64,000 bases of DNA from Nannochloropsis oceanica (lineage: Eukaryota; Sar; Eustigmatophyceae; Eustigmatales; Monodopsidaceae): assembly GCA_004519485.1 (NCBI GenBank), contig CP038130.1:1470449-1534448 (forward strand). Direction: 5' to 3'. The number at the start of each line of letters is the position of its first letter. Within the stretch, counting starts at the first letter, position 1. Positions 1-64,000 of this stretch are shown here, piece after piece. Position numbers and translations under genes: made by a program. Below the pieces are notes generated by a model. It made no database searches and was not told the DNA's origin. It was given only the letters and a program-made list of their open reading frames with translations.

Positions 1-1553
1 ACAAAGTTCACGGTCTATTGTTTCTAAACAACTACCCTGAGACATATAGTTATGCTTTGACCAAAGGGATCAATTCAGGACTGCCAATCCTCTACACAAA
101 CATAGGTGCTATTGCAGATCGGGTCGCTGCGGAGAACAACACCGCAAAATATATTGCCACTGACAATACTGATGTGACTCAAAAGTTTGACTCTTTGCTA
201 ACCTTTATTCGAAAGCACGCTGGACTGGGAGAAAAGGACCAGACGTTATCCGTGCTTGAAAAGGAGAACCTCGTCGAAATACCAGTATTCTACGACAGTC
301 TCTTTTTTAGAAGCGCTTTGGATATCATTAATTGCGTGCAAAACAACCACAACCGTTTTAGCAAGCATTTTGCCGAGATCCATCGCCATATTCAACCCTA
401 TGCCATATTTTTCCCTCAATTTCATCCCATCCCTGAAAATAACATCAACTTTTATGAAGGCTATACGGATATGACGAATTTAGTCGCAGCCAAGCTGGAG
501 GATCCCAGCTTATTGACACCGCTGAAAAATCTCTTGGGCTTTTACGATTTGATGCAAAATAATGAGATGATTCCAAGACAAATTCAGGTTGCAAAATCAT
601 ATGGCATAGCTGGATTCGCCATTTATTACTATTGGTTCAGCGACAATTCCGTCAGTCAAAAAAACATGGTCTTCCAAGAGGTAATAGACCGATTTTTTGA
701 AACTGTCTTAAAGGATTTCTCAGTCTTCTTTGTGTATTGTAACGAAGCGTGGACCAAGAACGTGGCTTTTGGAACCCATAAAGGTGGATACACGATTGCA
801 AATAACTATACTGCAGAGAACATCAGGATGAATATGCTCAATCTCGTCAAGTATTTTAAGCACCAAAATTATCGCAAAATCGGAAATCGGCCACTCTTCT
901 TCTTGCATCATCCGCATGAAATGACAGATACTGAGATTCAATTGCTGAAGGCAGTAGGTGATTCAGTTATGAGAGAGAACGGTTTTTATGGAATTGAACT
1001 AATCGTGGACGGCAGGGAAGGGACGTACCCAGGTTTTCCTGGGTACTACTTGCATGCAAACTACAAGTCACCAAAATCCACTGTGTTCATGAAGACCTCA
1101 ACCCGCCCCCAGCATATCGACTACAAAGCGTATGTGCGCAAATTCTTGCCGAAGGAAGAGAAGTTGGGAGACAATTCTAGCACGATAAATTCAGTTTTTA
1201 CAAATTTTGACAACACCGTGCGTTTTTATGCACACGACGAGGACCGGCAATTCGAGGGTGTGGGCAACAAGGCAATGTTCATGACACGGACTCAAGGAAG
1301 GAAGGTCGCGCTTTTTAAGGAGTTCTTAGATGTGCAACTTGTGAAATACTCTCAAAAGTCTGATCCCATTTCACAGATATTCCTCATCAATGCTTGGAAC
1401 GAATGGGGTGAGCAAATGGTGTTGGAGCCGTCGAATGAAGAGGGATTTGCGTACCTTGAAGCTTTTCAGGAGAGGTTATTGCTCGCCCCTCTTTCAGATA
1501 GCGTACATAGCAGTGCATCCAGTAGATTGGGTGGAAGGGGAATACATTCATGA
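1..1553 (+). CDS. GT4/WbsX-like glycosyltransferase, 3' part
   Basis: Open from the window edge (reading frame begins at base 3) to TGA at 1551-1553, about 517 codons. It matches codons 368-883 of the complete gene at 20217-22868, so only the N-terminal anchor and most of the GT-B N-domain are missing. The segment shows the end of a GT4-like domain (ETYSYALTKGINSGLPI) followed by a WbsX/GH99-like domain: FFPQFHPIPEN, then GIAGFAIYYYWF, CNEAWTKN and NAWNEWGE. In bacteria WbsX-type domains occur in O-antigen and capsule synthesis; here a Golgi glycan role is inferred. No intron is visible. It is probably the same locus as 54668-56220, assembled twice. Product class is well supported; substrate is unknown. 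Confidence 0.85.
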   Translation, partial: KVHGLLFLNNYPETYSYALTKGINSGLPILYTNIGAIADRVAAENNTAKYIATDNTDVTQKFDSLLTFIRKHAGLGEKDQTLSVLEKENLVEIPVFYDSLFFRSALDIINCVQNNHNRFSKHFAEIHRHIQPYAIFFPQFHPIPENNINFYEGYTDMTNLVAAKLEDPSLLTPLKNLLGFYDLMQNNEMIPRQIQVAKSYGIAGFAIYYYWFSDNSVSQKNMVFQEVIDRFFETVLKDFSVFFVYCNEAWTKNVAFGTHKGGYTIANNYTAENIRMNMLNLVKYFKHQNYRKIGNRPLFFLHHPHEMTDTEIQLLKAVGDSVMRENGFYGIELIVDGREGTYPGFPGYYLHANYKSPKSTVFMKTSTRPQHIDYKAYVRKFLPKEEKLGDNSSTINSVFTNFDNTVRFYAHDEDRQFEGVGNKAMFMTRTQGRKVALFKEFLDVQLVKYSQKSDPISQIFLINAWNEWGEQMVLEPSNEEGFAYLEAFQERLLLAPLSDSVHSSASSRLGGRGIHS

Positions 1554-2250
1554 TAAGCTAAGAGTAAGTGTATTTCCATAGAAAACGGAGTCAAATCCTT
1601 GGACTCCAAGGAATCCATGGAAGAAAGGGGAGGGAGAGTCCAAACCAAGGGGTGGGCCTCAAAACGTAACGCTAGCTCGTAATGAAATGTACGAAAAGAA
1701 AAGCGTAGACGTCTATCATTATAACTACATTATTCACAGCATCTCATTCATATGGCAAAGATTTCAACTCTGCATTTTTATTTTTATTTTGGGGGGGGGC
1801 TCTCCTGGTAGTGTCTACTGAAGAGATTGCGAAGGGAAGGCAGAAGTTTACACTGAACTGGGGAAAACCAGCTCGACGATTGGATTTTGAATGCTAAGGG
1901 TAGTATCAGTTTGAGTAAAGTCTAAGCCCATTCATGTTTCTCACTTTATCTTCTCCAAATAACGCACGCCTTCACTTGCACTCTGCTAAGTATTTTGTCA
2001 CCATGCTGGTGGCGATTTTGCCACTTCAGTATATTGCACTATTTTAATTTTGTGTACAAAGTGACGAGATAATTTCGGACGAGGTCACGTCATCCGTCTC
2101 CCCAAACTATGTACAAGCGACGACTTACAGCAGATGAGGACGCATTACATCAACTAACGAATGAATTCACGTGCAGGGCCTGAATTGTCCAAAACTTGTG
2201 CGACATGTGGTGCAGGCGTGTGCGATGATCACTATGATGCTCTTTCAACC
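1554..2250. other. Intergenic, no gene seen
   Basis: This stretch lies between the WbsX-like stop and the transposon-family fragment. It contains short homopolymers (a G run near 1792) but no reading frame or RNA gene I can support. The same sequence recurs at 22869-23565 and 56221-56917. Confidence 0.6.
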
Positions 2251-2581
2251 GGAATGGTGCTGGAACAAAGGAGCGACTTGTTCAGAGCGGGATGGCGTTA
2301 TCGTCCCGCGAAAATGCCAGTGGCCTGATGCCGGCAGCTAACCCGTCATGCGGGTCGGGCTTATTTTTGTGCTCAAAATATGATAGAAGTAGATGTCACC
2401 ATGCCGGTGGCAAAGCGCCTAGAGGCGAATAAATCCCTAAAAAATAAAAACAATAAAAAAACTTAAATAACTTTCTGTATAGTCCGTATCAGGTTGTAAT
2501 GTCGGTGGCTTGTAATGGTGATTAAAACCCCAAAAAAGTAAAAAGAACAGAAAACGCACATAACTTTCTGTATAGTCCGTA
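2251..2581 (-). repeat. Degenerate inverted-repeat element fragment with two right ends
   Basis: Bases 2251-2400 match, in reverse orientation, the spacer and inner arm of the intact inverted-repeat element at 9247-9638 (shared blocks include AAAGGAGCG, CGTCCCGCGAAAA and GCCAGTGGCCTGATGCCGGC). The fragment then carries two successive copies of the terminal motif TAACTTTCTGTATAGTCCGTA, ending at 2487 and 2581. The second is preceded by the conserved GGTGATTAAAACCCCAAAAA block. The arrangement suggests a nested or partially duplicated non-autonomous DNA transposon. No transposase frame is present. Confidence 0.7.
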
Positions 2582-2878
2582 ATAATAAAACTATAATATT
2601 TTTTTTTACACTTCTCCTTTTTCTCTACACCTCTTTTCTTGTCCTGTACTAATTTTCACTGCCCTAACGATCCTTTACAGTGTAAAGGTCAATCGCACAT
2701 CTTTGTGTGAGACAATGCCCGGGACTGACCAACGGATGTCGGAGACGTAATGACCCTTCTCCAAAAAGTACTTGTCGAAGAAGAAAGAAATCTGCACATT
2801 GCATGCCTGCTTTCCAAGAATTCATGGCGTCGGGGGATGCGTACAAGAAACCTCTGAATATAATTTCAAAAGAAATGA
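2582..2878. other. 5' flank of double-domain glycosyltransferase gene
   Basis: A pyrimidine-rich run (about 2600-2645) and a short palindromic piece (CCTTTACAGTGTAAAGG, 2671-2687) lie upstream of the glycosyltransferase start. This may hold promoter or 5' UTR sequence. No coding signal is recognised. Confidence 0.4.
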
Positions 2879-5800
2879 ATGACATTGATGAGGAGAGGGA
2901 ATAGCTGCAACCTCACTATAATGCAGCGCTTCAAGAAAAGCTTCGAGAGAAGTAGACATTCTCTGTCTTCTTGGCGACGATATTCTCATAATGCCACCAT
3001 TTTGATGCTCGCCTTTTTTGTGGTTGGCTGGACCTTAAACCAGACGTATCTCTTGTCCCTTATTGATGAGCAGAAGATTTCAGAAAGAGCGATTTACACA
3101 GATGAGACAAGGAAGGGACTACCTTTGAAAGACAAACATCTCTCCAAAATCAGTCATCAAAATCTGACCTGTGTCCAGCCTTTGTACGGAGTGGATAATC
3201 GACAATTCAAAATTTTGTGTACATTTGAGATTTCAGACGCCCACACTTACTCGGGGATCTTGTACGACCCCAATGGAGCTTGCAATTCATTATCAGTGAA
3301 AGCCCTAAACGGTCTGCTGTCGGGTGGAGGAAGCTTAAAGATTGAATGCGCAACAAGTGGTACCGAATCAAGCTGGCTGTGGCATTTGCAGGTGACGGGA
3401 ACTTGCCCCGTCCTCCCAATTTCTGATCACCGCAGACCAGAAGCAAACGCATCTGTTACTGTTCCGGCCGTGGAGATTCAAGATAACTCAAAGAAATCTA
3501 GAATCTTCAATGTTTGCCCCCAAATTCTGCGTTCCCCCGGCCGGTTTCTGTTTTTTAAACTTGGCGAAGATTTTGCTGACCAGTTAATTAGTATAGCGAG
3601 TGCAATAATGCTAAGCCGGAGACATGGCTTTACATTAGTTCTTCCTTCTGATCTCTCAGCACCATTCTCTTTGATGGAAGTGGCGGAAGGGAAGGGAAAG
3701 AAGGCCCCACTCTCAGTTCTATACAACCTAGCGAGGCTGGAGCACACACTATCGAATGCCGGTTATACAGTGACATTGGACCTGCCGACAAGTAAAAATG
3801 GCCATCTTTCTTGGTTTAAGGACGCACTGGACCGTCATAGTGGCATACGAGAGGTTGATTTTTCGCTTCTCAAGTACTCAAGGCTCGAAGATATTGTGGT
3901 AGATATTGGAGACCTCTTTCTCGACATGATTTCGCTTGATGATATATTGCACACAGAGCTTTTCCAAATTGTCCAGTTCCTTGCTTCATCCCTCAATCCC
4001 CTGATTTACTCGTCTGTAGAGCATCTGCGACAGACTTTGACCTCCATGAATCCAAAGGGGTTCAATGCTCTGGATTTTTTAATGGAGCATGACATGCCTC
4101 TGAATGTTTCAGGTGCAAAAAGCCTGGAGGCCCAATGGGAAGAAGCTTTTGTCTCACACGTAGCATTTGATGCACAGCTACCACTTTACATCGCCGGCGG
4201 AAATACAGGCGCACATAGAAAGTGTCAGCAGCTTTTATGCACTGACAAGTTCCTTCTGGGTGCCATGACATTCTTCCCAGAAGTGTTAAAGAGGTCCCCG
4301 GAAGTTATGGCTGCGGTCGATATGCTGCTTCTTGTGGAGGCCAATAGCTTCACTGGACTGAAGTATTCTACTTTTTCACATTTGATTGCGACACTACGCG
4401 ACGCTCGATTCACTTTCCACGTGCAAGATTCCTCCATGCTACATCCTTTCCACGACCTTGTAAGATTTGGGACTCTGACTCCCTTGCCGCCCTGTCTCTG
4501 TACAAAGGAGAAAATCGAAGCTCTAAGATCGTTGGATACTGATTCCAAAAGCAAAAGGAAGCTGGCAGAGATCCGTTCATACATTAAAAGACTTGGTTTA
4601 TCTTCCATACCTTTGGTCTTCGAAATGACCTATATTTTGAATTTGTTTGAAACACCTGGAAAAGAGGACCTTGCAACGCAGGTGCTGCTTGAGTTTACAG
4701 CTTCTCATCACTCAGATAGATTGGTTGAAGGCCTGCGTCTCTTTTTGGAGCGAGATCCTATTCATGAATCCTTATTCGCCCGCGCTCTTTGTCATCACTT
4801 TCCCAGTATCGGTGATGTGACATGCAAAACGGCTAAACCGAGCAGGCTTCTTATTGTGTCGCATAGCTTGGTATCAGATGGTGCCCCCGTCGTTCTTGTG
4901 GACTATATCCTCTTTCTGTCTCGCGTCTTGAGATTGGATATAAAAATTGTGACCAGGGCAGGCATGCCACAACATACATCCCTTCAGCGTGACCTTGAAA
5001 GAGCTAATATTCCTATTAGCTACGACAGCACATTCGACGCAAGAGATTTTGATGTCATCTATATCAACACTCTGGACATGTGGTGGTACAATGGCCTTTG
5101 TTCGAAAGCAAAACGAGAAATATCTGCATCCGATGGATGGGCTTCAAAAGTCATATGGTGGGTGCATGAATCTGCAAGAGATCATTTCACAGATGTTCAT
5201 CCCTACTTGCCAAAAGTCTTGAAAAGTGTAAATCAGGCTATTTTTACTACGCCTCAGAGCCGAGATGTCTACAAAGACATTATTGCCGACATTCCCTCTA
5301 CCGTCATTGCGAACCCATTGGACATCAATTTAAGTCGGGATGCGCAGTTGCAAAGGCTTCGTCTCAAACACCGATCTGAAGAAATACAAGTGACCACCTC
5401 CGTCACATTTATATTGATCGGAACAGTTCACCCTGGCCGTCACCAGCTCGATTTTGTGCATGCTGCACTGCAGCTCCTTCAATCTTGCCCGAAAGCTCAG
5501 ACTTTTTATTTCGTTATCGTCGGATTTGATGGGGTCGCAGATGAGTACGAGGCAGAAGTGAAAGCGGCAATAGATGATGCGGGAGAGGATGTCGCGAAAC
5601 ATTTCAGATTAGTTCCTAGATTAAGTCACTATGATTGCCTCCAATTGCTATCTGGTGCTGATGTCCTGGTAAGCATGAGCGACTTTGAGGCATTTGGAAT
5701 GACACTCCTAGAAGCCATGAGCATGGGGAAACCTGTCATCACCAGCAAAGTGGATGGCGTGCCGAGTGTTATTTACCACGAAGCTATAGACGTGCCCTTA

Positions 5801-6067
5801 GGAAATGTTCTTCTTCTAAAAGAAGCTATGGGGTCCATGCTGGAGGAAAAAAATAGGTCCTTGCATGCGATGCTAGCGATCCGGCATTATGAAAATTTCC
5901 AAACACTCGATACCAGGCTCAGACATATTCAAGTTCTTGCGAACGCTATCAGGGGGAAACAAATAGTGTCACATTCTCCTCCTCTCGATACGAAGACCTT
6001 AGAACAAAAAAGAAAACACAAGATTAAAAGCCATAGACGAGGAAGAAAAAAAAGGAAGATAAATTGA
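2879..6067 (+). CDS. Double-domain glycosyltransferase (fucosyltransferase-like + GT4)
   Basis: Intact 1062-codon frame without introns. The true start may be the ATG at 2921 (residue 15), just before a basic stretch and a single hydrophobic segment at residues 39-58, a type II signal anchor. Residues about 221-260 (GRFLFFKLGEDFADQLISIA) and 481-507 (ANSFTGLKYSTFSHLIATLR) resemble parts of eukaryotic O-fucosyltransferase-like or GT11-type enzymes. This match is by eye and tentative. From about residue 655 a GT4 GT-B domain starts (SRLLIVSHSLVSDGAP); it contains the E-x7-E motif at E937 and E945 (SDFEAFGMTLLEAMSMGKPV). Nucleotide-sugar transfer in the Golgi lumen is inferred. The gene follows the WbsX-like gene on the same strand by about 1.3 kb. 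A truncated copy starts at 24194 and a frameshifted copy at 57545. Confidence 0.85.
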   Translation: MTLMRRGNSCNLTIMQRFKKSFERSRHSLSSWRRYSHNATILMLAFFVVGWTLNQTYLLSLIDEQKISERAIYTDETRKGLPLKDKHLSKISHQNLTCVQPLYGVDNRQFKILCTFEISDAHTYSGILYDPNGACNSLSVKALNGLLSGGGSLKIECATSGTESSWLWHLQVTGTCPVLPISDHRRPEANASVTVPAVEIQDNSKKSRIFNVCPQILRSPGRFLFFKLGEDFADQLISIASAIMLSRRHGFTLVLPSDLSAPFSLMEVAEGKGKKAPLSVLYNLARLEHTLSNAGYTVTLDLPTSKNGHLSWFKDALDRHSGIREVDFSLLKYSRLEDIVVDIGDLFLDMISLDDILHTELFQIVQFLASSLNPLIYSSVEHLRQTLTSMNPKGFNALDFLMEHDMPLNVSGAKSLEAQWEEAFVSHVAFDAQLPLYIAGGNTGAHRKCQQLLCTDKFLLGAMTFFPEVLKRSPEVMAAVDMLLLVEANSFTGLKYSTFSHLIATLRDARFTFHVQDSSMLHPFHDLVRFGTLTPLPPCLCTKEKIEALRSLDTDSKSKRKLAEIRSYIKRLGLSSIPLVFEMTYILNLFETPGKEDLATQVLLEFTASHHSDRLVEGLRLFLERDPIHESLFARALCHHFPSIGDVTCKTAKPSRLLIVSHSLVSDGAPVVLVDYILFLSRVLRLDIKIVTRAGMPQHTSLQRDLERANIPISYDSTFDARDFDVIYINTLDMWWYNGLCSKAKREISASDGWASKVIWWVHESARDHFTDVHPYLPKVLKSVNQAIFTTPQSRDVYKDIIADIPSTVIANPLDINLSRDAQLQRLRLKHRSEEIQVTTSVTFILIGTVHPGRHQLDFVHAALQLLQSCPKAQTFYFVIVGFDGVADEYEAEVKAAIDDAGEDVAKHFRLVPRLSHYDCLQLLSGADVLVSMSDFEAFGMTLLEAMSMGKPVITSKVDGVPSVIYHEAIDVPLGNVLLLKEAMGSMLEEKNRSLHAMLAIRHYENFQTLDTRLRHIQVLANAIRGKQIVSHSPPLDTKTLEQKRKHKIKSHRRGRKKRKIN

Positions 6068-6350
6068 TGGGTCCCCCAAAAAATGACGATATAAATTGTG
6101 GAGATAGGGAATAGTAAAAAAAATAGCGGGTACGCCCGCCCTGTGGGCAGGCAGGGGTGTGTATTTGTTGCGTGAGTAATAGGAAAAGAAAGGGGTGGGA
6201 AAGGAGGAAGTATGGGGGAGCATGTAGACTATGTGCACACCTGGGGGAGTGCATTGTGTAATGGTGTGTGGTGTGTGAAGAAGTAGGGGAAGAACAAGAA
6301 AGGAAGAGTCCTTTTTGTATGTTCTTTTTTTGTTTCTTTTTTGTGGGTCA

Positions 6351-6479
6351 AACAAATCCCAGGGGCAGACCTTTCAACAAGTTGCAATCTACTTGCCGTA
6401 CCCGGTATTTGCCCACGGTCAGCTCTACGTCACGCTCTCGAGAGCGAGAGTAGGAGGCCCCATCAACATCACCATGATG
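6351..6479 (+). pseudogene. Pif1-like helicase C-terminal fragment (Helitron remnant?)
   Basis: A frame here reads NKSQGQTFQQVAIYLPYPV followed by FAHGQLYVTLSRARVGGPIN. This closely resembles the conserved C-terminal end of Pif1-family helicases, where an NKSQGQT-type motif and an HGQLYVALSR-type motif carry the last helicase motifs. Nothing upstream in any frame matches the rest of a helicase; a GT gene ends only about 280 bp before. In eukaryotes such scraps are common debris of Helitron transposons, whose Rep-helicase ends in this domain. An exon of a larger host gene is possible but no partner exon is visible. The same fragment is at 61022-61150. Confidence 0.7.
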
Positions 6480-6915
6480 ATCACTCACCTTCCTCTGCAC
6501 GGCCAGCGACCTCCTGCACTCACCACACCCAATGTGGTGTCTGTAAGCAAGTGTTTGTGTACATGCGACCAGCACAGCCACCACTACAGCAACCCCAAGA
6601 AATGATGGAAGCATAGAATACCACTACAACGCACAGACAGGCCTCATTAAAAAAGAGGAAAGACCCCCCCAAAAATAAACAGACCCCCGACACAGACTCT
6701 CTCTGATAACACCGAGTTGAAAGCGCGGATGTTGGGGTTAAACTAGCGGCTCCTGCGCGTATTGGGTTTGAACAGGTTGCATCTCAGATGGTGTGTCCGG
6801 CACCCACCCTCTTTTGCAACAAATGCTGAAAATAAGGCCGGCGGGGTTACGATCCACCGACTCATCCGGCTAATTCAAGGAGCCGCAGTGCTGGCAAGTC
6901 ATTCGAGCTCCCAAG

Positions 6916-7077
6916 TTACATGGATGTTGGCTCCAGGAAGTCAAACTTGTATGCGGGCGCGGTGCTCGCGTGGTCGATGCTGTGCGCGCTGGTCATGCGT
7001 GGCCTCACGGTCAGCTGCACGTTCGGCTGTCCGCACTTCTGGCTCTTTGCACCGCCCTCGACGGGCTTGCCGTTCAG
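6916..7077 (-). CDS. Possible minus-strand exon, unknown protein
   Basis: On the minus strand, after an AG at 7079-7078, 53 codons run to a TAA. They show a strongly coding-like pattern with G/C third positions. The peptide contains LNGKPVEGGAKSQKCGQPNV and ends KFDFLEPTSM. I recognise no family. A possible donor (GTAACT) overlaps the stop, so it could be an internal exon. The counterpart at 61586-61749 has two extra bases that break the frame, consistent with sequencing error there. It could be an exon of the broken gene that lies further along on the same strand, but I cannot link them. Confidence 0.3.
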   Translation of the reverse strand: MNGKPVEGGAKSQKCGQPNVQLTVRPRMTSAHSIDHASTAPAYKFDFLEPTSM

Positions 7078-7584
7078 CTGCGCACTGGGTTACAAGTACT
7101 TCGGGGTTCAAGCGCCGGCGTTGTCGACCCTGTCGGTCAGCTAATGTCAAGCCGGCCTTGCATCATTCGTACTTCCCGCTCTATTTCCTGGTAAAACATT
7201 TTTCCATGGAAACTGTGTGTACAATTTCCCGAAAAAAGAGAACCGGTGACATCGGATATTTTTTAATCGTAGCTCGTGGTAGACAGTTTGGCAAAGACCT
7301 CTCCGATTTCGAACGGCTGATATTGCAGCTTTGGGAACAATAAAAAAGAGCAAAGTAGAAAGACAAAAAGTGCAGGTATTCTATATAGCCTGCTTTCAAC
7401 CATCTTGGGAGGCCTCTGTATGAGCGTTATATTTTTTTTCTCCTGAGAATATATATCTTGTAGGTGTGAAAGGATTGAGTTGTTACAGCGCTCACTCCGT
7501 CATCTATTTTCAACGGCCTTCCGTCAAGGTTTCGCGCGGAAAAATGCGCTGCAAATTACCTATTAGGGCTTGCACAGTCCAAGA

Positions 7585-7727
7585 CTCGGATAATGCCTCC
7601 TCCATTCGATGCTACTGCGACGAACATCCCGGTGCCGCCCGGGGTTCCATACGCGACACTAACCCACTCTTTAGAGGAGGGCGAATGAAATGTCCATGGA
7701 TTTTGTGTGATTGGGGGATTTGGATAA
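7585..7727 (-). pseudogene. Fragment with VAYG...FVAVASN repeat-type motif
   Basis: The minus strand reads WTFHSPSSKEWVSVAYG, then MFVAVASNGGGII. This resembles the repeated WxSVAYGNGLFVAVAS-type motif seen in many large secreted or beta-propeller-like repeat proteins. Only one repeat is present, preceded by a proline-rich stretch. It may be the tail of a longer secreted protein whose other exons are lost. In the copy at 62256-62398 compensating indels change the middle of the motif. Confidence 0.4.
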
Positions 7728-7918
7728 GGAGGTGGAGGTGATGGTGGGGGAGGCGGTGGAGGTGTTGGCGGGGGTGTTGGTGGAGATGTTGGTGGTGGCG
7801 GTGGAGGCGGTGGAGGCGGTGGGGGTGGTGGAGGTGTTGGCGGGGGTGTTGGTGGAGGCGGTGGAGGTGTTGGCGGTGGTGGAGGCGGTGGAGGCGGTGG
7901 AGGCGGTGGGGGTGTTGG
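7728..7918 (-). repeat. GGTGGAGGC-type minisatellite (Pro-rich on minus strand)
   Basis: About 190 bp of imperfect GGTGGAGGCGGT / GGTGTTGGCGGGG units. On the minus strand one frame gives PPPPPTPPPPP-like repeats continuous with the VAYG fragment, so it may once have been a proline-rich linker. The plus-strand Val/Gly/Glu frame is a by-product. The copy at 62399-62590 differs by several small indels, as expected for a repeat that slips easily or is read poorly. Confidence 0.8.
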
Positions 7919-7948
7919 TACAGAAAGTTACTTAAATAACTTTCTGTA
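7919..7948. repeat. Head-to-head fused transposon termini (palindrome)
   Basis: TACAGAAAGTTA and its inverse TAACTTTCTGTA are separated by six bases and followed by TAGTCCGTA. These are the two ends of the inverted-repeat element at 9247-9638 joined with almost nothing between them. This points to internal deletion down to the termini or an excision footprint. The matching site at 62594-62624 has lost bases on the left arm. Confidence 0.75.
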
Positions 7949-8057
7949 TAGTCCGTACGGATTACGTGTATTGTGTATTGTTGTTGCCACGCGCTCCGCG
8001 CGCGCTTTATTTGAACAGCTATATACGGTGTGTCTATCAGTATTCTTTTTACCATAT

Positions 8058-9166
8058 TTACTCACATTCTTGAGGGGGTGTCAGGCCTATGCACTTAGAG
8101 GCATTTGCCAGCTGAGGTAGGCACGCATGACCGTCTCTTAATTTGCTCCCACGTCGACCACCAAGTGTCTCACAACACAAGGGCCTTTTCTTGAAACTTC
8201 CAATGCACGGCAGAGTACAGTGCTCCATTCTCCACGAAGGATGCCCCCCATAAGTCCCCTTATCATTATTTTGACAGTACCACGCGGCGGATACGAAGGG
8301 GCCACTCGCAACCAAAGAATACGCCTGTTTATCTGTCATCGTAATGGACGTTCCTGTGACGTTCACCGTAATCACGTCGCAGTCGGGTTCGGGAAGCTAA
8401 GTTTCTCGAGCACGTTCAGATTGTCGAGCTTCTAGAGATTGTTGGGGTATATTTTTTTGATAGGAAGTCCCTGAGAGTCCAGACTGGCCACCAGGTCGAG
8501 ATCATGCAACACAATTCTGGAAGCCCCCGGCGAGACCTCAGGCTCTATCCATGCCAACGTCGCCTCAAACGCATCCATCACAGTGTCGGATCCCGTCAGG
8601 GGCACGTAATTTGATCGGACGGTGAACTTGTACGTGTGCACCCATCCAGTCGACGTCTCTGTCGAGTCCACGACAAACAGGGACGGCTGAGACGCGGCGG
8701 TTCCCAGTCACAAGACCCTCGTCATCCGGACTTGTTCAAAGCCCTGGTATTTATTGGAAGGAGGGCCTAGTTTGATGGTGGAGGTAAGGTTGACATACTT
8801 CTCTACAGGGACACATGAGTTGATAAGCATCGCTTTAATCAAGACCCCCGAGGGAACGAATCTGTCGGCAGAGTTCTTAACTCCGGTGGGGTACCATCCC
8901 TCCATAAAATACTGGCGGAGTAACAGTGCCAATCCAGACACATGAGGGCATGACATGGACGTTCCCTGCCTTCTCCCTGTATCGCAGCTTGTCTGAGTCT
9001 TGGCGGAATTAATGGCGTTGCCAGGTGCGATCAAGTCGGGCTTGATGCGGCCGTCGATGGTAGGTCCGATGGAGGAGAAGTAGGCAACGGACAATTTCGG
9101 TCCGAGAGACGAAAGGGGTTCAAAAATGGTCTCCGCGCAAGAAATGGAGAATTCGCAAGGACGAGT
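8058..9166 (-). pseudogene. Subtilase (peptidase S8) remnant
   Basis: The minus strand encodes the C-terminal part of a subtilisin-like serine protease. It shows AYFSSIGPTIDGRIKPDLIAPG, then the catalytic-serine motif GTSMSCPHVSGLALLLRQYF, then the post-catalytic TGWVHTYKFTV domain and a Cys-containing tail ending at TAA 8060-8058. No Asp or His catalytic region is found upstream. The first exon starts after an AG at 9167 and the inverted-repeat element sits 80 bp beyond. An in-frame TAG follows YPNNL near 8432 in both copies, so it is unlikely to be a read error. A separate frameshift near 8700 differs between the copies and may be error. I infer a truncated, probably dead gene for a secreted protease. 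Confidence 0.75.
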
Positions 9167-9246
9167 CTAAGCCCTTACAGTTCAATGCTCCCAACTCTCC
9201 CTCATCTGATTGATTGCTTGCATCCCTTTACCGGGTCAACGGACGA

Positions 9247-9638
9247 TACAGAAAGTTACCTAAGTTTTTTGCTCTTTTTACTTTTTTGGGGTTTTAATCA
9301 CCATAACGAGCCTTGTTACCGGCATAAAGACATCTCCTTCTATCATATTTGGAGCACCAAAATAAGCCCGCCCCGTAGGGGAAGCTGCCGGCATCAGGCC
9401 ACTGGCGTTTTCGCGGGACGATGACGCCTTTCCGCTCTAAATAAGCCGCTCCTTTGGCTGCCGGTCATTCCGCACCAACGAGTGGGACTGATGCCGGCAG
9501 CTTCCCCTACGGGGCGGGCTTATTTTGGTGCTCCAAATATGATAGAAGGAGATGTCTTTATGCCGGTAACAAGGCTCGTTATGGTGATTAAAACCCCAAA
9601 AAAGTAAAAAGAGCAAAAAACTTACATAACTTTCTGTA
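9247..9638. mobile_element. MITE-like inverted-repeat element with 151-bp arms
   Basis: The left arm 9247-9397 and right arm 9488-9638 are inverted repeats of each other over 151 bp with only two mismatches (in the ACCTAAG/ATGTAAG region). A 90-bp spacer (9398-9487) separates them. The ends read TACAGAAAG...CTTTCTGTA, consistent with a TA target duplication as in Tc1/mariner-type elements. Other family members carry a further TAGTCCGTA outside the end, so the exact boundary is open. No transposase is encoded. Near-perfect arms imply recent insertion or arm homogenisation. Related fragments lie at 2251-2581, 7919-7948, 39143-39350 and 63937-64000. Confidence 0.85.
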
Positions 9639-10028
9639 GTATCAGCGTTGCAGCTCTTCAATCTCAAATCCGAGAGTATGTGACTATTTTTTCTCTGTTG
9701 AAGAAAAGGCGAAATGAAATAAAGACGATGAATCTCAAGCTGCGCACGTCTTGTTATCTACGTAAAGTCGAAAGGGTTTTCAATGCGACGTTAGTAAGAT
9801 TCAACCACCGTCAGATGAAGGGTTTGAAAGAGCTTCAGCAAGTATTTCTTTTTCTCTTTTTATTTGATCTTTTTCTCGCTCGCCAGAACCAAATTCAGAT
9901 AGAGTATTTGCGTCCACCCACCTCGCTGCCCAAAATATATACAACTCATTCACTCCCAAAATGGCAACAAAACTATCAAATATGACAGGGACCCTTTCAA
10001 CTTTTGACTCCAGACCAAAAACCCGACA
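9639..10028. other. Intergenic, 5' flank of GT61-like gene
   Basis: AT-rich sequence between the inverted-repeat element and the GT61-like start. No recognisable gene is present and no upstream exons of the subtilase remnant were found. Confidence 0.5.
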
Positions 10029-10801
10029 ATGGGTGCGTTTAGTAATACTAAACTCTCTCATTTCGAGAAGTTACCTTTTGCTTACACCAGTCTACTTATT
10101 GTGGCAACCACAGCATATTTGGGGCTGATTCGGGGACATATTTATGAGACCGCTTGTTGGCCAATTATGTCGCAGGCTGCTGCATCGGAAGGAAGCCATT
10201 CAAATATGGCCAACAAAACAGGATCTCATCGATCAACACCTGAGATGCTTGTGCAGACAATATATGGTACAAATATAAGTGGGAGGCCTATTTATGTCTC
10301 GTCCACTCATAGTAACCTGTATTATATCCCCACAACAACCATGTGGGATAACGTGTATAAGGGAATGCTTTTCGATGACAAACAGAAGATTGTGCCTTTT
10401 TCATCCTTTAATGCACTTGGAGGTTTAGATCGGGCTCCTCTCGAAGAGGGCCTCAAACCTCTTGTTACCATGGCTGATACCGAGGCCGATCGCATAGATG
10501 AAAACGTTGTCCTGATTACATTCTGGCATCAGTCATGGGGTCACTTGATAGACTCAATATGTGTTCTTACGGACTTCTTTTATCGCCATCGGCTTAATGA
10601 GCTAGGGTACAAGGTCATGCTTTCAGTACCAGAATGCCCATGGGCAGAAAATGTACTCGAAATTGCACGAACGCTACTTGGAAATCATTTCGTCAACCTC
10701 CGGGAGCTTGAAGATTCAAAACGACTCCTGTCGTTTCAAGAAGTAATCCTTGTTCACCAGGCGCCTTCCAAGGTGTCCTTTTTGAGTTTTCCACAAAATG
10801 T
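10029..10801 (+). CDS. GT61-like glycosyltransferase, 5' part
   Basis: About 258 codons are open from ATG 10029 into the N gap. The N-terminus has a short cytoplasmic stretch and one hydrophobic segment at about residues 17-34, a type II Golgi anchor. The segment FWHQSWGHLIDSICVLTDFF resembles the conserved region of GT61 (DUF563) enzymes that precedes the missing C-terminal half. The diagnostic HGAGLTN-type motif would lie in or beyond the gap. It is not a copy of the complete GT61 gene at 39900-41459. Third in a same-strand run after the WbsX-like and double-domain glycosyltransferase genes. Family assignment is moderate because only the N-terminal half is seen. Confidence 0.6.
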
Positions 10802-10901
10802 NNNNNNNNNNNNNNNNNNNNNNNNNNNNNNNNNNNNNNNNNNNNNNNNNNNNNNNNNNNNNNNNNNNNNNNNNNNNNNNNNNNNNNNNNNNNNNNNNNN
10901 N
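10802..10901. other. Assembly gap of 100 N
   Basis: Exactly 100 undetermined bases, the usual placeholder for a gap of unknown size. The left side breaks the GT61-like gene. The right side begins at TACGGCTGAG, the same base where the second copy of this block begins to match (44265). Confidence 0.98.
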
Positions 10902-11364
10902 TACGGCTGAGACAAAGGCTCGGCAGACGACAGGAAGCGAGATAAGGCGGCTGCAGGAGGAGATCGCGCACTTGAAGGAGGTGCTAGAGGACGAGCGGGT
11001 GAGGGCCATCAAGGTGGAGAACGACTGGAAGTACATCGTCAGAGACCTGCAACAACGACAAACACTCGCACCGGTGCAAACCTTAGCGGCGGTATGGGCA
11101 CGACCACCTGCGGCTGCAACAACTGTAACGGCAGCGGGTGCAGATACGTCGGTGGCAAATGAGAAAGCAGCTGCTGAGTGGGAGGAGAGAAGGGAGGACA
11201 AAGGCGGGGATATAGGGATATCGAAAATGGAGCTTGAAAAAGTGAAATTACGGTGCATGCTGGCGATTCAAAAGGCAGAGCGCCGGGCGGAGGCCTACAA
11301 ACGTAAGTGTTTGGAGCTGCACGAGCGGTGGAAGGCAGTGGGCAGTGTAGTCGAAGGATTGTAA
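10902..11364 (+). CDS. Coiled-coil protein, 3' end (partial copy)
   Basis: The frame that reads EIRRLQEEIAHLKEVLEDER to a stop at 11362-11364 is the C-terminal end of the coiled-coil gene complete at 42835-44724. It has charged heptad-type sequence, an Ala/Thr-rich break (WARPPAAATT) and a final helix (KCLELHERWK). Everything upstream is lost in the gap. The last residues differ from the other copy by one in-frame codon (AVGSV versus AGSV). Probably the same locus assembled twice. Confidence 0.6.
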
Positions 11365-12082
11365 AAAAAATAAGGAAAGAAATAGTGCCACAGCCACAGC
11401 CTTGTCTCCCTTTCCCTGTTTTTCATGAAGTTACGTTTTTATTGCCTTCACTGCGTTTAACCTCCATTGTTATTCTCCACAAAGTATCCAGCTAGTGACG
11501 CTGAAGCTCTCGATGTAATGGCAGTCAAAGCCAGCTCCTTCGGGCTACAATCAGACTCGTTCTGGCATTTTTGGGGCTGAGCGACACCCACCATCTCTCC
11601 TTAACCGGAGGTACAAGCTTACTTGAGAAGCCATTGGACCTTGCACTCTCCTATGTGCTGCTGATGATGGATCCCATGACGTGTAGTCCATAGTCGTGGC
11701 AGGCACGTCACTGGACAGCAAGGACCTACTGAGGCGCCATTCCCGAAGCTCTTGCCGGTGAAGAAGTTCATGTCCTCCGGGAGGGAGATGGCGTTGGCGC
11801 TCTTGCCCTTGACTTGGCTGGAGCAATAAACGTCGGTCGGTGGGAGAAGGGGGTAGTGGAAAGGGGGACGTGGGGGGGGAGGGGGAACTCAGGCGAAGGC
11901 AAGCATGCACAACAAAACACACAGACACATTCTATTCTGTTTTCCTCTCCCTTGACCACAGCTTCAAATGATATGTAGTGCAATGTCTCCTCTTCATGGC
12001 CAGGAAAGGGTGGTCGGTGCTGTTGCGCCAGTGCGATGCAGGGCCTGCTGCTACGTGTTAGCACTCGACACGCTACTATTGC
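11365..12082. other. Non-coding stretch after coiled-coil gene
   Basis: 3' flank of the coiled-coil gene followed by GC-rich sequence with G/C homopolymers. Several indel differences separate it from 44725-45405. No gene is supported. Confidence 0.4.
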
Positions 12083-12385
12083 TTAAGCTGGTGCGGTTCC
12101 GGATCTTGATGTTCCATGCAAGAAAGACATACATAAGCACTTGTAGAGAAGAGAAACCAAGGGGTAAATGACCAAGGAATAAAGCTGATCGATGCGGGAT
12201 CGTACCTTTAAATGTACGAGGCCCAGGACGCTGGCCACAAGGCAAAAAAGAAATGTGTTATTTAGGAGCGAAGAAAAGGAACAAAGCCAGGCAAGTAGTG
12301 ACGGGATGGATGGAAGTGTCTGTTTCATTGATGTTGCTATGGTTGTTGCTATGGTTGCTGTTGTTGTACAATTTATCAAGTTCAT
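12083..12385 (-). CDS. Possible small membrane protein (frame-broken copy)
   Basis: This minus-strand frame matches the ORF at 45406-45738 for its first 80 or so residues: hydrophobic NNTFLFCLVASVLGLVHL and LYSLVIYPLVSLL. It then shifts because of two extra bases (TTCTCTTCTCTAC versus TTCTCTTCTAC on the minus strand). No family is recognised. It overlaps nothing else convincing, but hydrophobicity arises easily here from CAA/CAT-rich complement, so it may be spurious. Confidence 0.25.
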   Translation of the reverse strand: MNLINCTTTATIATTIATSMKQTLPSIPSLLAWLCSFSSLLNNTFLFCLVASVLGLVHLKVRSRIDQLYSLVIYPLVSLLYKCLCMSFLHGTSRSGTAPA

Positions 12386-12510
12386 GTTGTTTAGGAGGAG
12401 CAGATGTGAGGAGCCTAGTGAGGGGCTCCTTATGTTCCATGCAATTGTCCTTGCGTGAAATAATTGATAAAGTAAGCTATCGAGCTCTTCAATATGTCGT
12501 TTTTAACACA

Positions 12511-13664
12511 ATGCCTCACGCACAAAATCAAACAGGCCCCCTCCTTGACATCCGATCAGAACCATTAAAAAAGCACGGTCAAAGGAAGCGGTCTGCGCCC
12601 GAATCAAATCAACACACACAGGTCATCCGCGTTATGCATCACCAGCACAAGGGTGACAAAGATCAGCAGCGGGGGTCAGAGCACGACCCTCTCCTTCTTC
12701 TGCAGCAAGAAGCTGCGCTCGTGGACGTGGGTGGGGAGGTGGAGCCCCGCCAAACGTGCCCGCACCTCACCTGCTTCGCATCTTCACATCTCCCCGGACG
12801 ACCTTGCCTCCTCGTCACCCCAGGCCGCTGCATGACTGTGGAGCGAGGTCGAACCTTGGGTTTGTCTGGGGTGGCAAGTGCGCCGTTCACTGCTCACGGT
12901 ACGTGAATGCTGATGCGGAGGCACATTTCTTTGCGTCCCTGACGGCGGCAGCGTGAGGAGAGATGGAGGGATGTGGTAACCGGGGAAAGCAGTGGGGAAG
13001 GCAGGGGCGGAAGGCGGCCTCAATACTGCCACTTGGCATGCCCTTTCCGAACGGTGGAGGGAGGTCAAGGCAGGAGGAAGGATAAAAGGGCACGGCCTGG
13101 TGTTGTCGTTGAGCGACTTGTCCGTGTGGTGCTACCTTTGCAGCAGCTACGTCAAGCATGACCGACTTGTTCCTTTCTTGGTGCGGGCCGAGGCCCTGAA
13201 GTTTAACACTCCCGACAAGACAGCGCTGCTGGCAGGAATTCAGACGCGCTTTCAGACGGGGCTCGTGCTGCCGAACGGAATGGACGACGCCGGAAGAGGA
13301 GAAGGAGGGTGTGGCGGATGTTAAACCTACGCCTGCCCAATGTGTTTTTGAGCACCTCAAGGCTTGCAAGTCTCCTGGCTAAAACCGTACGAGTAGGGTC
13401 CTGTGGCCGAGGCTCAGGCTCGCGGCGACCTGCGGAGCGTGTTGGTGTTAAGCGAGGGCGAGGCTGATGGGGAGGAGGAGGGAGAAATAATAGAGATGGG
13501 AATGGGAGGGGAAATCATGGTAATGCCGTCAGAGAAGGAAGAGGTACGGGAGGCCTTGGCAGCAGGCAAGGAGCTGGGTGGTTGTGCGGGTAGGTTTGGG
13601 TGGGATAGCTGCAGGGCCTCAAGACGTGGAAGTGATGCTGCGGCAAATGCTTGAGGCGACCTGA
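12511..13664 (+). pseudogene. zf-UBP domain protein, frameshifted copy
   Basis: The gene encodes a UBP-type zinc finger, the ubiquitin-C-terminus-binding fold of HDAC6, BRAP and many deubiquitinases. In this copy the N-terminal cysteine region is out of frame near 12770-12900. The later part is in frame: GHGLVLSLSDLSVWCYLCSS followed by YVKHDRLVPF. The tail is acidic (EGEADGEEEGEII). The consensus stop is TGA 13662-13664, about 384 residues in all. The other copy (45864-47016) is intact where this one is broken and broken where this one is intact. The frameshifts are therefore probably sequencing errors and the gene functional. The start at 12511 is the first in-frame ATG with sensible sequence. 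Confidence 0.7.
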
Positions 13665-13779
13665 GAACGGACGGAAATCCGATGAGATTATATCTTTTCG
13701 ATATGCGCCTCCCTTCCCATTTCTCCCACTATATTATGGCGTGGCACCAACATTTATGCTCGATTAAGAAGTCAGGCGG

Positions 13780-16700
13780 GTGACCGCCGTTTCTCCCCAC
13801 TTTTTGCGTAACCGTTAGAGCACGAAGCGACTCGCTCGAGAAAACACATAGGGTTGCGTCGATGGTCGTAACCCACATCAGCAGTAGGCGGAGATCCTAT
13901 CGCCCTCCATCCGATGGTGGTATTGTGGTTGCATGAAAGTCCTTAGAGGTCATGGTCTTATGCGAGGGGCAAGCAACAAGCGAGGGCCGTTCTCATTCCA
14001 AACTTTTGCTCTCTCGTCTCACTCTTCCCACCTGGCGATTCAAGCGCCTACAAAAACGCGTCACCTCGATGATTCGGGGGCTGTACCAAATATGGAACCA
14101 GTCATGGACATTCACAGAGGCATCGTGAGGATTTCGAGGAGCCCGTTGTGGCACTTGTTTGCGAAGGGGCGGCAAGGCGAAGGGAATGAGTCTCCGTGCT
14201 TGAACACCTTTCGCGTTCCCTTCTCACCCCATGGATGTGATTGAGCAGTATCCGCGTTGTAATTTGATCGCGTCTGTGGCCATTACATGTCACTTAAAGA
14301 AAATATGCCGAGAGACTATCAATATGTGGCACGGCAGGTGTATGGGCCACGAGCAGTTGGTACTTGGAGGGGACCTCGGCTCAGAGAGGGCATGTATGAT
14401 AACGTACGCTAGCCATCGGCAAAGTATTGGAGCTTCATATCCGATGTACCAGTCGGATGGGGCATGAAGCCGAGTCATCTATGACTGGCCCCGATGAAGT
14501 TTTATATTTGTCCAATGCCCAACCTTGCCTGCTTGCTGGCCGTCCAGACTAAGAAAAGGCCTGGTCGCCATGCCACGAGACAGCCAAGTACGCCAAATGC
14601 AGCAGTAATATCTATGCTTGTAAATACTATGATGCCATTAAAATCTTGCGCTTGGCCAGGTCTTGGTCTTACTGCGGCTGCTGCAGCCCCCATGAGCTTC
14701 GTTTCGACGCCGCCTTACAACGACAGTGTGGAACTCGGTCCTACTTAGGGGGATGAAATAATCAAGAGAAGGATTGCAACGAGCCAGTAAAAAAAGAAAA
14801 TATGCAAAACAAACAACTCTTCATGCGGCCCTGCACCGTTTTCCCTCCTCCCATCCCCTCCCTCACATGTATTTCCTTGGTAAGCACTCTGTGGCCTCTT
14901 CTCGTGCTCTGCCTCCTTCCTGTCCTTCTTGTCCTTCTTATTCTTCTCTATCTTTTCTCCTCTTCTTATCCTATGTCCATACGCCCACCTGTGTTGTCTC
15001 CATCCTCCTTCTCCTCCTCTTTTTCCCTTCCTCCTTCTGCTCTCTTCCCTCCTCTTCTTTTTCTTCCACCTATTTCGTCTCCTCCTTTTCGAGCATCTTG
15101 AACACCAATCCCTCTTCCTTCCCTCCACACATCGTATTAGTCTCCTCTGAGTATACTAGAGATTCTCCCTCTGTCTTGAATGTGGTCCCACATGCCCTTT
15201 CCGTCCTGCCGTCCCGCTGTCGCCCAGCACGCCTGCACTCATCCTTAATGGCTTACGCGAAGTGCTTCTGTATGCTATCTGTGAGCGGGGGCGTGTGTCA
15301 AAAGAGGGAGAGAAGAGTCAATATCTGTGTAGGATATTCACAGGGAGGACGTAGCTCAGGTCCGCGCACGCACGCACAGGCGACATATGCCTCCCTCAAT
15401 CAGCCTCATCGGCGCCAGCTCTGACGCGACCTTCTGGTAAGTGATGAAATAGAGAGGGAAAAGGTAAAGCGGGGCGTATCGAGGGCTTCGCGCCATAGTG
15501 GTGGCGTTAGAAATGGGTGGTGTTTTGGAGGGAACGGAAATCGGGGGGCGGGTTGACCTTGCTTGGCTAGACATTGGTAAGTCAAGTATGGGCTGTTACG
15601 CCAGGAAGTAGACGACTGCATCACTACATTTTATCAACGTATGCCTCGCAATCCCTGCGGTCAGTAGCGTAATTCCGATATATGTGGCTTTAGTAGGAAG
15701 TAAGCCTGACACTTGCATTCTATACCGCGCGTGGCATTCAGATTCGCTGTGTTTTTGCTTTTCTTTGGGAAGGGGTGGTAATGGTGGGTGACCGCCGTTT
15801 CTTCCCACATTATTTTTGCGTAACCGTTAGAGCACGAAGCGACTCGCTCGAGAAAACACATAGGGTTGCGTCGATGGTCGTAACCCACATCAGCAGTAGG
15901 TGGAGATCCTATCGCCCTCCATCCGATGGTGATATTGTGGTTGCATGAAAGTCCTTAGAGGTCATGGTCTTATGCGAGGGGCAAGCAACAAGCGAGGCCG
16001 TTCTCATTCCAAACTTTTGCTCTCTCGTCTCACTCTTCCCACCTGGCGATTCAAGCGCCTACAAAAACGCGTCACCTCGATGATTCGGGGGCTGTACCAA
16101 ATATGGAACCAGTCATGGACATTCACAGAGGCATCGTGAGGATTTCGAGGAGCCCGTTGTGGCACTTGTTTGCGAAGGGGCGGCAAGGCGAAGGGAATGA
16201 GTCTCCGTGCTTGAACACCTTTCGCGTTCCCTTCTCACCCCATGGATGTGATTGAGCAGTATCCGCGTTGTAATTTGATCGCGTCTGTGGCCATTACATG
16301 TCACTTAAAGAAAATATGCCGAGAGACTATCAATATGTGGCACGGCAGGTGTATGGGCCACGAGCAGTTGGTACTTGGAGGGGACCTCGGCTCAGAGAGG
16401 GCATGTATGATAACGTACGCTAGCCATCGGCAAAGTATTGGAGCTTCAATATCCGATGTACCAGTCGGATGGGGCATGAAGCCGAGTCATCTATGACTGG
16501 CCCCGATGAAGTTTTATATTTGTCCAATGCCCAACCTTGCCTGCTTGCTGGCCGTCCAGACTAAGAAAAGGCCTGGTCGCCATGCCACGAGACAGCCAAG
16601 TACGCCAAATGCAGCAGTAATATCTATGCTTGTAAATACTATGATGCCATTAAAATCTTGCGCTTGGCCAGGTCTTGGTCTTACTGCGGCTGCTGCAGCC

Positions 16701-19700
16701 CCCATGAGCTTCGTTTCGACGCCGCCTTACAACGACAGTGTGGAACTCGGTCCTACTTAGGGGGATGAAATAATCAAGAGAAGGATTGCAACGAGCCAGT
16801 AAAAAAAGAAAATATGCAAAACAAACAACTCTTCATGCGGCCCTGCACCGTTTTCCCTCCTCCCATCCCCTCCCTCACATGTATTTCCTTGGTAAGCACT
16901 CTGTGGCCTCTTTCTCGTGCTCTGCCTCCTTCCTGTCCTTCTTGTCCTTCTTATTCTTCTCTATCTTTTCTCCTCTTCTTATCCTATGTCCATACGCCCA
17001 CCTGTGTTGTCTCCATCCTCCTTCTCCTCCTCTTTTTCCCTTCCTCCTTCTGCTCTCTTCCCTCCTCTTCTTTTTCTTCCACCTATTTCGTCTCCTCCTT
17101 TTCGAGCATCTTGAACACCAATCCCTCTTCCTTCCCTCCACACATCGTATTAGTCTCCTCTGAGTATACTAGAGATTCTCCCTCTGTCTTGAATGTGGTC
17201 CCACATGCCCTTTCCGTCCTGCCGTCCCGCTGTCGCCCAGCACGCCTGCACTCATCCTTAATGGCTTACGCGAAGTGCTTCTGTATGCTATCTGTGAGCG
17301 GGGGCGTGTGTCAAAAGAGGGAGAGAAGAGTCAATATCTGTGTAGGATATTCACAGGGAGGACGTAGCTCAGGTCCGCGCACGCACGCACAGGCGACATA
17401 TGCCTCCCTCAATCAGCCTCATCGGCGCCAGCTCTGACGCGACCTTCTGGTAAGTGATGAAATAGAGAGGGAAAAGGTAAAGCGGGCGTATCGAGGGCTT
17501 CGCGCCATAGTGGTGGCGTTAGAAATGGGTGGTGTTTTGGAGGGAACGGAAATCGGGGGGCGGGTTGACCTTGCTTGGCTAGACATTGGTAAGTCAAGTA
17601 TGGGCTGTTACGCCAGGAAGTAGACGACTGCATCACTACATTTTATCAACGTATGCCTCGCAATCCCTGCGGTCAGTAGCGTAATTCCGATATATGTGGC
17701 TTTAGTAGGAAGTAAGCCTGACACTTGCATTCTATACCGCGCGTGGCATTCAGATTCGCTGTGTTTTTGCTTTTCTTTGGGAAGGGGTGGTAATGGTGGG
17801 TGACCGCCGTTTCTTCCCACATTATTTTTGCGTAACCGTTAGAGCACGAAGCGACTCGCTCGAGAAAACACATAGGGTTGCGTCGATGGTCGTAACCCAC
17901 ATCAGCAGTAGGTGGAGATCCTATCGCCCTCCATCCGATGGTGATATTGTGGTTGCATGAAAGTCCTTAGAGGTCATGGTCTTATGCGAGGGGCAAGCAA
18001 CAAGCGAGGCCGTTCTCATTCCAAACTTTTGCTCTCTCGTCTCACTCTTCCCACCTGGCGATTCAAGCGCCTACAAAAACGCGTCACCTCGATGATTCGG
18101 GGGCTGTACCAAATATGGAACCAGTCATGGACATTCACAGAGGCATCGTGAGGATTTCGAGGAGCCCGTTGTGGCACTTGTTTGCGAAGGGGCGGCAAGG
18201 CGAAGGGAATGAGTCTCCGTGCTTGAACACCTTTCGCGTTCCCTTCTCACCCCATGGATGTGATTGAGCAGTATCCGCGTTGTAATTTGATCGCGTCTGT
18301 GGCCATTACATGTCACTTAAAGAAAATATGCCGAGAGACTATCAATATGTGGCACGGCAGGTGTATGGGCCACGAGCAGTTGGTACTTGGAGGGGACCTC
18401 GGCTCAGAGAGGGCATGTATGATAACGTACGCTAGCCATCGGCAAAGTATTGGAGCTTCAATATCCGATGTACCAGTCGGATGGGGCATGAAGCCGAGTC
18501 ATCTATGACTGGCCCCGATGAAGTTTTATATTTGTCCAATGCCCAACCTTGCCTGCTTGCTGGCCGTCCAGACTAAGAAAAGGCCTGGTCGCCATGCCAC
18601 GAGACAGCCAAGTACGCCAAATGCAGCAGTAATATCTATGCTTGTAAATACTATGATGCCATTAAAATCTTGCGCTTGGCCAGGTCTTGGTCTTACTGCG
18701 GCTGCTGCAGCCCCCATGAGCTTCGTTTCGACGCCGCCTTACAACGACAGTGTGGAACTCGGTCCTACTTAGGGGGATGAAATAATCAAGAGAAGGATTG
18801 CAACGAGCCAGTAAAAAAAGAAAATATGCAAAACAAACAACTCTTCATGCGGCCCTGCACCGTTTTCCCTCCTCCCATCCCCTCCCTCACATGTATTTCC
18901 TTGGTAAGCACTCTGTGGCCTCTTTCTCGTGCTCTGCCTCCTTCCTGTCCTTCTTGTCCTTCTTATTCTTCTCTATCTTTTCTCCTCTTCTTATCCTATG
19001 TCCATACGCCCACCTGTGTTGTCTCCATCCTCCTTCTCCTCCTCTTTTTCCCTTCCTCCTTCTGCTCTCTTCCCTCCTCTTCTTTTTCTTCCACCTATTT
19101 CGTCTCCTCCTTTTCGAGCATCTTGAACACCAATCCCTCTTCCTTCCCTCCACACATCGTATTAGTCTCCTCTGAGTATACTAGAGCTTCTCCCTCTGTC
19201 TTGAATGTGGTCCCACATGCCCTTTCCGTCCTGCCGTCCCGCTGTCGCCCAGCACGCCTGCACTCATCCTTAATGGCTTACGCGAAGTGCTTCTGTATGC
19301 TACCTGTGAGCGGGGGCGTATGTCAAAAGAGGGAGAGAAGAGTCAATATCTGTGTAGGATATTCACAGGGAGGACGTAGCTCAGGTCCGCGCACGCACGC
19401 ACAGGCGACATATGCCTCCCTCAATCAGCCTCATCGGCGCCAGCTCTGACGCGACCTTCTGGTAAGTGATGAAATAGAGAGGGAAAAGGTAAAGCGGGCG
19501 TATCGAGGGCTTTGCGCCATAATGGTGGCGTTAGAAATGGGTGGTGTTTTGGAGGGAACGGAAATCGGGGGGCGGGTTGACCTTGCTTGGCTAGACATTG
19601 GTAAGTCAAGTATGGGCTGTTACGCCAGGAAGTAGACGACTGCATCACTACATTTTATCAACGTATGCCTCGCAATCCCTGCGGTCAGTAGCGTAATTCC

Positions 19701-20144
19701 GATATATGTGGCTTTAGTAGGAAGTAAGCCTGACACTTGCATTCTATACCGCGCGTGGCATTCAGATTCGCTGTGTTTTTGCTTTTCTTTGGGAAGGGGT
19801 GGTAATGGTGGGTGACCGCCGTTTCTTCCCACATTATTTTTGCGTAACCGTTAGAGCACGAAGCGACTCGCTCGAGAAAACACATAGGGTTGCGTCGATG
19901 GTCGTAACCCACATCAGCAGTAGGTGGAGATCCTATCGCCCTCCATCCGATGGTGATATTGTGGTTGCATGAAAGTCCTTAGAGGTCATGGTCTTATGCG
20001 AGGGGCAAGCAACAAGCGAGGCCGTTCTCATTCCAAACTTTTGCTCTCTCGTCTCACTCTTCCCACCTGGCGATTCAAGCGCCTACAAAAACGCGTCACC
20101 TCGATGATTCGGGGGCTGTACCAAATATGGAACCAGTCATGGAC
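13780..20144 (+). repeat. Tandem array, 2,012-bp unit, about 3.2 copies
   Basis: Units begin at 13780, 15788, 17800 and 19812. The first is 2,008 bp, the next two are 2,012 bp, and the last is cut after 333 bp at 20144. Units 2 and 3 differ by about five substitutions (for example near 19185, 19303, 19320, 19512 and 19522), so they are real and distinct. Each unit contains several short frames (for example 15945-16139), a 250-bp pyrimidine-rich tract (about 16900-17150) and GTAAG motifs near 16890, 17450 and 17589 that could be splice donors. I recognise no protein, rRNA, snRNA or tRNA. It could be a local satellite, an amplified intron-bearing gene or a non-coding RNA locus. Confidence 0.9.
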
Positions 20145-20216
20145 GTATGGTTGAATTACATCGTATGATATCCTCGTTTTTAATATCCCCACATCTGTAG
20201 GCGGCTTCAGCAAGAT

Positions 20217-22868
20217 ATGGTGGGAAGGTCTAATTCTGACCGGCAGTCAAGACAAGGCGTGCGACAGAACCTCTTTGGACATTCAGAACGCAAACGTTTA
20301 AGCAGCAAGAGTATGCGTGCGGGGAGCATCTATAGGAAAAGGGTTATATCGGCTTTCCTGTTGGGCTCGTTCTTGCTAATCATCGGGCAAACTGTGATGA
20401 TAATGAACAATAGAGAGACAACAAATTTTTTCTTACGAACAGACTTGCCAGAACGCCTGTTTCATAACACTCATTTTAGCTCAGGAAGGCCAACAGCTGC
20501 TGGGGACGAGCACAGGAGTGATAGCTACAACGTGACGAGACGTACCCCCTCAAGACGACATCAAGAACATGAGAAGGCTTTATCGTGTGCATCCCCCATC
20601 GTCGGGGTCAGGGTACGAGTATTTTATGTATCGGAAACCCAATCTGGCGGATCAAGGAAGTATATTCAAGATCTAATTCGGCATTACAGCTTGTATGGAA
20701 TTGAGTTTCATAGGCTTTCGAGCAAGGCAGCTGCTTTAGAAGCAACGGACAAATTTATGGAAAACGACATTCTTCTGGTTCAATATCTTTTGTACACAGA
20801 TTTCACATTTGACGACATTTATGACCTGGTCGAAACTTACCGGCTACGTCTGGTTGTCCCGATCCACGATATGTACTTTCTTTCTGACGAGTCGTTGGAA
20901 TATGAATATGATCCAATCATCCACTCTGCTGACCAGGGGAAAAAACTCAGCGCAAAGCAAAGGCTTTTTCTAGAGAAAGCAGATCACATTATTTTTCCGT
21001 CTGCTTACATCTATGACGTATTTCGCGAGGCTATCGAGCTTAAGTCCATGGTTGTGGTCCCACATATTGACCAGAAATTATATCGTCGTACGTATATTCC
21101 TGCACTCAAGGCCAACATCAATATAGGCATCATCACCGAAGCATCTCACACCAAGGGGCTGGGTCTACTGAAGAAGCTTTATCGATATGGGAGAAGGAAG
21201 GGAACGGACCGCGTCAAATTTTTCGTTTACTCTAAGTATGACAACAAAGGAGAGCCAAATGTCTTTGTTCGAGGAGAGTACATGGAAAACGACATTTATC
21301 GCAAATTGAAGCAGGACAAAGTTCACGGTCTATTGTTTCTAAACAACTACCCTGAGACATATAGTTATGCTTTGACCAAAGGGATCAATTCAGGACTGCC
21401 AATCCTCTACACAAACATAGGTGCTATTGCAGATCGGGTCGCTGCGGAGAACAACACCGCAAAATATATTGCCACTGACAATACTGATGTGACTCAAAAG
21501 TTTGACTCTTTGCTAACCTTTATTCGAAAGCACGCTGGACTGGGAGAAAAGGACCAGACGTTATCCGTGCTTGAAAAGGAGAACCTCGTCGAAATACCAG
21601 TATTCTACGACAGTCTCTTTTTTAGAAGCGCTTTGGATATCATTAATTGCGTGCAAAACAACCACAACCGTTTTAGCAAGCATTTTGCCGAGATCCATCG
21701 CCATATTCAACCCTATGCCATATTTTTCCCTCAATTTCATCCCATCCCTGAAAATAACATCAACTTTTATGAAGGCTATACGGATATGACGAATTTAGTC
21801 GCAGCCAAGCTGGAGGATCCCAGCTTATTGACACCGCTGAAAAATCTCTTGGGCTTTTACGATTTGATGCAAAATAATGAGATGATTCCAAGACAAATTC
21901 AGGTTGCAAAATCATATGGCATAGCTGGATTCGCCATTTATTACTATTGGTTCAGCGACAATTCCGTCAGTCAAAAAAACATGGTCTTCCAAGAGGTAAT
22001 AGACCGATTTTTTGAAACTGTCTTAAAGGATTTCTCAGTCTTCTTTGTGTATTGTAACGAAGCGTGGACCAAGAACGTGGCTTTTGGAACCCATAAAGGT
22101 GGATACACGATTGCAAATAACTATACTGCAGAGAACATCAGGATGAATATGCTCAATCTCGTCAAGTATTTTAAGCACCAAAATTATCGCAAAATCGGAA
22201 ATCGGCCACTCTTCTTCTTGCATCATCCGCATGAAATGACAGATACTGAGATTCAATTGCTGAAGGCAGTAGGTGATTCAGTTATGAGAGAGAACGGTTT
22301 TTATGGAATTGAACTAATCGTGGACGGCAGGGAAGGGACGTACCCAGGTTTTCCTGGGTACTACTTGCATGCAAACTACAAGTCACCAAAATCCACTGTG
22401 TTCATGAAGACCTCAACCCGCCCCCAGCATATCGACTACAAAGCGTATGTGCGCAAATTCTTGCCGAAGGAAGAGAAGTTGGGAGACAATTCTAGCACGA
22501 TAAATTCAGTTTTTACAAATTTTGACAACACCGTGCGTTTTTATGCACACGACGAGGACCGGCAATTCGAGGGTGTGGGCAACAAGGCAATGTTCATGAC
22601 ACGGACTCAAGGAAGGAAGGTCGCGCTTTTTAAGGAGTTCTTAGATGTGCAACTTGTGAAATACTCTCAAAAGTCTGATCCCATTTCACAGATATTCCTC
22701 ATCAATGCTTGGAACGAATGGGGTGAGCAAATGGTGTTGGAGCCGTCGAATGAAGAGGGATTTGCGTACCTTGAAGCTTTTCAGGAGAGGTTATTGCTCG
22801 CCCCTCTTTCAGATAGCGTACATAGCAGTGCATCCAGTAGATTGGGTGGAAGGGGAATACATTCATGA
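20217..22868 (+). CDS. Membrane-anchored GT4 + WbsX/GH99-like glycosyltransferase
   Basis: Intact 883-codon gene without introns, starting 72 bp after the tandem array ends. A basic N-terminus precedes one hydrophobic anchor at residues about 43-63, giving type II topology. Residues about 130-490 form a GT-B, GT4-like domain: VFYVSETQSGGSRKYIQ at 135-151 and ETYSYALTKGINSGLPI at 380-396. Residues 500-860 form a WbsX domain (GH99-like TIM barrel): FFPQFHPIPE at 503-512, CNEAWTKN at 613-620, NAWNEWGE at 830-837. In bacteria the pairing of these domains occurs in surface polysaccharide synthesis. Here a Golgi enzyme with two sugar-handling activities is inferred. The donor and acceptor cannot be told from sequence. 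It is identical, as far as I can see, to 53569-56220. Confidence 0.88.
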   Translation: MVGRSNSDRQSRQGVRQNLFGHSERKRLSSKSMRAGSIYRKRVISAFLLGSFLLIIGQTVMIMNNRETTNFFLRTDLPERLFHNTHFSSGRPTAAGDEHRSDSYNVTRRTPSRRHQEHEKALSCASPIVGVRVRVFYVSETQSGGSRKYIQDLIRHYSLYGIEFHRLSSKAAALEATDKFMENDILLVQYLLYTDFTFDDIYDLVETYRLRLVVPIHDMYFLSDESLEYEYDPIIHSADQGKKLSAKQRLFLEKADHIIFPSAYIYDVFREAIELKSMVVVPHIDQKLYRRTYIPALKANINIGIITEASHTKGLGLLKKLYRYGRRKGTDRVKFFVYSKYDNKGEPNVFVRGEYMENDIYRKLKQDKVHGLLFLNNYPETYSYALTKGINSGLPILYTNIGAIADRVAAENNTAKYIATDNTDVTQKFDSLLTFIRKHAGLGEKDQTLSVLEKENLVEIPVFYDSLFFRSALDIINCVQNNHNRFSKHFAEIHRHIQPYAIFFPQFHPIPENNINFYEGYTDMTNLVAAKLEDPSLLTPLKNLLGFYDLMQNNEMIPRQIQVAKSYGIAGFAIYYYWFSDNSVSQKNMVFQEVIDRFFETVLKDFSVFFVYCNEAWTKNVAFGTHKGGYTIANNYTAENIRMNMLNLVKYFKHQNYRKIGNRPLFFLHHPHEMTDTEIQLLKAVGDSVMRENGFYGIELIVDGREGTYPGFPGYYLHANYKSPKSTVFMKTSTRPQHIDYKAYVRKFLPKEEKLGDNSSTINSVFTNFDNTVRFYAHDEDRQFEGVGNKAMFMTRTQGRKVALFKEFLDVQLVKYSQKSDPISQIFLINAWNEWGEQMVLEPSNEEGFAYLEAFQERLLLAPLSDSVHSSASSRLGGRGIHS

Positions 22869-23565
22869 TAAGCTAAGAGTAAGTGTATTTCCATAGAAAA
22901 CGGAGTCAAATCCTTGGACTCCAAGGAATCCATGGAAGAAAGGGGAGGGAGAGTCCAAACCAAGGGGTGGGCCTCAAAACGTAACGCTAGCTCGTAATGA
23001 AATGTACGAAAAGAAAAGCGTAGACGTCTATCATTATAACTACATTATTCACAGCATCTCATTCATATGGCAAAGATTTCAACTCTGCATTTTTATTTTT
23101 ATTTTGGGGGGGGGCTCTCCTGGTAGTGTCTACTGAAGAGATTGCGAAGGGAAGGCAGAAGTTTACACTGAACTGGGGAAAACCAGCTCGACGATTGGAT
23201 TTTGAATGCTAAGGGTAGTATCAGTTTGAGTAAAGTCTAAGCCCATTCATGTTTCTCACTTTATCTTCTCCAAATAACGCACGCCTTCACTTGCACTCTG
23301 CTAAGTATTTTGTCACCATGCTGGTGGCGATTTTGCCACTTCAGTATATTGCACTATTTTAATTTTGTGTACAAAGTGACGAGATAATTTCGGACGAGGT
23401 CACGTCATCCGTCTCCCCAAACTATGTACAAGCGACGACTTACAGCAGATGAGGACGCATTACATCAACTAACGAATGAATTCACGTGCAGGGCCTGAAT
23501 TGTCCAAAACTTGTGCGACATGTGGTGCAGGCGTGTGCGATGATCACTATGATGCTCTTTCAACC
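22869..23565. other. Intergenic, copy of 1554-2250
   Basis: Same sequence as after the first WbsX-like gene. No gene seen. Confidence 0.6.
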
Positions 23566-23896
23566 GGAATGGTGCTGGAACAAAGGAGCGACTTGTTCAG
23601 AGCGGGATGGCGTTATCGTCCCGCGAAAATGCCAGTGGCCTGATGCCGGCAGCTAACCCGTCATGCGGGTCGGGCTTATTTTTGTGCTCAAAATATGATA
23701 GAAGTAGATGTCACCATGCCGGTGGCAAAGCGCCTAGAGGCGAATAAATCCCTAAAAAATAAAAACAATAAAAAAACTTAAATAACTTTCTGTATAGTCC
23801 GTATCAGGTTGTAATGTCGGTGGCTTGTAATGGTGATTAAAACCCCAAAAAAGTAAAAAGAACAGAAAACGCACATAACTTTCTGTATAGTCCGTA
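23566..23896 (-). repeat. Degenerate inverted-repeat element fragment (second copy)
   Basis: Base-for-base counterpart of 2251-2581 at a constant offset of 21,315, including both TAACTTTCTGTATAGTCCGTA ends. It is therefore part of the larger duplicated block and not an independent insertion. Confidence 0.7.
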
Positions 23897-24193
23897 ATAA
23901 TAAAACTATAATATTTTTTTTTACACTTCTCCTTTTTCTCTACACCTCTTTTCTTGTCCTGTACTAATTTTCACTGCCCTAACGATCCTTTACAGTGTAA
24001 AGGTCAATCGCACATCTTTGTGTGAGACAATGCCCGGGACTGACCAACGGATGTCGGAGACGTAATGACCCTTCTCCAAAAAGTACTTGTCGAAGAAGAA
24101 AGAAATCTGCACATTGCATGCCTGCTTTCCAAGAATTCATGGCGTCGGGGGATGCGTACAAGAAACCTCTGAATATAATTTCAAAAGAAATGA

Positions 24194-26647
24194 ATGACAT
24201 TGATGAGGAGAGGGAATAGCTGCAACCTCACTATAATGCAGCGCTTCAAGAAAAGCTTCGAGAGAAGTAGACATTCTCTGTCTTCTTGGCGACGATATTC
24301 TCATAATGCCACCATTTTGATGCTCGCCTTTTTTGTGGTTGGCTGGACCTTAAACCAGACGTATCTCTTGTCCCTTATTGATGAGCAGAAGATTTCAGAA
24401 AGAGCGATTTACACAGATGAGACAAGGAAGGGACTACCTTTGAAAGACAAACATCTCTCCAAAATCAGTCATCAAAATCTGACCTGTGTCCAGCCTTTGT
24501 ACGGAGTGGATAATCGACAATTCAAAATTTTGTGTACATTTGAGATTTCAGACGCCCACACTTACTCGGGGATCTTGTACGACCCCAATGGAGCTTGCAA
24601 TTCATTATCAGTGAAAGCCCTAAACGGTCTGCTGTCGGGTGGAGGAAGCTTAAAGATTGAATGCGCAACAAGTGGTACCGAATCAAGCTGGCTGTGGCAT
24701 TTGCAGGTGACGGGAACTTGCCCCGTCCTCCCAATTTCTGATCACCGCAGACCAGAAGCAAACGCATCTGTTACTGTTCCGGCCGTGGAGATTCAAGATA
24801 ACTCAAAGAAATCTAGAATCTTCAATGTTTGCCCCCAAATTCTGCGTTCCCCCGGCCGGTTTCTGTTTTTTAAACTTGGCGAAGATTTTGCTGACCAGTT
24901 AATTAGTATAGCGAGTGCAATAATGCTAAGCCGGAGACATGGCTTTACATTAGTTCTTCCTTCTGATCTCTCAGCACCATTCTCTTTGATGGAAGTGGCG
25001 GAAGGGAAGGGAAAGAAGGCCCCACTCTCAGTTCTATACAACCTAGCGAGGCTGGAGCACACACTATCGAATGCCGGTTATACAGTGACATTGGACCTGC
25101 CGACAAGTAAAAATGGCCATCTTTCTTGGTTTAAGGACGCACTGGACCGTCATAGTGGCATACGAGAGGTTGATTTTTCGCTTCTCAAGTACTCAAGGCT
25201 CGAAGATATTGTGGTAGATATTGGAGACCTCTTTCTCGACATGATTTCGCTTGATGATATATTGCACACAGAGCTTTTCCAAATTGTCCAGTTCCTTGCT
25301 TCATCCCTCAATCCCCTGATTTACTCGTCTGTAGAGCATCTGCGACAGACTTTGACCTCCATGAATCCAAAGGGGTTCAATGCTCTGGATTTTTTAATGG
25401 AGCATGACATGCCTCTGAATGTTTCAGGTGCAAAAAGCCTGGAGGCCCAATGGGAAGAAGCTTTTGTCTCACACGTAGCATTTGATGCACAGCTACCACT
25501 TTACATCGCCGGCGGAAATACAGGCGCACATAGAAAGTGTCAGCAGCTTTTATGCACTGACAAGTTCCTTCTGGGTGCCATGACATTCTTCCCAGAAGTG
25601 TTAAAGAGGTCCCCGGAAGTTATGGCTGCGGTCGATATGCTGCTTCTTGTGGAGGCCAATAGCTTCACTGGACTGAAGTATTCTACTTTTTCACATTTGA
25701 TTGCGACACTACGCGACGCTCGATTCACTTTCCACGTGCAAGATTCCTCCATGCTACATCCTTTCCACGACCTTGTAAGATTTGGGACTCTGACTCCCTT
25801 GCCGCCCTGTCTCTGTACAAAGGAGAAAATCGAAGCTCTAAGATCGTTGGATACTGATTCCAAAAGCAAAAGGAAGCTGGCAGAGATCCGTTCATACATT
25901 AAAAGACTTGGTTTATCTTCCATACCTTTGGTCTTCGAAATGACCTATATTTTGAATTTGTTTGAAACACCTGGAAAAGAGGACCTTGCAACGCAGGTGC
26001 TGCTTGAGTTTACAGCTTCTCATCACTCAGATAGATTGGTTGAAGGCCTGCGTCTCTTTTTGGAGCGAGATCCTATTCATGAATCCTTATTCGCCCGCGC
26101 TCTTTGTCATCACTTTCCCAGTATCGGTGATGTGACATGCAAAACGGCTAAACCGAGCAGGCTTCTTATTGTGTCGCATAGCTTGGTATCAGATGGTGCC
26201 CCCGTCGTTCTTGTGGACTATATCCTCTTTCTGTCTCGCGTCTTGAGATTGGATATAAAAATTGTGACCAGGGCAGGCATGCCACAACATACATCCCTTC
26301 AGCGTGACCTTGAAAGAGCTAATATTCCTATTAGCTACGACAGCACATTCGACGCAAGAGATTTTGATGTCATCTATATCAACACTCTGGACATGTGGTG
26401 GTACAATGGCCTTTGTTCGAAAGCAAAACGAGAAATATCTGCATCCGATGGATGGGCTTCAAAAGTCATATGGTGGGTGCATGAATCTGCAAGAGATCAT
26501 TTCACAGATGTTCATCCCTACTTGCCAAAAGTCTTGAAAAGTGTAAATCAGGCTATTTTTACTACGCCTCAGAGCCGAGATGTCTACAAAGACATTATTG
26601 CCGACATTCGCTGGCTGGGTGGGCAGGCGGGAAGGGTGAGAGGTTGA
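24194..26647 (+). pseudogene. Double-domain glycosyltransferase, truncated copy
   Basis: Identical to the gene at 2879 through base 26609 (residue 805, in YKDIIADI). The sequence then changes abruptly to unrelated DNA and the frame stops after 12 foreign codons. The fucosyltransferase-like region and the start of the GT4 domain are kept, but the E-x7-E catalytic segment is lost. If the junction is real this is a dead gene; if it is an assembly error there is no such gene here. The absence of any other decay favours a very recent event or an artefact. Confidence 0.85.
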
Positions 26648-26883
26648 GATAAGAGATGACAGATTGGCCATTGTAGAAAGAATAAGAGGGGTTTCCACAA
26701 GACTCATTTATAGACGAGAGCGACAGAAATATTCACTCCCCATGCTTTCTCACACTCACACTCCTCTGTTTTCCCCGCACTCGCCACATACCCACGTCAC
26801 ATCGTATGCTTGTCTTACACTCCTGCATTCCTTCCCTTCCCGCTCCCGCCCCTTATATCCCCTTTCCCTCCATCTCTCTACAG
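26610..26883. other. Junction and intron-like sequence before PEBP exon
   Basis: Unique DNA beginning exactly where the duplicated block stops. The second half is C/T-rich and ends CTCTCTACAG, a good splice acceptor, so it is read as the 3' part of a PEBP intron whose 5' exon is absent. Confidence 0.65.
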
Positions 26884-27222
26884 ATGTACACCCTGGTCAT
26901 GACGGACCCTGGCGTTCTCGACATTAAGACTCTGCGTGTCGAGCAGCAGAGTGCGTGGCAGTGGCTGCACTGGATCGTGGTGAACGTGCCGGGCGACATG
27001 GCAGTCCCCGCGGCTGGCAAGGTCGTCCAGCCCTACGGCCCGCCTGCACCGCCGGCTGGCAACCACCGCTATACCTTCCTCCTGTTTGAGCAAAAGGCTG
27101 AGATCAACCCCGCAACCCCTAAGGAGCGCGGCTCCTTCGACACTCGCGCTTTTGCCGCCGCCAACAGCCTTACCCCCGTGGGTGGCTTCTACTTCCTGGC
27201 CCAGCCCGAGGCGGCTCAGTAA
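26884..27222 (+). CDS. PEBP-family protein, 3' exon only
   Basis: A 112-codon exon after the acceptor at 26881-26883, ending TAA 27220-27222. It contains the phosphatidylethanolamine-binding protein hallmarks: YTLVMTDPG (the D-P-x-x strand), WLHWIVVNVPGD (central H and V-V-N), then YGPPAPPAGNHRYTFLLFEQ (the G-x-HRY box). The N-terminal third is missing because the upstream exons would lie across the 26609/26610 junction. PEBPs bind anionic phospholipids or kinase partners; the function here is unknown. Codons are strongly G/C-ending, unlike the neighbouring glycosyltransferases. The ATG at 26884 could be used alone but would give a truncated fold. Confidence 0.88.
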   Translation: MYTLVMTDPGVLDIKTLRVEQQSAWQWLHWIVVNVPGDMAVPAAGKVVQPYGPPAPPAGNHRYTFLLFEQKAEINPATPKERGSFDTRAFAAANSLTPVGGFYFLAQPEAAQ

Positions 27223-28106
27223 AGCGTGGATGCAGAGTTTGAAGGGAGAAAAGAAGCAAGGAGTATACATTCCTGGATTCTTTTAATGAGGATATGGCTG
27301 GGAATTGCCGAAGAGAGACGGAATTGCCCATGCCTCCCAGACGTACGGAGCCGATTGCCAAAAGGGTGCGGCGTGTTTGCTTGTCGAGGTTGAGCCCTGT
27401 CCAGTTATTAAGTTGTACATTTATATGATGATCAAGAGGGAAAATCTGCGCAAACGTGTACAAGAAGCAGTCGAGTGTCATGACAGATTGAGTGTCTTCG
27501 CTCTTGCTACAGATCGGGGAGTCAGGATGTGTATTTTTGGTACTTTGCTATTTGTGTTCTCCTCTCATCATGTATTCAATTTGTTGGCAGTTTCTTTGAA
27601 TCTCCCTCGTCCATTGACCACCCGACGTTATATCCGCCTCTCTTCGGCTTACTACATGCTCTCTTTTTAAGTTATTTTTTATTTTTATTTTTGCTCTCAT
27701 TTGTTGGTTTTTTTAAGAGAATTTTATTCTTTCTCGGACATATCTCGCTGAGTGTGCATTATCCGAGGACTACTAAAATGACGAATAGAACAGATCTGCA
27801 GCATCATCACTTTTACCTGGCTAAATTTCAATCTTCCGCATTTTTATTCATGCTCTCAATAAGTGTCGACTTTTTATTCTCTAGTCCTCCCCTCTTCTCC
27901 TGCTTCTCCTCCTCCATCACCTCCTTTATTTCTCCTCCTGACGCGATATCGCGGTCCACAATTACTTAGCAAGAAAGTGACATCAGAGAACTTGCTTCCG
28001 CGCCCGATAAGAAGTGATGTGCGGGGATCGGTGAGTCATAGCTTGAAGCCATTTTGTAGGGCGAGATCCGACTCCCCACCGTCATCCTGGCTGCGCAACC
28101 CATTAC
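27223..28106. other. Intergenic, T/C-rich
   Basis: PEBP 3' flank followed by a T-rich and then CT-rich stretch (27660-27930). Frames here are short and compositional. I see no supported gene. Confidence 0.5.
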
Positions 28107-28620
28107 ATGGGTCCTCACAATAAACCATATGGGGCTATGTATGAACCATTTTATGGGGGCAGGTACCAAACCGACTACCAAAGAACAAAATATATATGCT
28201 GTAGCAATAAAATACCAACCAAACAAACCACCAATCGACAAGGTTTCCAAAAAAACAGAACAATCAAATGCACAAACAGACAATCGACCGATAACCAACA
28301 TCGATCTGCCCACGGGGCACGCGGTCATTGGACAGCACACGATTCAACGCCCAGCAACGACAACAACATGGGGAAGTGGACGGCTCGAATCGCTCAAAAC
28401 GCCAATCAGGACCAAACCCGGAGAAGTACCACAATATCATGGACGTCGTGTCGTCCACTACCTTCCGTCCTTCGACGGGGAGGCCAGGGCATCGACTTCA
28501 CTGCACCACGTCCGAAAAAACAAATCTTCACCGACGACGAAACTCGAGGGGACCAGCCGCCCCGCGGCCTCAATATCAGCAGTCGCGCCATGGCGATGAG
28601 CGTTGAAGTGTCGTCGTAGC
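28107..28620 (+). other. A/C-rich ORF region, unknown (possible retroelement scrap)
   Basis: Two overlapping plus-strand frames of 170 and 156 codons stay open through an unusually A- and C-rich stretch. The longer starts MGPHNKPYGAMYEPFYGG; the other contains RPITNIDLPTGHAVIGQHTI. A/C-rich sense strands are typical of some LTR retroelement coding regions. I recognise no gag, protease, RT or integrase motif, so this is only a suggestion. Minus-strand frames in the same place look hydrophobic purely through composition. Confidence 0.2.
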
Positions 28621-29167
28621 AGTCCACGGCAGTCCACGCCCTCAAGATTCCCTTCTTCTTGCTCAGTGTGATCTCCTCCTCTTAGTAAGGCGCGTGTGTG
28701 CAAAGGAATTGGGGGTGGTATTTTTCCTGAAATGTGGTGCTTTTGTTTTCTTTAAGCTTCTCTGGCTGCAGCACAGGCAGCGGAGAGGGTAATGACAACT
28801 CCCGTGAACACTGACACTTGTACTGCGGGTTTCGACCTTCGGAAAGTGTTGCTCCTGAGCCTTGCTTCTTGCCCTTGGTCAATTTCTTACGTCCCATTCC
28901 CTTTTCGTCTCTGTCTCCAACACGCTCACACACATGTACGACTCATCGGTCCGCTCACATCGTCCTTAACAGCCACGGCTAGCGATGCGACCGACAAGGT
29001 GAGTGTGTTGGAGGAGATACAGTCCACACGCAACACGATAATGAGGTACTCGCAGAGGGGATCGATCGCGTCGTACCGCGCAGCATGCATGTGCCATGTA
29101 CTTACTCACACTCCGTACTCTGTACTGAAGATTCCATTTCTAGGCAGACCTTCTACACACAACAAGG
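28621..29167 (+). other. 5' region of polyQ gene with possible upstream exon
   Basis: A frame from ATG 28792 reaches a consensus donor (GACAAG|GTGAGT, GT at 28999). An acceptor (TTTCTAG, ending 29143) then resumes at 29144 in the same frame as ATG 29168. Splicing would add about 77 residues to the polyQ protein. The added peptide is not conserved in any family I know, so it may equally be a spliced 5' UTR. Confidence 0.35.
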
Positions 29168-32100
29168 ATGGATAATATTCTCCCGCAGGACGACTCGGAC
29201 CCTAGCACCGGTGGCGACGGCAACCACCATCATGTGAACTCCCTCCACCAACAGCACACTCACCACCTCAGCCACCATCACCTTGTACTGACGCACCATT
29301 CCCAACTTCTGGGCGATGAGGGTGCGGAGGATGGCCTGGACATTAACTGCATGGTGGTGATGGACTCCGAGGAGGGGGGGAAAGGCAGCGGGGGGGATGA
29401 AGAGGGAGAAGGAGGGGTGGATGCCAGCGTACATCACATCCACCACCACCTTCATCACGATGCAGGGACCGAGGACGAGGACCTGGTTTTGTTGCTGGCG
29501 CGGGAGGACCAGCAGCAAACCGAGGAAAGAATCTTAATCCCCTCGGCGGCGGATGCCTGGCTGCAGCCGATGCAGCAGGACTCAAGGCCTTCCTATATCC
29601 TTCCTTCCGCGCCGCCACTGGAGCCGTCGGGGCCGCCATTGTACTACCAGTCTTTAGGGTTGCCACACTGCACTGCAGGTCCTCTTCAGCACCAGCAGAG
29701 TCCTCTTCAGCACCAGTACCAGCAGTTTGTGACCCTTCCCCTTCTTCACGTGTTAGATAATCGAAATGTGTCATCAACACTACCACCACCATCGGCCGCA
29801 CGAACAGCAATAGGGACAGTATCAAGAGCGCCTTCTTTGAGTTCGCCATCACAGCAGCAGCAACAACAACAACAGCTGCAACAGATGGAGCGCCGACGGC
29901 AGCGGGATGATGAGGAAATGACGGGGTCGCCTCAGTTTGGGGCCAACGAAGCACTAGTGGCTGCGCAGCAGCAGCAGCAGCAGCAGCAGAGGAAAAAGAA
30001 GATGAGAAAGAGGAAGATGGGAGGGCAGAAAGAGCCTGTGTTTGTGCGTATGCGTGAGGCAGCACCAGCACATATTACAGGAGGGAAGAGGAATGTCGTG
30101 GGAGAGGAGCAGGACGGAGTGGCTGCTGTCCTTGGTGGCCAGGCCCTCTCCTCACTGGCAAGACGAACGCACGCCGAGGAGGAGGAAGAGTACGAATACT
30201 TCCCGTCGCAGCAGCAGCAGCAGCAACAACAACAGCAACAACAGCAGCAGCAACAGGAGGAGGAGGAATCTCAACAACAGCAGCGAGAAGCTATGCCCTC
30301 CTCTTCTTCTATCCCTGTTTCGACAGCCTCATTGGTAGGCATGACAAGCACGAGCCCTACCACCAACAAGAAGCGCGAGCGTAGCGGTAGCGGGGTCAGA
30401 ATAGGAGAAGGGACAGTAGAAGGGAAAGGAGAAGAAGGAAGGGGAGGATATGGAGGAGGAAAAGAATATGGAGAAGGAGAAGAAGGTGGAGGAGGCAATG
30501 GCGGCGAGGGTAAGAATTTGGTAAGGCTCACGCCGGCACCATCGTTCTCAAGTAAGGTCCAGGCGGTAGTGCAGGTGGGCGAGAGAGGAGAAGAGGAGAG
30601 CGGGAAAGCCGATGCACTCATTGTGCAACCACTTGGAACTGCTTCAAGCCCGCCGCTCGTGTCGGAGTCAAGCGAGGAGAGAGGACAGGGAGCCGAAGCG
30701 GAGAGGAAGAGCGAGGAGGAAGGGGAGGAAGAGGGCAGTGAGGAAATATCACGCACTGTCAGCATGGTCATAAAATCGTGCAGTAGGGATACTAGTACAC
30801 CCGAGGGCTTTCGCTCTCTCGACTCCAGCGACTCCTTCTCCTCCTCCTCTCCCCCTCCCCCCATCCCCCCCCACCCGGTAGACCAAAAGCACGAGCCACT
30901 GCCACTCTCCCGGAAGGCCTTCGCGCGCCGACGGCAGCTGACTGCGCCTAATTTCTTCCCCTGGCAGGAACAGTCGGACAAGAGCTTCTACAAGGACGCA
31001 GTCTACGTCTTCTACAAAAAAGTCTTGCCCTTTGCCGACCGGCTGCGGAGGACAGGCCGCACCAAGGCCGAGTGGCTGAGGCTGTTGAAGGAGGCAAACC
31101 CGGGCATGCCTGGGATGGGAATGGAAGAGCAGTACTTGCTGTTGGTGGCCATGTGGGATTATTACAGGGATAAGTTTTTCGTGCCCTTGTCTGTGCCCTG
31201 GGGAGGGAGGAAGGAGAAGGAAGGAAAGAAAGAGGAAAGAAAGACGATGGGGGAGATAGAAGAGTCAAAGGTTAAAAAGTGGTCCAAGGCGGCGGAAGCG
31301 AAGCACGAGGCAATGCTAACAGGGGCAGACTGCATAAGCTCTTTCGGTCCAGGCGCCGATGCCGCGTGTGGGGTCCCAGGAGAAGCAGCAGCAGAGGCCG
31401 AAAAGGCCTTAGCAGTGCCTTCGTCTGTGCCTTACACGTGTCCTACCAATGCTGCGGACGTTCTTAACACGACCAGAGAGGGCAAGGGAGAGTTACAGAA
31501 GGAGAAGCAGGGAGACGAGAAAGAATCTACGGAGACAGGAGACGATAAGAAGGAGGAGAAGGAGGAGGAAGAGCAGCAGCAGCTGCAGGGGGGGAAGAAG
31601 GAGGAGGCAGCCTCGCATGAGCAGTGTCTGTATGCGCTGAAGATCTGCTCGTCGAAGAATAACGAGAACTTGACCCTTCGCATCTTTCGAGAGGCTACTT
31701 GGACCAATGGCATGCTCCAGCTCTTCCTCCACCTCTGCTACGGCTACCTGGAGGAGGAGGTTGAGATGGAGGGAGGGCAGCTGGCGATGACTCGAGAGGA
31801 GTACATTGTGCGGCCGCGGGCAGAAGAGGTGTATGAGGCGAGGGAGGAACACTTCTTGAGAAAGTTCATGAAAGGCTGTCTGAAGGAAGGGGTATTTGGG
31901 GGGGAAGGGAAGGGGGGAAGGGAAGGGGAAGGGATAGTGGTCTGGGAGGAGGGCGGTGCGACCGCGGGGGAGAGGCAGGCAGGGAGAGAGGAGGAGACGA
32001 GGAAGCAATGTGACGCGTTGGTGGCCCGAGGGGTATTGCTTAAAAATCTGGTGGAGATTCCGATGCAGGTGTTAAAAGAGAAAGAGGGGGGGCAGCAGGG

Positions 32101-32863
32101 AGGTGGTGGGGCTGGGCGGGGAGGAAGAGAAGACGAACCGCCAACCACGCCGAATCTCTTGCTGGAGGATCTTCCTAACACGCACAAGCAGTTCCCTTCG
32201 AGACAGAAGCAGCAGGTAGAGGAGAGGGGGAATGCAACTGCCACAGCAGCAGCAGCGACAGGAATCACGGACATGTCGCTCTCCCATCTGGCTCCCCAGT
32301 GCGTTTCCCACTGTCATTCCTCGTCCTCCAACCTCTCTTCCTCCTCCACCACTACCATCCGCCGAGCTGTCTACACCCTCCACCTCCCCACGGCCAGCAA
32401 AGACATCGAGTACTGGGATTTTACCCACCCTTGTGTCGCCCTCCTCCTTCAGCACATCGACCGCCTTGGCCCTTCCTCTCCCCCTCCCTGCCCTAACATG
32501 CATGAAAACTTTGGGACTAACTCTCTTTCCTTCACTCCCTCTTCCCCCTCCTCTCCCTCCCCTCCCTCCGCTCCCTCTTCTCCCTCCTCCTCGCGCCTGC
32601 TTGCCTCCGTCTTGTCCCTGTACAAGGCCCTTGTGACAGAGAAGCACGCGAAGGACGCAGACGTGAAAGCCGAGCACCTGCGTATGGGCAGCTTCGACCT
32701 GCTCTTCCCTCACCGCCCCGATTTTCTCTGTGCCCGCGCCCAGGCCATCGCTGCCTCTCCCTCCGCCCTGCAGACTCGAAACCGTCTCATCCCTTCTGAC
32801 GGTTCAAAGCTGATAGGAGGAGGACAGCAGTATCAGCACCACCACCACCAGCAGCAGCAACAA

Positions 32864-32898
<35 letters not shown>

Positions 32899-34138
32899 TC
32901 GCAAGGCAACTTTTCGAGGTGAAACAGCAGGAAAAAGGAAAGAAGAAGCCACGCAAGGAGGTGTAGGGAGGGGGAATGACAGAAAGAAGAGAAGGGGAAT
33001 AGAGGGTGTAGCTAAAGGTGGAAGGATCGCCACGTGCGTTGAGGACGAATTGGTCTTCCTGCCATTGGCAGATGAGGGCCGAAGGGGGAATTGGAAAAAG
33101 GAAGAAAAGGGGAAGGGGAAGGAGGGCAGGACGGGGCCTTATAGTAATGATGGGAGCATCCTAGGCTCGGGTGTACACGGGGAGGCTCAAAGCTGGGCGA
33201 GCAAGGCCGAAGAAGACGGAGGAAACGGGGCTGGAGAGAGGAAAGGTGGGCAGATGAAGGGGGCCGGCAGCAGCTGTAGCAAAGCGTCGCCCTCGAGGAC
33301 AGCCAAGATCACGACCAGCAGCAGCAGCAGCAGCAGCAGCACGACCACCACCGCCAGCACCAGTTGTTCGAATAGGATAAAGAGGCCTTTGACGATGGCC
33401 AAGGGAGGCTGCAAGAGGAAGAAAATCAGCTGGTCTCCTGGTTCACTTCTCGACCGAAACACCTGCCTTCTCCCTTCCACTGTGACGCCGTATGTCACCC
33501 CCCTCCTTCTTCGCAACCCCGACGACCTTCTCCTCTTCGAAACTGCCAAGAGAGCCAGAAGGGCGGCAGCAGATGCGAAGGCGAAGACAGCTGCAAAAGT
33601 GAGGGCTGCTGCTGTAGCGGCTGCGACAAATGTTAGGGCAGTTGCTGCTGCAGCAGAACTAGTCGTGCACGCGTTGCCTGGTGGAGAAGAGGGAAAGGGG
33701 GAGAAAGGAAAACAGAAAGCGATGCCGCTGAGCGTACCCGAAATAATTATGCCCCCGCCTTTGATCGTAAATGGGGAAGGACGCTTCCGGCAATCACAAC
33801 AGCAGCCACTGCAGCAGCACATGCTACTGCATCATATAGCCGTTATCTCAGGTGATGGGGAGAAAGACGAAGGAGAAGGAAGAGGAGGAGCAGGAGGAGC
33901 AAGAGAAGAGGAGCAAGGAGAGGAAATTTTGGAGCGGAATATCATGGTGTCTCAGCACCAGGAAGAGAGATCTCAAAAGCATCAAGTCGGGTTTCCAGGG
34001 ATGGGGGATATGAAGGATATGCAAATAGATTTCCCTAGGCTGGCAGGGGAGATAGAGCACCAGTCGAGATGTCAAAGGGGAGAAGGAGTTTTGGCAACGA
34101 GTGATTGTAGAGATATAACCTGTGTTGTTGCTGTCTGA
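29168..34138 (+). CDS. Large polyglutamine-rich protein, unknown
   Basis: Intact 1656-codon frame, unusual for this region in having no intron over 5 kb. It is His-rich near the N-terminus and Glu/Lys- and Gly-rich throughout. There are polyQ tracts at about residues 229-238, 268-274, 349-364 and 1226-1241, and a poly-Ser tract near 1380. Less degenerate islands may be folded: residues about 597-690 (FFPWQEQSDKSFYKDAVYVF, then MWDYYRDKFFVPLSVPWGG), 812-845 (ICSSKNNENLTLRIF) and 1155-1205 (MGSFDLLFPHRPDFLCARAQ). An Ala-rich helix-like stretch lies near 1470-1500. Lys/Arg-rich patches could be nuclear signals. A nuclear regulatory protein is the natural guess from composition, but no DNA-binding domain is recognised. 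G/C-ending codons match the neighbouring housekeeping genes. Confidence 0.8.
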
Positions 34139-34638
34139 GAAAAGGGAAGAGTTTGGCAAGAAGGGTGTGAAATATATCGAATGAAATAAAAATGAACACA
34201 CAAAAAGCGCGTTTATTTTTAGGTATGCGAAATGGCATGAGAAAGCACAGAGAATGCGACAAAGAGAAAAAAGACACTCCCGTAATCCAGGATATAAAGC
34301 ATATTTGCGGCACGTGGGAGGGTACTTGTCCGTGTACGGCCGCAACCCACGACTCGCTCCTTGAATCGAGAAGCAGCAAATGATTTGCATGGGGTGGGTG
34401 AAAAGGCTTGAGGTTGCATGTCTGCGCGCCCTTGGTCAACCAGGCCACCTCGGTGATAGACACGCAAACGTCTATGATGCTGTGCCTGTTTTGATCATCG
34501 CGCTTTGCTGGGTGGTTTTTGTTTGTGTGGCGCCTGGAGCTTGCCATTCGTCTTCGCCTCCTCCTAATCATCATCATCGCTCCTCAGGTAGCGCTCTCCC
34601 ACAACACACCGTACCGATCCACAGGCACACGCACGACC
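34139..34638. other. Intergenic between polyQ and AMPK beta genes
   Basis: 3' flank of the polyQ gene and promoter/5' UTR of the AMPK beta gene. No further gene is recognised. Confidence 0.5.
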
Positions 34639-35962
34639 ATGGGCAACTTTTCTGGCAAGGATGACAGCGGTGAGATGCGGGATGGGGCTGGAGGTACTTT
34701 AGATGGGACCATCCCTCCACCGGCTGAGTTCCATCATCGCCGCGAGTCGGGAGGGAGAGCAGGTGGGCGGGATGGAGGCGGAGGAGGCGGGGCTGGCGGT
34801 GGAGGTGCAGGGCTTGCAGGAGGAGGGCACATTATGGCAGGTGGAGGCCCAGGCCCGCCGTCACTAGGTACCAGGGCGTTGCCAGGCGCCGAAGGAAGGG
34901 AGGGCGGGGTGGGGGACGAGATGGTGGTGGACGGGGACGACGTGGAGGAAGATGTGGTACCGACCGTCTTTCGATGGGAGCATGGCGGGCGACAGGTACG
35001 GCGAACAGGGAGGAAAGAGGTGTAGAAGGGATGAGAGGCGTGTGGGTTTGGTTTTGTCTGAGAGCAGGCCGCTGGATAGCGATGTTCGAGTGGCCTCTCC
35101 GCTTCACGTCACGCTCTTTTACTCATTGCTGCTTCACTCCCCCTCTCTCCCTCTGTTCTTTCCCTAGGTGTACATTCAAGGGACGTTTAATAACTGGGAG
35201 CGGCAGATTCCCATGCACCGGAGCGGGAATGACTTCACCTATATCCATAACCTGAAGCGCGGCAAGCACGTACGTCCAGGGGGGCTAAGAAAGGGGGGCT
35301 GGGGTGAGGAGGGTATAAAGGAGCAGCAGGGTTAGTGTGCTTTTCTATCCTGTGCCGTCCATATCACTCACTCTCAGTCTTTCCCTACCTACCTCCCACA
35401 CTCCTCTTTTCCCAGGCCTTCAAGTTCATAGTAGACGACGAGTGGCGCTTCGCCCCGGATCAACTGACAGTGGCGGATGTGGAAGGCCGCATCAACAATT
35501 TTATCGACGTGACACACTTCAAGCCCTTCAACGAGGACTCTTCTACTCTGGACATTGCACGCAAGGAGGAGGATCTCTACGACACCCACTACCCCGACGT
35601 GGAGGAGTACAGCGTCAAGGAGCCTCCGCCCCTCCCGCCCCACCTTCGCCACATCATTTTGAACAAGGTAAGTAGTAGAGGGGACGGATGGTAGGAGGAA
35701 ATAGAGTGCTTTATCATTTTGTAGGGAGGTTGAATGAGTGAGCAGCCCTGTATAAAGACAAAAGGTGCTGAAGAGAACACTTGACCCTCCCCCCTTCCAG
35801 GTGCCGAATGAGATGAACCCGCTGTCACTGCCCGTGCCTCAGCACGTGGCGGTGGACCACCTGTACTGCACAGCCATCAAGGACGGGATGATGGTTCTAG
35901 GCGTCACACAGCGCTTCCGCATGAAGTTCGTCACCACTGTGTATTACTCCATGATGCCTTAA
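34639..35962 (+). CDS. AMP-activated protein kinase (SNF1) beta subunit
   Basis: Four exons: 34639-34995, 35168-35269, 35416-35667, 35801-35962, giving 290 residues. All introns are GT-AG and phase 0. The N-terminus MGNFSGKDD has Gly2 and fits N-myristoylation, as in animal AMPK beta. A Gly-rich, disordered-looking segment (about 45-75) follows. The CBM48 glycogen-binding domain spans about 110-190 (TVFRWEHGGRQ, VYIQGTFNNW, FKFIVDDEWRFAPD). The C-terminal domain (about 205-290) carries LPPHLRHIILNK, then VPQHVAVDHLYC, and ends RFRMKFVTTVYYSMMP; it scaffolds the alpha and gamma subunits. The protein senses energy state in the cytosol as part of the heterotrimer. Splice sites are exact and the fold is complete, so I regard it as functional. 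Confidence 0.95.
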
Positions 35963-37116
35963 GGGAACTGGCGGGAAACGGGAGGAGGAGTTTGTATAGA
36001 AAAAGAAATGGTGAGAAGTAAAGAAAACCACGTTTTCTCCAAAATGCTCTATTTCTTGAACTGTGTGTCTTTTTTTATCATTTTCGTTGACTTTTTCTGT
36101 GCCATTTCATCTCCATCCACTCCTTTGTGCTTGCTTTTCATTTTCTTTTCCCTGCGTTCTACCTATCGTTCAATCCCACTCGACTCTTCTTCTTTCCTTC
36201 TCGCTTGTTCTCTCTCCCTGCCTCCTGACTTTCTTGCCCTCACCTTCTATTTATTCCCTTGTCTTCGAGCCCATTCCATGTTATTCTTTTCCTTTTCTCC
36301 TCTAATTCATCTAGCCATGGCCCCCTGGCTCTTCCCAATTCTCTTCTTCCCTCTCTTGCTCTTAATTCCTCTCCACCCGCAGGATTTCTTCTTTCTTCGC
36401 TTTTTAGCATCTAGCTTTATTGCTCGATGCTCTTTTACCAATCCACGCTCGCGATGGCGGACTCCTGGATCCCTTGTTAAATGTTGTGTATTTTTTTTAT
36501 TTCACTCTTCACCTGGACGATACCCCGGAGTATCTCAATCCCATGGGAAGAGCAATCAGGTCTTTTGCATTCCAAAAAATTTCGCTGCCTGTGCGGTTCT
36601 GATACATATATGCACCCTCTCGACTATTATGAATTTTCGATACGTTCCGATCTGTCCCATCAATCCCGTCTATTTTCACGCCCAAAATAATTCCAGGGTG
36701 GGGAACGCATGTGATATGTTTGGAAGCGAGGACTAGTCGAGAGAACGAAGAGAGCTGAGCATTGATGCGGAGGGGTGAAGCGTAAGTGGTTGCAGTGTGC
36801 ATACGCTTGTCAAAACACCAGAACAAGGCGAGATGGAAGACATAACTCGGCGTTGTGATTCCGAGTAATTTCGAGCCCCCCTATGCGGGTAGACGGCTGC
36901 TTCCTTTCAAGTACTGTATATAAGCCCGAGTACAAGGTCTTTTTGTGCCCAAAAGAGGAAAGATGGCGTGAAGGGACGCGCTTTTTGTGACAAAAGATGG
37001 TTTGGGGAGCACAAGCGGCCTTGGCGGTAGCGGCGTCAGGAAAACGGTCAGAGATGGTGTTGACGCTTCTCTCACCGTCGCCCTCTACACGCACAGTGGC
37101 GCCTCCACCGCCGCAC
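35963..37116. other. Intergenic, pyrimidine-rich
   Basis: AMPK beta 3' flank, then about 700 bp of CT-rich DNA (36050-36550) whose long open frame reflects composition, not coding. The last 120 bp are in frame with Bet1 from an upstream ATG at 36997. Confidence 0.5.
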
Positions 37117-38394
37117 ATGAGAAGACGGCCAGAGGACAACTACAGCAGTGGCCACATGCCAAGTAAGAGTAACAGCAGCCGGGGCGCGTACGGTGGTGGA
37201 ATGCCGCAAGCCGGGCCCGGCAGACCGGTACGTGGGGAGATAGATGCCTGCCCGTGTAGGGCTGGCTATAGGCACTGGCACGTGTGGTTGGAGGGGATTG
37301 GAAACTATTGGCATCGGCTCCCAGTGTGTCGTGTGTGCTTCTTTTCTCATGCATACACGGCACGGCAGCATCATCACGCTTTTACTCTGTCTGCTCACGC
37401 ATGCCCCCTTCCCATTCCACCCCTCCAGTCCAACTACTATTCAATGCCAGAGGACCGAGTCCGTGAGTCAAGCCGGAATATGTTTGAGGATGAGAATAAC
37501 AGGCGCATCGCAGACTTGGCCGGGCAAGTCTCCATGCTCAAGGAGGTACGTCATGAACTCAAGGAGAGAGGAAGTGCAGGAGTAGGGATGGCATGGTGCT
37601 GGGCAAATGTTTAGCTAGTCAAGGTTGGTAGCTACTTGCAAGTGATTGAGATGTGTGATGAGCAAGAAGGGGGCGCAGGTGGGAAGCAATCTGGGCGGGA
37701 TGCTGATGGAACGGCGCGTGGATGAAAGGAGAAATTTTGTAAGCAATGAAAAAGCTTACAGGAGCTTGAGTGTAGTGAGGCCTTCAGCGGAGAGCGGTGT
37801 GTCCAAAATGCAGATTGTATACATGAAAGAGAGAAAAAGGAGTGGTAAAATGTATCGTCGAAGTGATACCAAGGCTTTTTTTAATGGGATGCAACGAAGT
37901 GTCTACAAACACGCTGAAGTCGTCTAAATTATTTTCTATCCCTGATTTTCTCCACCATCCTCTACCTCATATCCCACGCCGCAGCTGACAATTGACATAG
38001 GCACGGAAGTCCGCTCCCAAAATACTCTCCTCGATGACATGGTGAGCACATTTTTGGTTAGGTAGACAAGGAAAGAAGAGGAGGGAGAATGGGGGAATAT
38101 TCAGGTTTAAAAGGAGAAAGGACCGTGTCTGTCGCACACTGGCGAAATTCCGTTGACCAAAACTCTGTGGAATCGATTAATTGCTATCCGCGACCGTGAC
38201 ACTCCACCCTTCTCTCCCATCGTATCAACGCGCAGGGCAACGGGTTTTCACGCACAGATGGGTTGATGGGCTCCACCATGCGGCGGCTGAACAAGATGCT
38301 CACCACCTCCTCAAGCCGGCACATGCTCTGGCTTGTGGTGTTTATTGTCTTTGTCTTCATCTTCGTCTACTACATCATTAGGCACAAGGGCTGA
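37117..38394 (+). CDS. Bet1-type Qc-SNARE
   Basis: Four phase-0 exons: 37117-37227, 37429-37545, 37985-38041, 38236-38394. They give 147 residues from ATG 37117, the size expected for Bet1; an upstream in-frame ATG at 36997 would add 40 residues of non-conserved sequence. The SNARE helix spans about 47-113. It includes ENNRRIADLAGQVSMLKE and LTIDIGTEVRSQNTLLDDM, with Q88 at the expected zero-layer position. The C-terminal anchor is at about 126-144 (MLWLVVFIVFVFIFVYYII), with a short RHKG lumenal end. Bet1 acts in vesicle fusion between ER and Golgi. The 57-bp third exon would be easily missed by automated annotation. Confidence 0.93.
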
Positions 38395-39142
38395 AGGGAA
38401 GGCAGGAGGAAAGGAGGGATGGAGAAGGAATTGAGGGAAGGAAAATGATGTGTCAGGAAAGGAATGAGATGGATCGGACAAAAGATTACGGTGGAAATGG
38501 CACAATTTAAAATTTGTTTATACGCACGTGCGAATGAGATAGGGAAACTGGAAATGAGAAGACGTTGGCGATGATGTGGAGAAAAAGAAATACCACCAAA
38601 ATAGTTTTTAATTTGTGGGAGTTACCATCGTCTCACTTTTATTATATAATTGAGGGTGTTTCGTTCGTATCTTACCTTTTTTTTGCCATGTCCCATTTTA
38701 TCTTCGTTTGTGGTTTACGTGAGTCGTTCCGCCTGTCATTCGATATTGCGTGTGGATTGGCTCCTCTTTCCTCCGATCTACGTCCACACCCCACCCATAG
38801 ATGACGTTCTTTGACGATTGAGGAGTGCGAGTGCTGAATGTGGAGGCCTCTTTAAAATGATACTGTAAGAGAGTGGGGTTACTGAATAAGTGTAAGTATA
38901 TCACCAAAAATAGTTCGTAAAAAGGGTCAATGCTCAGGTACATCTATTTTATTATCCAAAGTGATTCATTTCCCACACTTTCTTGCATCTTACCTATTTA
39001 CAATACCCTCAACATGGTTGTAGTCAAACTTTTCCCGTCGTGGCCACCCGGGATATCTATCGCCACAGAGTAACACGTGGTCTACGGACATCCCCTGTGG
39101 ACTGTGTGTTTTTCAAGAAAAAAATAGAAATTCTTTTTTTGG
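38395..39142. other. Intergenic, no gene seen
   Basis: 3' flank of Bet1 and AT-rich sequence without supported frames. Confidence 0.5.
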
Positions 39143-39350
39143 GGGGTTAGTCACCATCACGTGTTTTGCCATCGGCATGACGGCATCTACTTCTATCATA
39201 TCGTGAGCGCCAAAATAAGCCCGCCCTGCGTAACGGGGTAGATGCCTGCATCAAGCCACTGGCATTTCCTTGGAACGATGCGCCATTCCACTTTGAAGAT
39301 GCCGCTCCTTTGGCTGCCGGTCATCCCGCGACCACGAGTCCTCGCACAAA
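39143..39350 (+). repeat. Diverged single arm of the inverted-repeat element family
   Basis: Shares ordered blocks with 9290-9480: GGGGTTAGTCACCAT, TTCTATCATAT, CCAAAATAAGCCCGCCC, AGCCACTGGC and GCCGCTCCTTTGGCTGCCGG. Many substitutions separate them, so it is an older copy. The opposite arm and the CAGAAAG termini are not seen. It shows that the family exists outside the duplicated blocks. Confidence 0.7.
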
Positions 39351-39899
39351 AAAAAGATAAAAGTGCTCTACAGACAAGCATGCGGCTCCTGGTCGACGGT
39401 GACCGACTCTCCGGGAATCACAAAACTTCCAGCAGTGGCACTAACGACGGCAGCACAACTGATGATAAATATTGATCCTGAAGCAAATGAGGTCCCTGGC
39501 GATTGCAGTCAGGCCTTGCAGGAGCAGATATAATGATGATTTTGCCTCCACTTTATATATATATCCACGCCATAACCCGCACCATAATCGTTGATCTGTA
39601 ACAACTGGCAGCCACGTATATCGTGGGGACCTATACGGCACTTAATGGCCCAGCCAAGTTATGAGGGGTCGGAAGCTCAAGAGGCGTTCTGTCTCACGGG
39701 CCTTCTCTAGACTTCGCACCACTACGCACATGGCTTGATCTCCATTGAAGTTCTCGGACCACGCGAGCGAGCGACTCCATTGCTCTCAAACATTAACAAC
39801 AACGCAGTAGCATAATTTGAATATTTAAATGGCTTCTTAAGTTTGCCAATTCTTAGTTCTTCGGTTGTTACAAATCACATGCAAAGGACAGAATTGAAT
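39351..39899. other. Intergenic, 3' flank of GT61 gene
   Basis: AT-rich and without recognisable genes; contains a TATATATATATC run near 39556. Confidence 0.5.
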
Positions 39900-41459
39900 T
39901 TATGCCGAACATGGCACGCGATGTAAATGAGCTGTTTGAGATATTGCAGCTTCCAGTAAAGGTCTAAAAAGTTGCAAATCGATTCTAGTTTTGGCTGATT
40001 TCATGCAGTAAAAGCATCCTCCATCTTCACCGCAGGCCTGAATGCTTTTGTTGAAGCCATTAAAGAGAGTTATACATGAGTCAGTCATGACTGTGTCATC
40101 GTTATTTTGGTTTATGTACTGGTGGTGACGGAGGCTCGAGGAAGTCGTGAGCCATTTGAAGTAATATGAGACATCGTATCCGAGGGGCAAAATTTCAATG
40201 ACCGCACTTCCCACCGGCATGAAAATGATGTTTGTTAATCCAGCACCATGGGGTGAAATGAGAATCCGGCTGTTCAACACCTGAGAAGCCTGATTAAATA
40301 CTGTGCCCTCAAAATCATTAACGACTCTAGGTCTAATCCCCGTGACATCGAAGACGAAATTCACCACTTCGTCAAAGTTTGCGATGCCCCGGGTAGATTT
40401 TCTTTGCACCATGACGATTTCTCCGGGCTGCGATTCGATTGCGGAAGTCCGTTCGCAAGGTTGTAATAATTTGAAATCCTTCGTTATATTCTGTAAATTG
40501 GATAGAGCGGCATCATTTGACTCTCCGTACGCGATAGGTTGCATTGCTAGGAAATCGTACAAATAACGCCTGAACAGTATCGAGCTAAATGGTGTCCCGT
40601 ACCAACTATAACTTGGAATAGTCAGTTGATCGAAGCAAACTATATAGTCAGTAGTGTTTTGTAAATGGGAGAGTCGGTCATCGATCATCCAGTTATGAAT
40701 TCCAAGTTCCTTCGTAAACCACTCTGTTTCCATTGGCAAATCACCTTTCCAACCAAGGAGGCGAAGCCAATCTTTTTCATACGAGCTTGCAAGCTCGTTC
40801 TCCTCTATAGCCGACAGAACAATATCGGTTAGATTGAGTTGAAAGCCTGTATCTCCTTGCCAGAATTGATATGTGCCTATCATGACACGATACGGGGGTG
40901 AAACACCAAACCTTTTCTTTTGACTCAATGTGTTGATTAGCGGCAGCAATGCCTCCACAAAATGAGGAATGTGGTACTGAAATGCCATGGATACGATTGT
41001 TGTGCCTGTTAGTTGAATTATCGCCAGATTATGTTGCGATTCTAAATCCTTCAAGGATTGCATATCCGACGTCACTTGCTGTCCCTCTCCGATGTATCTC
41101 AATACACGATCCATACTATACATATGCCCTTCAGCAGTAAAATTTCCCGTGTAGAAATTGCGAGGCATTTTGGGCGTCCAACACGTCTTTGTTAAAGTAC
41201 AAGTAGGCTTATCAGGAGCATCCTCAAAACAAGTCATATTTCCGTCCATAGGTAACGTGTGCAGGATTTTGGATCCGACGATCGAGGTTGCATCATCTTG
41301 ATTATACCAGTGAGGACGCAATCCTAGGGTTCTTTTTCTGATAGTTCCAACATTATCCCAATTGAAAACATGTACCCACAACTGAAGGTAAGATATCACA
41401 GATATGACAATTAGCAAGGTAAACTTGTTGAGAAATCGACTGCTGCCTCGCTGTTGCAT
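39900..41459 (-). CDS. GT61-family glycosyltransferase
   Basis: Intact 519-codon minus-strand gene without introns, starting at ATG 41459. A single hydrophobic segment at residues about 11-30 (NKFTLLIVISVISYLQLWVH) is a type II anchor. The family signature is near residues 405-435: NSRILISPHGAGLTNIIFMP then GSAVIEILPLG, the DUF563/GT61 core. HIPHFVEALLPLINTL near residue 175 corresponds to the N-terminal conserved helix. N-glycosylation sequons are frequent, as expected for a lumenal protein. GT61 members include xylosyl- and arabinosyl-transferases in plants and EOGT in animals; the substrate here is unknown. It lies on the opposite strand to the other glycosyltransferases and shares an upstream region with the coiled-coil gene. 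Confidence 0.9.
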   Translation of the reverse strand: MQQRGSSRFLNKFTLLIVISVISYLQLWVHVFNWDNVGTIRKRTLGLRPHWYNQDDATSIVGSKILHTLPMDGNMTCFEDAPDKPTCTLTKTCWTPKMPRNFYTGNFTAEGHMYSMDRVLRYIGEGQQVTSDMQSLKDLESQHNLAIIQLTGTTIVSMAFQYHIPHFVEALLPLINTLSQKKRFGVSPPYRVMIGTYQFWQGDTGFQLNLTDIVLSAIEENELASSYEKDWLRLLGWKGDLPMETEWFTKELGIHNWMIDDRLSHLQNTTDYIVCFDQLTIPSYSWYGTPFSSILFRRYLYDFLAMQPIAYGESNDAALSNLQNITKDFKLLQPCERTSAIESQPGEIVMVQRKSTRGIANFDEVVNFVFDVTGIRPRVVNDFEGTVFNQASQVLNSRILISPHGAGLTNIIFMPVGSAVIEILPLGYDVSYYFKWLTTSSSLRHHQYINQNNDDTVMTDSCITLFNGFNKSIQACGEDGGCFYCMKSAKTRIDLQLFRPLLEAAISQTAHLHRVPCSA

Positions 41460-42834
41460 ATATTCCCGGTAAATATCGAACTGCGTGTGTTATATTTGTC
41501 TTCTATATGCCTGGGTACCACGCAAGAATAGCGTATAATAGGGTAAAGAGGTGAGTTTTTGGATCGTATGATGGCGACTATATAAGAAATGTCTATTAAT
41601 ATTTTTGTTATATATCACCCTTCTGGCAAAATCGACCATTTTATCATTTTTCTCTTTGCACAATACACACCTTCCCTTACACACTTGTTTCAAAAGATAA
41701 AAGGACGGCTGTACAAACTTTGTCGAGTGACTTGAGCTGTTCTTTTCTGTTTGTCGTGCATTTGGCCTTGAACTGGTTTTGTTATTGAATTAAATGCCGT
41801 TTTACGCTTTTTTCCCACTCAGATCTTCCCTTGAAAGTGAGGGTTTCACACCACGAAATGTAGATTGTTCGATTATACATAATTGATGAGATAAATTGGT
41901 CTTGATCTTTTACAGTTGTCGTGAATTTTGGCTTCGAGTGCCAAAGCTTCATGTGATTTTGCCAAAACCGTTTACGTTCACCCCCGCGACGCAGCCTTGT
42001 CTTGCTCCGCAAGAGCCACAAAGAAAAAAGCTTTTTCCATCTATGCAATTACTATGCTACGTTGATGTCCCCCCTTCATCACTGTCCTGCATCTGGTCTT
42101 TTGACGTGCCAAAGTCAATCCAAAAATGATCATTTTGACTAAAAACATTATTTTGTCCTTATTTCCCTCTGGCGGCAAGAGTCTTGCCCTCTCCCATTTC
42201 AAGGTTTTCTGCTTTTTCCTCTGACCACAACGCTGTGCGATGTTGTTTCCTTGAACCCGTACAGCCAAAGGGTTTCAAATTATAAGTCTACCAAACGACC
42301 GGGGTGGCTTGGCACTTCAATTTATTCGTCGACCCGTGCCGCCCGCGAAGTTTTCTCCCTAAAGTTTGTCCTCCTCAACACCTATCCACGATCTCACGGA
42401 TAACAATAAATATGGATGAATTATAGGGATCGCTCAAAAAAAAGAATCGTCATGATTAGGTCTTTGGCCTCTTGAAGGAAATTCGCAAGCTTCCCTTCAC
42501 TGGACCGTAGAACTCATCCTTTTGCTATATAGCAATTTTCAAACGCGCCCTTTGGCACGTAACGCAGGCCTATTTTGGGCGCCAAGCAAAAAGCAAAATT
42601 GCTTAACCACGCCCGAGCTCACGCATAGCTGTGCTACGACCCATAAACATGCAAAACACAGGCACAAGCAGAGCACAGACACGGGCGGCTAGGATCTAAC
42701 GAGATCCTCGCCACTTTCACCATCCTTCTCAGACGAACGAAGCAAGCCTCCGTGCTCAAGACACACACAACATCACGCCGCGCTCGTTCAGCAGCAGTGC
42801 CGCTGCCAATACCTCGTCTACGAAAACAAGGAAT
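41460..42834. promoter_or_regulatory. Divergent intergenic region between GT61 and coiled-coil genes
   Basis: About 1.4 kb separates the divergent starts at 41459 (minus) and 42835 (plus). The sequence changes from AT-rich near the GT61 gene to GC-richer near the coiled-coil gene. No gene or clear promoter motif can be named. It is the only place where 5' regulatory DNA of both genes can lie. Confidence 0.35.
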
Positions 42835-44724
42835 ATGGTTTTGTCCACACGGCAGCCAAGGCCTGCCTTGTTGTCCTCACGGCGGCGACTTAATTCTCCC
42901 AACACCGCGGACGATCCTTCTCCCTCCTCACCGCGGTACTCACGGCTTCTGACCCGTGTCACGGAACTGGAGGCAGCGCTCGAGGGCTGCGACGAAGGCT
43001 CCACCCATCGAGCAAAGCAGGTTCCAAAGACTAAAGGAAAAGCATGTCGCCACCAAGGCAGCTCTTGTGGAACTCATGGCCCAAAAAACAGAGCTCGAAC
43101 AGCAAGCTGAAGCCACGCTGGCCAAATGGCAGGCACACCATGAACAGCAGGTGTACGAGCTGGCCACTTGTCAGGTATGCTATTTCTTGTGAGAGTTGGG
43201 TGCTGCTCGTGCTCAGGAGGAAGTTCTTGTTTGCCTCGGTGTTTTTTCTTCCTCTTTCTAGATTAAGTTTCTGCCTCTTCGCTCTCGCCGTCCTTCTCTT
43301 TCCGCCGGGTTAGACTCCATCCTCACTATCTTCCCCCAAAGCCCACCAGTAATCCACTCACTCAACCTCATCTCATAAGAATCAACTTCAACCTTATCAC
43401 TACCGTCTGCTCATCGTTTCCCCCCCCCATTGATCATGCACTCCTTCAATTCCTCCCCGTTCGCTCCATGCCAATCATCCACAGCAACAAGCCCAGCAAT
43501 TGGCCGAGCTCCCCGCCCTTCGCGCAGAGTGGACTCGGAGAGTACAAGCTCTAGAGGCCGAGGCAGGTACATACCGCTCGCTGTACGACGAGGCGCGCAA
43601 GACAGTGAGAAAAATAAGCGGGAATTCATTGCAGTAGTGGAGGATCAGGCTCACGCCCACGAGACACATCTCCGGGCTGCCCGCGAAGAGGTGGATAAGT
43701 GGCAGGCGCGTTGTCGGGCATTAGAGGAGGCGGCCGCAGAAGCGCGAAGCCGCGATGAGGTACTGCGGCAACAGGAAGGGAAGCTGGAGGTATGGCAGGC
43801 GGCGCTTAGGGAAAGCGAGGCCATGGCCCAGAAGGCGGAGGAGGGAAGGGCGCGCGCCGAAGCGCGGATTCAGCGTGCTGAGGTGGCTCACGAGGTTGCG
43901 CTCAATGAGTGGATGGCCAAGTTGGTGGCGGCGACGAGCGAAAAAAGTGGGCTGGCGGCTCGCCTTGAAAGTGTTGCGGTTGAGCTGGACCACGTTAAGA
44001 GCCAGCTACGGGAGCGACGCCACGAAGCAGAATTGGCGGTAGAAGAAGCTGGGCGTTTGCGCGAGGCTTTGCGCACAGCAGAGCAGGCGGAAGAAGAAAC
44101 ACGACGGCAGTCGGAGCGAGAGAGAGAAGCGGCGCGGCGTGTCTGGCAGGAGGAGAAGGAGGAGTGGGAAAGTCGAGTGCGGGAGTTCGAGGCCCGGGCC
44201 CTCAAGCAGAGGGCCGAGGCGCGGGAAGCGGCTCGTGACGCGCTCGCCCACGAGCGTGAACGATTACGGCTGAGACAAAGGCTCGGCAGACGACAGGAAG
44301 CGAGATAAGGCGGCTGCAGGAGGAGATCGCGCACTTGAAGGAGGTGCTAGAGGACGAGCGGGTGAGGGCCATCAAGGTGGAGAACGACTGGAAGTACATC
44401 GTCAGAGACCTGCAACAACGACAAACACTCGCACCGGTGCAAACCTTAGCGGCGGTATGGGCACGACCACCTGCGGCTGCAACAACTGTAACGGCAGCGG
44501 GTGCAGATACGTCGGTGGCAAATGAGAAAGCAGCTGCTGAGTGGGAGGAGAGAAGGGAGGACAAAGGCGGGGATATAGGGATATCGAAAATGGAGCTTGA
44601 AAAAGTGAAATTACGGTGCATGCTGGCGATTCAAAAGGCAGAGCGCCGGGCGGAGGCCTACAAACGTAAGTGTTTGGAGCTGCACGAGCGGTGGAAGGCG
44701 GGCAGTGTAGTCGAAGGATTGTAA
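42835..44724 (+). CDS. Long coiled-coil protein, two exons, apparent frameshifts
   Basis: Exon 1 is 42835-43174 and exon 2 is 43485-44724, separated by a phase-0 GT-AG intron. A Ser/Pro-rich head (about 40 residues) leads into an almost continuous alpha-helical coiled coil (RLLTRVTELEAALE; RALEEAAAEARSRDEVLRQQ; ELDHVKSQLRERRHEAELAV) ending at TAA 44722-44724, about 525 residues. Reading through needs one-base corrections near 42982 (G run), 43616 (A run) and 44263. All are typical of homopolymer sequencing error, so I list it as a gene, not a pseudogene. The third falls at the point where the duplicated block begins. No family is recognised; structural or centrosomal/basal-body roles are usual for such proteins but cannot be claimed. 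Confidence 0.65.
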
Positions 44725-45405
44725 AAAAAATAAGGAAAGAAATAGTGCCACAGCCACAGCCTTGTCTCCCTTTCCCTGTTTTTCATGAAGTTACGTTTTT
44801 ATTGCCTTCACTGCGTTTAACCTCCATTGTTATTCTCCACAAAGTATCCAGCTAGTGACGCTGAAGCTCTCGATGTAATGGCAGTCAAAGCCAGCTCCTT
44901 CGGGCTACAATCAGACTCGTTCTGGCATTTTTGGGGCTGAGCGACACCCACCATCTCTCCTTAACCGGAGGTACAAGCTTACTTGAGAAGCCATTGGACC
45001 TTGCACTCTCCTATGTGCTGCTGATGATGGATCCCATGACGTGTAGTCCATAGTCGTGGCAGGCACGTCACTGGACAGCAAGGACCTACTGAGGCGCCAT
45101 TCCCGAAGCTCTGCCGGTGAAGAAGTTCATGTCCTCCGGGAGGGAGATGGCGTTGGCGCTCTTGCCCTTGACTTGGCTGGAGCAATAAACGTTCGGTGGG
45201 AGAAGGGGGTAGTGGAAAGGGGGACGTGGGGGGGGAGGGGGAACTCAGGCGAAGGCAAGCATGCACAACAAACACACAGACACATTCTATTCTGTTTTCC
45301 TCTCCCTTGACCACAGCTTCAAATGATATGTAGTGCAATGTCTCCTCTTCATGGCCAGGAAAGGGTGGTCGGTGCTGTTGCGCCAGTGCGATGCAGGGCC
45401 TGCTG
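44725..45405. other. Non-coding stretch after coiled-coil gene (second copy)
   Basis: Counterpart of 11365-12082 with several single-base indel differences. No gene supported. Confidence 0.4.
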
Positions 45406-45738
45406 CTACGTGTTAGCACTCGACACGCTACTATTGCTTAAGCTGGTGCGGTTCCGGATCTTGATGTTCCATGCAAGAAAGACATACATAAGCACTTGTA
45501 GAAGAGAAACCAAGGGGTAAATGACCAAGGAATAAAGCTGATCGATGCGGGATCGTACCTTTAAATGTACGAGGCCCAGGACGCTGGCCACAAGGCAAAA
45601 AAGAAATGTGTTATTTAGGAGCGAAGAAAAGGAACAAAGCCAGGCAAGTAGTGACGGGATGGATGGAAGTGTCTGTTTCATTGATGTTGCTATGGTTGTT
45701 GCTATGGTTGCTGTTGTTGTACAATTTATCAAGTTCAT
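45406..45738 (-). CDS. Possible small membrane protein, unknown
   Basis: A 110-codon minus-strand frame with two hydrophobic segments (NNTFLFCLVASVLGLVHL; YSLVIYPLVSLLQVLMYVFL) and a basic segment (NIKIRNRTSL) between the last helix and the C-terminus. No family is recognised. The possible donor AAG|GTACGA inside it suggests it might instead be part of a spliced gene. The copy at 12083-12385 is frame-broken by two bases. It may be spurious. Confidence 0.3.
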   Translation of the reverse strand: MNLINCTTTATIATTIATSMKQTLPSIPSLLAWLCSFSSLLNNTFLFCLVASVLGLVHLKVRSRIDQLYSLVIYPLVSLLQVLMYVFLAWNIKIRNRTSLSNSSVSSANT

Positions 45739-45863
45739 GTTGTTTAGGAGGAGCAGATGTGAGGAGCCTAGTGAGGGGCTCCTTATGTTCCATGCAATTG
45801 TCCTTGCGTGAAATAATTGATAAAGTAAGCTATCGAGCTCTTCAATATGTCGTTTTTAACACA

Positions 45864-47016
45864 ATGCCTCACGCACAAAATCAAACAGGCCCCCCTCCTG
45901 ACATCCGATCAGAACCATTAAAAAAGCACGGTCAAAGGAAGCGGTCTGCGCCCGAATCAAATCAACACACACAGGTCATCCGCGTTATGCATCACCAGCA
46001 CAAGGGTGACAAAGATCAGCAGCGGGGGTCAGAGCACGACCCTCTCCTTCTTCTGCAGCAAGAAGCTGCGCTCGTGGACGTGGGTGGGGAGGTGGAGCCC
46101 CGCCAAACGTGCCCGCACCTCCACCTTGCTTCGCATCTTCACATCTCCCCGGACGACCTTGCCTCCTCGGTCACCCCAGGCCGCTGCATGACTTGTGGGA
46201 GCGAGGTCGAACCTTGGGTTTGTCTGGGGTGCAAGTGCGCCGTTCACTGCTCACGGTACGTGAATGCTGATGCGGAGGCACATTTCTTTGCTTCCCTGAC
46301 GGCGGAGCGTGAGGAGAGATGGAGGGATGTGGTAACCGGGGGAAAGCAGTGGGGAAGGCAGGGGGCGGAAGGCGGCTCAATACTGCCACTGGCATGCCCT
46401 TTCCGAACGGTGGAGGGAGGTCAAGGCAGGAGGAAGGAAAAGGGCACGGCCTTGGTGTTGTCGTTGAGCGACTTGTCCGGTGGTGCTACCTTTGCAGCAG
46501 CTACGTCAAGCATGACCGACTTGTTCCTTTCTTGGTGCGGGCCGAGGCCCTGAAGTTTAACACTCCCGACAAGACAGCGCTGCTGGCAGGAATTCAGACC
46601 GCGCTTTCAGACGGGGCTCGTGCTGCCGAACGGAATGGACGACGCCGAAGAGGAGAAGGAGGGTGTGGCGGATGTTAAACCTACGCCTGCCCAATGTGTT
46701 TTTGAGCACCTCAAGGCTTGCAGTCTCCTGGCTAAAACCGTACGAGTAGGGTCTGTGGCCGAGGCTCAGGCTCGCGGCGACCTGCGGAGCGTGTTGGTGT
46801 TAAGCGAGGGCGAGGCTGATGGGGAGGAGGAGGGAGAAATAATAGAGATGGGAATGGGAGGGGGAAATCATGGTAATGCCGTCAGAGAAGGAAGAGGTAC
46901 GGGAGGCCTTGGCAGCAGGCAAGGAGCTGGTGGTTGTGCGGGTAGGTTTGGGGTGGATAGCTGCAGGGCCTCAAGACGTGGAAGTGATGCTGCGGCAAAT
47001 GCTTGAGGCGACCTGA
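45864..47016 (+). CDS. UBP-type zinc-finger (zf-UBP) protein, second copy
   Basis: From ATG 45864 the frame is intact through the first half of the zinc finger: TCPHL, then GRCMTCGSEVEPWVCLGC, then CAVHCSRYVNADAEAHF, with the expected Cys/His ligands. A frame slip near 46430-46480 interrupts the second half (GHGLVLSLSDLSVWCYLCSS in the other copy). The acidic tail is again in frame from 46640. Comparing the two copies gives one continuous frame of about 384 residues ending TGA 47014-47016, with a final VVVRVGLGWIAAGP-type segment. zf-UBP domains bind the free C-terminal GlyGly of ubiquitin. No catalytic deubiquitinase or deacetylase domain is present, so a ubiquitin-reader role is inferred. 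Confidence 0.78.
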
Positions 47017-47131
47017 GAAAGGACGGAAATCCGATGAGATTATATCTTTTCGATATGCGCCTCCCTTCCCATTTCTCCCACTATATTATGGCGTGGCACC
47101 AACATTTATGCTCGATTAAGAAGTCAGGCGG

Positions 47132-50100
47132 GTGACCGCCGTTTCTCCCCACTTTTTTGCGTAACCGTTAGAGCACGAAGCGACTCGCTCGAGAAAACAC
47201 ATAGGGTTGCGGTCGATGGTCGTAACCCACATCAGCAGTAGGCGGAGAATCCTATCGCCCTCCATCCGATGGTGGTATTGTGGTTGCATGAAAGTCCTTA
47301 GAGGTCATGGTCTTATGCGAGGGGCAAGCAACAAGCGAGGCCGTTCTCATTCCAAACTTTTGCTCTCTCGTCTCACTCTTCCCACCTGGCGATTCAAGCG
47401 CCTACAAAAACGCGTCACCTCGATGATTCGGGGGCTGTACCAAATATGGAACCAGTCATGGACATTCACAGAGGCATCGTGAGGATTTCGAGGAGCCCGT
47501 TGTGGCACTTGTTTGCGAAGGGGCGGCAAGGCGAAGGGAATGAGTCTCCGTGCTTGAACACCTTTCGCGTTCCCTTCTCACCCCATGATGTGATTGAGCA
47601 GTATCCGCGTTGTAATTTGATCGCGTCTGTGGCCATTACATGTCACTTAAAGAAAAATATGCCGAGAGACTATCAATATGTGGCACGGCAGGTGTATGGG
47701 CCACGAGCAGTTGGTACTTGGAGGGGGACCTCGGCTCAGAGAGGGCATGTATGATAACGTACGCTAGCCATCGGCAAAGTATTGGAGCTTCAATATCCGA
47801 TGTACCAGTCGGATGGGCATGAAGCCGAGTCATCTATGACTGGCCCCGATGAAGTTTTATATTTGTCCAATGCCCAACCTTGCCTGCTTGCTGGCCGTCC
47901 AGACTAAGAAAAGGGCCTGGTCGCCATGCCACGAGACAGCCAAGTACGCCAATGCAGCAGTAATATCTATGCTTGTAAATACTATGATGCCATTAAATCT
48001 TGCGCTTGGCCAGGTCTTGGTCTTACTGCGGCTGCTGCAGCCCCCATGAGCTTCGTTTCGACGCCGCCTTACAACGACAGTGTGGAACTCGGTCCTACTT
48101 AGGGGGATGAAATAATCAAGAGAAGGATTGCAACGAGCCAGTAAAAAAAGAAAATATGCAAACAAACAACTCTTCAATGCGGCCCTGCACCGTTTTCCCT
48201 CCTCCCATCCCCTCCCTCACATGTATTCCTTGGTAAGCACTCTGTGGCCTCTTTCTCGTGCTCTGCCTCCTTCCTGTCCTTCTTGTCCTTCTTATTCTTC
48301 TCTATCTTTTCTCCTCTTCTTATCCTATGTCCATACGCCCACCTGTGTTGTCTCCATCCTCCTTCTCCTCCTCTTTTTCCCTTCCTCCTTCTGCTCTCTT
48401 CCCTCCTCTCTTTTTCTTCCACCTATTTCGTCTCCTCCTTTTCGAGCATCTTGAACACCAATCCCTCTTCCTTCCCTCCACACATCGTATTAGTCTCCTC
48501 TGAGTATACTAGAGATTCTCCCTCTGTCTTGAATGTGGTCCCACATGCCCTTTCCGTCCTGCCGTCCCGCTGTCGCCCAGCACGCCTGCACTCAATCCTT
48601 AATGGCTTACGCGAAGTGCTTCTGTATGCTATCTGTGAGCGGGGGCGTGTGTCAAAAGAGGGAGAGAAGAGTCAATATCTGTGTAGGATATTCACAGGGA
48701 GGACGTAGCTCAGGTCCGCGCACGCACGCACAGGCGACATATGCCTCCCTCAATCAGCCTCATCGCGCCAGCTCTGACGCGACCTTCTGGTAAGTGATGA
48801 AATAGAGAGGGAAAAGGTAAAGCGGGCGTATCGAGGGCTTCGCGCCATAGTGGTGGCGTTAGAAATGGGTGGTGTTTTGGAGGGAACGGAAATCGGGGGG
48901 CGGGTTGACCTTGCTTGGCTAGACATTGGTAAGTCAAGTATGGGCTGTTACGCCAGGAAGTAGACGACTGCATCACTACATTTTATCAACGTATGCCTCG
49001 CAATCCCTGCGGTCAGTAGCGTAATTCCGATATATGTGGCTTTAGTAGGAAGTAAGCCTGACACTTGCATTCTATACCGCGCGTGGCATTCAGATTCGCT
49101 GTGTTTTTGCTTTTCTTTGGGAAGGGGTGGTAATGGTGGGTGACCGCCGTTTCTTCCCACATTATTTTTTGCGTAACCGTTAGAGCACGAAGCGACTCGC
49201 TCGAGAAAACACATAGGGTTGCGTCGATGGTCGTAACCCACATCAGCAGTAGGTGGAGATCCTATCGCCCTCCATCCGATGGTGATATTGTGGTTGCATG
49301 AAAGTCCTTAGAGGTCATGGTCTTATGCGAGGGGCAAGCAACAAGCGAGGCCGTTCTCATTCCAAACTTTTGCTCTCTCGTCTCACTCTTCCCACCTGGC
49401 GATTCAAGCGCCTACAAAAACGCGTCACCTCGATGATTCGGGGGCTGTACCAAATATGGAACCAGTCATGGACATTCACAGAGGCATCGTGAGGATTTCG
49501 AGGAGCCCGTTGTGGCACTTGTTTGCGAAGGGGCGGCAAGGCGAAGGGAATGAGTCTCCGTGCTTGAACACCTTCGCGTTCCCTTCTCACCCCATGGATG
49601 TGATTGAGCAGTATCCGCGTTGTAATTTGATCGCGTCTGTGGCCATTACATGTCACTTAAAGAAAATATGCCGAGAGACTATCAATATGTGGCACGGCAG
49701 GTGTATGGGCCACGAGCAGTTGGTACTTGGAGGGGACCTCGGCTCAGAGAGGGCATGTATGATAACGTACGCTAGCCATCGGCAAAGTATTGGAGCTTCA
49801 ATATCCGATGTACCAGTCGGATGGGGCATGAAGCCGAGTCATCTATGACTGGCCCCGATGAAGTTTTATATTTGTCCAATGCCCAACCTTGCCTGCTTGC
49901 TGGCCGTCCAGACTAAGAAAAGGCCTGGTCGCCATGCCACGAGACAGCCAAGTACGCCAAATGCAGCAGTAATATCTATGCTTGTAAATACTATGATGCC
50001 ATTAAAATCTTGCGCTTGGCCAGGTCTTGGTCTTACTGCGGCTGCTGCAGCCCCCATGAGCTTCGTTTCGACGCCGCCTTACAACGACAGTGTGGAACTC

Positions 50101-53100
50101 GGTCCTACTTAGGGGGATGAAATAATCAAGAGAAGGATTGCAACGAGCCAGTAAAAAAAGAAAATATGCAAAACAAACAACTCTTCATGCGGCCCTGCAC
50201 CGTTTTCCCTCCTCCCATCCCCTCCCTCACATGTATTTCCTTGGTAAGCACTCTGTGGCCTCTTTCTCGTGCTCTGCCTCCTTCCTGTCCTTCTTGTCCT
50301 TCTTATTCTTCTCTATCTTTTCTCCTCTTCTTATCCTATGTCCATACGCCCACCTGTGTTGTCTCCATCCTCCTTCTCCTCCTCTTTTTCCCTTCCTCCT
50401 TCTGCTCTCTTCCCTCCTCTTCTTTTTCTTCCACCTATTTCGTCTCCTCCTTTTCGAGCATCTTGAACACCAATCCCTCTTCCTTCCCTCCACACATCGT
50501 ATTAGTCTCCTCTGAGTATACTAGAGATTCTCCCTCTGTCTTGAATGTGGTCCCACATGCCCTTTCCGTCCTGCCGTCCCGCTGTCGCCCAGCACGCCTG
50601 CACTCATCCTTAATGGCTTACGCGAAGTGCTTCTGTATGCTATCTGTGAGCGGGGGCGTGTGTCAAAAGAGGGAGAGAAGAGTCAATATCTGTGTAGGAT
50701 ATTCACAGGGAGGACGTAGCTCAGGTCCGCGCACGCACGCACAGGCGACATATGCCTCCCTCAATCAGCCTCATCGGCGCCAGCTCTGACGCGACCTTCT
50801 GGTAAGTGATGAAATAGAGAGGGAAAAGGTAAAGCGGGCGTATCGAGGGCTTCGCGCCATAGTGGTGGCGTTAGAAATGGGTGGTGTTTTGGAGGGAACG
50901 GAAATCGGGGGGCGGGTTGACCTTGCTTGGCTAGACATTGGTAAGTCAAGTATGGGCTGTTACGCCAGGAAGTAGACGACTGCATCACTACATTTTATCA
51001 ACGTATGCCTCGCAATCCCTGCGGTCAGTAGCGTAATTCCGATATATGTGGCTTTAGTAGGAAGTAAGCCTGACACTTGCATTCTATACCGCGCGTGGCA
51101 TTCAGATTCGCTGTGTTTTTGCTTTTCTTTGGGAAGGGGTGGTAATGGTGGGTGACCGCCGTTTCTTCCCACATTATTTTTGCGTAACCGTTAGAGCACG
51201 AAGCGACTCGCTCGAGAAAACACATAGGGTTGCGTCGATGGTCGTAACCCACATCAGCAGTAGGTGGAGATCCTATCGCCCTCCATCCGATGGTGATATT
51301 GTGGTTGCATGAAAGTCCTTAGAGGTCATGGTCTTATGCGAGGGGCAAGCAACAAGCGAGGCCGTTCTCATTCCAAACTTTTGCTCTCTCGTCTCACTCT
51401 TCCCACCTGGCGATTCAAGCGCCTACAAAAACGCGTCACCTCGATGATTCGGGGGCTGTACCAAATATGGAACCAGTCATGGACATTCACAGAGGCATCG
51501 TGAGGATTTCGAGGAGCCCGTTGTGGCACTTGTTTGCGAAGGGGCGGCAAGGCGAAGGGAATGAGTCTCCGTGCTTGAACACCTTTCGCGTTCCCTTCTC
51601 ACCCCATGGATGTGATTGAGCAGTATCCGCGTTGTAATTTGATCGCGTCTGTGGCCATTACATGTCACTTAAAGAAAATATGCCGAGAGACTATCAATAT
51701 GTGGCACGGCAGGTGTATGGGCCACGAGCAGTTGGTACTTGGAGGGGACCTCGGCTCAGAGAGGGCATGTATGATAACGTACGCTAGCCATCGGCAAAGT
51801 ATTGGAGCTTCAATATCCGATGTACCAGTCGGATGGGGCATGAAGCCGAGTCATCTATGACTGGCCCCGATGAAGTTTTATATTTGTCCAATGCCCAACC
51901 TTGCCTGCTTGCTGGCCGTCCAGACTAAGAAAAGGCCTGGTCGCCATGCCACGAGACAGCCAAGTACGCCAAATGCAGCAGTAATATCTATGCTTGTAAA
52001 TACTATGATGCCATTAAAATCTTGCGCTTGGCCAGGTCTTGGTCTTACTGCGGCTGCTGCAGCCCCCATGAGCTTCGTTTCGACGCCGCCTTACAACGAC
52101 AGTGTGGAACTCGGTCCTACTTAGGGGGATGAAATAATCAAGAGAAGGATTGCAACGAGCCAGTAAAAAAAGAAAATATGCAAAACAAACAACTCTTCAT
52201 GCGGCCCTGCACCGTTTTCCCTCCTCCCATCCCCTCCCTCACATGTATTTCCTTGGTAAGCACTCTGTGGCCTCTTTCTCGTGCTCTGCCTCCTTCCTGT
52301 CCTTCTTGTCCTTCTTATTCTTCTCTATCTTTTCTCCTCTTCTTATCCTATGTCCATACGCCCACCTGTGTTGTCTCCATCCTCCTTCTCCTCCTCTTTT
52401 TCCCTTCCTCCTTCTGCTCTCTTCCCTCCTCTTCTTTTTCTTCCACCTATTTCGTCTCCTCCTTTTCGAGCATCTTGAACACCAATCCCTCTTCCTTCCC
52501 TCCACACATCGTATTAGTCTCCTCTGAGTATACTAGAGCTTCTCCCTCTGTCTTGAATGTGGTCCCACATGCCCTTTCCGTCCTGCCGTCCCGCTGTCGC
52601 CCAGCACGCCTGCACTCATCCTTAATGGCTTACGCGAAGTGCTTCTGTATGCTACCTGTGAGCGGGGGCGTATGTCAAAAGAGGGAGAGAAGAGTCAATA
52701 TCTGTGTAGGATATTCACAGGGAGGACGTAGCTCAGGTCCGCGCACGCACGCACAGGCGACATATGCCTCCCTCAATCAGCCTCATCGGCGCCAGCTCTG
52801 ACGCGACCTTCTGGTAAGTGATGAAATAGAGAGGGAAAAGGTAAAGCGGGCGTATCGAGGGCTTTGCGCCATAATGGTGGCGTTAGAAATGGGTGGTGTT
52901 TTGGAGGGAACGGAAATCGGGGGGCGGGTTGACCTTGCTTGGCTAGACATTGGTAAGTCAAGTATGGGCTGTTACGCCAGGAAGTAGACGACTGCATCAC
53001 TACATTTTATCAACGTATGCCTCGCAATCCCTGCGGTCAGTAGCGTAATTCCGATATATGTGGCTTTAGTAGGAAGTAAGCCTGACACTTGCATTCTATA

Positions 53101-53496
53101 CCGCGCGTGGCATTCAGATTCGCTGTGTTTTTGCTTTTCTTTGGGAAGGGGTGGTAATGGTGGGTGACCGCCGTTTCTTCCCACATTATTTTTGCGTAAC
53201 CGTTAGAGCACGAAGCGACTCGCTCGAGAAAACACATAGGGTTGCGTCGATGGTCGTAACCCACATCAGCAGTAGGTGGAGATCCTATCGCCCTCCATCC
53301 GATGGTGATATTGTGGTTGCATGAAAGTCCTTAGAGGTCATGGTCTTATGCGAGGGGCAAGCAACAAGCGAGGCCGTTCTCATTCCAAACTTTTGCTCTC
53401 TCGTCTCACTCTTCCCACCTGGCGATTCAAGCGCCTACAAAAACGCGTCACCTCGATGATTCGGGGGCTGTACCAAATATGGAACCAGTCATGGAC
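47132..53496 (+). repeat. Tandem array, 2,012-bp unit, second copy
   Basis: Same array as 13780-20144, with unit starts spaced about 2,010, 2,011 and 2,012 bp and the same truncation point before the WbsX-like gene. The first unit (47132-49140) carries many one-base indels relative to the others, for example near 47159, 47211, 47247, 47587 and 47654. The last units, with their unit-specific substitutions, match 17800-20144 exactly where I compared them. Confidence 0.9.
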
Positions 53497-53568
53497 GTAT
53501 GGTTGAATTACATCGTATGATATCCTCGTTTTTAATATCCCCACATCTGTAGGCGGCTTCAGCAAGAT

Positions 53569-56220
53569 ATGGTGGGAAGGTCTAATTCTGACCGGCAGTC
53601 AAGACAAGGCGTGCGACAGAACCTCTTTGGACATTCAGAACGCAAACGTTTAAGCAGCAAGAGTATGCGTGCGGGGAGCATCTATAGGAAAAGGGTTATA
53701 TCGGCTTTCCTGTTGGGCTCGTTCTTGCTAATCATCGGGCAAACTGTGATGATAATGAACAATAGAGAGACAACAAATTTTTTCTTACGAACAGACTTGC
53801 CAGAACGCCTGTTTCATAACACTCATTTTAGCTCAGGAAGGCCAACAGCTGCTGGGGACGAGCACAGGAGTGATAGCTACAACGTGACGAGACGTACCCC
53901 CTCAAGACGACATCAAGAACATGAGAAGGCTTTATCGTGTGCATCCCCCATCGTCGGGGTCAGGGTACGAGTATTTTATGTATCGGAAACCCAATCTGGC
54001 GGATCAAGGAAGTATATTCAAGATCTAATTCGGCATTACAGCTTGTATGGAATTGAGTTTCATAGGCTTTCGAGCAAGGCAGCTGCTTTAGAAGCAACGG
54101 ACAAATTTATGGAAAACGACATTCTTCTGGTTCAATATCTTTTGTACACAGATTTCACATTTGACGACATTTATGACCTGGTCGAAACTTACCGGCTACG
54201 TCTGGTTGTCCCGATCCACGATATGTACTTTCTTTCTGACGAGTCGTTGGAATATGAATATGATCCAATCATCCACTCTGCTGACCAGGGGAAAAAACTC
54301 AGCGCAAAGCAAAGGCTTTTTCTAGAGAAAGCAGATCACATTATTTTTCCGTCTGCTTACATCTATGACGTATTTCGCGAGGCTATCGAGCTTAAGTCCA
54401 TGGTTGTGGTCCCACATATTGACCAGAAATTATATCGTCGTACGTATATTCCTGCACTCAAGGCCAACATCAATATAGGCATCATCACCGAAGCATCTCA
54501 CACCAAGGGGCTGGGTCTACTGAAGAAGCTTTATCGATATGGGAGAAGGAAGGGAACGGACCGCGTCAAATTTTTCGTTTACTCTAAGTATGACAACAAA
54601 GGAGAGCCAAATGTCTTTGTTCGAGGAGAGTACATGGAAAACGACATTTATCGCAAATTGAAGCAGGACAAAGTTCACGGTCTATTGTTTCTAAACAACT
54701 ACCCTGAGACATATAGTTATGCTTTGACCAAAGGGATCAATTCAGGACTGCCAATCCTCTACACAAACATAGGTGCTATTGCAGATCGGGTCGCTGCGGA
54801 GAACAACACCGCAAAATATATTGCCACTGACAATACTGATGTGACTCAAAAGTTTGACTCTTTGCTAACCTTTATTCGAAAGCACGCTGGACTGGGAGAA
54901 AAGGACCAGACGTTATCCGTGCTTGAAAAGGAGAACCTCGTCGAAATACCAGTATTCTACGACAGTCTCTTTTTTAGAAGCGCTTTGGATATCATTAATT
55001 GCGTGCAAAACAACCACAACCGTTTTAGCAAGCATTTTGCCGAGATCCATCGCCATATTCAACCCTATGCCATATTTTTCCCTCAATTTCATCCCATCCC
55101 TGAAAATAACATCAACTTTTATGAAGGCTATACGGATATGACGAATTTAGTCGCAGCCAAGCTGGAGGATCCCAGCTTATTGACACCGCTGAAAAATCTC
55201 TTGGGCTTTTACGATTTGATGCAAAATAATGAGATGATTCCAAGACAAATTCAGGTTGCAAAATCATATGGCATAGCTGGATTCGCCATTTATTACTATT
55301 GGTTCAGCGACAATTCCGTCAGTCAAAAAAACATGGTCTTCCAAGAGGTAATAGACCGATTTTTTGAAACTGTCTTAAAGGATTTCTCAGTCTTCTTTGT
55401 GTATTGTAACGAAGCGTGGACCAAGAACGTGGCTTTTGGAACCCATAAAGGTGGATACACGATTGCAAATAACTATACTGCAGAGAACATCAGGATGAAT
55501 ATGCTCAATCTCGTCAAGTATTTTAAGCACCAAAATTATCGCAAAATCGGAAATCGGCCACTCTTCTTCTTGCATCATCCGCATGAAATGACAGATACTG
55601 AGATTCAATTGCTGAAGGCAGTAGGTGATTCAGTTATGAGAGAGAACGGTTTTTATGGAATTGAACTAATCGTGGACGGCAGGGAAGGGACGTACCCAGG
55701 TTTTCCTGGGTACTACTTGCATGCAAACTACAAGTCACCAAAATCCACTGTGTTCATGAAGACCTCAACCCGCCCCCAGCATATCGACTACAAAGCGTAT
55801 GTGCGCAAATTCTTGCCGAAGGAAGAGAAGTTGGGAGACAATTCTAGCACGATAAATTCAGTTTTTACAAATTTTGACAACACCGTGCGTTTTTATGCAC
55901 ACGACGAGGACCGGCAATTCGAGGGTGTGGGCAACAAGGCAATGTTCATGACACGGACTCAAGGAAGGAAGGTCGCGCTTTTTAAGGAGTTCTTAGATGT
56001 GCAACTTGTGAAATACTCTCAAAAGTCTGATCCCATTTCACAGATATTCCTCATCAATGCTTGGAACGAATGGGGTGAGCAAATGGTGTTGGAGCCGTCG
56101 AATGAAGAGGGATTTGCGTACCTTGAAGCTTTTCAGGAGAGGTTATTGCTCGCCCCTCTTTCAGATAGCGTACATAGCAGTGCATCCAGTAGATTGGGTG
56201 GAAGGGGAATACATTCATGA
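53569..56220 (+). CDS. GT4 + WbsX/GH99-like glycosyltransferase (second copy)
   Basis: 883 codons with no difference that I can see from 20217-22868 at protein level, in the same context 72 bp after the array. Identity over the coding and flanking DNA, including silent and intergenic positions, means either an extremely recent duplication or the same locus assembled twice. Domain content is as described for 20217-22868. Confidence 0.88.
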   Translation: MVGRSNSDRQSRQGVRQNLFGHSERKRLSSKSMRAGSIYRKRVISAFLLGSFLLIIGQTVMIMNNRETTNFFLRTDLPERLFHNTHFSSGRPTAAGDEHRSDSYNVTRRTPSRRHQEHEKALSCASPIVGVRVRVFYVSETQSGGSRKYIQDLIRHYSLYGIEFHRLSSKAAALEATDKFMENDILLVQYLLYTDFTFDDIYDLVETYRLRLVVPIHDMYFLSDESLEYEYDPIIHSADQGKKLSAKQRLFLEKADHIIFPSAYIYDVFREAIELKSMVVVPHIDQKLYRRTYIPALKANINIGIITEASHTKGLGLLKKLYRYGRRKGTDRVKFFVYSKYDNKGEPNVFVRGEYMENDIYRKLKQDKVHGLLFLNNYPETYSYALTKGINSGLPILYTNIGAIADRVAAENNTAKYIATDNTDVTQKFDSLLTFIRKHAGLGEKDQTLSVLEKENLVEIPVFYDSLFFRSALDIINCVQNNHNRFSKHFAEIHRHIQPYAIFFPQFHPIPENNINFYEGYTDMTNLVAAKLEDPSLLTPLKNLLGFYDLMQNNEMIPRQIQVAKSYGIAGFAIYYYWFSDNSVSQKNMVFQEVIDRFFETVLKDFSVFFVYCNEAWTKNVAFGTHKGGYTIANNYTAENIRMNMLNLVKYFKHQNYRKIGNRPLFFLHHPHEMTDTEIQLLKAVGDSVMRENGFYGIELIVDGREGTYPGFPGYYLHANYKSPKSTVFMKTSTRPQHIDYKAYVRKFLPKEEKLGDNSSTINSVFTNFDNTVRFYAHDEDRQFEGVGNKAMFMTRTQGRKVALFKEFLDVQLVKYSQKSDPISQIFLINAWNEWGEQMVLEPSNEEGFAYLEAFQERLLLAPLSDSVHSSASSRLGGRGIHS

Positions 56221-56917
56221 TAAGCTAAGAGTAAGTGTATTTCCATAGAAAACGGAGTCAAATCCTTGGACTCCAAGGAATCCATGGAAGAAAGGGGAGG
56301 GAGAGTCCAAACCAAGGGGTGGGCCTCAAAACGTAACGCTAGCTCGTAATGAAATGTACGAAAAGAAAAGCGTAGACGTCTATCATTATAACTACATTAT
56401 TCACAGCATCTCATTCATATGGCAAAGATTTCAACTCTGCATTTTTATTTTTATTTTGGGGGGGGGCTCTCCTGGTAGTGTCTACTGAAGAGATTGCGAA
56501 GGGAAGGCAGAAGTTTACACTGAACTGGGGAAAACCAGCTCGACGATTGGATTTTGAATGCTAAGGGTAGTATCAGTTTGAGTAAAGTCTAAGCCCATTC
56601 ATGTTTCTCACTTTATCTTCTCCAAATAACGCACGCCTTCACTTGCACTCTGCTAAGTATTTTGTCACCATGCTGGTGGCGATTTTGCCACTTCAGTATA
56701 TTGCACTATTTTAATTTTGTGTACAAAGTGACGAGATAATTTCGGACGAGGTCACGTCATCCGTCTCCCCAAACTATGTACAAGCGACGACTTACAGCAG
56801 ATGAGGACGCATTACATCAACTAACGAATGAATTCACGTGCAGGGCCTGAATTGTCCAAAACTTGTGCGACATGTGGTGCAGGCGTGTGCGATGATCACT
56901 ATGATGCTCTTTCAACC
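56221..56917. other. Intergenic, copy of 1554-2250
   Basis: Same sequence as the other two post-WbsX intervals, with a one-base difference in a T run further on (about 57270). No gene seen. Confidence 0.5.
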
Positions 56918-57248
56918 GGAATGGTGCTGGAACAAAGGAGCGACTTGTTCAGAGCGGGATGGCGTTATCGTCCCGCGAAAATGCCAGTGGCCTGATGCCG
57001 GCAGCTAACCCGTCATGCGGGTCGGGCTTATTTTTGTGCTCAAAATATGATAGAAGTAGATGTCACCATGCCGGTGGCAAAGCGCCTAGAGGCGAATAAA
57101 TCCCTAAAAAATAAAAACAATAAAAAAACTTAAATAACTTTCTGTATAGTCCGTATCAGGTTGTAATGTCGGTGGCTTGTAATGGTGATTAAAACCCCAA
57201 AAAAGTAAAAAGAACAGAAAACGCACATAACTTTCTGTATAGTCCGTA
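56918..57248 (-). repeat. Degenerate inverted-repeat element fragment (third copy)
   Basis: Counterpart of 2251-2581 and 23566-23896, with both terminal motifs preserved. Confidence 0.7.
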
Positions 57249-57544
57249 ATAATAAAACTATAATATTTTTTTTACACTTCTCCTTTTTCTCTACACCTCT
57301 TTTCTTGTCCTGTACTAATTTTCACTGCCCTAACGATCCTTTACAGTGTAAAGGTCAATCGCACATCTTTGTGTGAGACAATGCCCGGGACTGACCAACG
57401 GATGTCGGAGACGTAATGACCCTTCTCCAAAAAGTACTTGTCGAAGAAGAAAGAAATCTGCACATTGCATGCCTGCTTTCCAAGAATTCATGGCGTCGGG
57501 GGATGCGTACAAGAAACCTCTGAATATAATTTCAAAAGAAATGA

Positions 57545-60500
57545 ATGACATTGATGAGGAGAGGGAATAGCTGCAACCTCACTATAATGCAGCGCTTCAA
57601 GAAAAGCTTCGAGAGAAGTAGACATTCTCTGTCTTCTTGGCGACGATATTCTCATAATGCCACCATTTTGATGCTCGCCTTTTTTGTGGTTGGCTGGACC
57701 TTAAACCAGACGTATCTCTTGTCCCTTATTGATGAGCAGAAGATTTCAGAAAGAGCGATTTACACAGATGAGACAAGGAAGGGACTACCTTTGAAAGACA
57801 AACATCTCTCCAAAATCAGTCATCAAAATCTGACCTGTGTCCAGCCTTTGTACGGAGTGGATAATCGACAATTCAAAATTTTGTGTACATTTGAGATTTC
57901 AGACGCCCACACTTACTCGGGGATCTTGTACGACCCCAATGGAGCTTGCAATTCATTATCAGTGAAAGCCCTAAACGGTCTGCTGTCGGGTGGAGGAAGC
58001 TTAAAGATTGAATGCGCAACAAGTGGTACCGAATCAAGCTGGCTGTGGCATTTGCAGGTGACGGGAACTTGCCCCGTCCTCCCAATTTCTGATCACCGCA
58101 GACCAGAAGCAAACGCATCTGTTACTGTTCCGGCGTGGAGATTCAAGATAACTCAAAGAAATCTAGAATCTTCAATGTTTGCCCCCAAATTCTGCGTTCC
58201 CCCGGCCGGTTTCTGTTTTTTAAACTTGGCGAAGATTTGCTGACCAGTTAATTAGTATAGCGAGTGCAATAATGCTAAGCCGGAGAGACATGGCTTTACA
58301 TTAGTTCTTCCTTCTGATCTCTCAGCACCATTCTCTTTGATGGAAGTGGCGGAAGGGAAGGGAAAGAAGGCCCCACTCTCAGTTCTATACAACCTAGCGA
58401 GGCTGGAGCACACACTATCGAATGCCGGTTATACAGTGACATTGGACCTGCCGACAAGTAAAAATGGCCATCTTTCTTGGTTTAAGGACGCACTGGACCG
58501 TCATAGTGGCATACGAGAGGTTGATTTTTCGCTTCTCAAGTACTCAAGGCTCGAAGATATTGTGGTAGATATTGGAGACCTCTTTCTCGACATGATTTCG
58601 CTTGATGATATATTGCACACAGAGCTTTTCCAAATTGTCCAGTTCCTTGCTTCATCCCTCAATCCCCTGATTTACTCGTCTGTAGAGCATCTGCGACAGA
58701 CTTTGACCTCCATGAATCCAAAGGGGTTCAATGCTCTGGATTTTTTAATGGAGCATGACATGCCTCTGAATGTTTCAGGTGCAAAAAGCCTGGAGGCCCA
58801 ATGGGAAGAAGCTTTTGTCTCACACGTAGCATTTGATGCACAGCTACCACTTTACATCGCCGGCGGAAATACAGGCGCACATAGAAAGTGTCAGCAGCTT
58901 TTATGCACTGACAAGTTCCTTCTGGGTGCCATGACATTCTTCCCAGAAGTGTTAAAGAGGTCCCCGGAAGTTATGGCTGCGGTCGATATGCTGCTTCTTG
59001 TGGAGGCCAATAGCTTCACTGGACTGAAGTATTCTACTTTTTCACATTTGATTGCGACACTACGCGACGCTCGATTCACTTTCCACGTGCAAGATTCCTC
59101 CATGCTACACATTTTCCACGACCTTGTAAGATTTGGGACTCTGACTCCCTTGCCGCCCTGTCTCTGTACAAAGGAGAAATCGAAGCTCTAAGATCGTTGG
59201 ATACTGATTCCAAAAGCAAAAGGAAGCTGGCAGAGATCCGTTCATACATTAAAAGACTTGGTTTATCTTCCATACCTTTGGTCTTCGAAATGACCTATAT
59301 TTTGAATTTGTTTGAAACACCTGGAAAAGAGGACCTTGCAACGCAGGTGCTGCTTGAGTTTACAGCTTCTCATCACTCAGATAGATTGGTTGAAGGCCTG
59401 CGTCTCTTTTTGGAGCGAGATCCTATTCATGAATCCTTATTCGCCCGCGCTCTTTGTCATCACTTTCCCAGTATCGGTGATGTGACATGCAAAACGGCTA
59501 AACCGAGCAGGCTTCTTATTGTGTCGCATAGCTTGGTATCAGATGGTGCCCCCGTCGTTCTTGTGGACTATATCCTCTTTCTGTCTCGCGTCTTGAGATT
59601 GGATATAAAAAATTGTGACCAGGGCAGGCATGCCACAACATACATCCCTTCAGCGTGACCTTGAAAGAGCTAATATTCCTATAGCTACGACAGCTACGAC
59701 AGCACATTCGACGCAAGAGATTTTGATGTCATCTATATCAACACTCTGGACATGTGGTGGTACAATGGCCTTTGTTCGAAAGCAAAACGAGAAATATCTG
59801 CATCCGATGGATGGGCTTCAAAAGTCATATGGTGGGTGCATGAATCTGCAAGAGATCATTTCACAGATGTTCATCCCTACTTGCCAAAAGTCTTGAAAAG
59901 TGTAAATCAGGCTATTTTTACTACGCCTCAGAGCCGAGATGTCTACAAAGACATTATTGCCGACATTCCCTCTACCGTCATTGCGAACCCATTGGACATC
60001 AATTTAAGTCGGGATGCGCAGTTGCAAAGGCTTCGTCTCAAACACCGATCTGAAGAAATACAAGTGACCACCTCCGTCACATTTATATGATCGGAACAGT
60101 TCACCCTGGCCGTCACCAGCTCGATTTTGTGCATGCTGCACTGCAGCTCCTTCAATCTTGCCCGAAAGCTCAGACTTTTTATTTCGTTATCGTCGGATTT
60201 GATGGGGTCGCAGATGAGTACGAGGCAGAAGTGAAAGCGGCAATAGATGATGCGGGAGAGGATGTCGCGAAACATTTCAGATTAGTTCCTAGATTAAGTC
60301 ACTATGATTGCCTCCAATTGCTATCTGGTGCTGATGTCCTGGTAAGCATGAGCGACTTTGAGGCATTTGGAATGACACTCCTAGAAGCCATGAGCATGGG
60401 GAAACCTGTCATCACCAGCAAAGTGGATGGCGTGCCGAGTGTTATTTACCACGAAGCTATAGACGTGCCCTTAGGAAATGTTCTTCTTCTAAAAGAAGCT

Positions 60501-60734
60501 ATGGGGTCCATGCTGGAGGAAAAAAATAGGTCCTTGCATGCGATGCTAGCGATCCGGCATTATGAAAATTTCCAAACACTCGATACCAGGCTCAGACATA
60601 TTCAAGTTCTTGCGAACGCTATCAGGGGGAAACAAATAGTGTCACATTCTCCTCCTCTCGATACGAAGACCTTAGAACAAAAAGAAAACACAAGATTAAA
60701 AGCCATAGACGAGGAAGAAAAAAAAGGAAGATAA
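57545..60734 (+). pseudogene. Double-domain glycosyltransferase, frameshifted copy
   Basis: Same gene as 2879-6067 but interrupted by small indels near 58133, 58235, 58284 (plus two bases), 59178, 59607, 59682, 60089 and 60681, and a short duplication (CTACGACAG) near 59690. Almost no substitutions accompany them; one cluster is near 59108. The signal anchor, fucosyltransferase-like region and GT4 E-x7-E motif are all still readable in separate frames. Indel-only damage in short homopolymers is what uncorrected long-read or pyrosequencing error looks like, so this is probably the functional gene poorly sequenced, not a decayed paralogue. Confidence 0.8.
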
Positions 60735-61021
60735 ATTGATGGGTCCCCCAAAAAATGACGATATAAATTGTGGAGATAGGGAATAGTAAAAAAAATAGCG
60801 GGTACGCCCGCCCTGTGGGCAGGCAGGGGTGTGTATTTGTTGCGTGAGTAATAGGAAAAGAAAGGGGTGGGAAAGGAGGAAGTATGGGGGAGCATGTAGA
60901 CTATGTGCACACCTGGGGGAGTGCATTGTGTAATGGTGTGTGGTGTGTGAGAAGTAGGGGAAGAACAAGAAAGGAAGAGTCCTTTTTGTATGTTCTTTTT
61001 TTGTTTCTTTTTTGTGGGTCA

Positions 61022-61150
61022 AACAAATCCCAGGGGCAGACCTTTCAACAAGTTGCAATCTACTTGCCGTACCCGGTATTTGCCCACGGTCAGCTCTACG
61101 TCACGCTCTCGAGAGCGAGAGTAGGAGGCCCCATCAACATCACCATGATG
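61022..61150 (+). pseudogene. Pif1-like helicase C-terminal fragment (second copy)
   Basis: Identical peptide to 6351-6479 (NKSQGQT and HGQLYVTLSRAR motifs). It lies at the same distance from the glycosyltransferase gene, so it is part of the duplicated block. Confidence 0.65.
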
Positions 61151-61585
61151 ATCACTCACCTTCCTCTGCACGGCCAGCGACCTCCTGCACTCACCACACC
61201 CAATGTGGTGTCTGTAAGCAAGTGTTTGTGTACATGCGACCAGCACAGCCACCACTACAGCAACCCCAAGAAATGATGGAAGCATAGAATACCACTACAA
61301 CGCACAGACAGGCCTCATTAAAAAAGAGGAAAGACCCCCCCAAAAATAAACAGACCCCCGACACAGACTCTCTCTGATAACACCGAGTTGAAAGCGCGGA
61401 TGTTGGGTTTAAACTAGCGGCTCCTGCGCGTATTGGGTTTGAACAGGTTGCATCTCAGATGGTGTGTCCGGCACCCCCTCTTTTGCAACAAATGCTGAAA
61501 ATAAGGGGCCGGCGGGGTTACGATCCACCGACTCATCCGGCTAATTCAAGGAGCCGCAGTGCTGGCAGTCATTCGAGCTCCCAAG

Positions 61586-61749
61586 TTACATGGATGTTGG
61601 CTCCAGGAAGTCAAACTTGTATGCGCGGGTGCGGTGCTCGCGTGGTCGATGCTGTGCGCGCTGGTCATGCGTGGCCTCACGGTCAGCTGCACGTTCGGCT
61701 GTCCGCACTTCTGGCTCTTTGCACCGCCCTCGACGGGCTTGCCGTTCAG
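61586..61749 (-). pseudogene. Possible minus-strand exon, frame-broken copy
   Basis: Counterpart of 6916-7077 with two additional bases near 61625 that shift the frame. Same unknown peptide otherwise. Confidence 0.25.
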
Positions 61750-62255
61750 CTGCGCACTGGGTTACAAGTACTTCGGGGTTCAAGCGCCGCGTTGTCGACC
61801 CTGTCGGTCAGCTAATGTCAAGCCGGCCTTGCATCATTCGTACTTCCCGCTCTATTCCTGGTAAAACATTTTTCCATGGAAACTGTGTGTACAATTTCCC
61901 GAAAAAAGAGAACCGGTGACATCGGATATTTTTTAATCGTAGCTCGTGGTAGACAGTTTGGCAAAGACCTCTCCGATTTCGAACGGCTGATATTGCAGCT
62001 TTGGGAACAATAAAAAAGAGCAAAGTAGAAAGACAAAAAGTGCAGGTATTCTATATAGCCTGCTTTCAACCATCTTGGGAGGCCTCTGTATGAGCGTTAT
62101 ATTTTTTTTCTCCTGAGAATATATATCTTGTAGGTGTGAAAGGATTGAGTTGTTACAGCGCTCACTCCGTCATCTATTTTCAACGGCCTTCCGTCAAGGT
62201 TTCGCGCGGAAAAATGCGCTGCAAATTACCTATTAGGGCTTGCACAGTCCAAGAC

Positions 62256-62624
62256 TGGATAATGCCTCCTCCATTCGATGCTACTGCGACGAACATCCCG
62301 TGCCGCCCCGGGGTTCCATACGCGACACTAACCCACTCTTTAGAGGAGGGCGAATGAAATGTCCATGGATTTTGTGTGATTGGGGGATTTGGATAAGGAG
62401 GTGGAGGTGATGGTGGGGGAGGCGGTGGAGGTGTTGGCGGGGGTGTGGTGGAGATGTTTGGTGGTGGCGGGGAGGCGGTGGAGGCGGTGGGGGGTGGTGG
62501 AGGTGTTGGCGGGGGTGTTGGTGGAGGTGGAGGTGTTGGCGGTGGTGGAGGCGGTGGAGGCGTGTGAGGCGGTGGGGGTGGTGGGGGTTGTTGTGTACAG
62601 AAATACTTAAATAACTTTCTGTAT
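62256..62624 (-). repeat. VAYG fragment, Pro-rich minisatellite and fused transposon ends (second copy)
   Basis: Counterpart of 7585-7955. The minisatellite part (62399-62590) is several bases different from 7728-7918, and the palindrome's left arm reads ACAGAAATACTTAAA, missing part of GTTA. In the VAYG motif paired opposite indels in the C and G runs alter two residues, which points to sequencing error in this copy. Confidence 0.7.
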
Positions 62625-62732
62625 AGTCCGTACGGATTACGTGTATTGTGTATTGTTGTTGCCACGCGCTCCGCGCGCGCTTTATTTGAACAGCTATATA
62701 CGGTGTGTCTATCAGTATTCTTTTTACCATAT

Positions 62733-63855
62733 TTACTCACATTCTTGAGGGGGTGTCAGGCCTATGCACTTAGAGGCATTTGCCAGCTGAGGTAGGCACG
62801 CGCCTAACCGTCTCTTAATTTGCTCCCACGTCGACCACCAAGTGTGTCTCACAACACAAGGGCCTTTTCTTGAAACTTCCAATGCACGGCAGAGTACAGT
62901 GCTCCATTCTCCACGAAGGATGCCCCCCATAAGTCCCCTTATCATTATTTTGACAGTACCACGCGGCGGATACGAAGGGGCCACTCGCAACCAAAGAATA
63001 CGCCTGTTTATCTGTCATCGTAATGGACGTTCCTGTGACGTTCACCGTAATCACGTCGCAGTCGGGTTCGGGAAGCTAAGTTTCTCGAGCACGTTCAGAT
63101 TGTCGAGCTTCTAGAGATTGTTGGGGTATATTTTTTTGATAGGAAGTCCCTGAGAGTCCAGACTGGCCACCAGGTCGAGATCATGCAACACAATTCTGGA
63201 AGCCCCCGGCGAGACCTCAGGCTCTATCCATGCCAACGTCCGCCTCAAACGCATCCATCACAGTGTCGGATCCCGTCAGGGGCACGTAATTTGATCGGAC
63301 GGTGAACTTGTACGTGTGCACCCATCCAGTCGACGTCTCTGTTGCGAGTCCACGACAAACAGGACGGCTGAGACGCGGCGGTTCCCAGTCCAAGACCCTC
63401 GTCATCCGGACTTGTTCAAAGCCCTGGTTATTTATTGGAAGGATGGGCCTAGTTTGATGGTGGAGGTAAGGTTGACATACTTCTCTACAGAGGACACATG
63501 AGTTGATAAGCATCGCTTTAATCAAGACCCCCCGAGGGAACGAATCTGTCGGCAGAGTTCTTAACTCCGGTGGGGTACCATCCCTCCATAAAATACTGGC
63601 GGAGTAACAGTGCCAATCCAGACACATGAGGGCATGACAATGGACGTTCCCTGCCTTCTCCCTGTATCGCAGCTTGTCTGAGTCTTGGCGGAATTAATGG
63701 CGTTGCCAGGTGCGATCAAGTCGTCGGCTTGATGCGGCCGTCGATGGTAGGTCCGATGGAGGGATAAGTAGGCAAACGGACAATTTCGGTCCGAGAGACG
63801 AAAGGGGTTCAAAAATGGTCTCCGCGCAAGAAATGGAGAATTCGCAAGGACGAGT
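62733..63855 (-). pseudogene. Subtilase remnant (second copy)
   Basis: Counterpart of 8058-9166 with more single-base indels, for example near 62818, 62846, 63240, 63342, 63492 and 63637. These split the GTSMSCPHVSG motif region into several frames. The in-frame TAG after YPNNL near 63117 is shared with the other copy, so it is probably a true feature. Confidence 0.7.
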
Positions 63856-63936
63856 CTAAGCCCTTACAGTTCAATGCTCCCAACTCTCCCTCATCTGATT
63901 GATTGCTTGCATCCCTTTACCGCGGTCAACGGACGA

Positions 63937-64000
63937 TACAGAAAGTTACCTAAGTTTTTTGCTCTTTTTACTTTTTTGGGGTTTTAATCACCATAACGAG
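63937..64000 (+). mobile_element. Inverted-repeat element, left arm cut by window end
   Basis: The first 64 bases match 9247-9310, the left arm of the intact element, including the TACAGAAAGTTACC start and GGGGTTTTAATCACC block. The rest lies beyond the window. Confidence 0.8.

Follow-up and report, generated by a model that had tools for sequence, protein, structure and literature searches.

The question raised by this locus is whether the glycosyltransferase (GT) genes lying together in it constitute a functional cluster, possibly acquired by horizontal transfer, as proposed in an earlier note on this DNA. Here, we report that the window, i.e., the whole 64,000-nt stretch that was analysed, is best explained (with a probability of roughly 0.55) as one eukaryotic nuclear locus, part of it present three times in the scaffold, which encodes Golgi-type GTs, including a probably bacterial-derived, type II-anchored WbsX protein. 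The WbsX gene is found at the following positions:

3–1553, + strand: WbsX copy C, residues 368–883, the 5′ part beyond the window edge; no difference from copies A and B (100% identity)
20217–22868, + strand: WbsX copy A, complete
53569–56220, + strand: WbsX copy B, complete, its protein identical to that of copy A

The WbsX protein has a hydrophobic anchor at residues ~43–63, a GT4-like region at ~135–470, and a WbsX domain at 500–854 with EWGE at 834–837. The WbsX domain matches PF14307 (E 7.8e-45, 154.3 bits vs a Pfam gathering cut-off of 25.1) along profile positions 2–349 of 350. The first half matches the Pfam GT4 family PF13439 at 16.2 bits (E 0.011), below the cut-off of 28.5, and at 17.8 bits against the same cut-off if that stretch alone is rescored; because the match is below the cut-off, we label this half “GT4-like”. 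The N-terminal hydrophobicity is clear (17-residue Kyte-Doolittle 2.15), the hydrophobic stretch lying at residues ~47–63.

Both nearest relatives found for this protein are bacterial: it shares 41% identity with L001, from a Ca. Microgenomates MAG, across 737 aligned positions, and 39% with L002, from an uncultured bacterium MAG, across 757. The WbsX domain alone is 48.9 and 48.3% identical to L001 and L002, and 22.6–28.3% identical to 12 other rows, which are bacterial or phage domains hand-picked as the outgroup. In the unrooted tree of all 15 rows, a branch supported at 100/100 separates the window protein, L001, and L002 from the other 12, and L001 and L002 pair with support 98/82. The two bacterial proteins share the GT4-like-then-WbsX order and an identical WNEWGEQM motif with the window protein; they differ from it in having an extra N-terminal GT4 domain, L002 also having a C-terminal RgpF domain, and in having no N-terminal anchor (17-residue hydrophobicity maxima of 1.18 and 1.32 in their first 100 residues). 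Both bacterial genes adjoin ABC2_membrane, ABC_tran, and DegT aminotransferase genes, i.e., polysaccharide-type ABC exporter loci, with an additional bacterial sugar transferase in the L001 locus and a Wzt_C domain in the L002 locus. Among the matches listed, plasmid and phage relatives from the Glyco_tran_WbsX family, described as “glycoside hydrolase family 99-like” proteins and found in O-antigen-type loci, match mainly in the WbsX half, at <30% identity. The full-length bacterial arrangement is rare, being found in 1 of 379 genomes from the phylum of genome G001 and 1 of 297 from the order of genome G002 (in each case that genome itself), and in 1 of the 3 genomes of G001’s family; the bacterial contig scan detects only genes containing one of six exact peptides. 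Transfer of WbsX is supported because both nearest relatives found are bacterial with the same domain arrangement, and this support for the transfer suggested earlier does not extend to the other three genes.

A somewhat unlikely alternative is that GT4-WbsX proteins are an old family inherited within eukaryotes and merely missing from the collections searched. Our relative searches covered prokaryote, plasmid, phage, and viral collections, the branch of the window protein is long (0.71 vs 0.19 and 0.25 for the L001 and L002 bacteria), and the GC3 of WbsX is in keeping with its surroundings, all of which would suit such a family. However, the genes of the bacterial relatives belong to export loci of an ordinary bacterial kind, and their proteins carry more domains, so bacteria are the likelier ultimate source. 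Literature on WbsX together with “alga” returned bacterial O-antigens only. Should the transfer hold, the eukaryotic secretory pathway has put a capsule-type enzyme of bacteria to new use, and its source was related to bacteria with very small genomes.

The copies of WbsX lie in repeated DNA, whose structure together with the second GT gene, a double-domain one (double GT), is as follows:

2879–6067, + strand: double GT copy C, intact, with a hydrophobic N-terminus, a weakly O-FucT-like N-terminal half, and a C-terminal GT4
10802–10901, no strand: scaffold gap, a run of 100 N
10902–26609, + strand: repeat copy A, equal to 44265–59968
13775–20144, + strand: direct-repeat array upstream of WbsX, with about three units of 2.01 kb and a second occurrence at 47127–53496
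24194–26609, + strand: double GT copy A, ending after residue 805, where the junction cuts it
26609–26610: junction between the copy-A double GT and DNA that carries a PEBP gene minus its 5′ part
44265–64000, + strand: repeat copy B, equal to 10902–26609 and then 1–9310, extending past the window end
57545–60731, + strand: double GT copy B, three pieces in three frames through small indels

One stretch is thus present up to three times at 99–100% identity, nearly all differences being small indels: 1–5294 equals 21316–26609 (100%), 1–9310 matches 54668–64000 (99.2%), and 10902–26609 matches 44265–59968 (99.5%). There are 7 mismatches and 57 gap openings between copies A and B, and 8 and 49 between copies C and B, an excess of indels that sequencing error fits better than divergence. 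In the 2-kb units, one pattern is shared by copies A and B in 13 of the 14 distinguishing columns (those with more than one deviating row). The zf-UBP frame is intact in copy B and broken in copy A; the double GT frame is intact in copy C and broken in copy B. We considered and set aside a reading of the copy-B double GT as a decaying pseudogene, because indels outnumber mismatches across the whole repeat. The repeats most likely arose in assembly, which would have placed a single sequence in the scaffold several times. The single genes of the proposed cluster are not what the scaffold contains: WbsX is present three times, and double GT is intact once, cut once, and frame-broken once.

An unlikely reading of the same repeats is a real, very recent tandem duplication with a unit of ~33.4 kb (26610–59968), which would raise the WbsX gene dosage and place its breakpoint inside double GT and inside a PEBP intron. 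The junction 26609/26610 does break double GT and PEBP exactly where this reading expects (the PEBP there covers profile positions 27–122 of 135), the offset between copies A and B is ~33.36 kb, and the WbsX proteins of copies A and B are identical; yet gap openings exceed mismatches (57 vs 7 and 49 vs 8), each copy has different genes broken, and the third copy sits across the 100-N gap. A caution follows for long-read assemblies in general, in which seeming gene clusters may be contig ends that are repeated.

Besides WbsX and double GT, the cluster proposal takes in two further genes:

10029–10801, + strand: GT61a (the first GT61-like gene of the earlier note), N-terminal 257 residues only
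39900–41459, − strand: GT61b, complete glycosyltransferase 61 gene (PF04577)

The C-terminal half of double GT is a GT4 (PF13692, E 9.4e-17, 62 bits vs a cut-off of 27; PF00534, 60.5 bits vs 26.4), while its N-terminal half scores 13.5 bits (E 0.056) with O-fucosyltransferase PF10250, below the cut-off of 31.5. Similarity searches with double GT returned generic GT4 resemblance only. GT61b matches PF04577 (E 1.8e-12, 48.1 bits vs 27) along profile positions 58–137 of 137, and resembles, by sequence, animal GT61-type enzymes: its PDB matches include EOGT (E 1.8e-4) and POMGNT2 (E 4e-4), a likeness that is local, at about residues 349–441. One plasmid record matches GT61b weakly, and none of the 379 genomes sampled for Microgenomates gave a match to GT61b, in a search without a positive control. 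GT61a is truncated by the 100-N gap ahead of the region where GT61b matches PF04577, and searches of Pfam, NCBIfam, and PHROGs with its 257 residues gave no family (best PDB chain, E 1.5). Of the four distinct GT genes claimed, WbsX, double GT, and GT61b stand; GT61a, cut by the gap and matching no family, is a candidate. WbsX, double GT, and then a third gene do lie in a row, all on the + strand, and the best copies of WbsX, double GT, and GT61b are each one uninterrupted frame, in agreement with intronless genes. The anchored N-termini are clear for WbsX (2.15) and GT61b (17-residue Kyte-Doolittle 2.12), and weaker for GT61a (1.64) and double GT (1.53).

The AT-rich third positions reported earlier are borne out, GC3 being 0.489, 0.455, 0.409, and 0.445 in the four GT frames vs 0.584–0.795 in seven neighbouring coding stretches of our own choosing, without overlap. 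WbsX (0.489) is unexceptional among the four GTs, and GT61b is as low in GC3 as WbsX, so composition is no marker of transfer. The noncoding stretches flanking the GTs are mostly AT-rich as well, with a GC of 0.40–0.47 in 5 of 6 (0.519 downstream of double GT), and a low value (0.450) was likewise found in one stretch next to AMPK beta. As for these neighbours, the glycogen-binding module of AMPK beta is divided between two frames, as if by the intron that had been described, and the PEBP gene was likewise recovered; for Bet1, the SNARE match is weak (E 0.013) and falls under the Pfam cut-off. Foldback elements are also present:

2266–2581: foldback (MITE-like) element between WbsX and double GT, with 78–91% identical pieces common with 9239–9645
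7919–9265: inverted-repeat-bounded stretch with 27-nt arms (7930–7956 and 9239–9265), containing a subtilase fragment
8711–9166, − strand: subtilase (Peptidase_S8) fragment, PF00082 E 1.9e-14, profile positions 186–273 of 288
9239–9645: palindromic foldback element upstream of GT61a, with 154-nt arms that are 98% complementary
39135–39339: relative of the foldback element on the 3′ side of GT61b, with 76.9–79.6% identical pieces

The window yielded no tRNA gene, and nothing in it reached the Rfam gathering scores. Mean pLDDT was low (42.6 and 35.8) in the two AlphaFold2 models that were built.

That the four GTs act on one polysaccharide and have been kept together, moved, or selected as a unit is distinctly unlikely. 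Four anchored, intronless, low-GC3 genes with GC3 ranges distinct from seven neighbours are what such a unit would look like; they would span ~26 kb instead of 41 if copy C continues copy B, and in both bacterial genomes the GT4 of double GT matches the N-terminal GT4 of the WbsX-carrying protein (55–57 bits). On the other hand, this GT4 similarity is ordinary, given that plasmid GT4s reach up to 64 bits among the matches listed; close bacterial relatives exist for WbsX only, GT61b matches eukaryotic-type enzymes, GT61a is only a putative GT, and glycan-unrelated coding stretches intervene. Functional clustering is unproven, because the three copies are most likely one locus recounted and GT61b is on the opposite strand. 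It is very doubtful, too, that the enzyme, taken over from bacteria of the Microgenomates kind and anchored in the Golgi, adds sugars with its GT4-like half and, through the GH99 glutamate pair, cuts or re-joins the chain with its WbsX half, one protein thereby both building and trimming a wall or secreted polysaccharide. A giant-virus origin is unsupported by the viral-contig scans (no relative among 2 WbsX, 6 double GT, 3 GT61b, and 5 GT61a pattern matches, or among 70 matches of the alignment A1 pattern), in which single-protein patterns catch close relatives only, and we dropped the notion that a bacterial protein had been split into the two neighbouring genes, the GT4 match being no stronger than the best listed plasmid GT4s.

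We return to a single eukaryotic nuclear locus that would encode Golgi-type sugar-chain enzymes. Its WbsX product would be a bacterial-type surface-polysaccharide enzyme, a GT4-like half joined to a WbsX (GH99-like) domain, probably gained in the direction from bacteria to eukaryote and then fitted with a type II membrane anchor; it may be located in the Golgi and, possibly together with the neighbouring double GT and GT61b, work on a glycan that is secreted or displayed at the cell surface.

The name of the WbsX half is annotation, and “glycosyltransferase” may be a misnomer for it. PMC11025385 gives EW[H/G]E as the GH99 catalytic motif; a second published motif is H[I/L]EPY. The EWGE of the window protein (E834 and E837) fits the former; both glutamates are present in 15 of 15 WbsX rows (literal EW[H/G]E in 6, EWAE in 9), and WNEWxE...EP is unchanged across all 15. 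The second motif occurs in 0 of the 15 rows and nowhere in the window protein. We do not file WbsX as GH99 because H[I/L]EPY is missing, and the similarity is weak; our literature search found no paper linking WbsX with GH99. Nevertheless, the GH99 glutamate pair is kept, which is why the name may be wrong for that half, and the conserved glutamates offer a direct way to test if WbsX domains really act as transferases, which concerns many bacterial O-antigen loci. The 15-row WbsX profile matches the GH99 endo-α-mannosidase/endomannanase 4acy with an E value of 1.9e-4 for the sequence and 0.052 for the stretch, and in this alignment the NEW.E motif of the WbsX profile lines up.

The window's gene content, which includes a PEBP gene and an AMPK beta glycogen-binding module whose halves lie in different frames as if separated by an intron, indicates that this is eukaryotic nuclear DNA. 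The features discussed here are as follows.

20217-22868: WbsX, 883 aa, PF14307 at E 7.8e-45
2879-6067: double-domain glycosyltransferase gene (double GT), 1062 aa, GT4 at the C-terminal end
10029-10801 (+): GT61a, termed GT61-like in the earlier note, third gene of the row, truncated by an N run
39900-41459 (-): GT61b, PF04577 at E 1.8e-12
13775-20144 and 47127-53496: direct repeats, about 3 x 2.01 kb, immediately upstream of WbsX
2266-2581, 9239-9645 and 39135-39339: related copies of a foldback (MITE-like) element, all three situated in noncoding DNA adjoining a glycosyltransferase (GT) gene
8711-9166 (-): subtilase fragment, PF00082, profile 186-273 of 288

A single 1656-aa open frame with runs of Q, E, G and S, without a Pfam match, occupies 29168-34138.

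WbsX carries the main result. Six exact peptides were searched against the genomes of 84,980 species; two of the seven stretches found are relatives, L001 from a Ca. Microgenomates MAG (genome G001) and L002 from an uncultured bacterium (G002). The window protein is 41% identical to the former over 737 aligned positions and 39% to the latter over 757, through both domains. In the window protein a sub-threshold GT4 match precedes PF14307. There are also matches in 67 plasmid and two phage records, all below 60% identity and none covering 80% of the query (22.9 to 28.5% among the 20 plasmid matches listed of 67). A 15-row tree took in the window, the two MAGs, two matches from one further genome (G205) and 10 of these 69 records, hand-picked for taxonomic spread. 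A branch with support of 100/100 divides the window and MAG rows from the 12 others, and the two MAGs pair (98/82); eight of the 12 inner branches are open and the L014 and L002 rows are of unusual composition. The GT4-like plus WbsX arrangement is rare: among 379 genomes from G001's phylum three match at E 1e-10 and G001 alone matches over both domains, as it does among the three genomes of its family, and G002 stands alone among 297 of its order.

The WbsX half perhaps works like a GH99 enzyme, to judge from motif and profile comparisons. A profile of the 15 rows matches 4acy, a GH99 endo-alpha-mannosidase, at a sequence E of 1.9e-4 and a stretch E of 0.052, and the alignment lines up the NEW.E motif; the three-row profile alone reaches only 0.09. 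According to PMC11025385, whose main text does not mention WbsX, the two catalytic glutamates of GH99 reside in EW[H/G]E. The window protein has EWGE at 834-837. Neither glutamate varies across the 15 rows, six of which have EW[H/G]E literally and nine EWAE. Since the GH99 motif H[I/L]EPY is absent from all 15, we do not class the WbsX half as GH99.

The earlier note, which proposed a functional and possibly horizontally acquired cluster of AT-rich GT genes, was partly right: a single gene of bacterial kind within a eukaryote stands, and is sounder than the composition argument. Its low-GC3 observation is borne out, at 0.489, 0.455, 0.409 and 0.445 for the four GT frames against 0.584-0.795 for seven neighbouring stretches of our choosing, some of them exon fragments. 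Low GC3 is nevertheless uninformative on transfer, because GT61b, which resembles eukaryotic enzymes (best PDB matches EOGT, E 1.8e-4, and POMGNT2, 4e-4), is equally low, and noncoding DNA beside the GTs is mostly AT-rich as well (GC 0.40-0.47 in five of six stretches, 0.519 in the sixth).

Transfer of the four genes as a unit is unsupported. GT61b matched one plasmid record at E 1e-3 and none of the 379 genomes from G001's phylum, in a search run without a positive control. The double GT, whose N-terminal half matches O-FucT below threshold at best (E 0.056), matched 42 plasmid records (generic GT4). In G001 and G002 it has one match each, which falls on the WbsX protein's own N-terminal GT4 domain; at 55-57 bits (BLASTP) the similarity is ordinary. 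GT61a, cut by the N run, had no match in G001 and G002, no family match in Pfam, NCBIfam or PHROGs, and no PDB chain below E 1.5. A functional cluster is unproven.

Much of the window is repeated, in copies labelled C (1-10801), A (10902-26609) and B (44265-64000), with 100 N at 10802-10901. By self-BLAST, 1-5294 equals 21316-26609 at 100%, 54668-64000 equals 1-9310 at 99.2% and 44265-59968 equals 10902-26609 at 99.5%. Gap openings far exceed mismatches in every pair that differs (57 and 7 for A and B, 49 and 8 for C and B). When the six 2-kb units, whose 207-aa frame matched no Pfam family, are aligned, 14 columns have at least two rows that deviate, and in 13 of these A and B show the same pattern; single-row deviations are 10 substitutions and 13 indels in B1, four indels in A1 and one in B2. 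Broken genes differ between copies: only C has the double GT whole, since A carries a cut version and in B it is split over three frames, and a zf-UBP reading frame (Pfam match below cut-off, 20.2 vs 22.7 bits) is intact in B and not in A. At the junction 26609|26610 the copy-A double GT is fused to DNA whose PEBP gene lacks a start (profile 27-122 of 135). We read the repeats as a single locus assembled more than once; the order is also consistent with a true tandem duplication of some 33.4 kb, and the copy number is doubtful.

With up to two mismatches allowed, the window holds 12 occurrences of the motif TACAGAAAGTTAC, where 1.23 would be expected (six without the repeat copies). The subtilase fragment sits within 7930-9265, a stretch delimited by an inverted repeat of 27 nt that belongs to the foldback family listed above.

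The bacterial WbsX genes lie in the context of an exported surface polysaccharide: those of L001 and L002 both lie near ABC2_membrane, ABC_tran and a DegT aminotransferase, to which L001 adds a bacterial sugar transferase and L002 a family 2 glycosyltransferase and, together with its ABC_tran, Wzt_C. One WbsX pair on a Klebsiella pneumoniae plasmid is accompanied by a rhamnan synthesis F protein, ABC permeases, rfbC and rfbD. Immediately 3' of the gene in both the L001 and the L002 locus is a 652-653-aa protein (L001 8126-10084, L002 9011-10972) that matches nothing in Pfam at E 1e-5. Unlike the window protein, the L001 and L002 proteins have an extra N-terminal GT4 domain, and that of L002 ends in RgpF. 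The N-terminal 107-134 residues or so of the window protein fall outside the alignment to them and include a hydrophobic stretch near 47-63, whereas the first 100 residues of the bacterial proteins have none; this hydrophobic N-terminus would serve as a type II Golgi anchor.
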